From positions 678,684 to 742,683 of the forward strand of contig ML213515.1 in assembly GCA_004369045.1 (NCBI GenBank): a stretch of DNA of 64,000 nucleotides. Direction: 5' to 3'. The notes under the pieces were generated by a model, which was not told the DNA's origin, searched no databases, and worked only from the letters and a program-made list of their open reading frames with translations. Source of the stretch: Heliocybe sulcata (taxonomy: Eukaryota; Basidiomycota; Agaricomycetes; Gloeophyllales; Gloeophyllaceae). Below are positions 1 to 64,000 of this stretch, in pieces. Made by a program: the position numbers and the translations under genes. Position 1 is the stretch's first letter. Each line of letters opens with the position of its first letter.

Positions 1-1
1 G

Positions 2-1327
2 TTTACTCGAGCACATTCAGGGAAGGCTCCCATGCTCTTGACACAGGTGTGCTCTCATTGGAGGAGGTGTGCGCTGGACACGCCCCAGTTGTGGTGCTCC
101 CTGGAAATAATAGAGTCTAATCATAATCGTCATACCAACAGTGGTCGGATGCGTGCCAGATCGTGTATGAATGCCCAAGTGGCTGGAGTAGGCGAGATGT
201 GGTTCTCTCGCGCAAAGGCTCTCCCCCTTTCCATAAAACTGCAGACTCGACTTGCTCTGCATGTTGACAACGCTTGCTTTACGACGCTCCAATCCTATTT
301 CTCTGTCTGCGTCTGCCTATATCTATCTATACACGACACTCAATGGCTGCTCGTCCTTTCCGGGGTTACGAACTCGGTACTGGACGAATTGACCCTGTCG
401 TTGTCTCGCTACATGTCAGGTCCGGTCTTGGGTCCTCCTATGCACATCCCGCGACTGCGGAAGTTGACTCTGATTGACCATATCGATTCGATGGTAGACC
501 TACTGGAGTTCTCGCCCGCCCATCTCGAGGAGCTACTTTGGCATGGCCAAATGGACGATTTCACCGGATACGGGAGTCCGAAGCTGCCCGAGTTCCTGCG
601 GCGCTGCGTGTCATTGACACGATGCTCTGTGGTGGTGTCATCCAGTCATTCCGGCGATACTATCTCGTTGCCCAAGCTGGAGTGGCTGGAGATCCACGCT
701 CCCATCGCGGCTGATGGCGACATTAATCTGAGTCCCTTCCTAGACAGCCTTCATGTGCCCAGTCTTCAGAATCTGGAGCTGAGTTGGATAGGCATGATGA
801 AATGCGGCACCGTCGATGTGCACTCCCTTATTACCATGCTCGCCCGCTCTGGCTGCTCTCTGAAGCAGCTCACCATCGATTTAAAGTACGTCGTGTGCTC
901 GAGCGTCGCAGAATTCGGCACGCTCCTGCGCGCTATGCCTCACTTGGAGGTTATGAAAATGCGAAGTCACTTCCAGTCTCTCGGGGGAGGTGACTCTGAC
1001 TTCGGTGACATCTTCCATTTCCTTACGTTCGGCTTCGCGGGGGAGGAGCTCCTGCCCAACCTTTCTGAGCTGGTGATCGTGATCGACCGGGAACTGGATT
1101 TCGATGAGGAGCCTTCTACACGTACCTTCGAGGCGATCCTTCGATCTTGCATGAATGCTGAGGGTGGACGGGCTGTGGGAGTGATGAGGCTGAGATCGTT
1201 TATCCGCTCAGCCTTGATCATATCGTTCTCTAATTCCTCCAGGACATTTACCAAATGGTGGGACGGCGGATCCCATGTTATGCGACAGGACGGCAGTAGC
1301 ACCGTCCCTACGCCAGTTATATCATAG
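2..1327 (+). CDS. F-box/LRR-like protein, family A, 5' end cut by window edge
   Basis: The frame is open from base 2 through the first ATG at 32, so the gene starts outside the window; 441 codons are visible before the stop at 1327. The first residues (MLLTQVCSHWRRCALDTPQLWCSL) match the second half of the F-box in the other family-A genes here (LLLTQVCASWREC...ELWCSL). The rest is leucine-rich, with the family's SWFSRAGAQPL-like segment (MWFSRAKALPL) and a final KW-containing strand. F-box proteins of this type recruit substrates to SCF ubiquitin ligases through Skp1; substrate unknown. It is more divergent than the other copies, and the stretch at about 110-330 looks eroded. No intron is needed. 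Probably functional, but the first half of the F-box cannot be checked. Confidence 0.75.
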   Translation, partial: FTRAHSGKAPMLLTQVCSHWRRCALDTPQLWCSLEIIESNHNRHTNSGRMRARSCMNAQVAGVGEMWFSRAKALPLSIKLQTRLALHVDNACFTTLQSYFSVCVCLYLSIHDTQWLLVLSGVTNSVLDELTLSLSRYMSGPVLGPPMHIPRLRKLTLIDHIDSMVDLLEFSPAHLEELLWHGQMDDFTGYGSPKLPEFLRRCVSLTRCSVVVSSSHSGDTISLPKLEWLEIHAPIAADGDINLSPFLDSLHVPSLQNLELSWIGMMKCGTVDVHSLITMLARSGCSLKQLTIDLKYVVCSSVAEFGTLLRAMPHLEVMKMRSHFQSLGGGDSDFGDIFHFLTFGFAGEELLPNLSELVIVIDRELDFDEEPSTRTFEAILRSCMNAEGGRAVGVMRLRSFIRSALIISFSNSSRTFTKWWDGGSHVMRQDGSSTVPTPVIS

Positions 1328-1624
1328 GGATGCCATGCATCCCATCGACTTTGTGACGGCACTGGTTTACCGAGTTCACTTCGTCGAGGTAGCGCATATA
1401 AGCTAGCGGAGATGGAGAAATATTTTATAGATGCACTCGAAGACTCTCAATGCAATTTTTGGTCGATCACACCCATCAAATGCCATAGTACATCCTTCAA
1501 TATCGCACGTTGAACCCTGCGTCGTCTTTGTACGGCATTTCTGGTGTATGGAATTCGGCGACCCTGCCGGAATACTCTGTCCTAACGTTCAAACGGGTGA
1601 ATACTGGTAAGCCAGACCAGCCCG

Positions 1625-2169
1625 TCAAAATGTAACGTCGCTGCTCAGCGCAAGGAAGGTCAGCATTCTAGCCGCTCGTCTGACAGGCCTCAGAGTGAGC
1701 GGACGCAGGCAGTCAGAAGCCATATCCAATACACGATATGCTACGACTCGAGCACGCCTTCGACAAATGCCAGAATGCCACAGCTGACTGTCCATTATAA
1801 TCCGCATGTGACTCAGGAATGGATAGGTCTGTCGAGAGAGTGAACGCAGCACTTTCGTCGGGTCCCTATTTCATGAGGTCAGAATGTGAATTGACAAGGA
1901 CAGAGGCCACGTTTTCGTACGGCCAGCTATAGCCGAGAAGAGTCGGTCGCAAAGGGCGCAGTGACGGTACGAAATAACCGCCATCATGAAAATAACTGGC
2001 AGTAATCAGACCAACATAGGGAACGCCAGGCTCGGTCACGGCAATGGAGTGTTCCTCAGTACCGGCACACTTGCGCGAAGAGAAGCTGGACCCGTCAGGG
2101 CTTGGCTACAGTGAACATCGAGACAGCCGATGAAGATCCTGGGCACCAGCTCTGCCGGCAGCTCTGCAT
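1625..2169 (-). pseudogene. Decayed family-A F-box gene
   Basis: Read leftwards from 2169, the start ATGCAGAGCTGCCGG aligns with the family start (MQTIPTELVSKIF) with one base missing, then continues GAGCTGGTGCCCAGGATCTTC (ELVPRIF). Further on, FTVAKP-stop-RVQLLFAQVCRY-stop corresponds to FITPDPRHAPLLLTQVCASW with two in-frame stops. Weak similarity continues to about 1625. No open frame spans it. It sits downstream of the family-B gene at 2767-4347, as the family-A relic at 38680-39642 does beside the 40270-41841 gene, suggesting both relics belong to one duplicated block. Confidence 0.55.
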
Positions 2170-2766
2170 GTCCACCACGCTATATTGGCGATGATATATC
2201 ACTGAGAAAAATTCCAATACTTAATGGTGTATGGTACGACATGTGCGCGTCTTACCAACAGACTACGTGATTATGGTCAAATCAGTGTCGATTTAAGATA
2301 ACCAGTAGCACTTCCTAGTTACCGAGTCACTCTCTGGCTCGAGGCCACCCATTAATTGGGTGACGGTATTTGTGGCAGCGATGCCACGGTGGCACCGGAA
2401 GATGCCGTCCGGACAGGAAAACTGCCTCTGGTAACGCGACCAATCCAACCCAGGTCTTCTTCTGTCCATGACTGAGTCGCCAGAAATGCAGATTTCATGA
2501 AGGCCGCAGACGAAAGCGCAACTCTTGCTACAGTCAAGGTACCCCGTGACACAGGACGTACTGAATCACCGTCGATCTGCAGATGCCACTTTCGCGTTTC
2601 GCGTTCTGCTTATTGGAGATGTTGCAAACGCCGCTGAATTTCAGTGAGCCACAAGTGAGTAATCTATGGATGTCGTCGTACAGGAAACAGTATCTGCTCC
2701 GTGCCTTCCCATCTACCATCTACTTCGCCAGGACCGATGCGATCCGATACCTCCCCCCAACTCGAC
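2170..2766. other. Intergenic; holds a dispersed about 40-bp repeat
   Basis: No gene recognised. Bases 2367-2411 carry an element (TTTGTGGCAGC...GGTGGCACCGG...GATGCCGTCCGG) that recurs near 9676, 18391 (inverted) and 39884. The right part (about 2340-2766) aligns with 39870-40269 as the 3' flank of the duplicated family-B F-box block. A short reading frame (2352-2552, minus) is shared with 39860-40246, including SSGATVASLPQI / TSGATVALLPQI, but I cannot say whether it is translated. Confidence 0.5.
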
Positions 2767-4347
2767 TCAGTCCTCCTCTCCCTCTTGCTCCTCGTCCTCA
2801 TGTGCATGGATTACCCTCTCAATGGACGAATCATCGTCTTCTGCCTCTGGGCTACCACCATGCTCGTACCCCAGTGAACGATCCCAATCGACTGGGATCT
2901 TCTTCCTCAACGCCATGACGTCCTCGCTAAGGACGTTTATTGCATCTCGGATTGTAAGATTGTTTTGTTTGTCCTCCTGCCGGAGGTACTGAACCGTCTT
3001 GCTTAGGAGCTCTATGAAGTCATCTTCGTTGCTGGCAAGGAAAGTCGGCCGAAACCTGACATGGTTCAGTTGAATCTTCTTCACGCGAGAACACACCAGC
3101 TCCCAGCCCCCGACAACAATGGGCCTGTGTCCATTTCGCCTGGTTGTGTCCTCCCTGAATCGGAGTACACGGATAAGACGCGACGGGAACGGCCCTATCA
3201 GGTGTCGGCTAGGCAGTAAGCCGGGTTCATTATACTCGTCCATGTCCTCAATGTCGAGCTCGGTCACTTGCGCGAAGGAGGTGCGCAGTGTCTCTGCCAA
3301 GGCATCGTATACTTGGCCCTCCTCCTCATCCCGATACGTCGACATGATGATATCAAGCCGCGGCTCCGCTGGTGCTTCACCCGCCCCGGTTTCTCCAGGC
3401 GCCGGAGAAAAGCTCAGCTTGGTGTAGGAAGTATTGATATGCTCGAGCCTGCATTTGCGGTATTGGCTGCTGGCGACGATCTTGTTGACCTTCGGGGCAA
3501 GAATTCTCGCGATATCCCTGACGCTGCTGAGGTCCTCGTGCTCGATCTCGATAATTGTGGTTGCCTCCGTCGGGAAATCGAGGCGGGCAAGGACGTTTGC
3601 AGATGCCGTGCTCCTGATGGCCATATCGAGTGTCTGCAGATGCGGCAGCGCAACATCATGCATGGTATTGTCATCCTTGACAGTCGCGCAAAGCGCGAGG
3701 TGCTTGAGATCCGGCACCATCAGCAACGTTGCGGAGACATCGTTCGCAGGCATCTTGAGATTGCCGCGGATCTCGAGTCGCTCCAGGCTACGACTGTGGG
3801 AGACGACAGTCTCGATAGTGCTCGGATAGAGGAATGTGACACGCAAGTCCTTCAGTGCCGGAGCAGTGATGGGTAGTACGGCGCTGGGCGGCACCGGTAA
3901 TCCGACCTCGTATGTACTGAGCTCCAGCTTTTGAAGCTTGGGAAAGTTCCATGCCTGACCATTGCAGAACTCGACCCACATCGCACTTCGGATCGTGATG
4001 TCGAGCGAGAGGATCTTGTAGGAGAAGCTGCGGAGGACCGTGAAGAGCTTCTCGGCCTTGCCTGGGTTCATGCAGCGGAGGCGGACCTTCGGATTCGCAG
4101 CTCTGGTGAGGAAGAGGGCGGTCAGGTCGGGGTGGAAGGCGACGACGTCGTCCCACAGATGCTTGTTCCTCTCCAATACCCTGTGGAACGTCTGAGAGAC
4201 GAGCCTTTTCTTCACCCAGGAGACTGTCGAGCATCCCGACTCGCCGGCGGCGGCAGCTTCCTTCTCCATGCCGACTGCGAGGGTCAGGATGTTATCGAGC
4301 GTCTCGGTTGGGATGCGATATATTGGGGCAGAATTGATGAAAGCCAT
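2767..4347 (-). CDS. F-box protein, family B (copy B1)
   Basis: Single-exon coding region of 526 aa. The start is placed at ATGGCTTTCATC (4347), because the upstream in-frame codons lie inside a likely 5'UTR intron (4353-4474) whose acceptor CCTCAG ends 5 bases before the ATG, as in the other family-B genes. Residues about 8-55 form a divergent F-box (IYRIPTETLDNILTLAV...VSWVKKRLVSQTFHRVL...LWDDVVAFHP). The middle is a leucine-rich solenoid-like region, and the C-terminus is acidic (PEAEDDDSSIERV...EDEEQEGEED). Role inferred: SCF substrate receptor of unknown target. Very close to the 40270-41841 gene. A GST relic lies directly upstream on the same strand. Confidence 0.85.
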   Translation of the reverse strand: MAFINSAPIYRIPTETLDNILTLAVGMEKEAAAAGESGCSTVSWVKKRLVSQTFHRVLERNKHLWDDVVAFHPDLTALFLTRAANPKVRLRCMNPGKAEKLFTVLRSFSYKILSLDITIRSAMWVEFCNGQAWNFPKLQKLELSTYEVGLPVPPSAVLPITAPALKDLRVTFLYPSTIETVVSHSRSLERLEIRGNLKMPANDVSATLLMVPDLKHLALCATVKDDNTMHDVALPHLQTLDMAIRSTASANVLARLDFPTEATTIIEIEHEDLSSVRDIARILAPKVNKIVASSQYRKCRLEHINTSYTKLSFSPAPGETGAGEAPAEPRLDIIMSTYRDEEEGQVYDALAETLRTSFAQVTELDIEDMDEYNEPGLLPSRHLIGPFPSRLIRVLRFREDTTRRNGHRPIVVGGWELVCSRVKKIQLNHVRFRPTFLASNEDDFIELLSKTVQYLRQEDKQNNLTIRDAINVLSEDVMALRKKIPVDWDRSLGYEHGGSPEAEDDDSSIERVIHAHEDEEQEGEED

Positions 4348-4352
4348 GTTTC

Positions 4353-4474
4353 CTGAGGAAAGGCATGTTGTCAGCAAAGCTTGAGACGAAGAAATATGAT
4401 GATATGAAAAAGCGTGTGGCACGGTGGCACGATGTCCTCTGCCACTGCGACGGAGATCGAGCCGAGTCGCTCAC
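4353..4474 (-). promoter_or_regulatory. 5'UTR intron of B1 with two GTGCCAC heptamers
   Basis: Candidate intron: donor ACTGAG|GTGAGCG at 4474, acceptor CCTTTCCTCAG|GAAACATGG at 4353. It is 122 nt, about twice the coding introns of this window. Two tandem GTGCCAC heptamers (plus-strand GTGGCAC at 4416-4422 and 4424-4430) lie 69-83 bp before the start codon; a third is at 4583-4589. The arrangement is kept in the duplicate copy at 41847-41967. Confidence 0.55.
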
Positions 4475-5074
4475 CTCAGTGATTGATGGACTAAATGTGG
4501 TCGTAGAATTGAGTGTGGGGCTTGTAATGGAGAATTGCCGTGGCAGATAGAGCGCTTTGGACGATCTAGTGGTATGGATCGTGTGGCACTCAACACCAAC
4601 GACGGAGCAGAAAGGTGCGACAGACGTACGGTATAAGCTTTGAAGTAAAGTCGAGCTTACAATCGGTTGTGTAAACCGTCTAGTGGCCTGTGCGAGCAGA
4701 TGCGAAGTTGTGCGTCTGGATGGAGTTCCTGAGCTGGAAGGAAGGAAGTGCGCACTCGCGCCCCTTGAAGAATGCGTGACCTATTTGGCTCTCGGCTGTG
4801 GCATGATTCCCACGCTCTTTCCTTTCCGATAGCGGGTCATGGTGTCTCGCAGAAGTGCTGCCTCAGCGTGGTCCTGAAAGTGTCAAAAGAGTACAGCAAG
4901 GCCCGCTAGACCCGTGATAGATTCTAGGTTGCAATAAAAACGACCTTAACGAAGGACAAGTCGCATGAAACCCACCGGATTTACTAGCTGCTACCTGTTT
5001 ACGGAAAATATTTGTACTGCACACGCACCAGGCAGGATGTACGCAAATGTACTGCTTATGCATTCGAGAGAGTC
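4475..5074. other. Promoter region of B1 and spacer to the GST relic
   Basis: No gene. The segment aligns along its length with 41968-42560 (shared TATTTGGCTCTCGGCTGTGGCA and CTGAAAGT-TCAAAA-AGTA runs), so it belongs to the duplicated block. Confidence 0.5.
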
Positions 5075-5390
5075 GCAAAAGCTTTATACCGCTTTCGCAA
5101 ATCAGACCCTCTCGACGCAGCTTTCACAAAGTCTTCGCGCCGCGCCCAGGCTCCATCTACGAGCGGCTGCTCCAGCGTTCTCGCGTACTTACTGCGCTTC
5201 TTAACCATGTCAGAGTCCCCTCAGCCAACACGCCATGGACCTTGATGCATCAGCGTCTGCCTCTGGATCATTTTATGAGTTCGAATTCCAACGACCACCC
5301 GGATGGACTGGAAGTATACAAGAAGACTGCTTGTGCAGTATCACCTATATATGCCGGCCTGAGGGGGCGGAGTACCCGGTTGGCATAGAC
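5075..5390 (-). pseudogene. GST relic (last exon region)
   Basis: The plus strand at 5080-5260 aligns with the last exon of the intact GST at 42573-42797: GCAAAGCTTT, the TTCACGAA-TTC/TTCACAAAGTC run, CGGCTGCTCCAGC, CCATGTCAAAGTC/CCATGTCAGAGTC and the AACACGCC motif. Frame is lost and upstream exons are absent. The stretch at about 5290-5470 is repeated at 7655-7830, so the relic was duplicated again together with the neighbouring F-box 3' region. Confidence 0.6.
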
Positions 5391-5740
5391 TAACGAGGAG
5401 TGAATAGCAAACAACGATTGCGGACGTAAGAAATAAGCCACAAAAAAAGTTGAATTTATAGTCCACACACGCTGGACTGTGTCTGCACATCATGTCTGAA
5501 ACACCAAAAAGAAGGATTTACTACGTCGAAAATGTCAGCCAAAAAGGGATGTACAGTGCTCATCCTGGTTGAAGCCTGGCGAATCCTTCCGATGTACTAC
5601 CCCGTCCCAACAGACCTTGGCTTCCAAGAAAGCACGAAAATTGAAAGACGCCCGTGACACAAAGTGGCAGGCCTAGGACATGTTTTTGGAAAGGAATGAA
5701 CGCAGATGCGCTGAGAGGTGTTTCGGTCGTCCAAATACCT

Positions 5741-7078
5741 CTAATGTAGGATTGACTTGAGAATATCGCCATCCTTGGGCCCAGTCCATTTCATAAAATG
5801 TCCACCGCTTTCAATGGTTGGGATGACCACGATGTTGAATCGACCAAGATAAACCTTGCCTTCCTCCTCAGGCCTGGTTCCGCGCATGCGTGACCGCAGC
5901 ATTCTCTCGAGCGGGGCCTTGTGATGCTCACGCACCCAATCAATTTCAATGTCTGTAAGCTTCGGCAAGAGAGCCTGGTGCGAGTCGCTTTCCGAAACGT
6001 ACGTGAGATAGTCGCAGATGTCTGAGAAACCGGTCTCCTTTCCGCAGAAATCATCCTGAACGCCATCAATGTGGAGCCTTTCGAGACGGGGCATGGCAAG
6101 CAATAGCTCGCGGAACTGCTCTACGTCTCTAGCGAACGACGTCCAGAGTTCTGTCCTCAGCTCCCTCAGACGACAGTCCGAGTGCACGAGGAAACGCGTG
6201 AGGGCGGCTGCCGACGGTAAGTAGAAGGGATAGCCGATATCGATGTTGACAGGAACCAGACGTAGCTCCTGCAGGGATGGAACTAGGAAGAGGGCTAAGA
6301 AATCCTCCAAGTTCCGACCGTTTCGCTCAGGTAGTGCGCGAATTTCCAGAGCCCGCACAAGTGGCAGTTCGCTCGCAGGTCCCTCGTCGAGCGTAGCTTC
6401 TGCAATTGTCACCCGGCACTTGGTCAAGGAAGTATACTGCGGTAATATATGTACAATTTCTCGCATGCAGGAGTAATCGCACCACTGCAGTTCCCGGAGC
6501 TGAGAACGCGGGAAGCGTATAGACTCGATTGTCCATTCAATGTTGCCGCTGAGAGTTAGGTTCTGCAGGGACGGCGCATGCAATGGACAATCAAGGGGGT
6601 TGTATTCTTGCACGCGTCCCAGCTCGAGGGACTCTAGCATGGGACAGTGGAGACCTGAAAGCAGCGGAGACAGCCAGCCGTATTCTGCCTCAAGAGAGAG
6701 GAGGCGGCACTGCGATATAAAAGAGCGGAGAACAGGAACATAATTGTCCAGCTCGCTCGTCCGCGAGGCGTCGATGCCAAGCGACAAGGCGAGTGGCTGC
6801 GCGCCTGCGCGAGAAAACCATGATTGGAGTTTCTCGAACGCGCGTTGTGCTCGAGAGTTGGAGGGGTCGGAGGAGTCGCATTCGGGTACGCGTATCTGGA
6901 GTGAACACCAAAGCTCCGTGGTACTGATAGCGCACTCCCTCCAGGACGCACACACCTGAGTTAGGAGAAGCGGGGCGTGACGAGGATCTGGTGTGATGAA
7001 GTTCGATTCTGTGTCCAATGACTGGAAGAAGATCTTGGACACCAACTCTGTGGGAATGGCTTGCGTGAAGGACCGCAT
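5741..7078 (-). CDS. F-box/LRR-like protein, family A (copy A2)
   Basis: Single exon, 445 aa from ATG 7078 (MRSFTQAIPTELVSKIFFQSL). An in-frame ATG 33 bases upstream (7111) is rejected: it lies inside a likely 5'UTR intron, 7184-7101 (ATC|GTAAGT...TTCGTAG|TGATAC), also present in the 16355-17719 paralogue. F-box at residues about 8-55 (IPTELVSKIF...HAPLLLTQVCASWRECAISTTELWCSL). The rest is repeated leucine-rich segments (LESLELG, LQNLTLSGNIEWTIESIRF, LQELRLVP, LERLHIDG) and a C-terminal MKWTGPKDGDILKSI motif shared by all intact copies. Probable SCF substrate receptor, target unknown. The stretch 6730-6976 is almost identical to the broken neighbour at 9044-9290. Confidence 0.85.
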   Translation of the reverse strand: MRSFTQAIPTELVSKIFFQSLDTESNFITPDPRHAPLLLTQVCASWRECAISTTELWCSLQIRVPECDSSDPSNSRAQRAFEKLQSWFSRAGAQPLALSLGIDASRTSELDNYVPVLRSFISQCRLLSLEAEYGWLSPLLSGLHCPMLESLELGRVQEYNPLDCPLHAPSLQNLTLSGNIEWTIESIRFPRSQLRELQWCDYSCMREIVHILPQYTSLTKCRVTIAEATLDEGPASELPLVRALEIRALPERNGRNLEDFLALFLVPSLQELRLVPVNIDIGYPFYLPSAAALTRFLVHSDCRLRELRTELWTSFARDVEQFRELLLAMPRLERLHIDGVQDDFCGKETGFSDICDYLTYVSESDSHQALLPKLTDIEIDWVREHHKAPLERMLRSRMRGTRPEEEGKVYLGRFNIVVIPTIESGGHFMKWTGPKDGDILKSILH

Positions 7079-7441
7079 AGTGTGCGTCGATCGAGTATCA
7101 CTACGAACCATTGCAGCAGTTAGCGCCTTACGGTGTTATGCTCACTGCTGAGAGTAAGTTAAGCACAGTAAACCGTCGACTTACGATATGGGGAGGCCGT
7201 GCAGAATTCAGGTGGAGGTGTCGAGTTTGTTCAAGTTGAAGTCCCTGCGTCCTCCCAGGAGGCCTTATACCCGTGGGAATCCAGGACATTGACTGTGGCT
7301 CCAGAGTCCAGCTTGTCCTTTTACCTCGTTCTCTCACCTTGCTGTGTAATCCATCAAAAGGTGATTGTAATAATTGCGCCCGACAGCTGCGTGCGGCCTG
7401 CGGTATAGAACAATAGGTGACTTGTAGCCTAATTCCTCTTT
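7079..7441 (-). promoter_or_regulatory. Promoter and 5'UTR intron of A2, shared with the 16355-17719 gene
   Basis: The block 7185-7290 (GATATGGGGAGGCCGTGCAG, then GGTGGAGGTGTCGAG, then AGGCCTTATAcCCGTGGGAATCC) recurs as the reverse complement at 16150-16255 upstream of the A6 gene. Conserved upstream DNA, a TATA-like TATAAGGCCT and the 5'UTR intron show that promoter and gene were duplicated together. Confidence 0.6.
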
Positions 7442-7553
7442 GCTAGAGACGTAGAGCAGTTCCGCAAGCTGCTGCTTGCTATGCCCCATCTCGAAAGGCT
7501 GCACATTGATGGCGTCCACGATGATTCATATGGAAAGGAGACCGGGTTCTCAG
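7442..7553 (+). pseudogene. Inverted internal fragment of a family-A F-box gene
   Basis: The plus-strand frame reads ARDVEQFRKLLLAMPHLERL and continues HIDGVHDDSYGKETGFSV, collinear with an internal segment of A2, A6 and A7. It is opposite in orientation to both neighbouring F-box copies and stops abruptly at about 7553, where GST-derived sequence begins. Only about 37 codons remain, so it is a rearrangement scar. Confidence 0.75.
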
Positions 7554-7740
7554 TTAGCCATGTCGAGGTCTCCTGAGCCAACACGCCCTGCCTCATGTTG
7601 CATGAGCATCTACCTTGGGAGCATTGCTTGGGTTCCAATCCCAAAGACCACCCGGATGGAACGGAAGTATACAAGAAGAATGCTGCGAAATATCAGCTAT
7701 GTTGGCTTGAGAGGGTGGAGGAACCAGTTGGCATAGAATG
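7554..7740 (-). pseudogene. Second GST relic fragment
   Basis: TTAGCCATGTCGAGGTCTCC, AACACGCC, CTACCTTGGGAGCATTGC and TGGGTTCCAATCC align with the junction of the last exon and last intron of the intact GST (42730-42815). The following stretch (CCACCCGGATGGAACGGAAG, then TACAAGAAGA) equals 5295-5330. Together with the next F-box copy it repeats the layout of 5075-7078. Confidence 0.6.
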
Positions 7741-8071
7741 ACGAGGAGTGAATAGCAAGTAACGTTCGCGGACGTGTGAATTAAGCCGGGACAATAATCG
7801 AATTTATGGTCACTAGACTGTGTCTGCACACTAAAAAGAAGGAATTACTACTGTCGATTGTCGAAAGTGCCAGCGAATATTGAGCTATGATATATGAGTG
7901 GTTGAATCCTCGCCGATGCGCGCGCTATACTACCCCGTGAGAAGAGACCTCGGCTTCCGCGAACGCGTAAAAACTGAAACACGCACGTGAAACAATGTGG
8001 CAGGCATAGGTCACGTTTCCGAAAGGTAATGAACGCAGATACGCTGAGGTATTTGTGTCGTCCAAATATGT
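7741..8071. other. Duplicated 3' flank of F-box copies A2 and A3
   Basis: Aligns with 5385-5740: GACGAGGAGTGAATAGCAA, GACTGTGTCTGCACA, then TGAACGCAGAT and TCGTCCAAATA close to the F-box stop. No gene. It shows that the GST relic, spacer and F-box gene were copied as one tandem unit of about 2 kb. Confidence 0.65.
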
Positions 8072-9384
8072 TCAATGTAGGAGCGACTTGATGATCTCGC
8101 CATCCTTGGGCCCAGTCCATTCCATACGGCGTCCAGCGCCTCCAGTAATGTGGAAGACCACGATGCGGAATCGACCAAGATAAACCTTCCCGTCCTCCGC
8201 AGCTCCAGTTGCGCGCATGCGAGACCGCAACATTCTCTTGATCGATGTCTCGTGATTGTCTTGCACCCGGCCAATTTCAAGGTCTGGAAGCTGCGGCAAG
8301 AGATCCTGGCGCGAATGGCCTGTCGAAGCATAGGTAAGATAGTCGCAGATGTCTGAGAACCCGGTCTTCTTTCCACAGAAATCATCGCTGACGCCATCAA
8401 TGTGGAGCCTTTCGAGATGAGGCATAGCGAGCAGCAGCTCGCGGAGCTGCTCTACGTCTCTAGCGAAGGACATCCAAAGTTCTGTCCTCAGCTCCGTCAG
8501 GCGACAGTCCGAGTGCACAAGGAAACGCGTGAGGGCGGCTGCCGACGGTAAGTAGAAGGGATAGCTGCCACTGCTGTAGATAGGAACCAGACGTAGCTCC
8601 TGCAAGGATGGAACTAGGAAGAGGGCTAAGAAATCCTCCAAATTACGACCATCTCGCTCATGTAGTGCGCGGATTTCCAGAGCTCGCAGGTACCTTTTCG
8701 AGCGTAACTTGTTCTGGAATTGACACGCAGCACTTGGTCAAGGAAGTATACTGCGGTAATATATGTAGGATTGTTCGCTCGATGGAGTAATCGCACCACT
8801 GCAACTCCCGGAGCTGGAAACGCCGGAAGCATATAGAGTCGATTGTCCAGTCGATGTTGCCGGTGAGAGATAGTGTCTGCAGAGATGGCACGTGCAATGG
8901 ACGATCAAGGGGTTTATATTGTTGCGCGTGTACCAGTTCTAGGGACTCTAGCATGGGACAGTGGAGACCTGAAAGCAGCGGAGACAGCCAGCCGTATCTT
9001 GCATCGAGAGAGAAGATGCGACACCGCGATATAAAAGAGCGGCGAACAGGAACATAATTGTCCAGCTCGCTCGTCCGCGAGGCGTCGATGCCAAGCGACA
9101 AGGCGAGTGGCTGCGCGCCTGCGCGAGAAAACCATGATTGGAGTTTCTCGAACGCGCGTTGTGCTCGAGAGTTGGAGGGGTCGGAGGAGTCGCATTCGGG
9201 TACGCGTATCTGGAGTGAACACCAAAGCTCCGTAGTACTGATAGCGCACTCCCTCCAGGACGCACACACCTGAGTTAGGAGAAGCGGGGCATGGCGAGGA
9301 TCTGGTGTGATGAAGTCGGACTTTGCATCCAGGCAGTGAGTGGACGAAGATCTTGGACACCAGCTCCGTTGGAATGGTTTGCAT
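8072..9384 (-). pseudogene. Family-A F-box gene broken by two frameshifts (copy A3)
   Basis: The start at 9384 (MQTIPTELVSKIFVHS) is followed by a 4-bp duplication: TTCGTCCAC[TCAC]TGCCTGG near 9340, compared with TTCGTCCACTGCCTGG in the 19525 gene. The family frame then continues (DFITPDPRHAPLLLTQVCAS onward) to about 8690. There 20 bases are missing between two copies of CTGCGAGC, which throws the frame off. The remainder (8072-8641) is intact, including the MEWTGPKDGEI C-terminal motif. Apart from these lesions it closely resembles A2 and A7, so inactivation looks recent. Confidence 0.9.
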
Positions 9385-10115
9385 GGTATCAACGACCACG
9401 TAGTATTCGACAATTGGATATCGCTGAGAAACGTTCCGGTAGTTGATGGTTTATACTGCGAGTGGTGGAAAATGTGTGCACCTCACAGGCTAGTTGACAA
9501 TAAGCCCTAAGCTAGTCGCCGAATCACTCTGAATCGTACCTGCTGGACCCGTGCAACCAGGCTACGTTGAGTGTCAAACAGAGCAGTAGTACCTCAGCAG
9601 TGGATACTGTGGCTATTCGTCAGGAATAAACGGATTTCACTTGGAGAACTAGGAGTGCAGAGAACCTAAGCGCTGAGTATTTGAGGCAGCAGTGGCATCG
9701 GACAATGCCGTCCGGCTGCTCTGCTAACGCGGGCCTATGGAGCACAAAGGTACCGTTTCAGCAGTACTAGACTTATGTTGACCCAAAGCCACTGTTCTCT
9801 CAGTATACTCTACACTTCAAAGCAATGCGTCTCAATGTTAAACAGAATCACAAGGACCCTTTAATGTAAGTCTAGCCCGAGAACTTCGGACTCGAGCAGG
9901 AAACCTCTGCTGTTTACATCCGTTGAAGCACGATGCCTAGTGAAAAGAGGAATTACTATTATCATGTATCGCGAGCACCAGCCTGCGAAGTATGTACCGT
10001 CATAACCATGGTTGAAGCCGCGTGCGAACTGAAAGACCCCCGTGAAAGAAACCCGCCAGCTTGGGATCTCCAATGGACGCAGACGCGGTGAAAGGTGTTA
10101 CGGCCGACCAAATCT
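9385..10115. other. Promoter remnant of A3 and spacer
   Basis: Bases 9400-9560 are the reverse complement of the region upstream of the intact 19525 gene (TACTACGTGGTCGTT, GATTCGGCGAC, GGTACGA-TCAG). A copy of the about 40-bp dispersed element lies at 9676-9715. Bases 9940-10110 match the 3' flank of A6 (17830-17930: TGAAGCCGCG, TATGACGG, CATACTTCG). No gene seen. Confidence 0.55.
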
Positions 10116-10606
10116 CTAATCCGGGATGACCTTGACGATATCGCCATGCTTGAGCCCAGTCCATTCCATAACGCGTCCAGCGCTCTTGGCGAGTGGGATG
10201 AGCATTATGCTGAATCGACCAAGATAAACCCTTCCGTCCTGCGCAGATGCGGTGCAGCGCATCCTCGACCGCAACATTGTGACGATCACCCACCTTGCCA
10301 ATTTTGTAGTCTGTAAGCTACGGCGAGAAAGCCTGGTACGATTCGCCTGTCGGAGCATAGGTAAGATAGTCGCATGTGTCTGAGAAACCGGTTTCCTTTC
10401 CGCAGAAATCATCGTGGAGGCCATCAATGTGGAGCCTTTCGAGATCGGACATAGACAGTAAGAGCTCGCGGAGCTGCTCTACGTCTCTAGCGAAGGACGA
10501 TATGAGCTCTATCCTCAGCTCCCTCGGGCAGCAGTCGGAGCGTGCGAGTAGACGCGTGAGGGAGGATGCAGACGATAAGCCAGGGAGAAGGGCGAAATCC
10601 CTGCGA
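10116..10606 (-). pseudogene. C-terminal fragment of a family-A F-box gene (copy A4)
   Basis: From the right: LTRLLARSDCCPRELRIEL, ARDVEQLRELLLSMSDLERL, ETGFSDTCDYLTYAPTGESY. Then CAG has become TAG (LPQL to SP-stop-L) near 10320, and about 17 bases are missing before the final frame RSRMRCTASAQDGRVYLGRF. At about 10606 the F-box sequence joins SDR/epimerase sequence. N-terminal half absent. Confidence 0.85.
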
Positions 10607-10925
10607 GTGTTGCCAGGTCCAACCATCTCACACTCCTATACCATCTAACTGCCAGCACGCAGCATATCTGCATCGAACGAGGGTTGCTGATGTCCTTGTC
10701 GAACAGTGCGCCGGAGGCAAGTCCAAATGTCGTAGGAGGAAAGATGATGTGAGCTCGGACATAATCTAAAGAGTAGAATGAGTAACTTGGCGTCATGACC
10801 GATGTCAATTTACTTGCCTTCCTCCCGGGCTGCCGCTATGGCTTCGTCGACCCAGTAACGGGCTGGCTTGGAGTCCCGAGGCACCGCAAGCAAGTGTTCG
10901 ACTATATTTCCGCACCGCATACCCC
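10607..10925 (-). pseudogene. SDR/epimerase fragment between F-box fragments
   Basis: Minus-strand YVRAHIIFPPTTFGLASGAL and FDKDISNPRSMQI correspond to YVRTHIILPSTIFGMASGPL and FDKGISNPHSIEI in the intact SDR (36954-38441), including an intron at about 10746-10812 and the preceding exon (YWVDEAIAAAREEG against RWVDEVIAAAGDEG). It stops inside the MVGPGK motif where F-box sequence starts. It is a partial paralogue of a gene now 27 kb away. Confidence 0.85.
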
Positions 10926-11290
10926 CACATGCGACTAGGCTGCTTTAGGCGGGATTCCGAGCGCGAAAATGATGCCATGACAGTAGGTGCAGTTACCCTG
11001 CCCAGGTCCAAGCTAGCATCTGGACGGGTATCCAGGCGTAGCTCTTGCACGCCAGGAGCCGAAAGGCAGCCACAAGACCTCCATTATTTTCTAGATCATA
11101 GGCAGAATGGACTCCAGGCACTCCCGACACGGTAGCACGATTCTGGCTACCGTCGTGGGCGTGACGTGTGGAGTAGCTGGCAGAACACCGTCAAGTGAGT
11201 GTACTGCGGTAGAACACATAGAATCACTTGACCGCTGCATTCACCGACCCGCTTGAGTTCCCTGAGCTAAGGCAGTAAACGTACTGCGGT
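10926..11290 (-). pseudogene. Middle fragment of another family-A F-box gene (copy A5)
   Basis: MQELRLDTRPDASLDLG, with a following segment ending SESRLKQPSR, matches LQELRLVPVNIDIGYPF...HSDCRLRE. Further right, GTGTACTGCGGTAGAACACA and the CTTGAGTTCCC-GAGCT run match the LPQYTSLTK and PRSQLREL segments. Because it overlaps the part also present in A4, A4 and A5 derive from different copies, with the SDR fragment between them. Confidence 0.65.
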
Positions 11291-12241
11291 GTCGGACCAC
11301 TCTGTGTCGGCGCGCAACAGTCCAGACGAGAGCGAGCCGCAATCAGCGTCGTGCCAGCCGCTCAAGAGGGGATGACTTACTGTACAACCTACCCCGCAAC
11401 GCAGCGTCCGCATATCTAAACAAGCCGCGAACAGGATGGAGGAAGTTGAGTCTGACATGGTGATGGATCAGTGCCGCAGACTCATAGAGCAGTATCTGCG
11501 AGTGTCAAGACCCAGGTGTCACATCGTCTATATTAGTCGGTGTCGAAGAAAGCAAGGAGGCTGCAACGGAGGTGCATACAATCAGCACCGACGTCAAGAT
11601 CCTGCAGGAGGGAATACGCGATCAGCATATAGTGGCGAACGAGATGCCACCGACAGCGGACACCGAACATTCAAGATCGGCCACCTAGCAACGCCACAAT
11701 AGAAGGGAGTCCGGTTATCACATAAATCGCGAGTACAACCTTGAAGTCTAAAAGGGCGACGGATCACGGATCAATGTGGCAGTTCGTCCTCATGTTGAAG
11801 CCTAAGAATATGACACGGATTGTGAGCGATCCTGAACGACTGTACATGTGATGGGGAGGACGACGCTCACTGCAATTCCAGGGGGGCAAGGACAGCCGGC
11901 AACAGTGTTATAACGGCGAGGAAATTTGCCGATCAGGAGTATGAGCGTTCCAGACGATGAGAGGGAACCTTGTGGATTAGGCGCGCCCACAATGTAGTAC
12001 AAAAGATAATGTACAAACAACCGATCTAGTCATGACGAAGGAAGAAATACATAAAGTAGGCACTGAGGGCGGGAGAATAGAGTGGAAGGGCTTAGAGTCG
12101 ACTCGGGGTATACATCGATGACATGACGCAGTAATAATATAACAGTCATTATAGATGTCCTGCTGTACACCCCAGTAAGCACGACATACCCTCGTCGCAC
12201 AGATATAGTCACTCGTACCTAGTATACCAGTCCATCGCAGC
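11291..12241. other. Intergenic with one coding-like run
   Basis: No gene assigned. The plus strand at about 11490-11690 has an open run containing GVEESKEAATEVHTISTDVK followed by ILQEGIRDQ, whose composition looks like a real helical protein segment, but it has stops at both ends and no clear splice context. It could be a relic of a larger gene. The rest shows nothing recognisable. Confidence 0.3.
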
Positions 12242-12868
12242 TTACTCGTCGCTGTCTCCGCCCTCCTGCTCTTCCTGCTCCTGCTCGTCGGTCTCGCTCG
12301 ACGCCGCGGCCTTCTTGGACTTGCGCGTCGCGCGGGGCTTCTTCTCCACCTTTTCTTTGGGGGCTTTTGCAGCTCGGGCCTTGGGCTCCTGGCCGCGGTT
12401 GGGGTTCTCTGGCGCATCTCGCCACAACTTGGCAACCTGTCCGACACGGAGTGAGCACCATAAGAGAGGTGGAATGATATATATGCGTACCTCAGCCATG
12501 GCCTCCTTGACGGACATGCCGTCGTGCTCGGCACGGTACTTTTGCAGGTTCTCCTTCATGTACAGGTTGTATGCGGTAGGCTGGCGCTTCGGCTTATCGG
12601 CCTTCTCCGGCTTCTCTGTCAACCCATGGATGTGTTAGGTAAGCCTCTAAACAAAGGATAGAGAACAGAGATATGGGATGTTAAGTGTGGCATGGCTGGC
12701 CGTATGCAGAATGTTGGTGGCCAAAGTCGAGTAGCGCATACAGGGGCAGGTATATGCGCGACGAAACCTGAGGGAGCACATGGGACTGCGATGCTAACCT
12801 TTTCTCTGCCGTGTCGACTTTGCGTTAGCCGACTTGGTGGCCGTCTTAGAAGTTGTTTCTGGAGGCAT
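12242..12868 (-). CDS. HMG-box chromatin protein
   Basis: Three exons: 12868-12799, 12615-12491 and 12436-12242 give 129 aa. The 54-nt second intron joins AMAEV to AKLWRDAPENPNRG; the 183-nt first intron joins QRK to EKPEK. The N-terminus is basic (MPPETTSKTATKSANAKSTR). A short HMG-box-like domain follows at about residues 35-80 (QPTAYNLYMKENLQKYRAEH, then a KEAMAEVAKLW helix and ENPNRG). The tail is Lys-rich then acidic (EQEQEEQEGGDSDE). HMG-box proteins bend DNA and loosen chromatin; this one resembles small nuclear Nhp6-like proteins but ends the box early. An upstream ATG at 12941 could start a 5'UTR exon, but it is out of frame. Confidence 0.8.
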
Positions 12869-13314
12869 CGACGATCTGCGTTCAGCCATCACCGCCATCA
12901 TCGAAAACGATGGTCTGCTCACCAGTAGCGGTCTTGGCCATTGCGAGCGACGGCTGCGGGGATGGGGAGGTAGTGGTGCAAAGGAAAGGGCAAGTGGGAA
13001 GGAAAATGGCTAGTGGGGATTAAATAAGAGACTAGGCAGCGGGGCTCCAAAACCAAGAGTCAACGGACACCAAACAGACGCAACAGCGCGTCGAGGCGGT
13101 CACGTGCATATGGTCCGTGCGTCGTCACGGGCGCGCCAAAAATAGGGCGCTTCGCTGATGCGCAGGCTATTTCTGGGGGACGGCAGTTTCCAGGGTCCGG
13201 TGGGTATATGAACGCTGGCGGTGCGACGACAACGCCATCTCCTCCTTTTCCTGCATCCCCCGCCTCGCGCGCACAACCAGTTTTATTTCTTCACTACTCT
13301 TATTAGTCGTCTAA
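12869..13314. other. Divergent promoter region, HMG-box gene and glycoprotein gene
   Basis: The two genes are transcribed away from each other across 446 bp. GC-rich, with GGGCGCGCC (13129), TCACGTGC (13101) and a TATATGAAC stretch about 110 bp before the 13315 start. No other gene. Confidence 0.45.
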
Positions 13315-14659
13315 ATGGCTCGCTACGCTCTTTCTACCTTCCTGGCCGTCGCCGCTGTATCGTCCGTCCTCGCGCAGGACAGCACCTCCATTACTCCCCT
13401 TGCCGACAAGCATTTTGCTTACCCCTCTGAGATCGTGAGTAGCGGATGCTTAAGTATCAGCAGGGTTTTCTCTGAACGGTCTGGCTCCAGCCCTATCAAG
13501 TCGACCCCGCCAATGGCGTCCGTGGTCCTCAGCAGGGTTACAACATGTGTAACTCGACCACCGAGAACCAGCAGTCCATGTGCCAGACAGCTTTCGTTAG
13601 CCATATCGACGGTCAGTTCCTGTCTCGGCCTATTTTTGCCCTCTTGAGAAGTTGTTTCATCGCCATACTCACGGTTCCTGCCGTTCCAAATATAGACTTC
13701 TGCCTCTGGGCTCCTCCCACACCCAACCAAACCATCGGTGACACCGAGGGCGAGGAAGTCGCCTGGTGCACGAAGAAGGGCCATGGCAGCCGTCTCATTC
13801 CCGAAGGTGCCCTCCAGGGTGTCCAGTACCTGAAGACTCCCGACTACATCCAGATCGTCGGTTTCATCGACCAGAGCAAGATCAACATTGCTTCTGATGA
13901 CTTTGGTGGAGAGTTGGATCCTCACGGTGCCGATCTCGTGAGTTGCCATGCCCTGACAAGCGAAACGGCGATAATTGACCGCGACACATCAGCGTGGTAA
14001 CCCTCTCGGTGGTCTCATGTACTCTAACGCCTTCCCGAGCAACAACGGTAACAACGACTCGTACCAGCAAGTGATCGAATGGCACAAGTATGTCGTTGCT
14101 CCGTGTCAACCGTCTGAGCAGCTATTGACTTGCCCGCAGCTTCATGGGTGGCAACGCTTTCTGCATGAAGGTCTGCGACCCGGCTGGTGCCCATGCCGCT
14201 GACTATTGCCAGCACATCTTCGACCGTATTGGCTGCTCGTTCAACGACCCCAACACGGCCCAGAACGGCACCTTCGAGGTCTGCGACTCTGACAATGCTG
14301 ACTACCCTGGTGTCTACACCTCCAACGGCCAGGTCATGACCTACACGCAGCCTCCCGAGTCGCTCGGTGCCATCACCAGCATGCCCTACACCGCCCGCGT
14401 TGCCTCCTCGTCCAACTGTGTCACGTACGCGAGCAGCGCTCTCTACACTGACCTCGCTGCCGCCACCGGCGCTGCAGGCTCATCTAGTGGCTCTGTCACT
14501 GGCACCGCGAAGACCGCCGGTGCCACCGGCAGTGCTTCGCGCTCTGGCTCTGCGGCCAGCGCGAGCTCTACTGGTTCGTCGAGTGGTGCTGAGGCCCTCG
14601 GCATCAGTGCTGTCTCTGGCATCATCGGTGTCACGTTCGCCATGATGTTCCTGTCATAA
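13315..14659 (+). CDS. Secreted GPI-anchored glycoprotein, macrophage-activating-glycoprotein type
   Basis: Five exons: 13315-13434, 13491-13611, 13696-13937, 13993-14087, 14140-14659 (365 aa). Signal peptide at residues 1-20 (MARYALSTFLAVAAVSSVLA). The conserved body has PYQVDPANGVRGPQQGYNMC, NSTTENQQSMCQTAF, DDFCLWAPP and DPHGADLRGNPLGGLMYSNA, with many cysteines. A Ser/Ala/Gly/Thr-rich linker (about 290-345) precedes a hydrophobic end (GISAVSGIIGVTFAMMFL), as expected for GPI attachment. I recognise the pattern of basidiomycete proteins annotated as macrophage activating glycoprotein. Likely cell-wall or surface located; biochemical role not known. The five junctions restore a continuous family-like frame. 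Confidence 0.85.
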
Positions 14660-16254
14660 ATCCGTCCATGCGGTTTGTGACTTCATGACATTCACGACGA
14701 CTGGTGATGTTATGGGCTGGGTCGTCGGCGCGGGCTGGATCGTTAGCTGTATGAGGACTTGGATTTAATCAGGCTTGGTTGAGGAGAGAGGGTAGAGGAG
14801 TGGACGATTCGTGACGCGTGATTGCAAAAGACTCGAGTCTCTCATCGCCCTGTGCCGCATCTACCTACCATCATATTTTCTAGTACTAGTGTGTGTTCTC
14901 GGACACAGCCAATGGACTTTATTACATCTTTTCTTGTCTCTTGCATTTCAACTTTTGTATCCTGAGGCAACGCTACATTCGCTTGGATGGATAAGTGGTC
15001 GACTTGATGCTTGGCTGCTGCAGTCATACCCTGCGCTAGTATAGCATAGAATACGGAAGTAATTGGATCCTCTTGGCTACTCTCCCACTGGTGCTTTGCC
15101 CGGGTTGAAGCAGCGCGAAGAGCGCGGTATAGTTGCTTTTCTTTGTGCGCCGAACCCACTCGGTCTGAAACACACTTGAGTGAATCGTACGTACTTGGTA
15201 TCTCCTGAGGTTTCCTTTCACTTAGCTACTTCTGCTGGATAACCGGTACCGGACATTTCAGGCTCGAGCAGAGAACTTTTCACGGCGTCGCGTATCGATA
15301 GACGGTGCGTGACACAGACCGTCGCCTGGATCATTTAAATGCGCTCCTCTGAGAAAGCGCATGTCGCCATAGCTCTTTGAGCGGTCCTGAATTTTTCCGA
15401 TTTGTCCGTTGTCTACCGGTCAAGTACCTCACACTGGATTGCCCAGAATATGGTATGGTCTCTCACATTCTGCGTTGGAGGCCTTGCGAAGCTGAAGCTT
15501 GATTCGAGATCCCTTTCCCGCCTCTCAGATCAGGGAGTTCAAGCTCATCGACGAACCTGACGCTCGAGACTGCATATGTGCTGCCATAGTATACTTCCTC
15601 GGTACAGCCCGAGGTGTTCTGTAACAGCTCCTCCACACTTGACGTCTACGAGCGACACGAGCTCGGGAAGGCTGGTGGGCCAACCTTGAGTTGATAAGTT
15701 GGTCGGGCCACAACTACTGACCCCGCGCTGTTCATGCGGAAAAGCATGAATGGATATTATGCCGAGGTGTGTTCCTAGTCTCCTTGCGTAGCTCTTTCCT
15801 CGTACTCGATGCGGCTATGAATTACTAGGTGCCCTTTTCCGGCATTAACTCGTACTGCGAAACCGAGCGAGTTCGATCGAGCACTAAGCTTCTGGAAGTC
15901 AGTCAAGACCAAGCAAGCCGCCTTCGGAGGTCCTGATCAAAAACAAACAGATGAACGATGCGTTCTGCAAACCCTTGCAGAGCGGTCCTCGAACCCTACT
16001 ATCAAGGACTGAGGAAGCTGTGTTTTGATCATTGGATTAGGCTGCAAGTCTCACATAAACTGTGGATAGCGCAGGCCGCCTTACAGTCACCGTTGAACGG
16101 GTTGTAGGTTGGTTAAGAGTCAGCGAGTTTGGTTCTCCACGTTATGGATTCCCACGGATATAAGGCCTCCCGGCTTCGGCTTCAGGGGTCAGGACGACTT
16201 CAGCTTGAACATACTCGACACCTCCACCTGAATTCTGCACGGCCTCCCCATATC
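14660..16254. other. Intergenic, 1.6 kb
   Basis: No confident gene. A 105-codon minus frame (14842-15159) has no recognisable family. At about 15480-15680 (minus) a run reading TSSVEELLQNTSGCTEEVYY then VRFVDELELPDL looks coding-like but has no start. From about 16140 the sequence is the promoter shared with A2, with TATAAGGCCTCC near 16160. Confidence 0.4.
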
Positions 16255-16332
16255 GTAAGTCGATAGTTTTGTTCTGCTTACCAGTGAGCATACTATACAT
16301 CGAAAGGCACTAATTCCGGCAATGATTTGTAG
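16255..16332 (+). promoter_or_regulatory. 5'UTR intron of A6
   Basis: CATATC|GTAAGTCGA at 16255 to TTTGTAG|TGATACTCG at 16332, 78 nt. The same donor and acceptor occur upstream of A2. It removes the ATG at 16322, so translation should start at 16355. Confidence 0.55.
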
Positions 16333-16354
16333 TGATACTCGATCGGCGCACACT

Positions 16355-17719
16355 ATGCAGTCCTTAACGCAAACCATTCCCACAGAGTTGGTATCCAAGA
16401 TCTTTGTGCACTGCTTGGACACAGAATCCAACTTCATCACGCCAGACCCTTGCCATGCCCCACTTCTTCTTACCCAGGTGTGTGCGTCCTGGAGGGAGTG
16501 CGCTGTCAATACCACGGAGCTTTGGTGTTCCCTCCGGGTACGCATCCCTTATCGTGCCGATTGCGACGACTCCTCCGAATCCTCTGACTCCTCCGACTCC
16601 TCCAACCCACGAGCACAGCGCGCGGTTGCTCATCTCCAGTCATGGCTTTCTCGCGCAGGCGAGCAGCCACTCGCCTTGTCGCTTTTCTTCGACGCCTCGT
16701 ATACGAGCGAGCTGGACAATTGTGTTCCTGTTCTTCGCTCTTTTATATCGCAGTGTCGCATCCTCTCTCTGGAGGAAGGATATGGCTGGCTGTCTCCGCT
16801 GCTTTCAGGTCTCCACTGTCCCATGCTAGAGTCCCTAGAACTGGTACACGTGCAACAATATAAGCCCCTTGATAGTCCATTGCGCACCCCATCTCTACAG
16901 AGGCTATCTCTCAGTGGCAGCATCGAATGGACAATCGATTCTATACGCTTCCCGCGTTCTCAGCTCCGGGAGCTGCACTGGTGCGATTACTCCAGCATGC
17001 GAGAAATCCTTCATATATTACCGCAGTATACTTCCTTGACCAAGTGCCGGGTGACACTTGCAGAAGCTACGCCTGACCAGGGACTTGCGAGCGAACTGCC
17101 TCTTCTGCGGGCTCTGGAAATCGACGCACTACCTGAGCGAGATGGTCGGAAGTTCGATGATTTTTTGGGCCTCTTCATAGTGCCATCCTTGCAGGAGCTG
17201 CGTCTGGTTCCTGTCAACATCGATGTCGGCTATCCCTTCTACTTACCGTCGGCAGCCGCCCTCACGCGTTTCCTCGTGCGCTCGGACTGTCGCCTGACGG
17301 AGCTCTGGATAGAACTTTGGATGTCCTTCGCTAGAGACGTAGAGCAGTTCCGCGAGCTGCTGCTTGCCATGCCCCATCTCGAAAGGCTCCATATTGATGG
17401 CGTCAACGATGATTTCTGTGGAAAGAAGACCGGGTTTTCAGACATCTGCGACTATCTTACCTATGCTCCGACGGGCCGTTCGCGCCAGGCTCTCTTGCCG
17501 CAGCTTACAGACCTTGAAATTGGCCGGGTCCGTGACCATCACGAGACAGCGCTCGAGAGAATGTTGCGGTCACGCATGCGCGCAACTGGAGCTGCGGAGG
17601 ACGGGAAGGTTTATCTTGGTCGATTCCGCATCGTGGTCTTCCACATTACTGGAGGCGCTGGACGCCGTATGGAATGGACTGGGCCCAAGGATGGCGAGAT
17701 CCTCAAAACAATCCTATGA
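16355..17719 (+). CDS. F-box/LRR-like protein, family A (copy A6)
   Basis: Single exon, 454 aa, starting MQSLTQTIPTELVSKIFVHC. F-box at residues about 8-60, with LLLTQVCASWRECAVNTTEL. A short Asp/Ser-rich insertion (DCDDSSESSDSSDSSNPRAQ) separates the F-box from leucine-rich segments: LQRLSLSGSIEWTIDSIRF, LQELRLVPVNIDVGYPFYLP, MPHLERLHIDGVNDDFCGKK. It ends with MEWTGPKDGEILKTIL. The insertion contains CTC-CTC-CGA-type repeats and looks like local repeat expansion. Promoter and 5'UTR intron are shared with A2. Probable Skp1-binding substrate receptor; target unknown. Confidence 0.87.
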   Translation: MQSLTQTIPTELVSKIFVHCLDTESNFITPDPCHAPLLLTQVCASWRECAVNTTELWCSLRVRIPYRADCDDSSESSDSSDSSNPRAQRAVAHLQSWLSRAGEQPLALSLFFDASYTSELDNCVPVLRSFISQCRILSLEEGYGWLSPLLSGLHCPMLESLELVHVQQYKPLDSPLRTPSLQRLSLSGSIEWTIDSIRFPRSQLRELHWCDYSSMREILHILPQYTSLTKCRVTLAEATPDQGLASELPLLRALEIDALPERDGRKFDDFLGLFIVPSLQELRLVPVNIDVGYPFYLPSAAALTRFLVRSDCRLTELWIELWMSFARDVEQFRELLLAMPHLERLHIDGVNDDFCGKKTGFSDICDYLTYAPTGRSRQALLPQLTDLEIGRVRDHHETALERMLRSRMRATGAAEDGKVYLGRFRIVVFHITGGAGRRMEWTGPKDGEILKTIL

Positions 17720-19524
17720 TAGAGATCTGGACGGCCAAAACACCTTTCAGCACGTACACGTCCATTAGAGATCCAGTCCTTTTAGAGAGCATGTTCTAGG
17801 CCGGCGAGTTTGGTTCACGGCCGTTTTTCAGTTTGTGCGCGGCTTCAACCAGGGTTATGACGGCACATACTTCGTAGGCTGGCACTTGCGATACATGATG
17901 ATAGTGATTCCTCTTTTTACTAGGCACGTGAGTCGGTGCGTATTTTCGCTGCTCTTCGTCGCATGTAAACAGAGAGCGTTTTCCTGCCCGAGTCCGAACT
18001 CCTGTGCGAGGGTTTAGATACTAGCTGTTCATGATCATGCCTAAAGTCGGGACAGAGTTACAATAAAGTCGTCTGGGTGATTCTGGTCGAGATTTCGGAG
18101 GCGATAAACCATCCTAGGAGAGCAGTAATGTATGTGGATTAGACGTAAGTATAATACTGCTGAAACGGGTTTCCTCGTAGCTTTGTGCTCCATAGGTAGG
18201 CGGAAGTGGTCGTCTGTGCTACCAGTAAAGACCAGGTGCGAGACCACTTCCACGTCCTTAAATCTAGCGCTATGACGTATTCTGGCTTCATTAGTACTAG
18301 TAACTACCCGTTCGTATTCTACGGTCCTGTAAAGGTCTGTGCAATGAGAAAGTCTGTGCGAGAAAGTCTGTGCAATGCATTAATGAGAGCCCGACGGCAT
18401 CTTCCGGTGCCACTGCTGCCACAAATACTCAGCCACACCGTACTGGGCGCGCTAGTTGTCTGATCGGATTATTCCTGCATACAGTCATCAACCGCTCCTT
18501 TACACACAACTACTCGTTTACACACTTCGTTCCCATTGCTCCCCCGTAAGCTTTGATGCCCGGATTTTTTCCAATAATATATCTATGGTCCCTGTGCACT
18601 ATATACAAAACATTTTATTGGGTTTGAATCTGTAGCTCGGAAATGAGAGCCTGATCAATGCAAGCCCCAGACCAGTCAAAGAAACTTGAGAGAAGTCTAG
18701 CTCAGACAAATGAAAAGTTGGTAACTTACTTATACCTGCAGAATATGAGTACCATTCTCAGCATTATTTTTGATATAGGGAGCCAGTCGAACGGGGCAAC
18801 ACTCGTTGAGTTATGGCCAAAATACGGTCAAATGGTGGGCCACTGTGGCGGCAAGTCATCCGAATAAGGCAGGTGCATGCCACGTGATGCCTGCGCACCC
18901 ACAATGCGCAGAAGAGAACTGACCCTCGCTGCTCTTAGAAATACATTTGCTAAGACCACTGTATCTTGTAAAACTCATACATGTCAGTTTAGAAGATCAA
19001 AATGAGTTGGGCGAGGCAGAATGCGATGAAAAATCAGCACGTCACGCCCGTGACATGACTGTGTAAAGGACGCGTGTTCACGCGAATAGTCCATCCGAAA
19101 CGTTTGCTTTCTATCACGACAAGTTCATGACATTTCGGGCTCAAATTTTGTGTAAACATACATAGTACATATGTGAATTATCTTGTGGCAAAAAAATCAG
19201 TTTGTAACCCTTACATTAATGACAGGAGATTAATGGAAATTCGGCGTGTAAAGGAGCGGTTGATGACTGTACCACAGTGGAGTCCACTGCTGCAGTACTA
19301 CTGCCTGTGCCATCACTCAACGCAACCTGCTTTCAGAGATCCAGCAGGTACGAGTCAGCGTGATTCGGCGACCAGCTTAAGGCTTACTGATCATTTCAGC
19401 TGTAAGCGCGGAGCCCGCTAGTGAAGCGCACACGTTCCCCATCGAACTCGCAGTATAGATCATCAACTACCGGGACATTTCTCAGCGGTATTCAATTGTC
19501 AAATACTACGTGGTCGTTTATACC
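17720..19524. other. Intergenic, 1.8 kb, with small repeats
   Basis: 17830-17940 is the conserved 3' flank of family-A genes. 18338-18375 holds three imperfect copies of a 14-bp unit (AAAGTCTGTGCRA..). 18391-18434 is the inverted copy of the about 40-bp dispersed element. 18440-19160 is AT-richer without open frames of interest. 19340-19520 is promoter sequence shared with broken copy A3. No gene recognised. Confidence 0.5.
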
Positions 19525-20853
19525 ATGCAAACTATTCCAGCGGAGCTGGTGTCCAAGATCTTCGTCCACTGCCTGGATACAGAGTCCGACTTCATCACAC
19601 CAAACCCTCACCATGCCCCCCTTCTTCTTACCCAAGTGTGCGCATCATGGAGGGAGCGCGCCATCAATTCGACGGAGCTATGGTGCTCCCTCCACGTCAG
19701 CGTGCGTGATTGCGCAGACTCTTCCGAGCTCCGAGCACAGCGTGCGGTCGCCCTTCTCCAGTCATGGCTTTCTCGCGCGGGCGCGCACCCGCTCGCTCTG
19801 TCCATGCGCCTCGAATACCGGAAGAAGAGCGAGCTGAGCAATTATGTTCCTCTCCTCCGCTCTTTTATACCGCAGTGCCGCATTTTGTCTCTCGGTGCAA
19901 TATGCGACTGGCTACCTCCTCTGCTTTCAGGTCTTCACTGTCCCATGCTAGAGTCCCTCGAATTGCGAAACGTGACCGAAGCTTACCCCTTTGATTCTCC
20001 ATTGCACGCACCATCCCTGCAGAGGCTACGGCTCAGCGGCAACATCGAATGGACAATCGAGTCTATACGCTTCCCGCGTTCTCAGCTCCGAGAATTGCAG
20101 TGGTCCTATTACTTTCGCAAGCGAGAAATCCTACATATATTACCGCAGTATACCTCCTTGGCCAAGTGCCGCGTGACAATCCCGAGAGAAGTTACGCTTG
20201 ACAAGGTACCTGCGAGCGAACTGCCACTTCTGCGAGCTCTGGAAGTCAACGCACTACATGAGCGAGACGGTCGTAACTTCGCCAAATTTTTGGCCCTCTT
20301 CCTAGCTCCATCCTTGCAGGAGCTGCGTCTGGTTCCTACCAACCTCGATGTCGGCTTCTCCTTCTGCTTACCGTCGGCAGCCTCTCTCAGGCGTTTCCTT
20401 GTGCGCTCGGACTGTCGTCTGACGGAGCTGAGGACAGAACTTTGGCTGTCCTTCGCTAGAGACGTAGAGCAGTTTCGCGAGCTGCTGCTCGCCATGCTCC
20501 ATCTCGAAAGGCTGCACATTGATGGCGTCAACGATCACTTCTGTAGAGAGAAGACCGGTTTCTCAGACATCTGCGACTATCTCGCCTATGCTCCGACAGG
20601 CGAATCACAGCAGACTCTCTTGCCGCAGCTTACAGACTTCACAATTAACGGGGTGGCTGATCGTCATGACATGTCGCTCGACAGAATGCTGCGGTCGCGG
20701 ATCCGGGGCACCGCATCTGCGCAGGACGGAAGGGTTTATCTTGGCCGATTTTACATACTAGTCGTCCCATCCAGTAGTCTCGCTGACCGTATGGAATGGA
20801 CCGGGCCCAAGGACGGCGACATTCTTAAAAGTAGGCAGATGGAACACCTATAA
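19525..20853 (+). CDS. F-box/LRR-like protein, family A (copy A7)
   Basis: Single exon, 442 aa, from MQTIPAELVSKIFVHCLDTE. F-box at about residues 3-50 (HAPLLLTQVCASWRERAINS). Leucine-rich segments follow: LESLELRNV, LQRLRLSGNIEWTIESIRF, LQELRLVPTNLDVGFSFCLP, LHLERLHIDGVNDHFCREK. The family C-terminal motif reads MEWTGPKDGDILKS and then ends RQMEHL, unlike A2 and A6. It is the intact reference for broken copy A3, with which it shares the promoter. Its CTGCGAGC direct repeats (20211-20218, 20231-20238) mark the deletion endpoints seen in A3. Confidence 0.87.
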   Translation: MQTIPAELVSKIFVHCLDTESDFITPNPHHAPLLLTQVCASWRERAINSTELWCSLHVSVRDCADSSELRAQRAVALLQSWLSRAGAHPLALSMRLEYRKKSELSNYVPLLRSFIPQCRILSLGAICDWLPPLLSGLHCPMLESLELRNVTEAYPFDSPLHAPSLQRLRLSGNIEWTIESIRFPRSQLRELQWSYYFRKREILHILPQYTSLAKCRVTIPREVTLDKVPASELPLLRALEVNALHERDGRNFAKFLALFLAPSLQELRLVPTNLDVGFSFCLPSAASLRRFLVRSDCRLTELRTELWLSFARDVEQFRELLLAMLHLERLHIDGVNDHFCREKTGFSDICDYLAYAPTGESQQTLLPQLTDFTINGVADRHDMSLDRMLRSRIRGTASAQDGRVYLGRFYILVVPSSSLADRMEWTGPKDGDILKSRQMEHL

Positions 20854-21264
20854 GCGCTACAGCCTCCGGACTCTTTCAGTTCACGCGCGACTTCAGCTTC
20901 AGCTAGCATTATGACGGTACATACTTCGTATTAGTCTCGCAATTGCAATATTTGACGGTAACACACCCGCATGCAATGGGCGCCGCCACAATGTCAAGTA
21001 GACAATACTCAGCGCTCAGGCACGCCACAACGCGCTGGGACCAAATTTAGGTCCATGAATCACTTATGATGTCGTCGAGACCTTCCGTGATTTGTCCGTC
21101 TGTGCAGGCAACAACGACAACCCAGTTAGCTCCCGATAATGATATGGTATGAGTTGGGGATAATATGTACAGTCAAAGGTCGTCTACATGTACTAGGACC
21201 GATGAAGAATATGCTAATGCGTAGTCCAGGATGCGTGCGTGTAGGTAAACTATCAAGGATACTT

Positions 21265-21825
21265 TTATGCCGTCTGGAGATCATGGAGTCAGTATGATGG
21301 TAGTGGCGGTAAAGGAGCGGGGAGGTACGTACCGACTCCTTGAGGTAAGTGATGAGGTCATTCCGGTCCTTGTCCTTCTTGAGGCCAGCGAACGCCATCT
21401 TCGTGCCAGGGATGTACTAAGGAGAAAGCCAAGACATTAGTACGCTGGTGCTGCGTACCACGACTGAGGGCAAGCTCACCTTCTTAGGGTTCTCGAGGTA
21501 CTCAAACAGAGTGTTCTCTTCCCATGTAATGCCCTTGTTTACGTTGGCAGCGGTGTAGGAGAAACCCTCGGCCTGACCAGTCTTACGACCAAAGACACTG
21601 CATATCCACAGCGTCAGCCTCCAACCTCCGTCCAGTGCTCAGTGATACGTACCCATGCAAGTTGGGGCCGACCTTGTGCGGTCCACCAGCCTCAACAGTG
21701 TGGCACTGAGCGCACCGGGTCTTGAAGAGAGAGGCACCCTTGCCAGCGTCACCTTGACACGTCGACCGTCAGCCTCACGTCCTCGTCCTCCACTGCAGTA
21801 CACACTCACCCTGAGAGTAAGGCAT
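21265..21825 (-). CDS. CYC1: Cytochrome c
   Basis: Five exons: 21825-21810, 21752-21653, 21597-21480, 21416-21333 and a 9-nt last exon 21273-21265 give 108 aa. Starts [20 protein letters not shown], with heme motif CAQCH, then [40 protein letters not shown], the axial-ligand KMAF and a C-terminal [10 protein letters not shown]. Soluble electron carrier between complexes III and IV in the mitochondrial intermembrane space. All motifs and the length are normal. The last two residues and stop depend on the small exon; without splicing the frame would read on through VRTSPLL. Confidence 0.95.
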
Positions 21826-22701
21826 GTCTAAGAGGAGTCTAGGAGGGGTCGTTAAGAGAGGGATTATAAACAAGTAGTCGTAAGACTAGAGCAAAATGTA
21901 GTAGTCCGTAGAGGTAGAGGTGCAAGTCGCAAACTTTGCCTTTAAATTTAATTTCCTGTTTCTATCCTGCCCGCGCGTGTATGACGTAAGCTGACGTCCG
22001 GTTCCTTCCGCTGCCTTTTTGGCCAATCGGGCATGTCGGATTAAACCGCGTGCCGCGGGTCATTGTTGGGCCACGATCGTGCTCGAGACCCGGGGACAAA
22101 CCTCGGCCCTGCTGTCAGCCAATCATACCGTTTGGAATATTGAATTTTCTGGCACTGCTAATATTGCGAGTATCACACCGAAAAGCAGCTTGGACGCCTG
22201 CCAGCTGTTGCACATCCCGAGCTCGGGCATCGCTCGACATTAAATGAGACCAGTAATAGAATCGTTCGAGGGCCAATTGATGTCTTACTGCCAGCATCAC
22301 CAGAAATACTAAAAACGCCGTCACTCACTGTTCCTGTGGGATGTCACCTCATGTATGGACTGCGAGAGAAGACTGAAAGAGCCAAGCACGTAGAGTAAAC
22401 CACGATTGGCCAGAATCAGTTCATGCGCATGCACGTCCGCCATTGCACTAGGTGTCGCAGATTATATACCGACGTGCCTAGAAGTATCCGTTAGTGAGTA
22501 CGAGCTCCACAACGTATGGCACAGAGGAAGAGAATCAGAAACTATATCGCCGCAAAAAGCGATGAAAAAGCCGGACATATATCACTCCACTTTCCAAGAG
22601 CAATGCCCTCCAAAGGGTCATATGGCCCCGGCAAACTGTCATCCCCAAACAACTCAATGACCTACAAAACACTCACATATACAAACTAACTGAGACGGAC
22701 A
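21826..22701. other. Promoter of cytochrome c and intergenic
   Basis: Contains CCAATCGGG at 22022 and CCAATCAT at 22121, CCAAT-box candidates fitting HAP regulation of respiratory genes, although they are about 200-300 bp from the start. No gene recognised. Confidence 0.4.
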
Positions 22702-24193
22702 CTATAATTCATCCTCCTCGTCGGTAAGCTCCTCCCCTTCCCGGACACCGCGGTGGCGCTCGTATCCTTCTCTTCGTGCCCATGACCACCCGTCGGTGTA
22801 GGGCTCTATTCGGAATGGGAGGAGGAGGGTGTATAGAGGACTGGAGAAAAGGTTAGAAGCGGGCAGTTACTTGAAGGGTAGTATACTAACTATCCGTCCC
22901 TCCCTACGTTGAAGAAAAGCTCCAGGTTTTTGCGTTTCCTAGAATACGCTAAGTGTTCTGCTGTGTCACGCTCCAGAAACACAGGCAACCTACCCAAGAT
23001 CATACGAGTTCACGAACGTCTGAAGAAATGAGTTACATGGGATTCACAAAAATGGCAATCATACATACCTCGCCCCTTTCCTCAGCCACCTTACGGTAAT
23101 GCTCATGATCCTGTGCTTCGACGCTCGTCTCGCCTTTGACGATGCTCCACACGTGCCAGCTGCACATCACTGCTACTGCTAGGCTCAGGACACCTGCTAG
23201 GATGTACGTCAAGATGAAGCCGAGCGCCGGAACGCGGTACGGCCATGCGGGCTGGTGGCAGAAAGTCTGCTTGAGTATAATTGAGGGGGAGAAGGTGAAA
23301 AAAGCAGACTGACTTGGTAGTAATACCCAATGGCTTCGAGAAACTGGTGCCAGCCGAGCACGACATAGCAGAATGAGGCAATAATGAGGTATACCCTAAT
23401 TTAAGCGGTTGAGGATGGTTGAACAGTGGGTATTGGTAAAACTTACATGAACAAGATGAAATGCCGTTCGTTATGCAGACCCACGCATTGGTTCACCCCT
23501 TATACACCATGAGCTCAGCAGAGAGGTCCCAACCAAGAAAAATACAGACACTATGCATAATCAGTCGTCTTACGGACAATATGTACTGACAGACCTACTG
23601 GACAATGGTGGTCGAACTTCAACACACACCGATTACATATCCTACAATGATGTGCTCTCTTCCAACCCGATCCAATTGTCAGTCTGAAAACCGACCCGCG
23701 AAGCACAGCACTCACCTCGGGTCTGGGCTGCAGACACTTCCTGCACTTGCCCACACTCGCTCTGGTCACCCTGACATCCTCCGACCACCGCACACCCGTC
23801 AACGCCCTATTCCTTGCTGTCCTCCTCTTCCTCGCCCACACCCACCCACTCCCGCTCTGCCTCGGCGGGTCCTCCACGAACCCGGGCGGCACCGTGCATA
23901 CCCACCAGTAGTGCCCCAGCATGTTCACGATGATGACGAGGCATATCGGCGTGGTAAGCCACGGCCATCGCAGGGACGGCTGTTCAATATCAACTGTCCG
24001 AAGATCCGATTGTTAGAAGGAAGCTGGGTAGGAGAAGAACGCGAACGCACTGACAGAAACATACTGTCCCAGTGGAGAGCAGAATCACTGCCAGTCCGAC
24101 GAAGAACGGACCTGCTGCGCCAGTTATTCGGTCACCTAACCGTTCCAGTGCTCTGAAGCATCGGAAAACCGTCTTCGCGCATGGTCCTGGCAT
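22702..24193 (-). CDS. DHHC palmitoyltransferase
   Basis: Multi-exon; first exons 24193-24055, 23993-23716 and from 23658. Transmembrane segments ([40 protein letters not shown]; a later pair around [20 protein letters not shown] and [20 protein letters not shown]). The cysteine-rich domain reads [33 protein letters not shown]. Later come the TTxE-like GETSVEAQ motif and [17 protein letters not shown]; the tail is acidic (ELTDEEDEL). It attaches palmitate to cysteines of membrane proteins through DHHC. Oddity: the junction after DHHCP does not give the usual Trp in any simple splice; GTAAGA or GTCTGT donors with acceptor ATAAG at about 23500 keep frame into [12 protein letters not shown]. The exact model there is uncertain. 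Confidence 0.82.
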
Positions 24194-24518
24194 TCTTCAG
24201 TATGAAGACAGTAAAGTGGGAAAGCGTAGTATATTGGCATGAGGCGGTGTCGACTTGGTGCGGACTGAAGTTAGACGCGCAGCGACGTCGGCTTCCGGGG
24301 AGTGTATCACCACTCCAAGATCCAGCAGAAGAGGCCGCAATCCACGCTCGCTGTAATATTCACTACAGAATAACCACGCTAAACTACGATGCAAAGAGAA
24401 TAAAAATAGAATCAAGATGGAGAAAGATGAGCACCACCACTATCGAACATCGAATATTACATCCATTGGAATCAAAATCCGTAGCACACCACCTGACTGT
24501 ACAATTTCAACTAGACAA

Positions 24519-26419
24519 TCATCGTCCTCGTTTGGGCGTCATCGCTCTTCGCGGTGTGGGAGGGGCTACTGTCAACCGCCGATCCTGCACGGGCGCTTCC
24601 GTGATGCGCTGCACCTCCCTCACAGCGCGTCTTGCAGCGTCCCCAACCTGTGCTGGAGGGCGCTCGGCGTCCAAGCGTGATAGTGCGCGTAGCAACTCTT
24701 GCGGATCGGGGCGGTCGGGCGGTCGTGGCACCGGAGTGGGATGCGATGTCGAAGGGGTGGATGTGCGCGCAGACAGTGAGAGGTTGAGGAGGGCGAAGCG
24801 ATGATTGAGATCATCAGAGGCGTAGTGTGTCGTGTGCATGGACGTCTGTACGAGCGCTTGTAGGCGATCAACCTGCGAGTCGGGTCAGCAACGAGCTGCA
24901 CAACGTCAAGTTCCAGACGTACCGTAAACTCAAGATCATGCAAACGCGAGCTTAACGGATCCTGCTCTCCAACCTCGCTGAGAGCTTTGCGTGCTAAATC
25001 GACACCATTGGCGCTGCGGAACTCCTCCGTCAACTCGGCCTCCCGAGGCTCCCAGTCGACAGCGCGCTGCTTGCCCTTTGCCTTTGCAGACTTCCTCCGC
25101 TCCTCGAGAGCAGTCATCACACGGGACTGATGCCCATTGTAAAAGTGTACGACCTCGTCCCATGCTTTGTCCTCCGCCTTGGCTCTGTAGACATGTCAAG
25201 GTTAGGACCATGATCAAATTACGTGGAGGGGAAGGTCAACCGCACCGCTCGATATGCTCGGTAAAGCGCACCTCCCGCGCCCTGTTCTTGATATTCTGCT
25301 CGTTCGGCTTCATCTTCTTCGTCGATGCCTCACTCGACACACCGTTCGGACTGTACACGTTCGTGTCAATCTTCCGTTCCGCCAGCATCCGGATCGCATC
25401 CTCCTGAACCGCGCGCAACAGCTTCGAGGCATTGGCCGACAGAGGTTTCAGACTGGCCGGAGGGTCTTTGCCAGCGTCGCTGGATTTATGCTTGGATGAT
25501 GAGGGGGCAGGTTTGGACGTGGATGACGGCGAAGTCCGGTTCATCGCGCGAGAGGAGCACCATATGAGAAGTTGACGGGCTCGCTGGGCTTCTGGGAGGT
25601 CGGCATCGATGTGTTTGTAGAAGCTGGAGTCGGAAACAGATGCGTGAGGTTGAGCTGTGCCGTATTGCCATAGGTAAGGATCTCCAGTAATATGATAATG
25701 CACTGAATTACACGAACTGATAACGCCAGAAGTATCGTATGCGGTGCTTACTCGTTTCCCGCGCATGCTCAGGGAACTCTTCCTGCGGTTTGGAGGTGGT
25801 GGGTCTCCGTTCCGTGTTAGAGATCGCCCTTGGCGACTCTGATCTGAATGAGGAGGCTGCTTGGCGGATGTGGACACGGCGGGTAGACTGAAATCCTTGT
25901 TGACGGCTTCTGCGTTGGCACGCGACCGGCGTCGCAGATGCTCCGCCTCAACGTTCATTTGACGCACATCCTCGTCGACTTCTGGGTCAGGTCGGGATGC
26001 TGCAATCAGGTCACGCTCTTTCGCCTTCCCGACAGGTCGGTGGGGTGGTCGGGGATCGGATTTGAACTTCTTAGAGGGGGGCTGGGACGGCCCAGCGGAT
26101 GGCGGTCGTGGCGGGGGATGATCTGGGGGCTGGGTGGATGGGGTACGTGATGACGGTGCCGAGGGCTGTGCTCGGACAATGACTAGACCTCCGGGCTGCT
26201 CCTCGCCATTGATCACTGCAGCAGTCCCTCTATCAGACGCGCGGAATGCGACAAGTAGGTGCCAACTCACGTTTGCGTTTGGCGACCCCGTTCGGTTTTG
26301 CTGATAGCTAGAAACACACATATAGCTTCAGTAGGAATCACCCTGCAGATCCAGCGCGCACTCACTTCTTTCTTCAGTCGTTTCGACGCGTTCGCAAGCG
26401 TATTGGCATCGTCGGGCAT
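24519..26419 (-). CDS. Kinetochore protein Dsn1/Mis13 (MIND/Mis12 complex)
   Basis: Starts MPDDANTLANASKRLKKE and is spliced to LSAKPNGVAKRK and then LINGEEQPGGLV. A Pro/Ser-rich basic region of about 200 residues follows. The Mis13 domain begins at RGKRVSTAYDTSGVI, joined across a 60-70 nt intron to TQPHASVSDSSFYKHIDADL and EAQRARQLLIWCSSRA, the diagnostic Dsn1 motif. The C-terminal half is helical (LLRAVQEDAIRMLAERKIDT) and ends PTPRRAMTPKRGR. It links the Ndc80 outer kinetochore complex to the inner centromere as part of MIND. The start is the first ATG giving an open model; upstream bases 26420-26640 also have a basic open frame, so a longer N-terminus is possible. Confidence 0.82.
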
Positions 26420-28610
26420 CTTCCGTTTCGCAGTGGATTGTGCGTGCTCCGGGGGTATCATAGGTCCCGTAACGGTGGTAACGTACGAGCGCACCCAGTT
26501 CATATACGCCAGAGGCCGCCTTTGGACGCGTCGTCGACGTCGGGAACGCGTTCGTGGTCGCGCGCGGTGGTGGGGGAGGAGAGAACTGCTGAAAGCGGAG
26601 TTCGAATTGTGTTTCCCACCCTCGTTCATTCAACAAACGAGTGTGACAGTGACGCGCCCTGTGACGTTTCGTTCCTGCTTGAAGGTTCCGCGCCGTATGT
26701 CCGCACTTGTCCTTCTGTCATCCGCGTCGTCCGCAACAGCGAGCACCACTATAGAGATGCTGACAATCACATCTCTCTATCTGTTTCCAATGAAAATGGT
26801 GTCCGCAAAAAAATCAAGCCGGAGTGACAGTTGCATGCACACGCGTTTCCTTGGCTCTCCCAATGGCCAAAGTATGGTCCTGCAGAACTCACCGATAAGG
26901 GCCGAATACGGCTCTTATGAGTGTCCCCGACGTTTGGACGAACTAGGATATCCGCATCATGGTACGTCTACCGCGGTCAGCACTGACTCCCACTTCCTTG
27001 TAGAATCTACGGAGTGTCGAGATGTCACGCCCTGGTACTGGTACAGTCAGCATGTTGCAAGTGATGCGTCTTGACGACGCTTATCAGGGTTGAAGTCTGC
27101 AATTGAACCTGGCGTCTCAATGACGGTACGACTCCTTCAGCTTAGTCAATCCCCTCAGTCGGTGTACTCGTCGTTCTGGTCCGTATATGCGCTGGGCTTT
27201 GGTACCTATCTGAATGCCCGCTCGTGTGCCGTCCCCGTCCTGCTTTTGGCGGCTCGAACAACCTCGGCGACGTCGTTTTGTCTTGATATCCGTGCGCTAT
27301 GGAGTTCTTGTATCTTCTTGTCTTCAGCGTGCGTGGAAACCCTCGGTACGACTAACTCAATGTGATTCTGGACGACATGGCCACTTGAACATGCTGCGCG
27401 TTGGCGTGAGCTCCTTGGCTACTTAGGCTGTTGCTCACATAGTCTTTCCTGTCTGACAGCGGCACGGCACTGAGCTGATGTGTGGACGAGCTCGGAGGCA
27501 TCGTAGCGACAGATATTCTATTCCTCGGTTGTCCTACCCTGAATGTGCTGGTAGATGGTGAACTTCGTGAAAACGAGGTCTAACTCACAAAGCAGTGTCC
27601 GATTTTGACCCCGCTGCTCACTGCCGGATGGACAACTCATGCGGCAAGACTCTCACACCCTATTCTATCTGGCTCAATGAGAGCGCGCTATACTTGCGCT
27701 GGGTCGTCCTGTCTGGATATTTCCAGTAGCTCAGGTCGCTACCCATGGATCTATCCACTGTATCTGATTTCCCGAGCTCTGGTGGGTTTCTCCGCGAGGT
27801 CTTCCCCCATTGACCTAGCCGTGGGTCCTCAAAAATGCCTGTCGTTGCCCTTCTGCCTCCCGGTTTGATTAATGCTGCTGTGACGGCGGGCTGGGACTGG
27901 TGACATCTATACCTTCATTGCCATTGCATATTACAGTACCACCCTACTGAGTCTCGGTTCAGACGGGCTACCGAGACGACACGCTAGCTCGCTGCTATTT
28001 GCAACATTCCTCCGCGTCCTTACCGGTCTTGTGACCGGTCCCATGGACACTGGCTGCTTGAACCTGCGTCGTCAGCAGTTTGCCACGGCGTTTCCGACTG
28101 TGTCTATGCTGGCCCTGATTAACCTCTACCACTGAGCTATGCAATGCAACTTTCCGTGTGCATAAGAATCTCACCGCAGTGTCTAGTACGGCGGTTTTCC
28201 GAGAGTACAGTCCAACGTCATTCTTACGCTTAGTCCCGCACTCACCCATGTCCCTGCTCCTGCTCCTGCTCCTCCTCCTGCGGCTACAGCTCTAGACCTA
28301 TATACTGGTCCTCTTCCACCTCCATCGCCACATCGGCAGATTACGCCATCTCAACGCCAAGCGTGCATCGCTCCGATATCCGATCCGGTTCCCTAGGATG
28401 GCAATTTCCCACGCTCAATGTCTGGAACAAAATGGGCGCTAAACTTATCGTCTTCACTTTACTCAGACGATCTCGGTTTCATTACTCATACCCCGCGGCC
28501 GGGCCTTTCTTGGTTTATATATCCCGTATACTTGATTCCTGCGTCACATCTCTATCTCGGACCCTCTTCATCACTACTTGGTAAATCGGATCACCAACAA
28601 CGGTACACTC
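26420..28610. other. Intergenic, 2.2 kb, with scattered coding-like runs
   Basis: No full gene. Plus-strand runs such as CGKTLTPYSIWLNESALYLR (about 27645) and VVALLPPGLINAAVTAGWDW (about 27840), followed by DIYTFIAIAYYSTTLLSLGS after a possible intron, look like pieces of a membrane protein but cannot be joined convincingly. 28250-28280 is a CTGCTC-rich simple repeat. 28300-28610 is the presumed IDO promoter. Confidence 0.35.
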
Positions 28611-30129
28611 ATGGCCGACTTTTTACTACCGAACCACTTCCTCTCCCTCCCGCGTCCTGACTCGCACGAAGGCGCGCCGGAAGGCGCTGCGGATATCTCG
28701 ACCCTCGCCGCTGCGGATTTTGATGTCGACAATAGGACAGGGTTTATGCCGCCGCAGCCGCCCCTGGCGCGGTTGCCGGAGGAGTGGGAGGAGTGGGAGA
28801 GTGTGCTGGAGGAGGCAGTTGAGAAGCGCATAAAGCTTGGAAGCAGGGAGGATTTGACGCACGAAGACAGGGAAATGGGGGAGAGATGGAGGGAGAAGGT
28901 TAAAAAGGTTAGTACTCGTATTCAGGACTTACTTCTGGTTGTAACGTGCTAACTGCTATTTGCAGATGCCCGTCCTGGACACGGATCTCCTCAATAAATC
29001 AGAGATATTGCTTCGGAGAGCTCACCATGTGCTCGCCTACATAATGCACTTTTATATCCACTCACAACCTCCCTCCTTGCAAACCATCATACCTCGGTCC
29101 ATCACTCTCCCTCATCTTCGCATCTGCGCTCAGCTGCAACTACCCCCAGTAGTGACTTACTCTGACGATGTCCTATACAACTGGGATTTTAAAGAGTCCT
29201 CTGCCGACCCCTGCCGCATCCCCACGACCGAAAATATTAAGGCGATGACCCTCTTTACGGGCACAAAAGATGAAGAGGAGTTTTATCTGTCGTCTGCGCG
29301 TGTCGAGCTGCGCGGCGTTGAAGCGCTGGAGCTGATGCGGCTGACGATGGACGAAGCGTTCGTCGGCGATGCGATTGCCCTCCGGCGTATCACCACGTAC
29401 CTGCACGACATGGCAGACGTCATTAGGGGCATGTCAAGTCAGCTTGTACGCGTGCGCGAGGGGTGCGACCCGTCAGTCTTTTATAACGAGATCCGGCCTT
29501 GGTTCAAGGGCGCGGACTCGGGGAGCGGAAAGTGGGTGTTTGAGGGACTGGATGAAGACCCAACTTTGGTGGAGCCGGAGGAGTTGTCTGGACCGAGTGC
29601 GGGACAGAGCTCGGTGATCCATGCGTTGGATATCTTCTTTGGCGTGGATCAGTATTCGCATTCGTTGACGCTCTCGGGGTCGTCGAAGGAAGAGAGTACG
29701 GCCAACGCTACGTACAGTCCACCAAACAAGAAGTCCTTCCTCAGCCGGATGCAGATCTACATGCCCCGCTACCACCGCGCGTTCCTCCGGCACCTCTCTG
29801 CGAACCCTCGGCCCCTCCGCGCGCTTGTTGCTGCGCATGCTACGGATGCACCCGAGCTTCTCGAAGCGTACAATGCTGCTGTTACTGCGCTGAAGGAGTT
29901 TCGTGACGCCCATATGCGCATCGTGGCGGTCTACATTATTGGCCCGAGCCGCAAGGTGGCTAATGGTATCCAGGAGAAGCAGGAGGGGAAGAAGAGGTTT
30001 ACGGAGGCGGACACGGATGAGAGGGAGGTGCTGAAGGGTACCGGCGGTACCGACCTAGTCAAGTTTCTGAAGGGCGTGCGAGATAGGACTGCGAGTGCTG
30101 TTATCCCGCAGGCCTCGGATGCGCGATGA
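28611..30129 (+). CDS. Indoleamine 2,3-dioxygenase
   Basis: Two exons: 28611-28907 and 28966-30129 (58-nt intron with the GTTAGT donor and TTTGCAG acceptor), 486 aa. Starts MADFLLPNHFLSLPRP. IDO hallmarks: helix ELMRLTMDEAFVGDAIALRR, heme-pocket region SFLSRMQIYMPRYHRAFLRH with the proximal His, and C-terminal HMRIVAVYIIGPSRKVANGI followed by GTGGTDLVKFLKGVRDRT. A heme enzyme that opens the indole ring of tryptophan to N-formylkynurenine, the first step of the kynurenine route to NAD; cytosolic. Length and motif order fit fungal IDOs. The insert around SLTLSGSSKEESTANATYSP is a variable loop. The following gene is a regulator on the same strand, but a link is not shown. Confidence 0.92.
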
Positions 30130-30545
30130 TTCACGCCGAGGTCAGATTCCTATTTATTCCTTATTTAGGGGGTACAGTTTGATCTTCTGGTAGACTTGTG
30201 TTAGTATTGTATCATGCTGCGCACCACGTAGAGCCACACTGCGCGGCTAGATATTTCAATATCGTTATGTCTCATAACCAGATGCCGACGTAGTCGGTGA
30301 ATGTAATGGCGTGCCATCAAAGACATTGACCCAGAAGGTATGAGGAGAACCATATTTAGGCGAATGTGCCGTAGGCCGTACGAGTTCGTAAGCCACTTGG
30401 AGGTGTTCCTTACCTGCACTTTCGATGTCGTAAACCGTCGGCGAAGCCTTCTTCTGACTCCTCCAACGGCTCCGGTATATATCCGTTGGACTGTTTTATA
30501 ACGCTCTGAATCAAAGCACATATACCTGTGCAGCTCTGCGCTAAG
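30130..30545. other. Intergenic, promoter of the Zn2Cys6 gene
   Basis: 416 bp without a gene. A TATATATCC stretch lies near 30475, about 70 bp before the next start codon. Confidence 0.4.
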
Positions 30546-33500
30546 ATGTCTTCAGCAGACGAGGAGGGACAAGCCGAGTCCGAGCAGCTCAGCAAGAAGA
30601 GAAGAGTGCAGAGAGCATGCGATATCTGCAGGCGCAAGAAAAGTATGGGTTATATCCCTTCTACATGGCTTTTTCTGACCAGGATCCGCCAGTTCGATGT
30701 GAGTAGAGCGGATATGGTAGCACCAGACTCTACCCAATGAACACCTGTGCTATCTAGGCGATGGCGCGCAGATGCCAGGCAACCGCTGTACCAACTGCAC
30801 GACGTACAATATGGAGTGCACGTATATCGAGGCGGCGAAGGTGGCATCTCCCTTGCTTGTCTGTGACTGCGCTGACTCTTTGTTCAGAAGCGCGGACCTC
30901 CGAAAGGGTTTGTGGCATCCCCGGATGGCTAAATGTGGCACTGCTGATGTACGAAACGCTGCAGGTATGTCGAGAGTCTGGAGAATAGGTTGGAAAAGAT
31001 GGAGAGGTTGCTCGGGAAGGTGCGTCTCGCTGCCCCACATGCTTCCATCCATTCAACGTATGCCATATTAGATTGCCCCGGAAGCCGACCTCAAAGAGCT
31101 CGGCGTTCAATCCGACCACGAGAGCTGGTACCACGACCGAAGGCATGGCTCGCCCTCTCGCTCCGCCTCCGCTTTCAAACAGCCCGCACTCGCAAAGTCC
31201 TCCCCCGTCTCGCCCACCCCTCCGGACCTCGACCTCGACCCCTCCGACGACGAGTACCTAAACACGACGCTTACGGAGAACCTGCGCAAGCTCACCGTCG
31301 ACCCTAATTACCACCGCTTCTTCGGCAAGTCGAGCGGGATCATGTTCATTCAGACGGCCATCGATTTGAAGAATGAGTATGCTGGGGATGGGGATGAGAA
31401 GCAGAGTATCATTGATGAGACTTATTTGGGGAGTAAGAGGCCTGAGTTCTGGTCTTCGAATCCTGTAAGTACCCTTTGTCTTCCCTAATACATTAACAAG
31501 GTTACGTACCCATCTCGGACAACCATTCCACCCCGTTCGCTCGTTACAGTGGGAAGAACACCGTTTCGGCGAATCCATTCCCTCCTTCACCTTCCCCGCT
31601 CCCGACTTAATTGACTCCCTCGTCTCCCTCTACTTCCTCAACATCAACAACTTCTATCCCTTGCTTCACGAACCCTCCTTCCGCCACAAGGTCGCCGACG
31701 GCCTGCACCACCGTGATTCAGGTTTTGGCGGGGTCCTGCTCGCCGTGTGTGCGTGCGCGAGCAGGTGGAGCGATGACCCGCGGGTGCTCATGGATGGCAC
31801 AAGAAGCCAGCACTCGGCAGGGTGGCAGTGGTTTAACCAGGTGCAGATGGTGAGGAAGAGCTTGTTGGCGCCGCCGTGTTTGTATGATTTGCAGCTTTAC
31901 ACGGTGAGTGACCGGATTGTGCGTACAGAGGTCCTCCGTTTCTTACCCTGACTGCAGCTTTCTGTGATTTTCCTACAAGGATCATCAGCTCCGCAAGGGA
32001 GCTGGACTATGGTCGGGATTGGGCTGCGTTTGGCTCAAGACGTGGGCGCTCATAGGAGGAAAGTGTATAACCCAGATCTAACGCCTGAAGACGAGCTATG
32101 GAAGAGAGCGTTTTGGTTAGTCGGTGTTGCGTCTCGTGGCTGACAGGTCTTAACGCAGTCTCCAGGATACTCGTTACTCTGGACCGAATATACAGCTCAG
32201 CGCTTGGTAGGCCTTGCGCCATCCAGGAAGAGGAGTACATTGTTGTGATCAAGGTTGCCTTCAGCTACTGACCGAAATCGTTGTCTCATAGCTTCGACCT
32301 TGATATGCCAGCCGAGTGCGACGACGAATACTGGCTCGATCCGGATCCCGATAAGGCGTTCAAGCAGCCTCCAGATAAGCCGTCGCGGGTGGCGTACTTC
32401 AACAGCTACCTCAAGCTGAACCAGATTCTCGCGTGTGCATTGAGAACTATTGTGCGTGATCGTCATTCTCGTACTTCCGTGATTACCTGTGCTCATGTGG
32501 AGTGTGCGATCATAGTATTCGATAAATAAGTCAAAGGTGCTGTTAGGCTTTGTGGGTCAGCAGTGGGAGCAGCATATCGTTGCGGAGCTGGATTCGGCAT
32601 TGAACAAGTGGATCGACTCTGTGCCGGAACATCGTCTGTATCAACCCTTTCACTTCATTCACAGTACCAGCTGATCGACAGCCATACAGTTCGATGGGAT
32701 CCTAACCGCGAGGATGAGATTTTCTTCCAACAATCAGCAATGCTGTACTGCAATTACTATCACCTGCAGATTCTCGTCCACAGGCCGTTCATCCCTCTTC
32801 CTCGCAAGCCATCGCCTTTATCATTCCCCTCGTTGGCGATCTGCACTAACGCCGCCCGCTCACTCAGTCATGTGGTCGATATACTGCGGAAACGGTCAAA
32901 GCAGCCGCTCCCACAGCTGGTGGTACGTCCTCTTGTTTTCAACGGCGAACAGGGCATTTGACGTGACGGTGCAATAGATGCCAGTGTTTAGCGCAGGTCT
33001 GGTGTTACTGCTGAATATATGGGGAGGTAAGCGGTCCGGACTGTCCACCGATCCGGCGAAAGAGATGGCGGAGGTCCACAAGTGCATGCACGTCCTCAAG
33101 GCTTGTGAGCCCAGGTCAGCATGCCGCTCTGTATCTCTCCTTCACTACTTATTGTGTCAATGCAGATGGCACTCTGCAGGCCGGCTGTGGGATATCCTGT
33201 GCGACCTCGCATCAGTGGGGGACCTCCCGCTCCCACAGCCTAGTCCTGCGCCGTCTGGGAAACGCGAGCGCGACTCGGACGAGCCCCTTGGGCTTGGGCG
33301 TGTGTCCAGGACTTCGAGCGATGCGAGCTATGAAGAGAGCGGGCAGCGCGCTTTCGCGGGGACAAGGCGGGTTACGAAGGAGCAGAGCGTGACTATGACT
33401 TCGCCCGTTGCGGGCCCGAGTTCTGCGGGCCCCTCTTCATCGGCGATATTCCCTCCGCAGAATGCGATGGGGGATAGTGTGTTCACGCTACCGATTCACA

Positions 33501-34032
33501 GCGACGAGCTGGGGAGATTGCCGCTTCATCCCAATTTTGGCGCGCAGACTGTGGCCCCGACTTCGACTATGGCGACTATCGGTCAACAGCCCCCGAGTTC
33601 GACAGGAGGATGGTATAGAGATGAGGGCGTCTTGTCTCGGCCATCTGGCAGCTCGACACCAATGGGTCCGCCAAGTACGATGGGCGCTATGCCGTCGATG
33701 CTACAGATGGATCCGATGATGTTCGACTCGGCAATGTCGTCTTACGATCTGTACGCGCAGGGAAATCCGCCGCCGCAGTATGCGGCCCCCATGCAGTATG
33801 GGGATATGATGGCGCCGCCGATGTTTGCGAACGAGGATACTATCAATATGTGGTCGAACGCTCCCACAGGTTTTGAGTGAGTGCGCTGTTTAGAGTGTGC
33901 GTGCGCAGTTTCTAACTGTCTGATTCTAGGATGGATGACTGGGGAACGTACATCACGAATGTTTGCGGACTCACCAATACGAGCCATTATCCTGGGAATC
34001 CTGGGGCACCGCCCAGAACTGAGGGCGGGTAG
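30546..34032 (+). CDS. Zn2Cys6 fungal-specific transcription factor
   Basis: Many exons. The N-terminal binuclear zinc cluster is KKRRVQRACDICRRKKIRCD then GAQMPGNRCTNCTTYNMECT, six cysteines in the usual spacing. It is built from exon 30546-30642, a 6-nt exon 30693-30698 and exon 30758-30840. A short linker (KRGPPKG) and coiled coil (YVESLENRLEKMERLLGK) follow. The middle carries the fungal transcription-factor domain: FYPLLHEPSFRHKVADGLHH, then GSWTMVGIGLRLAQDVGAHR and LTPEDELWKRAFW. The C-terminus is Ser/Pro/Met-rich with QYGDMMAPPMFANEDTINMW. DNA-binding regulator; target genes unknown. The final exon (MDDWGTYITNVCGLTN) ends at TAG 34030-34032. Confidence 0.88.
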
Positions 34033-34292
34033 ATGAGTTATAGATCTCCACCTGTTCCTTAATTCATCCCACCTTCCTGTAGCCATAGCTTCCTGTCTTG
34101 CATCCGTATCTCTAGGCTCATCTAGCCCCACTCATCGCTGTTGAACAGTAATATATCATGTATAGCTAGGCACTCATCGCACCTCTCCGTAGATAGTTTC
34201 GATATATCAGAGAACGGCTGGAGCATATTTATTCGCGGTTGGCTAAAGGTACATACTACATCTATACTTCATTCTTCATTGTCTGTTCATCT

Positions 34293-36553
34293 TCATTCAA
34301 ACTTGTACACTAGAGGACGGTCAGCTATGTATGATCCAAATACTGCGCTCCGCTCACCGAATGCACCGCTACTGGGCTTTGTAGCGAAGATAACCTCGTG
34401 AAGGGCTTCGCCTTCGAGATTCTTGTACGGCGGATACGCAGCCTTGATCTTTGCGATGAACTGGTCGACCTCGGACTCTGCGACAAGGGACACTGTGCAG
34501 CCTCCCCATCCGGCGCCTGAGACATCCTGCAGTCAGTATCAGGTATTCACTCGAAGCACTGATGCGAAGTACCTGTCAATCGCGACCCGTACGCTCCTGC
34601 TTCTCGACACAAGGTCGTCAGCTGGTCGAGTTCGGGACATGAGCATTCGAAGAGCTTCGAGCACGACTGTTGCGATTCGTTCATGAGAGCTCCGAGGATC
34701 TGCAAGATCTTGTCAATACGCGGACTACAGACAGATTTGGCTGTTGTCACTGTACCCCCAGTGTCGCTTTAGTGGTCTTCTCTTCGACGGGTGCATCGCC
34801 CTTAGTTGCTGTGGATAGGTATCGCCTTTAGTTCAAAATAGAGACCGAGATTTTCTGGTCTACTCACCAGCGTCTGAGGGCAACTGCTCATGGGCCTGCA
34901 AGCAAGCCTGGCGGAACTGGAGCACCCGAAGCGCCTCGGAGAAGACATGCGCCGCACGCTTGTACAGCTGGAACTTCCCGTTCGGTGCCTCGACGTCCAC
35001 CCAGCTCAAGTACGTCTCGTGGAAATCCTCCTTGCTCAAGCCGGACATCTCGACCATCTCCTCCATAGTCACTCCCAGCTGCTCGTCGCCCTCCTTCCAG
35101 GTTGCTGGCCGCAATTTCCCAGTGTGTGCACCGAGCTCGGTGAGGGCTTTGTAGAGCTGCTCAGTCGAGACGGAAGCTTGGCCACCCTTTGTTTCTTGGA
35201 CACCGAGGTATCTCCCTACGACCTCACGCAGGGTGACCTTCTCGCGGCTGCCGCCCTGGTCGAGTGGGAGGTTGAGGAGGCGGCAGAGGACACGGGCGGC
35301 GACGAGCGTCTCAACGACCCGGAGGTTGTACTGCGTTTTGGCGCCGACCACTTTGTCGGACACGACTAGTGAATTTGCGCAGACGAAGACGCCGCCTGCG
35401 CTGGGTCTCGGTACTTCGAGGACTACGCTGGCCTTGTGAGGGTCTTCGGGATGAGGAGCGGTAGAGGAGACGAGGGAAGGAGCAGCTGTCGTGCTCGTCT
35501 CGGCGGGAACGGAGGGAGAAGACCCGGATGGGAGGGGGATGGGTTCGGCGGAGAGGGTGGGGAAGAAGGTTATGTAGAGTGCGGAGTTCGGGAGGGAAAT
35601 GACCGATGCGGCTTGGTCCATTCTAATAAAGTATAGTCAGGTTAGGCAGGATGCATAGCAAAACCATGTGAGCCTACCCGCCCGAGTTGACGCCGACTCT
35701 CTTCTCGTTCTCCATAGCGAGCTCGACCAGGCGTCCCTTGTTCACTTGATCCAACTTGTTGTTTACGGCCAGGAACGTGAGGGTAGAGGCGACGACCATC
35801 GCGGCTGACGAGGAGAGACCGGACCCAGCGGGTACAGATCCGGTTACGAGGATATCAACAGGTACGGGCTGCTCGGATCCCGAAGCAAAGAATGTGTTCA
35901 GCACGCCCTGCATGCGAGATGTTAATCAGCACTCCGATAGATCGTACCACCAAACGTTCGCACATAGTATCCTGCCTTGACGTAGCTCTCCCAGTTAAGC
36001 TGCGTCTTGTCTATCTCCAGAAACCATTGGTTATCCTTGAGTGATGGAGCGAATTGTTTCGGGGAATATTTTGAACCTGCGAGGTTCTCGGCTCTCACAG
36101 CACCTGTTGGGTCAAAAATCGGCCTCTTGTATCTTCGACGCAAGGACTGCTATTTACCTTGTTCATCTGAAGAGCGCGGTGCACACGCCATCAAGATGTC
36201 CCGTTCCACAGCTGCTGGAAGGACGCCGAAAAGAGCATAGTCGATGTGTTCACCTATCAAGCTGAGTTTCTAGCTGCTCAGTCTCCACAAGAGTAAAGAA
36301 CAGGGCTCCCACATACTTGACTCTCCCTGGAGCTCGTGCGATGTAAGCCGGTTTCCTGCCAAATCGTGTTTCGAATTCTTTGGCAAGATTATCCCAGCGA
36401 GGACTATGTCGTTGGTATCATCCCAAGGTAAGTCCCATCAGAGATTTAACGTCGGTGGCAATGAAGCACTCACGCATGATTCAATGCACTTCCGAGGCTG
36501 GCATAGGCCTCCTCAAGAGTAGTGAGAACGGGGATCGGTTTTGACGCTGCCAT
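34293..36553 (-). CDS. GAL1: Galactokinase
   Basis: Multi-exon GHMP kinase. Starts [20 protein letters not shown]. Ordered motifs: [11 protein letters not shown] then [20 protein letters not shown] (galactokinase signature), [20 protein letters not shown] (ATP-binding motif), [20 protein letters not shown], and near the end [20 protein letters not shown]. The last intron (GTGAGC...CATAG) joins SSGAF to [10 protein letters not shown] before the stop at 34293. Phosphorylates galactose at C1 for the Leloir pathway. The loop after MDQAASV is Pro/Ser/Thr-rich and longer than in bacterial enzymes, common in fungal GAL1. No GAL7 or GAL10 lies in the window; the upstream SDR on the same strand is not a mutarotase-epimerase fusion. 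Confidence 0.93.
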
Positions 36554-36953
36554 TTCGCTGGTCGAATTTTGGATCCGCGGGGGTGGGGGAGGTAAAAACC
36601 GGGGATAATGATGTCAAGATTGTTGATAAACTGCATACCGTATGGTTCTCGGTCCGCTGCAAGATCGAGAAGGTGGCCCGGACCGAGCGAGAGGCACATT
36701 TGATTTTGCTCGCGCGGAAACTTGTTTGTACGTGTTGAATGAGCCGCTGTGGCACTTGACCGTCGCGATCCACCTCGAACGTTGAATATCGCCTGCCTCG
36801 TACTTACCAGACTGTTACTTTCTGCCGGATACATATGATTATAGTCGCGGTGCCCCTGATCTGCAAAGCATTCCACGGTGGTACATGTGCAATGTGATAT
36901 AGATGATATACGTGAATTATGTATCCGGATTCAATGATCGCAACAACACTGTC
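36554..36953. other. Intergenic, galactokinase promoter
   Basis: 400 bp between the galactokinase start and the SDR stop, both on the minus strand. No gene recognised and no clear CGG-N11-CCG Gal4-type site noticed. Confidence 0.4.
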
Positions 36954-38441
36954 TTAATACGCATCCGCATAACGTTCGATGACAGCTCTAATCTTGAATG
37001 CATCGTTAATCCGACCATTCTTAATCAGCGCCTCCGCCTCCGGTTTGACGCTATCCAAGAAGTCCTGTTTGCCCTTGACTGGCTTCCAGCCAAGTGCCCG
37101 AGACCGCTCGGCTTTGCAGTACGAATTGGTGCCGAAGAAAGTCGCCTAGTCGTTCCCAGCCGTGGCAGTTAGGACGAAAAGCTGGTCAGAAATAATGAGA
37201 ACATACCCCAGCGAAGTACTTGTCCAGGTCCTCCTTCGTAAACGGTGTAGGCTCCGCGCTGGTGGCTCGGCCTAAATCGACCAATACCTGTCCTATAGCC
37301 TGTGCAAGCTCGTAGTGCGAGTAGTATCCGTTCTCGGCAAAGTAGTAGCCATTGCGACCGTGAGCGACGCTCGCATCCTTCCTCGCCTTGTCAAAAATGA
37401 TGATGTAAAGGTCCGCGGCTACAATGGAGTCCATCAGTATGTGTACTTGCGGAAGTCCAATAGGTGATCACGCACTGTCGTCGATGTCAACACATGGCCA
37501 GACGTTCTTGCCAGGACCGACCATTCCGCTTTCTCTCTTATGCCAGCCGATCGCCAGCATGCAGGGTATCTCGATCGAATGCGGGTTGCTGATGCCCTTG
37601 TCGAACAGCGGGCCAGAGGCCATCCCGAAGATTGTCGAGGGCAGGATAATGTGGGTACGGACATAGCCTAAAGAATAGGGTGAATAACCTATCAGAACAG
37701 GTAACGAGGTTCGATTTACCTTCGTCGCCTGCTGCTGCTATGACTTCGTCGACCCATCTGTGGGGTTGTTTCGAGTCGAGAGCTTCGATCTTGGCGCTGT
37801 CACGATCCGAATACAAGTTGTCGGTTGCGTATTTTCCCTCGGCATTATCGACGAGGACACCTAACCGGCACGTATCGTGCGTTAGATAATGCATGAGCTG
37901 GATTCCGAATGCGAGACTTACCGGTCCCGGACTAGAGTGACCGAGAAGTAAGTATACCACTTCCAGAGATGTGCGCGAAAGGGACATACCGTATGAATAA
38001 GGATGGGAGCTTTCCCCGTCTCGGCATATCTCTTCCGTAGTCCCTTCAAGATGGCCTTAGCAGCGGGAAGGTCATCGCAGTCAGCCTGAACGTAATATTA
38101 AAGGTCAGTCGTCAAATTCAGTTAGAAGAAAAAGGGCTCCAAACGCACGATAGTAAAGACGACGTCCGACGAGGCGGCGGCAGTTTCCAACTTGTCCAAA
38201 TCAGAGTGCGAGCCTAACAGGGCCTTTACACCGAATGTCTCGAGCAGCTTGGCTTTTTCAGCATTGCGGACAAGCACGGTGATCTCGAACGAGCTTGCTT
38301 CGGAATGGCTAAGTAGGCGCTGGAGAACTGAGCCTCCCAGGTAGCCTACATACCATCGTTATAATATGGTAAGGAATATGGATGATGGAGGAACTACGAA
38401 CCTGTCGCTCCAGTGAGGAAGATGTTCGTCTTTGAAGTCAT
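36954..38441 (-). CDS. Extended SDR, NAD(P)-dependent epimerase/dehydratase-like
   Basis: Multi-exon. Starts MTSKTNIFLTGAT, spliced to GYLGGSVLQRLLSHSEASSF, giving the Rossmann TGATGYLGG nucleotide motif. Then EITVLVRNAEKAKLLETFGV and KLETAAASSDVVFTI (end of the third strand). The central part reads RWVDEVIAAAGDEGYVRTHI, ILPSTIFGMASGPL and MVGPGKNVWPCVDIDD. The C-terminus is KAERSRALGWKPVKGKQDFL then IRAVIERYADAY before the stop at 36954. A classical YxxxK is not obvious. Reaction unknown; adjacency to galactokinase hints at sugar metabolism but is not evidence. A partial paralogue is stranded at 10607-10925. Confidence 0.8.
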
Positions 38442-38639
38442 TGTCGCGGATCTGAGCTCGTATAGCACTTGTTATGCTGATATTCCGTGCATTGAATGCC
38501 CATTTTATACGAGGAGCCCTTTCCCATATTCCAACCTTCTCGATATTTGTTCGTACGTTCAAGCTTGGAATTGTAAGCAGGCTACCGAAGCATTAGTGAT
38601 GGGAGATCACTTACAAATAGGGGTTATTTGGCTTATTCA

Positions 38640-38675
38640 CTGATTCAATCATTCACCGATTCACCGATTCACCGG
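38640..38675. repeat. Short tandem repeat ATTCACCG
   Basis: About three and a half imperfect copies of an 8-bp unit (GATTCACC) lie just beyond the end of the family-A relic. Confidence 0.7.
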
Positions 38676-38679
38676 CAGA

Positions 38680-39642
38680 CCAACAGCAAGTGCCGGCCCG
38701 GCGGACGCTCTCGCCAGGCCTTGCAAGCGCGACTGCATTGCATCGCGGTCATATCATCCATACTGGCTGAATAATGTTTTCCGGCAAGAGAAGAGGCGAA
38801 GTCGATGATATCAGGATTGCCGCTCCTGCCACTTCTAATTTCCTGCAGGCAAGAGTTCGACGCCAATGCTGGGACCCGGAAGGCGGTCAAGAAGTCGGCC
38901 ATGTCTGTAATTTCTACATGATGGCCAAAGTGGATTTTTGAAAACTCCAGACACGGTGGCACATCGATCTCAAGCACCTTCATGGGAGTGATGTGCGTCG
39001 GAGCTGTTGCAGAGCACCATGTCGATGGAATACTGTGGTAACACATCTAAAATTACTATCGAGTGCCGCAGAGGTCGGCCCACTGAGAAGGCGGGAAACA
39101 TAATACAGTGCCGGACCAGGCTTAAGCTTTGCAGGAGTGGTACCTGCAGCAGCGAATCCGAGGGATAGGTTTGAGAGTCTACGCATTGTAATGAGACATT
39201 CCAACATAGCGATACCCAGCCGAGACGCATCGAGAGAGAGAGAACGCGGCACTGCGGGTATGAAATAACGTAGCGCAGAGGCGCAGTCGCTGGGATAGCC
39301 GTTGTACAGCATCAAAAAGCAAATCGACAAGGATAGAGGCCGTGTCCCCGAGCGAGGTAGCCATAGCTCCAGAAGAGAAACTTACGACGGCATGTCCAGC
39401 GGGTGAAAACGATTGTCCTCGGGGTGTTCCTGCTCGACGGAATGCACGTCAACATGTAGTGAGCACTAAATCAGGGTCGTAGCAATGGCGCACTCCCTCC
39501 AGCATTGGCAGACCAGGGTGCGGAGAAGCGGAGCCAGGCGAGAATCGGGTACAATGAACTTGGGCTTTGTGTCCAGACAGCGCATATGAAGATCCTGGAA
39601 ACCAGCTCTGTGGGAATGATTTGCATGAACGACCACGTAGTA
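38680..39642 (-). pseudogene. Decayed family-A F-box gene (copy A8)
   Basis: From about 39627: MQIIPTELVSRIF, then a one-base shift, then RCLDTKPKFIVPDSRLAPLL and RTLVCQCWRECAI in another frame, exactly the family F-box order. Further left, LRYFIPAVPRSLSLDASRLG matches LRSFISQCRLLSLEA, and ITDMADFLTAFRVPALASN with SCLQEIRSG matches the DFLALFLVPSLQELRLVP region. The C-terminal third is missing. It is adjacent to the B2 F-box gene, as the relic at 1625-2169 is adjacent to B1. Confidence 0.8.
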
Positions 39643-40269
39643 TCGTAGGATCGAATATCGCTGAGGGACATCCCGGTGGTTAATGGCTTATGCTGTAAGT
39701 GCCGTCACCCTTGAAGGCAGGCTGTGTTGAACGATGGCACCTGGCAAGCAAGTAGTGGAACCAGCAGCACTGGGCATATGGCAATTATGAAGGTAACAAC
39801 GAACCAGTCTCACTTGAAGCACCAACAATGAATGCAGACGACAATGGGCGTCGTCCCGTTCAGTTAACTGATTCTTTGTGGCGGATTTGTGGCAGCAATG
39901 CCACGGTGGCACCGGAAGTTGCCGTCTGGCTGGAAAACTGCCAGTGTCCACCGCAGAGTTTTCTTCCTTCTTCTGTCGATGACTGAGTCGTCAGAAACAC
40001 AGACTTCACCAGGGCTGTAGACGAGAACGCAGCTGCTACTGCGTTCACGATACCTTCTGGTGCGGGATCGATCGTACCACCGTCGATCTGCAGATGCCAC
40101 TTACGCGTTAGAGATGTCGCAAATGCGCTGCATTTCGGTGAGAGAAAAGTGAGTAATCTATCACAATCGTCGCACAAGATATAATAATGTCTTTTGCCTT
40201 CCCATTTACCGCTCATTTCACCGCCGCCGATGTGATCGCATCGCATTCGATATCTCCTTTCTACTCGAC
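39643..40269. other. Intergenic, duplicated 3' flank of B2
   Basis: 39884-39930 holds the about 40-bp dispersed element. A 128-codon minus frame (39860-40246) shares a short protein-like segment with 2352-2552, but translation is unproven. No other gene. Confidence 0.45.
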
Positions 40270-41841
40270 TTAGTCCTCCTGTTCCTCCTCGTCCTCTGAA
40301 TCGATTACCCTCTCGATGGGCGAATCGTCGTCTTCCGCCTCTGGGCTACCACCATGCTCGTATCCCAGTGAGCAATCCCAATCGACTGGGATCTTCTTGC
40401 TCAAAGCCCTGATGTCCTTGGGGAGGATATTTACGGCGCCTCGGATTGTAAGGTTGTTTGGTTGATTCTCCTGCCGGAGGTTCTGAACAGTCTTGCTTAG
40501 GAGCTCAACGAAGTCGTTTTCGTTTCCGGCAAGGAAAGTCGGCCGAAATCTGACATGGCTGAGTCGAAGCTTCTTCAGGTGAGAACATACCAGTTCCCAG
40601 CCACCGACAACAATAGGCCTGCGTCCATTTCGCCTGTTTGTGTCCTCCCTAAATCGGAGAACACGGATCAGACGTGACGGGAATGGCCCTATCAGGTGTC
40701 GGCTAGGCAGTAAGCCGGGTTCATTATACTCGTCCATGTCCTCAATGTCGAGCTCGGTCACTTGCGCGAGGGAGGTGCGCAGTGCCTCTGCCAAGGCGTC
40801 GTATACGTGGCCCTCCTCCTCATCGTGATACGCCGACACAATGATATCAAGTCGCGGCTCCGCTGGTGCTTCACCCCTCGCGGTTGCTCCAGGCGCCGGA
40901 GAAAAGCTCAGCTTGGTGTAGGAAGTATTGATATGCTCGAGCCTGCATTTGCGGTATTGGCTGCTGGCGACGATCTTGTTGACCTTCGGGGCAAGAATTC
41001 TCGCGATATCCCTGACGCTGCTGAGGTCATCGTGCTCGATCTCGATAACAGTGGTCGCCTCCGTCGGAAAGTCGAGGCGGGCAAGGACGTTTGCAGAAGC
41101 CGTGCTCCTGATGGCCATATCGAGTGTCTGCAGATGCGGCAGCGCAACATCATGCATGGTATTGTCATCCTTGACAGTCGCGCAAAGCGCGAGGTGCTTG
41201 AGATCCGGCACCATCAGCAACGTTGCGGAGACATCGTTCGCAGGCATCTTGAGATTGCCGCGGATCTCGAGTCGCTCCAGGCTTTGACTATGGGAGACGA
41301 TAGTCTCGATAGTGCTCGGGTAGAGGAATGTGGCACGCAAGTCCTTCAATGCCGGAGCAGTGATGGGTAGTACGGCGCTGGGCGGCACCGGTAATCCGAC
41401 CTCGTATGTGGTGAGGTCCAGCCTTTGAAGCTTGGGAAAGTTCCATGCCTGACCATTGCAGAACTCGACCCACATCGCACTTCGGATCGTGATGTCGAGC
41501 GAGATGATTTTGTAGGAGAAGCTGCGCAGGACGGTGAAGAGCTTTTCGGCCTTGTCTGAGTTTGTGCAACGGAGGCGGACCTTCGGATTCGCAGCTCTGG
41601 TGAGGAAGAGGGCCGTCAGGTCGGGGTGGAAGGCGACGACGTTGTCCCACAGATGCTGGTTCCTTTCCAAGACCCTGCGGAACTTCTGAGAGACGAGCCT
41701 TTTCTTCACCCAGGAGACTGTGGAGAACCCGTTCTCGCCGGTGGCGGCAGCTTCCTTCTCCATGCCGACTGCGAGGGTCAGGATTTTATCAAGTGTCTCG
41801 GTTGGGATGCGATATATTGGGGCAGGGTTGATGAAAGCCAT
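40270..41841 (-). CDS. F-box protein, family B (copy B2)
   Basis: Single-exon coding region, 523 aa, from MAFINPAPIYRIPTETLDKI. F-box at about 8-55 with VSWVKKRLVSQKFRRVLERN. The leucine-rich middle includes LEIRGNLKMPANDVSATLLM and SVRDIARILAPKVNKIVASS, identical to B1 over long stretches. The acidic tail ends DSEDEEEQED, shorter than in B1. Start chosen 5 bases after the 5'UTR intron acceptor GCTCAG. The intact GST at 42573-43645 is directly upstream on the same strand. Probable SCF adaptor; substrate unknown. The small number of differences from B1 points to a recent block duplication. Confidence 0.88.
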   Translation of the reverse strand: MAFINPAPIYRIPTETLDKILTLAVGMEKEAAATGENGFSTVSWVKKRLVSQKFRRVLERNQHLWDNVVAFHPDLTALFLTRAANPKVRLRCTNSDKAEKLFTVLRSFSYKIISLDITIRSAMWVEFCNGQAWNFPKLQRLDLTTYEVGLPVPPSAVLPITAPALKDLRATFLYPSTIETIVSHSQSLERLEIRGNLKMPANDVSATLLMVPDLKHLALCATVKDDNTMHDVALPHLQTLDMAIRSTASANVLARLDFPTEATTVIEIEHDDLSSVRDIARILAPKVNKIVASSQYRKCRLEHINTSYTKLSFSPAPGATARGEAPAEPRLDIIVSAYHDEEEGHVYDALAEALRTSLAQVTELDIEDMDEYNEPGLLPSRHLIGPFPSRLIRVLRFREDTNRRNGRRPIVVGGWELVCSHLKKLRLSHVRFRPTFLAGNENDFVELLSKTVQNLRQENQPNNLTIRGAVNILPKDIRALSKKIPVDWDCSLGYEHGGSPEAEDDDSPIERVIDSEDEEEQED

Positions 41842-41846
41842 GTTTC

Positions 41847-41967
41847 CTGAGCAAAGGCATGTTGTCAGCAAAGCTTGAGACGAAGAAATATGATGACACG
41901 AAAAGCGTGTGGCACGGTGGCACGATGTCCTCTGCCAATGCGATGAAGATCGAGCCCAGTCGCTCAC
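41847..41967 (-). promoter_or_regulatory. 5'UTR intron of B2 with two GTGCCAC heptamers
   Basis: Donor GAG|GTGAGCGACT at 41967, acceptor TTGCTCAG at 41847, 121 nt. Plus-strand GTGGCAC occurs at 41909-41915 and 41917-41923 (68-82 bp before the ATG), and again at 42074-42080 upstream of the intron. Confidence 0.55.
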
Positions 41968-42572
41968 CTCAATGATGGATGGACTAGATATGGTCGTAGT
42001 CTTGAGTGAGGTTTGAAATGGAGAAGTACCGTGGCAGATAGAGCGCTTTGGATGGTCTAGTGGTATGGATCAGGTGGCACTCAACACCGACGACGGAGCA
42101 GAAAGGTGCGACGGACGTACAATATCAGCTTTGATGTAGACTGAAGTTTAGTATTGCTCGTGAAAAGCGTCGGGTGGCCTGTGTACGAGCAGTTGCGAAG
42201 TAACACGTCCTAGTACTTGCAGCTCGTCGAGTGAAGGGAAGGAAAGGCGCGCTCGCGCTCCGTGCCTTATTTGGCTCTCGGCTGTGGCACTATTCGCACG
42301 CTCTTGCCTTTCTGAAAAAAAGGACCTTTCCGAGTGCGTCTCATACAAGTAAACGCTTGGTGAAGAGTCGTTCTGAAAGTCTCAAAAAAGTATATAGGGT
42401 AACGGCACAACTGTTGGCATTCCATAACCAAGACTCGCCGAGACTTACATCGAGAGGCTGCAGTACAAAGCAAGTTGAATGGACCTAAGGAATCTAACAG
42501 CAGCACCAGGACTTCCTGCGATGGCACTATGGATAGAGCAGGCGTACTATACACAGAAGAGAGAAGGAGCAG
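41968..42572. other. Promoter of B2 and spacer to GST1
   Basis: No gene. Aligns with 4475-5074. It contains the GTGGCAC at 42074-42080 and the TATTTGGCTCTCGGCTGTGG run shared with the first copy. Confidence 0.45.
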
Positions 42573-43645
42573 CTATGCCTTAGAGAGAGCCGCAAAGCTT
42601 TCATGAGCCTTCTGCCAGTCCGGGCCGTTCGACACTGCCTTCACGAATTCCTCGCGCTTCGACCAGGCTTTCTTGACCGGCTGCTGCTCCAGCATCCTCT
42701 GCATCCAGTCATGTACGTGCGGAGCTTCCTTAGCCATGTCAAAGTCTCCCTCAGCGAACACGCCGCGGGTCGCGAGCGCCTGCCACGGGAACATTGCCTG
42801 GTTTCCAATTCAGCGATCGCACAGACGAAGCGAAAGTGCGCAAGAAGAGAAACATACCATATCAGCTATGCCAAACTTGTCCCCTACGAGCCATTGGGAC
42901 TTGCTCAGCGCGGTTTCCAGAACGCCGGTGACGCGTCGGATCTCGTCCTGGTACCTCTTCAAGGCAGTGGGAACCCTGAGGAAGGATAAATATGAACGGT
43001 GGGCATATCACTGATGGGTATACAAACGCACTTGACGGGATGCATCATCAAGAAATGCACTGCCTGAGGACCAGAGATTATAAGACGACGCTGGCATGGC
43101 ACTGATCGTAATGCTTACCTGGCCGTAGTACGGGCCTTGGCCCGATGCCTGGAAGAATAGCCATTGCAATACTCGGTACTGCATCAAATCAACTTAGCTG
43201 CCACGATGCATCGGTAGTCTGAGCACGCGACGTACCTGGTCGTTCGGATCGCTATACTTGAACTTCCCCTCCGTATCATACCTATCAACGATGTACAGTA
43301 GAATCGCGCAAGACTCCCAAAGGATGAAGTCGTTATTACTGCATACCAGCGCCAGTCAGCGTCTCTGCAGAAGCGACAGAGGGAAGTCCAAATTACTGAT
43401 GATCAACGATAGCTGGAATACGTCCGTTCGGGTTGATCCCGAGGAATGCCGGTTCCTTATTCTCGCCCTGCATAATATTGAGATAGACAGTCTCGTATGG
43501 CAACCCGAGGGCTTCAAGGAGGAAAGGGATCTTCCAGCCATTCGGACCAAGCTACGCGTATCCGGTCAATATTAAGAGCGGGGTAGATTATTGTGATGAT
43601 ACTTGCGGTACAGCTGTAGAGAGTGAACTGCTTTCCGTGGGACAT
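42573..43645 (-). CDS. Ure2p-like glutathione S-transferase (GST1, intact)
   Basis: Seven exons: 43645-43607, 43551-43397, 43338-43236, 43178-43119, 43063-43032, 42975-42858, 42797-42573 (243 aa). N-terminal thioredoxin-like GST domain: MSHGKQFTLYSCT, LGPNGWKIPFLLEALGLPYE, NPNGRIPAIVDH, and the glutathione-binding WES motif in DFILWESCAILLYIVDRYD. C-terminal helical domain: YRVLQWLFFQASGQGPYYGQ, VTGVLETALSKSQWLVGDKF, MFPWQALATRG. Ure2p-class GSTs conjugate or reduce with glutathione; they are expanded in wood-decay fungi. Intron 1 uses a GC donor (ACC|GCAAGT). All other junctions are GT-AG and keep frame. It lies upstream of B2 on the same strand. Confidence 0.92.
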
Positions 43646-44208
43646 TTTGATGCTGGACAGTGCTGCTGCCTTGATTTGATAGTTAACACTGTGTGGCTGT
43701 CATATATATTCATGTTCCTGCATTACAAAGCGCATTAATGAATAATAGATGTGGAAATCGACCGCGGAAAAGAGACAAGCCACTTACTAAGCACGTAGGT
43801 CGCGGCTGGTAGCCACGTACCGACGTCTAGTATCTTGTATGAACCAGAGTTGACGAAGATAATTGATTACTGTAGTCGCTGGTGTAGCGAATCATAGTGA
43901 GCAGGTTAAATCCGAGGCGACCGGCGTATCAGACCACAGGAACAAAACCGCTCAAAATACCGAGTTCAAGATGTTAGATGGTGTCCGAATATCCGGTGGT
44001 CCATCCAGGCACGCGCGCGTCCTTTCTTGATTGGGCGGCGCCGGTGTTAAAAGACTCTAAGGCGAGATCCGTTCGTCGGACACTCAACGTTGCAACTGAT
44101 ATGGTAAAGAAACAGAGTCCGAGCTATGATTACAACTAGATACACTTACAAGTGCAGGAAACGTCTGAGAGGCGATGCGGAAGGGATACACAGCAGAGAT
44201 TGGGGGGG
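43646..44208. other. Intergenic
   Basis: GST1 promoter and the 3' side of the TFIIF gene. TCATATATATTCATG near 43700 is TATA-like, about 55-65 bp before the GST1 start. No gene. Confidence 0.4.
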
Positions 44209-45349
44209 CTACGAGACCTCTTCCATATCGTCATCCTCGTCGTCATCCTCGTCCTCGTCTTCGTCGTCATCCTCGTCCTTCATAGAGTCCGGTGGCATTT
44301 GCGAAAGGTCGGTATGCATACTTGAGCCAGCAGCACCTTCCGGTTTTACCTGGCAGAAACTCCCATGAACAACAAGAACAAATGAGAAGTAAAACATATG
44401 CCACGCACCCCATCGTCCTTGAAACTGGACTTGAGCTCCCACAAGCCGCTGAACTCGCCGGAGCGGTGCAGTGACGCAATCTCGCTCAAGACCTCCTTCA
44501 GGTACGCCTCTGGCTGCTGTGTGCGCTCGCGCAGCACACGGATGGACCATTGTGGTCTTTCTCGGAACAAGTTGAACAGAAGATCCAATAGCTGGTTCCT
44601 GGGCATACGAGCCATGCGCTCGAACTGGCCCTTGGCTACCCGCTGCTTTGTCGACTGCGAAACGTCAGACTGACAGTCATATGACTTCGAAGAACACCAC
44701 GCACCACTAAATCGGAGAAGCCAGATGGCACTGCACCGCTGCTCAGCATGTTCACCATACCCTGACCACCCGAGACAGATTCTTCGATGCGCTGTATCGA
44801 CCGCTTTGGCTCGTTGTAATGCCGATGCCGAGCACGCATTCGCTCTCGGTAGCTCTCATTGAATACCGGCTTCATATTGCACTCGTGCGCCACACGACCC
44901 GTCATTATCGTCGTCCGCGCACGGCTACCCAGCGCCTGCTCTCGCTCGGCAACGACAATCTGATTCTGTACCTCCCTCTTACCCATCTCAAGGATGAAGA
45001 TGTCGCCCTGGGCGCCAGTAGCGGGGTCTGGAGGGAGGTGGAGAGTGATGTATGGTGATTCGCCAGGACCGTGCTCATAAATTCGGAGAGAGGCCAGCTC
45101 AATGTTATCCGCGTCGATACGCGACCATCTCTCCATAATATGTTTGGGTATCTTGCAATTGCACAGTTCTAGTGGTGAACACGTACTGTAAAAGGGACGG
45201 ATAGACCGTCATACCTTCACGAGCCAGACACGCCCTGCCGCTGCGTCAACCATGAGCGTCTCATTGGGATCAGGCTGTGTCTCTTCTTCTTGTGCGCCCT
45301 GCTCCGCGTCAAACGGTTTCTTCTCATCGTCCATAACAACGTCGTCCAT
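44209..45349 (-). CDS. TFG2: Transcription initiation factor IIF subunit beta (RAP30/Tfg2)
   Basis: Starts MDDVVMDDEKKPFDAEQGAQ, then AAAGRVWLVK and, after an intron, IPKHIMERWSRIDADNIELA, the N-terminal dimerisation barrel. The middle has TGRVAHECNMKPVFNESYRE. The C-terminal winged helix is RMARMPRNQLLDLLFNLFRE, RPQWSIRVLRERTQQPEAYL, KEVLSEIASLHRSGEFSGLW, the signature of TFIIF beta. It ends in an acidic Asp/Glu run (44218-44280) before TAG. It joins RNA polymerase II to the preinitiation complex. Single copy, between two oppositely oriented GST/F-box modules. Confidence 0.93.
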
Positions 45350-46106
45350 GTCGACGGTTTTGTTTCGGTTCAAGAGGGCGAATTATGCACGGGGCTTGTT
45401 GTCGCAGAATAGTCGCAAGGAGACGCACAAGAATCCAATGTTTCGCAAACAAAGCTTTTGTATGTGCGTATTTATTCCAAGTGGCGGAAGACTGCTTGCT
45501 GCACTCAATCTCTCATGCTGGTTATTGCGCGCCAGGACGGTCGACTGACTCGAAGCCGGCGAATATGCGAAACACTGGAAGACCTTTGACTGGCTCGAGA
45601 AGGGCTCTACTGAAGTCCAGAAGATGCATGGCGTCCTATCCATCTTCAGTCGACGCGCCAGGAGGGCCGAATCTGCAATGCAAGGGTGCAGACTTTCTCA
45701 AAAGTCCGGCACTTGCGGGCCTTTGAGACGGTGCGCACTTGCTACAACGCCGTCCCCGAGAAACAAAGCACCTCATGGGGAATTGAGGGCACGACGTTCC
45801 AACGTTGGTTAACTGTTGCACGTCGTGCAAAGTACGTGGCACGACGTGTTCGTGGTAATCCCAACAAACGTCCTGACTGCTATTACGTTCTCGTTCTCTA
45901 GGTGCACTTTGCGACCCTGCCAGTTGCTTCTGGGTTGGCTGATTAAGCATCAGTAATCACCGAACGTCCGCGATTTGTGATCTTTTCTCGCTTACAGTGT
46001 CTCGTTCAATCCCTGGTCTGCGAGGTTGGTTCGCCACTCACTGAACTTACAACGTACAATATAAGTACCAGCAGCTCCCAGTGGAATGCCATCGCCCTCG
46101 TCAGCC
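45350..46106. other. Intergenic with a palindrome cluster, GST2 promoter side
   Basis: 45817-45831 holds TTGCACG-T-CGTGCAA, a 15-nt inverted repeat. It is flanked by GCACGACGTTCCAACG (45789) and GTGGCACGACGTG (45836). No gene; scattered open frames at 45385-45812 have no recognisable similarity. Confidence 0.45.
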
Positions 46107-47194
46107 ATGTCTCACGGAAAGCAATTCACCCTCTACAGCCACAAGGCAGGTGTTAAAGATATTGATTCCCTGTTTCGAATCTTGGTCTAACATACCTTTA
46201 GTTTGGCCCCAACGGATGGAAGGTTGCGTTTCTCTTCGAAGAGCTTGGATTAACGTATGAGACGGTATGGCTGGAGTTCGATAAGAAACAGCAGAAGCAG
46301 TCGCCGCATATCGACCTCAACCCTAATGGACGCATCCCTAGTATTGTCGACCATCAGTAAGCTGCTGGGCTCAACCTCACGTTGCCGCTGCTTCTAACGT
46401 TCCAATCTGTGTCATATCAACAATGACTTTGTGCTGTGGGAGTCGAACACTATCCTTCTTTATTTAGTGGACAAGTACGACAAAGAGGGGAAGTTCAAAT
46501 TGAGCAATCCGAACGACAAGGTATACTTGTCGTTCTCCTCCAAAATTTCTGTCACCTGATGTCCATGCAGTACCGCGAATTACAGTGGCTGTTCTTCCAA
46601 GCATCCGGGCAAGGTCCCTACTACGGTCAGGTGCATTCTCTCATTGTTACGAAACAAGGACGAGAGGTAATAACGCCTGATTAGGCGACGCACTTCCTCT
46701 TCAACCACCCCGTCAGGTAAGACATCCTACGCGACACCGCTTCAGAATAGTCTGGATGACACGGTCCGTTTAGGGTTCCCACCGCTGCGAAGCACTATCT
46801 GGATGAAGTCAAGCGGGTTGTCAGCGTCCTGGAATCTGTGCTGAGCAAGCAAGAATGGCTTGTTGGAGGGAAGTTCGGGCTCGCTGACCTTGTAAGTTCT
46901 TTCTACCCTTCAGTGGTGTCGCAATAGAAATCTGATCTCTATCTTCGGAAGGCATTCTTTCCGTGGCATGACAACGCTGTGCGTTTGATGTTTGCGCCAG
47001 GCACAGATGGCCTCGCTAAGGATGCTCCCCACGTCCACGCGTGGTATGAGCGGCTGAAGGAGCGGCCTTCCATCAAGAAATGCTGGGCTGAACGTGAGGA
47101 AGGCGTCAGGGCGTCAGGCATAATGGAGAAGGTTCCCACTGCTCTCCAGAGTATTGAGGATGCCTCAAAGCCGTGGCCACCTGTTCTGTTCTAA
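46107..47194 (+). CDS. Ure2p-like glutathione S-transferase (GST2), probably splice-dead
   Basis: Exons equivalent to GST1: 46107-46145, 46202-46356, 46421-46520, 46571-46630, 46685-46716, 46774-46891, 46952-47194, which would give 248 aa. Segments: MSHGKQFTLYSHK, FGPNGWKVAFLFEELGLTYE, NPNGRIPSIVDHH, DFVLWESNTILLYLVDKYDK, REL-QWLFFQASGQGPYYGQ, FFPWHDNAVRLMFAPGTDGL. Intron 1 again starts with GC (AAG|GCAGGT). Intron 2 has a good donor (CATCA|GTAAGC) and a CTAAC branch site but no AG before the exon: the expected position reads ATATCAA|CAATGAC. The next AG breaks the frame, and retention gives HQ-stop. Otherwise intact, so loss is recent, or rare splicing is used. Confidence 0.8.
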
Positions 47195-48188
47195 GCTGTA
47201 TTAGCCCAGGGATACCGTGATCATTAATCATGCATATGTTGGATCACCCGCGTAGCGCCTTGTGAGACACAGCCATAATAACTGAAGCTCGGGTATGAAC
47301 AGTCGTATGGATAAAGTCTGCCTGAAGGCCGAGCGGAAGACCCGCGTCCGGTAAATGCAAAGTAGGAATATACGATACTGACACCGATCCGAAGACGACA
47401 TAGAGGAAAATCTCTGAACTTTCAGTCACAAAGGATGATTGTGGGCTCGAGGGTCGGAAAATATTGCCCACTCATGTTCTCCTTTACGCTTTACAAAGCA
47501 GCGCACGCAGTTGTCACCAGCGAATTAATATAACGTGTGGAGAGCGTTCGATCCGTGATTTGTTGATTCACAACAATACGCTCATGCGCATAGTATTGCT
47601 GGCAGACATATATCTAGAAATGGTTACCGATACTCGTTCAGATTATGTGCTCAGACCATTGTTCGCCCCACAGAATATAGAGAGGAAGATAACAGCTCCC
47701 GCCAGGGAGGACTGAAAGGAAGGGCGTGGGAACGTCTGGCCACTCTGCGAAGAGCAAACATGCCCGCGATTCGTTACAGCCGCGAGTGCCTCTTTACCTC
47801 GCTGCCACGGAAATCTCGACCGTAGACGCTCTACCTTTCTCCTCGCCATATACTCGACTACGAAGAGACTTCTATAGGCGCCATCAACACTTCTGATCTG
47901 TCTCTGAAGCGTATATCGTATGTCTATTGTCTTTGCCTTTGTACAGGCAGGTATTCAGAATTCAGATCGCTTTCGCCACCAGACAACTCAAACCACTTTC
48001 GCGCTCCAAGATCCTGTCTAAACTGTCTTCAGCTATCCGTGAAATCCATCCAACCACGTCAGACAAAGAGGTCAGAGATAAGCAAATCCACTTTCTCGCC
48101 GTGGCACGCCCGATCGTGCCACGGCTACCTCACCTACCTTATCATCCTTCCTGCACTAGTCTGACATTTCTCTTATTCCTTGCAGAAA
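47195..48188. other. Spacer between GST2 and B3; B3 promoter and 5'UTR
   Basis: No gene in 47195-47900. A candidate 5'UTR intron at 48071-48185 (GAG|GTCAGAG ... CTTGCAG|AAAATGG, 115 nt) ends 3 bases before the B3 start codon. Confidence 0.45.
48099..48124. promoter_or_regulatory. Perfect inverted repeat with GTGGCAC arms upstream of B3
   Basis: Left arm CCGTGGCACG (48099-48108), spacer CCCGAT, right arm CGTGCCACGG (48115-48124). It lies inside the presumed 5'UTR intron, 65-90 bp before the B3 ATG, where the other family-B genes have single or tandem heptamers. The symmetry suggests a dimeric protein site or an RNA hairpin. Confidence 0.6.
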
Positions 48189-49802
48189 ATGGCTTTCGCT
48201 CCCATTTCCATGAACACAATGCCCGTGGAGATTGTGGAGAAGATCTTTGTTGACGCAACCAATATCAGAAGGCAGCAAGATCGGATGAGGGTACTCTTGA
48301 TGATGACGCATATTTCCAGGAAGGTGCGAGAGATCGTGACAAGAAAGAGGGAACTGTGGAACTTCATCAACACTGACAAACCCGCCCTCGCTGCTATGTT
48401 CCTGGAGCGCTCAGCGCAGCCGGATGTCAGTCTCGCCTTGACTGAGCCTGGCGACGAGCAGAGGGCGTCCGAGTTCTTCGATGTCCTGGAGCTCTACTCG
48501 GAGAAGATTGTCTCCTTGCACATAGATATCCCCGGCGCTCTTTGGGAGAGATTCTGTACGGAGAGGGCGCCCGAGATGTGGCAGATGACGAACTTGCTGC
48601 GCGCTCAGTTCTGGCACCAGGTTGGCAACGACAGATATACCATACCTTCTACCGTCGTCCTTCCCTTCGTAACCCCGGCTTTGAAGGAGCTGATGACCTT
48701 CAGGATTCCCCTCCGAGCGATGCAGCCGCTATTGTCAGCTACTATCGAGGATCTCAAGGTCTCGGACAATACTAAACCGGCAACCGAAGATGTCTGGACC
48801 GCGTTGTCTGCGACGCCAAACGTGAGACACCTGAGTTTCGGCGCGACCGTGGTAGATGACGCGAAAAAACGCGACGTCGACGTTCCTCAGCTGGAGAAGC
48901 TCAGCCTCCGTCTCGTGAACAGGCCCGCGGCCGAGGTGTTCACCCACCTTATACATCCCGGAAAGGCGCGTATCAATCTAGACATCATCAGCGACGACCT
49001 GGATGAGACCCGAGACATTATCAACACCATCGGTCCAAAGATAAATGCAATTGCTATCGAAAACGACTATACCATGTGCGTGCTGTACCACTACAGCACC
49101 ACTAACACAACTGTGGTGCTGTCGCCGCCTTCCACACGCGACGCGTTGACGGAGGAGGAAGACGGTGAAACGGGACCAAGATTGGAGTTGGTAATACAAC
49201 AGTATATCGAGGAGGAAGAGGCCCTCCTATACGATGCCTTAGCAGAGGCGCTCGGTCCAACACTGGATCAGATTAGGGTCCTCAAGATCCACGAAATGCG
49301 GTTGTACAACGATCCGAGCCTCGAGCCCACGCATGACCTCATAGGCCCGTTTCCGACACGTCTCATTCGTAGGAAGAAGCAAATCTGGTCTATGCCAGAG
49401 GAAATCTGGGTGCTTGCCTGCCCATGTGTACAGAATATGGCGTTGCGCTACGTGCGGTTCCGCAAGACGTTCCGCGAGCATAACAAGGACGATTTCGTGG
49501 ACCTCCTGTCGAGGTCCATTAAGCACTCCCAGTTAGGAGAATACAAAATGAATCTCACAATCGACTACCCGGTGAATTTGAAGGAAACGGAGGTCGCGGA
49601 TCTGGAGAAGACAATTGGTACCATTCACCGGATTGGTCCGATCGGGAAGGAGGACGGTGGAAACACGGAGGATGACACGGTTGAGATCTTTGGAGAGAGG
49701 GAGATTGGTTGGCTGGAGGAAGACGACGAGTCAGAAGAAGAAGCTGGAGATACCGACGAGGACGACAGCGAGGAGGAGGATGGTGTCGAAGATTCTCTAT
49801 AA
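48189..49802 (+). CDS. F-box protein, family B (copy B3)
   Basis: Single-exon coding region, 537 aa, from MAFAPISMNTMPVEIVEKIF just after the intron acceptor TTGCAG. F-box at about residues 8-55 (MTHISRKVREIVTRKRELWN). The leucine-rich middle keeps the family landmarks PALKELMTF, VWTALSATPNVRHLSFGATV, HDLIGPFPTRLIRRKKQIW, YVRFRKTFREHNKDDFVDLL, and the C-terminal INLTIDYPVNL-type strand (MNLTIDYPVNLKETEV). It ends in a strongly acidic tail (ESEEEAGDTDEDDSEEEDGV). More diverged from B1/B2 than they are from each other, closer to B4. GST2 lies directly upstream on the same strand. Confidence 0.87.
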   Translation: MAFAPISMNTMPVEIVEKIFVDATNIRRQQDRMRVLLMMTHISRKVREIVTRKRELWNFINTDKPALAAMFLERSAQPDVSLALTEPGDEQRASEFFDVLELYSEKIVSLHIDIPGALWERFCTERAPEMWQMTNLLRAQFWHQVGNDRYTIPSTVVLPFVTPALKELMTFRIPLRAMQPLLSATIEDLKVSDNTKPATEDVWTALSATPNVRHLSFGATVVDDAKKRDVDVPQLEKLSLRLVNRPAAEVFTHLIHPGKARINLDIISDDLDETRDIINTIGPKINAIAIENDYTMCVLYHYSTTNTTVVLSPPSTRDALTEEEDGETGPRLELVIQQYIEEEEALLYDALAEALGPTLDQIRVLKIHEMRLYNDPSLEPTHDLIGPFPTRLIRRKKQIWSMPEEIWVLACPCVQNMALRYVRFRKTFREHNKDDFVDLLSRSIKHSQLGEYKMNLTIDYPVNLKETEVADLEKTIGTIHRIGPIGKEDGGNTEDDTVEIFGEREIGWLEEDDESEEEAGDTDEDDSEEEDGVEDSL

Positions 49803-51339
49803 CAAGCAAAGGGTGAGTTAAACAAGGAGAAATGCGAGGCAGAAGAAGAAGAGTAGGGTTGCGGCCACCGAGAGCGACATTGTAGGGGTCAACGAAGAGC
49901 ATTGTTGGAGAAGAAACGGTGGCGGATCTTGAGTAGAATTGAGTAGGTGGCCGGAGAAGTTCCTTCTGAATATTCCCTTTGGATGTATACGATAGCAGTT
50001 AACACCTAGAGCATGAATAGCGTGCGCGAGGATAGTCACACCAGCCCGTACGATTCGTTCCTCGGCGACACTCCTCTGGTGTTCCATAGCTCGCCGAGGA
50101 AGAGGAGGAGGGATTGCATGCGTTGCCGTACGCTTTGTGCCATGGCATCCGGCAATCGCCGCCGCTCCAAATGCCCAAATGCGCCGTCGCCGACCGTCCT
50201 GCTCTCGACAGCGGTGTACAGGGAGAAATCAATATCTATTTCTTTGGCCATAGGTATGCCGCCTGCGTACTGACTTGCAACACTTTAAGCCTCAGCGGCC
50301 CTGCATTGCGATTATTCACCTCGCCGAATTTCGTGCTTATCTTAATATCTTGACCAGGTATAACAGACCTCGCCCCACCAAACTCGGCCTTCGACACGTC
50401 TCTCGTCAAGAGAGACCTGGTTCTGAATGCAGGACGTGAGTGTTACCAGCCTGCGGTGTTCTTCCCTTTATATTCTCATTCCTTCTGTCCCCCTGACTAG
50501 GTTCATCGATATATCCTAGAACAACGTACATAAGATATGTTGGCAAAGCCATCCAGGTATGTTCTTTATTCTCCCTTCGCTTGCTGCAGCCTTGGAATCA
50601 GCTGATGCCGCAATAGTCCTTTTGTGCTAGTGCCGGCCAGCTTAGAATGCCAGTGCACCGGGGTGTGGAAGATATCGTCGGCATCTCAGGCACGACGCTT
50701 AAGCACGGCAACACATTCTAGGTTCTTATGAGTTTCTTAACTCGCAAAGCGGTGGCCGATCACGACGATGCCATTGCGACCGTCCCGGAGATGCTCCACC
50801 GCTCTCATGGAAGCTAAATCACTACTGCTTTCGTTGGGAAGAAAACTTGCTCTACATGCGAAACGGCGACTGCCAGTATGATTCTGGGGGCTCGCGTATT
50901 TTCCTCGGTGAGTATGCTTTCATTATACGCCACCTCGAGAAGAGTCTTATCAAATCAAAAAGCGGACATTTGCTTTTAGGTCGCAAGCCAAAATTCCGGA
51001 GACCCCTTCTGTGGGAGCGAAGCCCACTTCTCCCAGTGTGATCTGCTCAATTTTAGGTACAAATGGCACTCACTAACGGTAATGCGACGCGAAAGAGCCT
51101 GCGTCATGCTTTTATAGTTCAAAATTCAATCCACCGGAACAGTTTTCCTGCAGTTGATGGGGACCAAGGCTGGTGTCTCGCAAGCTCACCGGGCAGATAT
51201 ATCAACTTCCGGAGACCGAGAGATAAAGGCCCCCTCTGAGGGCATCCGCGTCATTTTGGCCATAATGACTGCTGTCCATTTGATACGGTACGTACCAGCG
51301 GGCACACACCGTCACAAAGAGGGCATATGACTTGACAAG
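49803..51339. other. Intergenic, 1.5 kb
   Basis: No gene recognised. A minus run at 50251-50036 (MAKEIDIDFSLYTAVESRTV onward, 71 codons) and a plus run at about 50358-50429 (ITDLAPPNSAFDTSLVKRDL) look coding-like but have no family resemblance or splice partners I can defend. Confidence 0.35.
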
Positions 51340-52300
51340 TGAGTTATTCCTATATTGGCTCCAACGGCTGGAAAGTTGCGTTTCTTCTGGAAGAACTGGA
51401 GCTAACCTACGAGACGGTGAGGCTTTAGTTCAACAAGAACGAGCAGAAACAATCGTCCCATATGGATTTAAACCCTCATGGCCGCATCCCAACTCTTATC
51501 GATCACCAGTAAGTCATCGTTGCTAACTGTTGCACTGGTATTGAGTCGAATTCTGTCGAATCGCAATGGCGACCTTGTCATTTGGGAGTCGAATGTCATT
51601 CTCCTATACCTTGCGGATGACTACGACAAAGAAGGGAAGTTTAGACTGAACGACCCCAAGGACAAGGTATGACAAACGTTCTTGTCTTGGAATTATCCTG
51701 ACGTCCGGAGTTGCTGTAGTACCGGTGGCTGATGTTTCAAGCTTCGTGCCAGGTCCCTACTTTGGACAGGTGCATCCCGTGCTGCTGCGGAGGCTGAAAT
51801 TGAGGGGAACACTGGCCACTTCCTAGGCGACGCACTTTCTCTACTATCACATCGTCAAGTAGGACGTTCGTATGCACAATGTTTCACAGCGGCTCTGATA
51901 AGTGCACTGTTTAGGGTTCCCACTGCTGTCGAGCGCTATCAGGATGAAACGAAGCGGGTCATCAGCGTTCTCGGGTCGGTACTGAGCAAGCAGAAATGGC
52001 TAGTCGGGGATAGATTTGGTCTCGCTGACATTGTAAGTTGCTATACAACCTTGACGTTGGCATATTCACGTCTGATCTGGATCATGTAAGGCGCTGCTCC
52101 CATGGCATGATGTTGCATGGCATTTTGCGTTTACTCCAGGGACATATGACATTGCCATAGACGCTCCTTGCGTTCAGGCATGGCACGAGCGGTTGAAGGA
52201 GCGACCTTCCATCGCGAGATGTTGGGCTCCACGTGAAGAAGGCGTCACAGAGTCCGGAATAATTATAGGGTCTCTCTTGCTTTTAAGAGCATCGAAGAGG
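51340..52300 (+). pseudogene. Decayed Ure2p-like GST (GST3)
   Basis: Collinear with GST2 but exon 1 is missing and the acceptor before GSNGWKVAFLLEELELTYET is not AG. The next codons read VRL-stop-FNKNEQK where GST2 has VWLEFDKKQQK. Exon 3 is recognisable (DLVIWESNVILLYLADDYDK). Exon 4 has a 9-base deletion and a one-base shift (MFQASCQVPTLD). Later exons read VLSKQKWLVGDRFGLADI and RLKERPSIARCWAPREEGVT. Clearly a pseudogene. It stands upstream of B4 in the same orientation, repeating the GST-F-box order. Confidence 0.88.
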
Positions 52301-53165
52301 TTTCGCAGCAGTGAGCACGTACTCCAAGATTATATTTATGCTCCATGTATCTCTGAGCGACTGTGCGTAGGGAGCAAGAGCCGCCCATTATTTATCTGTT
52401 AGAATTTTATCAGCAATGGCTTTACTCGCAGAGGATGGCTCACAGAAATATTGATAATACCATTTCACAACCGAAGATAGTGGATATGCTCGGAGCATGT
52501 GCAATTGAAGTTGGACCATTTGCACGACTGCCGTCTTGTAGAATAATAAGATTGAGCATCGTAGGCGGTATATTCACGTGTATTATCTCATGATGCAGTT
52601 AGTGAGCACAGTATCATGCACGATATTATACTGTCCGACATCATGGATGTCCTCGTTGTCTATAGCCATGCAGCCCTACATAGACGGTATCACGAGAGGA
52701 TTATTATCGGCTCAGGAAAGCCGTGGGAATATTCAGCCACAACCTCGTGAGCGCGCGTTCGTTGTTCCTCCGTGCCACAAGAGAAACATCACTCGAGACA
52801 TTTGCTCTTCCTCATACCCCGAGCTCTCAACGACTCACAGAATCCTCAACATTACTAGCACTTGTACTCTCACGCCGAAATAAACATTGTACGTTGCTGC
52901 CCTCCGTGGCTGTGGCACTACGAGTTTAATCTATCCCCTGCACCAGAAAACCCAACTCCATTCCCCAACCGAAGCGTCCGAAGCGTACCATAACTTATCA
53001 TTCACTCGAATACTAATCCTTCAAGTTCAATCGACACCGACAGAATCAGGTAAGGCATTCGCGTTCAATTTATACTCTGTTGGATCCGACCGTGCCACAC
53101 CTACCACACCTTACCATTCGTCCTTCCATCTCAATCTGACCCTACCCTTCTCTTCTCAGGACATC
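52301..53165. other. Spacer, B4 promoter and 5'UTR intron
   Basis: No gene. Candidate 5'UTR intron 53050-53159 (ATCAG|GTAAGGCATT ... CTTCTCAG|GACATCATGG, 110 nt) carries GTGCCAC at 53092-53098, 68-74 bp before the ATG. Further heptamers stand at 52772-52778 and 52912-52918. The donor GTAAGGCATT is identical to that of B5. Confidence 0.55.
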
Positions 53166-54980
53166 ATGGCGTTCGCACCTGCTCTCCTTCAAGCAATGCC
53201 ACCAGATGTCTTCGAGAACATTGTTGTTCGCGCCTCCGAAAAGAGGAGGCAGGACCATGGCATGAAAGGCCTTCTGGAGATGACCCACGTTAGTAGGAAG
53301 GTGCAAGGGATTGTGTTGAAGAAGAAGGAGCTTTGGAATCGGATAAGCATGGAGACTCCCGCTCTCGCTGCTTTGTTTCTGGAGCGCGCCGCAAGGCCGA
53401 AGGTGACCGTCTCCATCGCCAAGGCTAGCGATAAGAAGAGGGTCTCCGATAGATTCGACGTCCTCGAGCTGTACGCGGCGACGATCGTCTCTCTCCGCAT
53501 CAATATACCAGGCAAAGATTGGGAGGCGTTATGCACGGAGAGAAGGCCGGAGGCGTGGCAGATGGGGATGCTGGAGAGCGCGGAACTCCGGCACTATGAC
53601 GAGAACTACGAGCTTCCGCCCGCCGCCGTCGTTCCATTCCAGGCTCCCATCCTCAAGGATCTCCTCACCTTTGGACTGCCGTTGAAAGCTGTCCAGCCTA
53701 TCATATCCGGCACACTCCGCCGTCTGCAGATTCAGGGCAATGTTGAAGTCACAACCGAGGATATCTGGACCGCGTTGAAGGCGACGCCTAACCTCGAGAA
53801 TCTGTATTTATGCCACACCATTGAGGACGACGATACGAGGAAGAACGTCCATCTCCCTCTCTTGCGCAATTTGGTGTTGCCGATTAGGAACAACGTCGCC
53901 GCCGAGGTGTTCACGCACCTCGTTCTCCCCGCGGATGCCTCTTTGACGTTGGAGATTATCTGCGAAGGTTATAGCGCCGACAAGATTGGAGGAAATATCG
54001 GTACCCTCGCTCCCAGGATCAATAGGATCGCAAATGCGAACGACTATCGGTCCTGCGAGCTCGTGCACGACAGCACGGTCCGCACGAAGCTAGTCCTATC
54101 CCCGGTTGTTGCAGCCAAGTATGCACAGGCTGTACCGTCGGACCAAACACAGGTAATCGCGCCGACGCTGGAGTTAATTCTGGACGAATATCCAGAGCAC
54201 GACGAGGGTCTTGTATACGACGCGCTGGCACAGGCATTGCTTCCTACACTGCAGCAGCTCTCCGTCCTCAAGATAGAGGACATGAGATCGTACAATAGCG
54301 AAGGACTACCACCTTCGCGCCATCTGATAGGTCCTTTCCCGACGCGCCTGCTGCGTACAACGAAGAGGGACTGGTCTTTGCCGACAGAGGCTTGGCACTC
54401 AGTGCTTGCGTGCTCTTGCTTGCGCAAGCTAGAGCTGCGGTATGTCCGTTTCCGGAAAACGTTCCTCAATGGCGACCCGGACGATTTTGTGGGCCTGCTG
54501 CTAAGATCCATTAGGCATTTCCAGTCGGAAAAGTCAATAAACCTTACTATCGACCACCCGGTCAACTTGGACGAGCAGGATATCGTGAAAATGGAGGAGG
54601 CAATAAGCCACATCCACTGGACTGGACCGCTGGGAGCCGAAAACGGCGGCCAGGAGGAAGAAGAGGATATCGAGGATGTCTTTAAGGAGGCATGTTCCGA
54701 GGCAGATGAAGAGGAGGACGCCCATGGGCTAGATGGAGAGGTTGCCGTGGGCGAAGCTGATGCGGATACGAACGCTGGTGGTAGCGCCGTCATCGTGAGC
54801 GGCAACCAAAGGAATGATAAGGCCGAGAACATCTTCGACGAGAGCACATCAGACGTGGAGGAAGAAGAGAGTCAGTGGCGAGACGTGAAGGATACCGAGG
54901 GCGAAGGCTCTATCGCTGCGTACATTAGCGGCGATGATGCCGCCATGGGCGACCGCGAGGAGAAGAGCGGCATGGTCTGA
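53166..54980 (+). CDS. F-box protein, family B (copy B4) with long acidic tail
   Basis: Single-exon coding region, 604 aa, from MAFAPALLQAMPPDVFENIV. F-box at about residues 8-58 (MTHVSRKVQGIVLKKKELWN). Leucine-rich middle with PILKDLLTFGLPLKAVQPII, NLENLYLCHTIEDDDTRKNV and SRHLIGPFPTRLLRTTKRDW; then YVRFRKTFLNGDPDDFVGLL and INLTIDHPVNL. From about residue 490 the tail is Glu/Asp/Ala/Gly-rich, much longer than in B1-B3. It stops at TGA 54978-54980, but the same frame stays open for 61 more codons of similar composition. GST3 lies upstream. Substrate unknown. Confidence 0.87.
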   Translation: MAFAPALLQAMPPDVFENIVVRASEKRRQDHGMKGLLEMTHVSRKVQGIVLKKKELWNRISMETPALAALFLERAARPKVTVSIAKASDKKRVSDRFDVLELYAATIVSLRINIPGKDWEALCTERRPEAWQMGMLESAELRHYDENYELPPAAVVPFQAPILKDLLTFGLPLKAVQPIISGTLRRLQIQGNVEVTTEDIWTALKATPNLENLYLCHTIEDDDTRKNVHLPLLRNLVLPIRNNVAAEVFTHLVLPADASLTLEIICEGYSADKIGGNIGTLAPRINRIANANDYRSCELVHDSTVRTKLVLSPVVAAKYAQAVPSDQTQVIAPTLELILDEYPEHDEGLVYDALAQALLPTLQQLSVLKIEDMRSYNSEGLPPSRHLIGPFPTRLLRTTKRDWSLPTEAWHSVLACSCLRKLELRYVRFRKTFLNGDPDDFVGLLLRSIRHFQSEKSINLTIDHPVNLDEQDIVKMEEAISHIHWTGPLGAENGGQEEEEDIEDVFKEACSEADEEEDAHGLDGEVAVGEADADTNAGGSAVIVSGNQRNDKAENIFDESTSDVEEEESQWRDVKDTEGEGSIAAYISGDDAAMGDREEKSGMV

Positions 54981-56992
54981 GAAGAACCGCCGATGGGTGA
55001 AGTGGATGAAGACGCCGGAAGGGGTGCGGTAGAGGAGATCGATGGCGCTGCGGCTGTAGGCGATGTCATAACCAAACGTTACGAGGGGTCCGGGTGGTCG
55101 ATGGCGAGAAATGAGGGGAGGGCTTGGCATGCGGAAGAAATGTCTGTAACTATCGAAAGACTGTGATTTCATTGTAAAATATATCCGGCAATCGTACCCT
55201 TCGAGGTTACGGAGATGGGGAGACGAACTGCGGTCGGGTTTGTGACCACAAGGTCAATCGGGTATGGATGAGTATCAGATACCATTGGCGGTCGTCCTCG
55301 CTTGAGCGTATATTTCTCGATACAATGCGTGTTTCGGATCAAAAGCCTCGAAGCGCAGGAGGTATGAGCTTGCCACATCGCCCTTGTGGCAATTTTACGG
55401 CCAGGCGGCGTTTGCTACTGGCAACAGCCACAAATAAGCCACACATATGTTGGCCTGACGAATGCGACTCAGCACCTGCTACTCTCCCTGCAGGCCTGAG
55501 CAGCCTCGACAGGATTAGATGGGTATATCTGGCTCTTGGGCTGTTGCCTACGTGAACGCGCCCCGATATCTCGGATCGTTCCATGAGCGCTGTCTGGGAG
55601 CAACCACCTTAGTGAGTTCTTTCTTCCAGACTGCTTGCATGTACAGGGCAGCAGTCCATCTCGTTTATTCTTTAATCGTATCCATCTACAAGGGAATTTC
55701 CGCTTTCCGTGCATCTTCCATTTAGCGATGGTACAATATTATGGTTCCTTCTCTTTACCCCAACTCTCAGTAAATACAGGTTCTGAGGGCAGGAGGCGGT
55801 CATCTGGCTGTCGGGCCAGTCATCTGTTTACATCCGGTTCCCTCAGGTCTGGTCAAGCACTGTCGACCAGGGTTTCCTGGCGAAGGATACACTCCAGGTA
55901 CGCCGACGGTGTCCGCACGTACCATTTGCCCTCCATCTGCTCGTCATTTTTTGGAGCCCACTAGCGGCGTCGCTCATTGTTACAGGCCTGCCCCCAGCAC
56001 AGAACTTTGGCGGACCAAGTGTTAGACGCCCACCGTGCGGGTGTGAGAGCTCTCGGGCAGAAAGATGTTTGCCCTGACTCCATTCCTCTCCGCGCGTTTC
56101 TGTCTCTCCAGAACCTCAGAGATGGAGCAGCGTCTGGGGCAATGTCAATACCGTCGACTATGGCATGTCATTTTCTTAATATTCTCTCTGTGCCACTCCG
56201 ACTTTGTCCCCATCTTATAGCGATGCTCCTTCATGAACTGATAATGGCCAGCATGGCGGTTCTTGGGAAACGCTGCGCGGGACGAGCTCAGTTCTGCGTG
56301 ATGACCGGGCGCTACACGATTATCCACTCGACAGTCCAGCTGGCCTTACCTGCGTTCGAACTCTCCCCGGTAGCGCTGGGTTGAGTGATGCAATGCAACT
56401 CTTCTGCCATGACGGCATGTTTAACCGCCATGTGGTCTTGCCAAAGGCATGAGGAAAGGTTCGAGAGCGCGAGCTCAAGTGCAACGAGAGCTTGAAGCTT
56501 TGCCGCGGGAGCACGGGCGTTCTTCGCTCCTGAAACGGCCCTGTAGTGCACACTGCTAGACTGCATAGTATTGTGCGTCTACCTATATGAGCTAGGCAAG
56601 AATAACCTGCACTGTACACATATTGTATCGAGAGATTCTGGCAATGAAGACTGTTTATATACACACTTCACGCCACCGCGCGAAGGTAGACTCTGCCTCC
56701 TGACTCATCTGCTGCTCTTTATATCCTGCTGGCCACTGCTTTGCGACGAGCCCTACATATGTCCTGCTCATTCTGTACCACTTCTCTTCTCTAGATCTGA
56801 GGCCTCCAGTTTCTAGTCTTTGAAGCCAGAGTCTACGATGGGCGTGGGAGGCACTAATTCGCGATCCGAATGGTATCTCCAATGCCCATCGAGAACGCTT
56901 ACGCGGACGCAGCATTTGCTGGGCTATAAGTACGAGTACTGACGACGACGACGATAGAGGGAGTGCCTTGCCAACAGAGGAGCAAAGACGCT
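54981..56992. other. Intergenic, 2.0 kb
   Basis: 54981-55166 continues the acidic reading frame of B4. 55170-56990 has no recognisable gene; the longest frames (55977-56384 plus, 56320-56664 minus) resemble nothing I know. GACGACGACGACGATAGAGG near 56941 is a short simple repeat 50 bp before the next start. Confidence 0.4.
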
Positions 56993-57987
56993 ATGCCTGC
57001 GGACAAAGTCGACATTCTCATTTTAGGCGCCGGCTGGACCTCGACCTTTCTTATCCCCCTGTGCGAAGAGCGTCAAATCTCTTATGCTGCGACCAGTCGA
57101 AATGGTCGAGAAGGAACCACCAAATTCGTTTTTGACGCCGAGTCCGACGATGCAGCGCCGTTCTCAGCGCTGCCTGACGCGGGTACAGTGTTGATCGTGT
57201 TTCCCATCCGCGTGAGCGGCGCGTCTGAGAGGCTGGTGAGGCATTTCCAGAAGACGCATGAGGGTACCGAGGCGGGTTTTGTGCAGTTGGGATCGACGGG
57301 GATATGGGACGTGAGTCTTTGTTGTCTTTCCCTCTGGGTCCTTGTCACCCATTCGTCCTACGAAAGAACGGTCCGACCGCGAAGAAGTCAGGAATCGGAA
57401 GGGTCCGCTCGGGAGATATGACCTGGTATGACAGACACTCGGAATTTGACGCTTCGAACCCTCGTGCAAACGCGGAGAACGAGCTGCTCGCCCTGTCTCC
57501 TGACACGCCCACTACAGTCCTCAACTTATGCGGTCTATGGGGCGGCAGCAGACACGTACGGAACTGGGTAGGGAGGGTAGCCCCCACGAAAGAAGCTCTG
57601 AAGGCGAAGGTAAGACCTCCTTTCGCTTCCGCCGACTTTACAGTTTCAAAGCAGCTTTCACGTTGATAGGGAAGTATCCACATGATCCATGGTGCCGACC
57701 TTGCCCGGGCCATTCTCGCCGTCCACTGCCAATTTGACAAGACTGCCGGCCAGCGCTGGCTCCTCACCGACCAGCGCGTATACGACTGGTGGGACCTCGC
57801 TTCGGCCTGGGGATCCGACGGAGAGCACTCAGACAAAGCACCCCAGTCTGGGTGGGTCAGGGAGCTGATGGACGAAGAGGGCATTAGGGCGTTGCCGAGG
57901 AGCGCAGAGGAGATTGGACGGGCGCTGGATAGCAGAGAGTTTTGGAAGACGTTTGGGTTGTCGCCCGTCAGAGCGAGGCTAGAGTAG
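56993..57987 (+). CDS. Atypical SDR, YeeZ-like NAD(P)-binding protein
   Basis: Three exons: 56993-57310, 57367-57609, 57670-57987 (292 aa), all junctions GT-AG in phase 0. Starts MPADKVDILILGAGWTSTFL, with Rossmann GAGWTS. Then PDAGTVLIVFPIRVSGASER, QLGSTGIWD, SEFDASNPRANAENELLAL, TVLNLCGLWGGSRHVRNWVG, and SIHMIHGADLARAILAVHCQ. It ends SREFWKTFGLSPVRARLE. Fits NAD-dependent epimerase-like proteins of the YeeZ group. No classical YxxxK is seen; enzymatic activity is unknown. Single copy and not related to the F-box modules. Confidence 0.82.
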
Positions 57988-59278
57988 GGTGTAACTGTGA
58001 GATCGCTTATCTCCTCTGCGGCTTGGAACTTGGCAGTCTAACTGACTTGCCTACTGCTGCTTCGCAGATCCAGCTTGTGAACGTCCGAGCAATCTGCATT
58101 CCTTTGGTAAGATAGTATCAGCGGCTTTGCCTAACAATTAGTAAGTATGATATCAGCGCAATGATACCAAGTCCCGGCATCCTCACCATCCAATCACGTT
58201 TCCACCAAATGGTCGATCAGCCTTTCCTTCCATCCCTCAGTTTGTATACGACTGAGAGACCTTGCGCTCTATTTTTGGCCTGAGACGTGATCTCGGATGG
58301 GTCGGATTCTATTTAACTGATGCCTCTGGACAAGGGGCCGGATGAGCGACAGGAATAGTCGAGCGCTGATATGGAGACCAGAGTAGACTGGAAGGGCTCT
58401 GAAAGACCTTGACGCCGTGTCTCCTGCGGGCCAGTCTGGAGGACTGTGTAAGTCTGTAAGATCTGTTACCCCGTACGTATCATACGCATAACTGACCGTC
58501 CGTCTGTGTCTTCTTAGGACTCGGGAAGCCGACAAAGACATGGTTGGTTTTTGACCTGACATTGCGTGGCTCATGGAATTCCTGCTAGCCTGCAGGACAA
58601 GCTGTTCTTCACCTTGCTGAACATCAAGAGTATAATGCCACTGAAGCATCAGTCGCTGCCACGATGGACGGTGCACATTAATGACGCTCAGCCTCACGGC
58701 CCGACATTCAGACGTCCGCGTCAGTCGCCAAGCTCAGTATCGAAACAGACACTACACGGTGCGGACGGTTAGCATGAAACAGAGCGTGTAGTATGACCCT
58801 AGGCCGCCATTGCGAGACGGACAAAGGAGAGGCGTGAGAATTCGTCACTCGGGTAAGTGAGTTCAAACAAGAGCCTAACCTGCCGTCTCGCGTTCACTCT
58901 CGTCTCGAATTCGTTGTCGAGGGCGTTTCTCGAGATCCTTGGCTTTGTATATTTTGGCCGTCCTCGCGAGACAGGTTGGACTTGGTTTGTCTGTTATAGC
59001 GAAGAGCCCTTACTGTAAGTTTTGGCTACGGTCTGGCCCTCCTCATGTTCCGACCGTCTTATGTCCCAGAGCATCCCAGCTGCCTACACAACCCACGATT
59101 CTCCATCGCAAACATCATCTTCGATTCGGAGCCCTTTTGTCACCACTTTATTCTCACGATAAGGGCTAAAGGTAAGGCATTTCTACTGCTTCACGGTTTT
59201 CACCACATCATGGTGCCACATCCACCCTACGTGACTCCATATGCTCAATCGCGCCATTCCACTGTCTATGTAGATCCA
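57988..59278. other. Intergenic and 5'UTR of B5
   Basis: 57988-59000 shows no gene. A candidate 5'UTR intron lies at 59172-59273 (AAAG|GTAAGGCATT ... TATGTAG|ATCCAATGG, 102 nt) with GTGCCAC at 59213-59219, 60-66 bp before the start codon. Confidence 0.5.
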
Positions 59279-60811
59279 ATGGCTTTACAATATCACTACA
59301 ACTCCTCCAAAACGCTACAGGGCCTCCCCCGGGAGATGCTCGGCAAGATCCTCGTCCACACCGTCGAAGCCGAAAGACTGGACGTGAAGATCCAGTGGAA
59401 AGACATATGCGCGGAGAGGCGCTGGCGGAAGTCCATTGCATGGATGAGACTGCGGCTGGTGTGCAAACTGTGGGACGATATGATTGTGGGGCAAGGGAGT
59501 GTGTGGAACGAAATCGTCGCCGTTCATCCCCGCTTCACCAGGCTGTTCCTGGAACGGGCTAACCGACCGGAGGTCATCCTTGGGCACCACAGGGAGGAGT
59601 TTGAAGAGATTCTCCTTGACATCATCTACGAGTTTTCGCCCAAGATCGTCTCGCTGAAGATGACATTGCCGGTCAAGGTCTGGGAACAAGAAATGAGTTG
59701 GTTGGGGGAAGATCCCTTCCTGGACTTCAGGCGCTTGGAGCAGCTCCATATTTCCACCGACTGCCTCAAAGGGGTGGTAGCAGCTACTGCCACCTTACCT
59801 TTCGAAGCGCCAAAGCTGAAAGAGCTTCGAACGTCCCGTTTCCATCTGAGCACCGTTCGGCATCTGCTCTCCCCGACTTTGGAACGGATGGAAATATTTG
59901 GAGACTCTGCAGTCAAGACATCCCTTGACGATATCTGCACTGCGCTGGCGGACAGCCCGAACCTTAGGGCCCTCGCTATCGGGGTTGACGTCGTTGATGA
60001 TCACGATGATCACAAACGTCGCAAGGTCGCGCTCAAGCATCTGGAAGAAACCTGTCTGGTTATCAAGACAGAAGCCGATGCCGAACGCTTTGCTTCACTG
60101 GACTGCACCGCGCTCGCTTCAGCCGACCTGACCGTGTCGACTGACGACCTGAAGAACCTGATCTCAATCATCAGCATTATCGGTCCGCAGGTCGTTTCTA
60201 TTGCCGAACGTAATGATTACACAAGGTGTCGTCTCGCAAACTATAGGGATGACGCAGACCGTGGCACCGTGCTCGCTCTAGGACGAGAAGAAGAGGGAGA
60301 GCATTGGGGCCCTTCGATTTACCTCGGATTTGACACATACCACGAGGGATGGGGTTCGGCCGGAGAAACGAAGGTGTTCGATGCCATAATGAAGCATTTG
60401 GGTGCTGCACTGGAGAACGTTGAGCATCTCGACGTCGAGGACGTTCCAACCTACGGAAACAAGCAATCTAATCCAGAACTAGTCGGTCCCTTCCCCGCCC
60501 ACTCTCTGTATGCCCACAATGCCAATGTGCTACCCGTTGGCCCCATGGTCTTCTCGTACTTGAGAACGTTAAAGGTGGACCACGTCCGATTTCGGCGAGC
60601 ATTCTTGGGAAAAGATCCACACGACTTCTCGGATCTCATGCTGAGGACTATTCAGTATTTCTCTTCGGAGAATAAAACAAACAGCCTCACCGTTCGCTAT
60701 CCGGTCAATATCCCCGGCAACGAGATTGATCTGTTGCGAACACTCTTCCGATTAGGTCGCATCCCACCACTCACAGGTCTTCAACGATGGCAGCAACTGA
60801 GAGGTTATTAG
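59279..60811 (+). CDS. F-box protein, family B (copy B5)
   Basis: Single-exon coding region, 510 aa, from MALQYHYNSSKTLQGLPREM. The long upstream in-frame stretch is excluded because it lies in the 5'UTR and its intron. F-box at about 12-70: LPREMLGKILVHTVEAERL and SIAWMRLRLVCKLWDDM. Family-B landmarks: FTRLFLERANRPEVIL, APKLKELRTSRFHLSTVRHL, DICTALADSPNLRALAIGVD, NLISIISIIGPQVVSIAERN, VRFRRAFLGKDPHDFSDLML, NSLTVRYPVNIPGNEI. No acidic tail, unlike B1-B4, and no GST next to it. Likely an older, diverged member. Probable SCF adaptor. Confidence 0.87.
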   Translation: MALQYHYNSSKTLQGLPREMLGKILVHTVEAERLDVKIQWKDICAERRWRKSIAWMRLRLVCKLWDDMIVGQGSVWNEIVAVHPRFTRLFLERANRPEVILGHHREEFEEILLDIIYEFSPKIVSLKMTLPVKVWEQEMSWLGEDPFLDFRRLEQLHISTDCLKGVVAATATLPFEAPKLKELRTSRFHLSTVRHLLSPTLERMEIFGDSAVKTSLDDICTALADSPNLRALAIGVDVVDDHDDHKRRKVALKHLEETCLVIKTEADAERFASLDCTALASADLTVSTDDLKNLISIISIIGPQVVSIAERNDYTRCRLANYRDDADRGTVLALGREEEGEHWGPSIYLGFDTYHEGWGSAGETKVFDAIMKHLGAALENVEHLDVEDVPTYGNKQSNPELVGPFPAHSLYAHNANVLPVGPMVFSYLRTLKVDHVRFRRAFLGKDPHDFSDLMLRTIQYFSSENKTNSLTVRYPVNIPGNEIDLLRTLFRLGRIPPLTGLQRWQQLRGY

Positions 60812-61525
60812 TCACAGCGAAGAACATAGGCCAAGGCCTGTGAAACACCCGATCAAACGGATGCTGCTGATATATGCTGAATGGATGCACGCCTGCGTGG
60901 ATTTGAAGGATGACCAAGTGCGCTGAGAGTAGACAGAGTCGGTTGTCCGTAAATCTTGTTTTCTCTCCTTGTATTTGGCGAGATCAGACAAGCATCAAGA
61001 ATACAGGGGAGTAGAAATCGGCCTCATCGATAGTACTGCGCGTTAGGCTTATTATAAGAGATTTTTCACGGCATCTGCCGTTCGAGCGCCGCAGCAAGCA
61101 ATTAGCTCAGTGTGTTCTGGTCACGGCCAGCACACCAAGAGAAAGACTACGACTCGCACATAGACCAGTTAGACCACATTGGGACCTATGCCTGGCACAG
61201 ACTGGGCATGCTAAACGGATCTGCAAGCGTGTGGCAAAGGACAAAGGAGTGGCGTGGGCGACCAAACACACACAAATCTTCACCAGACGCGTCCGTTTAG
61301 GTCCGTTTGCGTCTCCTCCTCACGCTATCAAAAGCCTTGCCTAGTACTCTTCGCCAGCAGGAGAATCATTCGACAATATTTCAAAGGTGGCAACTGGCAT
61401 TTCGGCTCATTTTACGCCCCTTTCGTGCGAGTTTTCTCGACTTTTGCCCTGTGGCACGATTATATCTGACCTCGGGCCAGGCCACATCCATACGTTACAT
61501 CCTTCTGCTACCAAGCGCATACGAT
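60812..61525. other. Intergenic and 5'UTR of B6
   Basis: No gene. GTGGCAC at 61451-61457 lies 69-75 bp before the next start codon. A possible 5'UTR intron is 61387-61515 (AAAG|GTGGCA ... ACCAAG|CGCATACG, 129 nt), weaker than the others. Confidence 0.45.
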
Positions 61526-63283
61526 ATGGCCATGATTAGCAAGCTATCCAACGAACTACTGCTTGAAATTTTCAAGTACTATATCTCCACCTCCGAGACT
61601 GAGTCTATCCGTTACAGTACGCCCTACAGATGGACCAAGCTGAGGCTGGTCTGCTCTTACTGGAAGGAGATCCTCGAGAGTCCGATGCTCTGGGATCAAG
61701 TCCCAGTGACATCTCTGAGAGCTATGAAGCTCGTTCTATATCATAATCCGGTTGTTGACCTGGATATGAGAGGCTCGCTGGTGGATCTCGCGAAGCCGGC
61801 GGACCAGCAAAAGCTAGTGCGGATGCAGCGTTTGGCTGGAAGGATCAGGTCCATCGATCTATGCACATCAGCGGCCGTGATGAATGCCTGGAATACTCCG
61901 ACTCCACGATTGAAGAGCTTGGCCCTCAGGAGGATGCCTGGGACTCCCGCCATCCAGGCACAGGTCACGGACCCGTCCACACTCCTCACCCGTTTCCAAT
62001 CGCCGGTGTTAACGAAACTGGAACTACAGGGCTTTACGTGGAATGAGGTTAAACCAATGCTGGACGATGCCATTGAGGACCTCGCGCTCGATCGGATATT
62101 GGGAATGCGTGTGGATGAGTTCGCGTCTGCCATAAAGAGGATGCCGCACCTACGCCGGTTGCGCATGTCATACCACAGCTTAATATTCCTTCGAGCCCTT
62201 CTGCTGGACACTATGGAGGAGCTCATGCTTGTCGGTCTGGGCCAGGTGCTCGATGGGGCCAGGTTCCTCGCAATTGTCGGCCAAATGCAGAGCCTGCGTC
62301 GTCTTGAAATCAGCACGAAAGTAACAAACCCAAGCGCTGATGCTGCCATGGTCGAGCTGCCTAACTTGAAGTCCATTATGTGTCTAATCCGTCATCCCCA
62401 AGAGGCGGAGTATCTCACCAGGATGAAGGTTCCGACGCTCCGTCACTTCCAACTATCAGCCGGCAACAACCAGAGCGAGAATGACGCTGGCCTCCAGGAG
62501 ATACTGCAGCTGGTGCTGCCGCTTGTGCAGCAGGTAGCGAAGAATACCCCACTGCCAACAGCGCTGTTCTCCTCTCCTATACCAGACCTACACCTGACTT
62601 TCAAGGAGGAACCAGCCACACATCCAGATAACGGCATCCAGCTCAACCTGTTCGTCAACAATCATAAGGAACTCCTCTGCTTCATCGCGAGCTATTTCGC
62701 TCCAGTCCTCGCGCGGGTTGAAAGCGCATACATCGGGGATGGACGTTACTCCCATAGACGCTCTCTGCCAGCCTGGCGCAGCATCTTCAGACAGATGGGC
62801 AATGCGCAGTCCCTGCATCTTGAGCAGAGAGGTGCGAAGGCGATGTCGGGCGGCTTGCACCATCACCCAAAGAACGGCGTCTGCGAGGCCGTCTTTCCTA
62901 AACTGAGGAACCTATACCTCGACAATGTCCGCTTCCACCCCCAACGCAGGAAGACGAACGACAACTGGGGTGTCAAAATGACAGCGACAAGACCGAGCTT
63001 TTTCGGGGACCTGAAAAGGTCATTTCAGCTTCGCGACGCCGCGACAAGACTAAATAACCTACTGAATGGGCACAACATTGAATCGGAGGATGGTGCCGAG
63101 TTCGAAGAGGCTGGGGAAGGATTTGAGGACGGGGCGAGACAGAGGTATTCGGCGAAGCCAAAGGACGATGGCAAATTCCGGCTCGTTATCCGCAACGCCA
63201 TCCGACTGTACGCGAGGGACGTGGAGAAGTTGACGAAGCCGGGACGGCTCGTGATCTGGGATGCTGTAAACCGCCGAAATTGA
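61526..63283 (+). CDS. F-box protein, distant family-B relative (copy B6)
   Basis: Single-exon coding region, 585 aa, from MAMISKLSNELLLEIFKYYI. A canonical F-box occupies residues about 4-58: LSNELLLEIFKYY, WTKLRLVCSYWKEILESPML. A leucine-rich region follows (LKSLALRRM, LTKLELQGFTW, LRRLRMSYHSLIFLRALLLD, MEELMLVGLGQVL, LRRLEISTK, ELPNLKSIM). Then comes a charged C-terminal part with NLYLDNVRFHPQRRKTNDN and KFRLVIRNAIRLYARDVEKL, equivalent to the NLTI...VNLKETEV strand of other members. It starts directly after MA-type context like the rest. The most diverged of the six; no acidic tail and no adjacent GST. Confidence 0.87.
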   Translation: MAMISKLSNELLLEIFKYYISTSETESIRYSTPYRWTKLRLVCSYWKEILESPMLWDQVPVTSLRAMKLVLYHNPVVDLDMRGSLVDLAKPADQQKLVRMQRLAGRIRSIDLCTSAAVMNAWNTPTPRLKSLALRRMPGTPAIQAQVTDPSTLLTRFQSPVLTKLELQGFTWNEVKPMLDDAIEDLALDRILGMRVDEFASAIKRMPHLRRLRMSYHSLIFLRALLLDTMEELMLVGLGQVLDGARFLAIVGQMQSLRRLEISTKVTNPSADAAMVELPNLKSIMCLIRHPQEAEYLTRMKVPTLRHFQLSAGNNQSENDAGLQEILQLVLPLVQQVAKNTPLPTALFSSPIPDLHLTFKEEPATHPDNGIQLNLFVNNHKELLCFIASYFAPVLARVESAYIGDGRYSHRRSLPAWRSIFRQMGNAQSLHLEQRGAKAMSGGLHHHPKNGVCEAVFPKLRNLYLDNVRFHPQRRKTNDNWGVKMTATRPSFFGDLKRSFQLRDAATRLNNLLNGHNIESEDGAEFEEAGEGFEDGARQRYSAKPKDDGKFRLVIRNAIRLYARDVEKLTKPGRLVIWDAVNRRN

Positions 63284-63590
63284 AGGCGAAGTGGAGCGAC
63301 AATTGATGGATATATTGTTTTCGTCTAGTCTCCGAGTCTGATTGAAGTCAGTATATTTAGTGCAAATGCCTATAGTAGAACGTGAGTGACGAGGGAACGA
63401 CCGCATAACTGTGTTTCTGCGAGGTGTGGTGTGGAATCAAAAGAAGGATAATCAAAAGGCGTTGATTTTCCGGTATTCCATAACCCATCACATATGAATA
63501 TCTCCAGAACAGCGAGCAGCGGATGCAATGAAACGGCAAACATCCTCTAGAACCTACACCTTAGGTACCCCGAATGTGATCTCCGAGGCA
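63284..63590. other. Intergenic
   Basis: 3' flank of B6 and of the next minus-strand frame. Nothing recognised. Confidence 0.4.
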
Positions 63591-63962
63591 GGCGAGCTCA
63601 AGCATGGGTGCCATGTGCAGCTGCGTGAGTCTGCGTGCTGTTACCGCATCGCCATACAAGGAGTTGAAACCGGGCCCTGCTGCACCTGGACCTTCCACTG
63701 CTTTACAGTGTCCGCGGACGAGCCGGATCTGCCGAGTCCGCCTGAACGATTTTAAGGCGAGTTTCGGAAAAATGTTCGAATAACACGCACCTGTATTGAA
63801 GCTCGGATCTTGAACGATAAGACTACTGCCTTTGAACGGCCGCATGTTATCGCCCGTGAACATGTCCATCAGGTCAGCTGTGAGGATTCGGCTATTGCCG
63901 AGCTCTGGCGAAGGCAAGAGGCGTTGGGAGACTGTGGCTGAAGCGTAAACATGAGTAAACAA
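63591..63962 (-). CDS. Possible C-terminal exons of an unidentified gene running off the right edge
   Basis: The minus strand reads VSQRLLPSPELGNSRILTAD, then MDMFTGDNMRPFKGSSLIVQ and DPSFNTG. A likely intron of about 55 nt (ACAG|GTGCGTG ... CGTTCAG) joins it to GLGRSGSSADTVKQWKVQVQ and a stop in this region; an alternative frame is also open. Composition and splice sites look real but no family is recognised and the start is not visible. Confidence 0.35.
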
Positions 63963-64000
63963 TGTTCTGTTTCTTTATTCTTTATTCCAGGGCATAGTAT

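What the first reader, a model, noticed from the sequence alone, without database searches (positions are those of the whole stretch)
2767..54980. Four copies of a GST followed by F-box module
Seen: four times a Ure2p-like GST (intact, splice-dead or relic) lies immediately upstream, on the same strand, of a family-B F-box gene: 5075-5390 then 4347-2767; 43645-42573 then 41841-40270; 46107-47194 then 48189-49802; 51340-52300 then 53166-54980. Established: GSTs and F-box genes are each known to expand in Agaricomycetes. Inference: the pair duplicated as a unit, so GST and SCF adaptor may be functionally or regulatorily linked. Against: the F-box copies stay open while three of four GSTs are damaged, so selection may act mainly on the F-box gene.
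Basis: partly seen in the sequence, partly recalled or inferred. Interest (0 to 1): 0.78.

Follow-up and report, generated by a model that had tools for sequence, protein, structure and literature searches.

The report
Co-duplicated GST and F-box gene pairs
In a wood-decay fungus, copies of a detoxification gene sit just upstream of copies of a likely protein-degradation adaptor gene because stretches of chromosome carrying both were copied together; most of the detoxification copies are broken, so this looks like shared inheritance rather than proof that the two genes work together.

Summary
All four GST-then-F-box pairs are present; GST1 (43645-42573) is intact and the other three GSTs are broken. 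The window matches Heliocybe sulcata (contig C13). A fifth pair, also with a dead GST, lies outside it at C13:830.9-827.6 kb. Co-duplication is supported: DNA upstream of the F-box genes aligns in P1/P2 and P3/P5, and synonymous divergence agrees between partners (P3/P5: GST 0.30, F-box 0.34; P3/P4: 1.42, 1.58). Linkage seems older than the genus: in Neolentinus lepideus the two closest relatives of the P3-type GST and the three family-B proteins found share one contig length (277,253 bp). But the pairs are not simple copies of one module: GST1 belongs to another GST lineage, and one clade of array GSTs is rejected (AU p=0.0006). Two of seven full-length family-B genes lack a GST, 0 of 17 GST places outside the array lie within 5 kb of a listed F-box, and one relic precedes a different F-box family. 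Best reading: segmental co-duplication of old neighbours with GST decay. Functional coupling is untested and unlikely.

The parts
2767..4347 (-). Family-B F-box/LRR-like gene of pair 1 (P1), open, 526 aa
   Evidence: 89% identical to the pair-2 protein
5059..5289 (-). GST relic of pair 1, last exon only, class I (49.7 bits to GST1, 25.4 or less to class II proteins)
7554..7811 (-). Second small GST relic, a 78-79% repeat of the pair-1 relic region, upstream of a family-A F-box-like gene (7111-5741)
40270..41841 (-). Family-B F-box/LRR-like gene of pair 2 (P2), open, 523 aa
42573..43645 (-). GST1, intact Ure2p-class glutathione transferase, seven exons, intron 1 of GC-AG type, 243 aa; class I
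46107..47194 (+). GST of pair 3, class II; exon frames open, acceptor AG of intron 2 missing; database protein P0033 lacks the stretch around that junction
48189..49802 (+). Family-B F-box/LRR-like gene of pair 3 (P3), open, 537 aa; predicted LRR-like solenoid behind a low-confidence helical N-terminus
51345..52264 (+). GST remnant of pair 4, class II, in-frame stop in exon 2, no first exon found
53166..54980 (+). Family-B F-box/LRR-like gene of pair 4 (P4), open, 604 aa
44200..45350 (-). TFIIF beta subunit gene between the divergent pairs 2 and 3 (extent read by eye; Pfam match on ORF 44636-45136)
59045..63283 (+). Two more distant relatives (B738, B740), part of the segment whose inverted copy at 819-831 kb carries pair 5

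Best explanation
Old neighbours, an Ure2p-class GST and an F-box/LRR-like gene, have been carried along through repeated segmental duplications (tandem and inverted) in a changing F-box array of about 200 kb. Inferred: an F-box gene with its own short promoter is the part that is kept, duplicated segments often happened to include the GST, and redundant GSTs then decayed. Inferred: GST1 still acts as a detoxifying Ure2p-class enzyme and the F-box-like proteins as SCF substrate adaptors, independently of each other.
For: dS agrees between partners: P3/P5 GST 0.297 (81 codons), F-box 0.340 (537 codons); P3/P4 GST 1.421, F-box 1.577. Flank homology: P1/P2 86% over 790 columns (about 480 bp of spacer plus 300 bp of coding DNA), then 70% in the GST; P3/P5 86% over 1200 columns (about 900 bp of spacer plus 300), then 79-90% in the GST. 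The P5 block is an inverted copy of the window segment with P3, B738 and B740. The split {P1,P2} against {P3,P4,P5, Neolentinus 277-kb contig} appears in both trees, modestly supported for the F-box. In Neolentinus lepideus 2 of the 4 GSTs among the listed hits (both of class II) and 3 of 3 family-B proteins found have longest contig 277253. Two of seven full-length family-B genes (812, 877) have no GST hit upstream, and their homology to paired genes fades beyond about -400. 0 of 17 GST places outside the array lie within 5 kb of a listed F-box. A GST relic also precedes a family-A gene after a 2.3-kb tandem duplication.
Against: Linkage in two genera, and doubled genes in Neolentinus too (GSTs 87%, F-box proteins 83% identical), leave room for selection on linkage. 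GST dN/dS of 0.13-0.18 shows long constraint beside the F-box genes. Class I and class II GSTs hold the same position relative to a family-B gene, which needs either one founding pair plus a GST copy that left the array, or two captures. The two GST-less genes 812 and 877 resemble each other upstream as far as about -800 (58-63%), although 877 groups with P3/P5 in the F-box tree (93/95); a history of simple inheritance of the pair does not explain this without exchange or parallel loss. dN/dS values are pairwise and crude, and part of them come from already broken genes.
Confidence: 0.8

Rival explanations
1. Functional module: the F-box protein is the SCF adaptor that controls the neighbouring GST or a shared detoxification response, so the pair is kept and copied together.
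For: Class II GSTs and family-B proteins share one contig length in Neolentinus lepideus; both genes are doubled there too; purifying selection on the GSTs.
Against: Four of five paired GSTs are broken while all five F-box partners are open; 2 of 7 full-length family-B genes lack a GST; no intact class II GST was found in this genome; listed GST/F-box adjacency is confined to one array.
Confidence: 0.08
2. Two separate captures: a class I GST and a class II GST each came to lie upstream of a family-B gene independently, and each pair then duplicated.
For: Array GSTs held as one clade are rejected (AU p=0.0006), and so are array GSTs plus P0011/P0012 without the C16 gene and P0009 (p=0.0057). 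The C16 relative of GST1 shows no family-B match in 3.5 kb downstream. Spacers of P2 and P3 do not align.
Against: Same order, strand and spacing in both groups, with about 2% chance per GST; class I plus class II as one clade is not rejected (p=0.25); both trees share the split between P1/P2 and the rest, though the F-box root rests on a long outgroup branch.
Confidence: 0.25
3. The adjacency is chance in a gene-dense F-box array.
For: The array is rich in F-box genes (13 F-box-like hits listed on C13), so an inserted gene will often have an F-box neighbour; the 7554-7811 relic precedes a family-A gene.
Against: All five larger GST copies in the array precede family-B genes on the same strand, and flank DNA aligns within sister pairs; partners have matched dS.
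Confidence: 0.04

Closest known systems
Ure2p-class (Ure2pA-like) fungal glutathione transferases, e.g. PcUre2p4, PcUre2p6 and PcUre2p5 of Phanerochaete chrysosporium
   Same: Best PDB sequence matches of GST1 (4zb6, 4zb7, 4f0c; E 6.4e-75 to 1.1e-71); GST_N and GST_C over cut-off. Tandem duplication is described for PcUre2p4/6 (PMC3815920, passages seen).
   Different: GST1 has a longer C-terminal tail (243 aa; the 4zb6 chain has 223) and lies in an F-box array. Placement in subclass Ure2pA rests on nearest matches, not on a full class tree.
F-box/LRR (FBXL-type) SCF substrate adaptors, e.g. FBXL2, FBXL17, SKP2, plant TIR1, COI1 and D3
   Same: The model of the P3 protein is mostly an LRR-like solenoid; F-box/LRR proteins are among the best Foldseek and VIA-align matches.
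   Different: The N-terminal helices are modelled with low confidence, and the Pfam F-box-like match is below cut-off in the best members (P0006 22.4 bits against 24.3). Foldseek TM-scores are low (0.2-0.3 for the query in the top rows), and LRR proteins without an F-box score about as well.
Segmental-duplication arrays of gene families with fast turnover
   Same: Tandem and inverted copies, broken genes, neighbours carried along.
   Different: Nothing distinctive beyond the identity of the two genes.

Membership tests
Ure2p-class GST | GST_N and GST_C domains in a protein of about 220-245 aa | tested here: met
   GST1: PF02798 60.4 bits and PF00043 47.7 bits, both over cut-off
Ure2p-class GST | Nearest solved proteins are of the Ure2p class | tested here: met
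   PcUre2p4, 6, 5 and 8 are the top four distinct sequences, yeast Ure2 next
Ure2p-class GST | Glutathione transferase or thiol-disulfide activity | not testable with these tools
   no assay
F-box/LRR SCF adaptor | N-terminal F-box domain | tested here: inconclusive
   PF12937 below cut-off in P0005 and P0006 (21.9 and 22.4 bits against 24.3), no F-box match in the window's four family-B proteins at E 0.1; two relatives carry an F-box-domain name in UniRef
F-box/LRR SCF adaptor | LRR solenoid behind the F-box | tested here: met
F-box/LRR SCF adaptor | SKP1 binding | not testable with these tools
   no assay
Co-duplicated gene unit | Partners of equal age and homology across the spacer | tested here: met
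   P3/P5: dS 0.297 and 0.340, flanks aligned. P1/P2: flanks aligned, GST too short for dS. P3/P4: dS agree, spacer no longer alignable
Co-duplicated gene unit | All copies descend from one pair (array GSTs form one clade) | tested here: not met
   AU p=0.0006; a single founder with a GST copy that later left the array stays possible (class I plus II as one clade, p=0.25)

The most novel reading that the evidence does not exclude
In Gloeophyllaceae an Ure2p-class GST and its neighbouring F-box/LRR protein form an inherited pair in which the SCF adaptor tunes the GST or a shared response to wood extractives. The linkage is kept and amplified independently in Heliocybe and Neolentinus, and Heliocybe is caught in the act of losing the GST half.
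Probability: 0.08. Interest if true: 0.6.

Novelty: new member of a known kind. Interest (0 to 1): 0.3.

Why it matters
It is a dated example of how co-duplication of neighbours can look like a functional module: five copies of one arrangement reduce to one or two founding events once trees, spacers and a second genus are examined. It also marks a GST lineage with no intact copy found in Heliocybe but two full-length members in Neolentinus, which could be tested against tolerance of wood extractives, and a fast-changing F-box/LRR-like family for which two searches, both limited in the candidates they scored, returned only these two genera.

Tried and rejected
Rejected: a simple single-clade origin of the array GSTs. 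A GC-AG first intron as a shared derived mark of the array GSTs: it is certain only for GST1, because database protein P0033 reads the pair-3 gene with another junction there. An F-box beside the C16 relative of GST1: the 3.5 kb downstream has an AAA-ATPase-like frame (named by eye, no family search) and no family-B match better than E 0.1. Chance adjacency.

Dropped from counts: the place at 757 kb, used at first as a family-B gene without GST, is a 5'-truncated fragment behind another F-box frame. B738, B740, their copies at 819-824 kb and the place C13:868816-870264 (27% identity; sequence not held) are more distant relatives and were not counted among the seven full-length family-B genes; none of the held ones has a GST hit upstream. 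The relic at 7554-7811 is too short to reach E 0.05 in the contig-wide search and is not among its six GST places.

Limits: the profile search with the family-B alignment returned five proteins because only the candidates sharing most words were scored; it missed P0005 and P0006 found before, so absence from Gloeophyllum or elsewhere is not shown. I found no collection at hand that holds Neolentinus DNA; contig identity is inferred from equal contig length, and distances there are unknown. Only 120 of 934 GST hits were listed. The F-box list is a lower bound (150 of 229 candidates scored) and lacks most family-B genes. dS between class I and class II GSTs is saturated. The F-box tree is rooted on a long branch (B740), and the program warned that B738 and B740 may join falsely. 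The rows for the GSTs of P4 and P5 come from broken genes, and P5 fills half of the columns. Nine paper searches listed no title or abstract start about GST/F-box adjacency in fungi; passages of three papers were seen, the rest as listings only, and most subscription papers are not held.
Full report
What is there. The window is C13:678684-742683 of a 31.6-Mb, 51-contig genome. Family-B proteins encoded there match Heliocybe sulcata records whose longest contig has the length of C13, 952,076 bp; Heliocybe belongs to Gloeophyllaceae. GST1 (43645-42573) splices to an intact 243-aa protein, present in databases as P0007. Pair 3 has seven open exon frames, but intron 2 has no AG before exon 3; database protein P0033 lacks the stretch around that junction. 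Pair 4 has an in-frame stop in exon 2, and no first exon was found. Pair 1 keeps only the last exon. The four F-box genes are open over 523-604 codons.

Beyond the window. A search of the genome with the pair-3 F-box protein gave 13 places, 10 of them on C13. A search with GST1 showed GST exons next to one of these, C13:829193-827580, on the same strand and upstream: a fifth pair, whose GST has lost a large internal part and has an in-frame stop. In the 252 kb of C13 held, six GST places reach E 0.05: one at 635 kb, away from the array, and five that each precede a family-B gene. Of seven full-length family-B genes (682, 720, 727, 731, 812, 829 and 877 kb) five have the GST and two do not: 812, with the upstream DNA held, and 877, with 4.4 kb of upstream DNA held. 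An eighth, at 757 kb, is 5'-truncated and cannot be scored; more distant relatives such as B738 were not counted. A further small relic at window 7554-7811, a 78-79% repeat of the pair-1 relic region, lies upstream of a family-A gene.

Did the pair duplicate as a unit? Yes, within two groups. For P3 and P5, homology covers about 900 bp of spacer plus the start of the gene at 86%, then parts of the GST at 79-90%, and synonymous divergence agrees: 0.297 for the GST over 81 codons, 0.340 for the F-box over 537 codons. For P3 and P4 it is 1.421 and 1.577, although the spacer no longer aligns. For P1 and P2 about 480 bp of spacer plus the gene start align at 86%, the GST end at 70%, and the relic is class I like GST1. 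The P5 block is an inverted copy of a larger segment that includes relatives of B738 and B740 and lacks pair 4.

Are all pairs copies of one pair? Not simply. A tree of 18 GST rows puts GST1 with the Heliocybe C16 GST and the Neolentinus protein P0009 (98/97), and the GSTs of P3, P4 and P5 with Neolentinus P0011 and P0012 (97/96). Holding the four array GSTs together is rejected (p=0.0006), and so is holding them with P0011/P0012 but without the C16 gene and P0009 (p=0.0057); class I plus class II as one clade is not rejected (p=0.25). The F-box tree has {P1,P2} on one side and {P3,P4,P5,812,877} plus three Neolentinus proteins on the other, with modest support (83/86) and a long outgroup branch. 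So either one founding pair existed and a class I GST copy later left the array, or two captures occurred. No family-B match lies in the 3.5 kb downstream of the C16 gene; an AAA-ATPase-like frame, named by eye, does. One result fits neither history neatly: the GST-less genes 812 and 877 resemble each other upstream to about -800, further than either resembles P3 or P5, although 877 groups with P3/P5 (93/95). Exchange or parallel loss must be assumed.

A second genus. Neolentinus lepideus has three family-B proteins among the hits (P0005, P0006, P0127) and four GSTs among the 120 of 934 hits listed. All three F-box proteins and the two class II GSTs carry the contig length 277,253 bp; the other two GSTs do not. 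Equal length is taken as the same contig; distances on it are unknown. P0011/P0012 are 87% identical and P0005/P0006 83%, which fits a separate doubling of both genes there. The linkage thus seems to predate the split of the genera.

Does co-duplication mean co-function? The evidence leans against it. Family-B genes without GST exist, and their upstream homology to the paired genes fades beyond about 400 bp, which suggests a self-contained F-box promoter. No intact class II GST was found in this genome, while the F-box genes of P3, P4 and P5 stay open. Of 17 GST places outside the array, none lies within 5 kb of a listed F-box; the nearest is 5.5 kb, and two are on contigs without any listed F-box. 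That F-box list is a lower bound and lacks most family-B genes, which were sought apart and lie on C13. On the other side, pairwise dN/dS is 0.13 and 0.18 for class II GSTs and 0.26-0.43 for the F-box genes, so the GSTs were well constrained for much of their history, and the P3 copy has a short branch (0.038), which fits recent loss.

What the two proteins are. GST1 matches PcUre2p4, PcUre2p6 and PcUre2p5 best among solved structures. This class is described as expanded in saprophytic fungi and as having tandem duplicates (passages of PMC3227518 and PMC3815920). The family-B protein of pair 3 gives a model with mean pLDDT 72 and pTM 0.72, largely an LRR-like solenoid whose matches include F-box/LRR proteins but also other LRR proteins, with low TM-scores. 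The F-box itself is weak: below cut-off in the best members and not detected in the window's four. F-box/LRR adaptor is the likely but unproven identity.

Verdict. The explanation with most support is passive co-duplication of old neighbours in an F-box array, followed by decay of redundant GSTs. A functional module is not excluded.

Noticed in passing
window 7554-7811: A second GST relic, repeated from the pair-1 relic region by a 2.3-kb tandem duplication together with a family-A F-box-like gene; it precedes a family-A gene.
   Followed up: partly
window 44200-45350 (-): TFIIF beta subunit gene between the divergent pairs 2 and 3; a useful synteny marker for other genomes.
   Followed up: partly
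window 46107-47194: Database protein P0033 for the pair-3 GST lacks a stretch of the GST N-terminal domain; probably a pseudogene annotated as a gene.
   Followed up: partly
L042 (C16:572000-573300): The C16 relative of GST1 carries a short direct repeat in exon 2 that shifts the frame in the assembly; database protein P0010 reads without it. Assembly error or recent lesion.
   Followed up: no
C13 809-814 kb (L012, L037) and 873-880.6 kb (L011, L045): The two family-B genes without GST resemble each other upstream to about -800 bp, further than either resembles P3 or P5, against the grouping of the F-box tree; unexplained.
   Followed up: partly
window 5741-20853: Family-A F-box-like genes in about five tandem and inverted copies, some partial, 74-92% alike in DNA; a further fragment lies at 39455-39701.
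   Followed up: no
C13 766-841 kb (L032-L040): Further F-box/LRR-like relatives of B740, intact and broken; the array continues well beyond the window.
   Followed up: partly
window 28960-30129 and 25236-26321: An indoleamine 2,3-dioxygenase gene and a Mis12-Mtw1 family gene within the array region.
   Followed up: no
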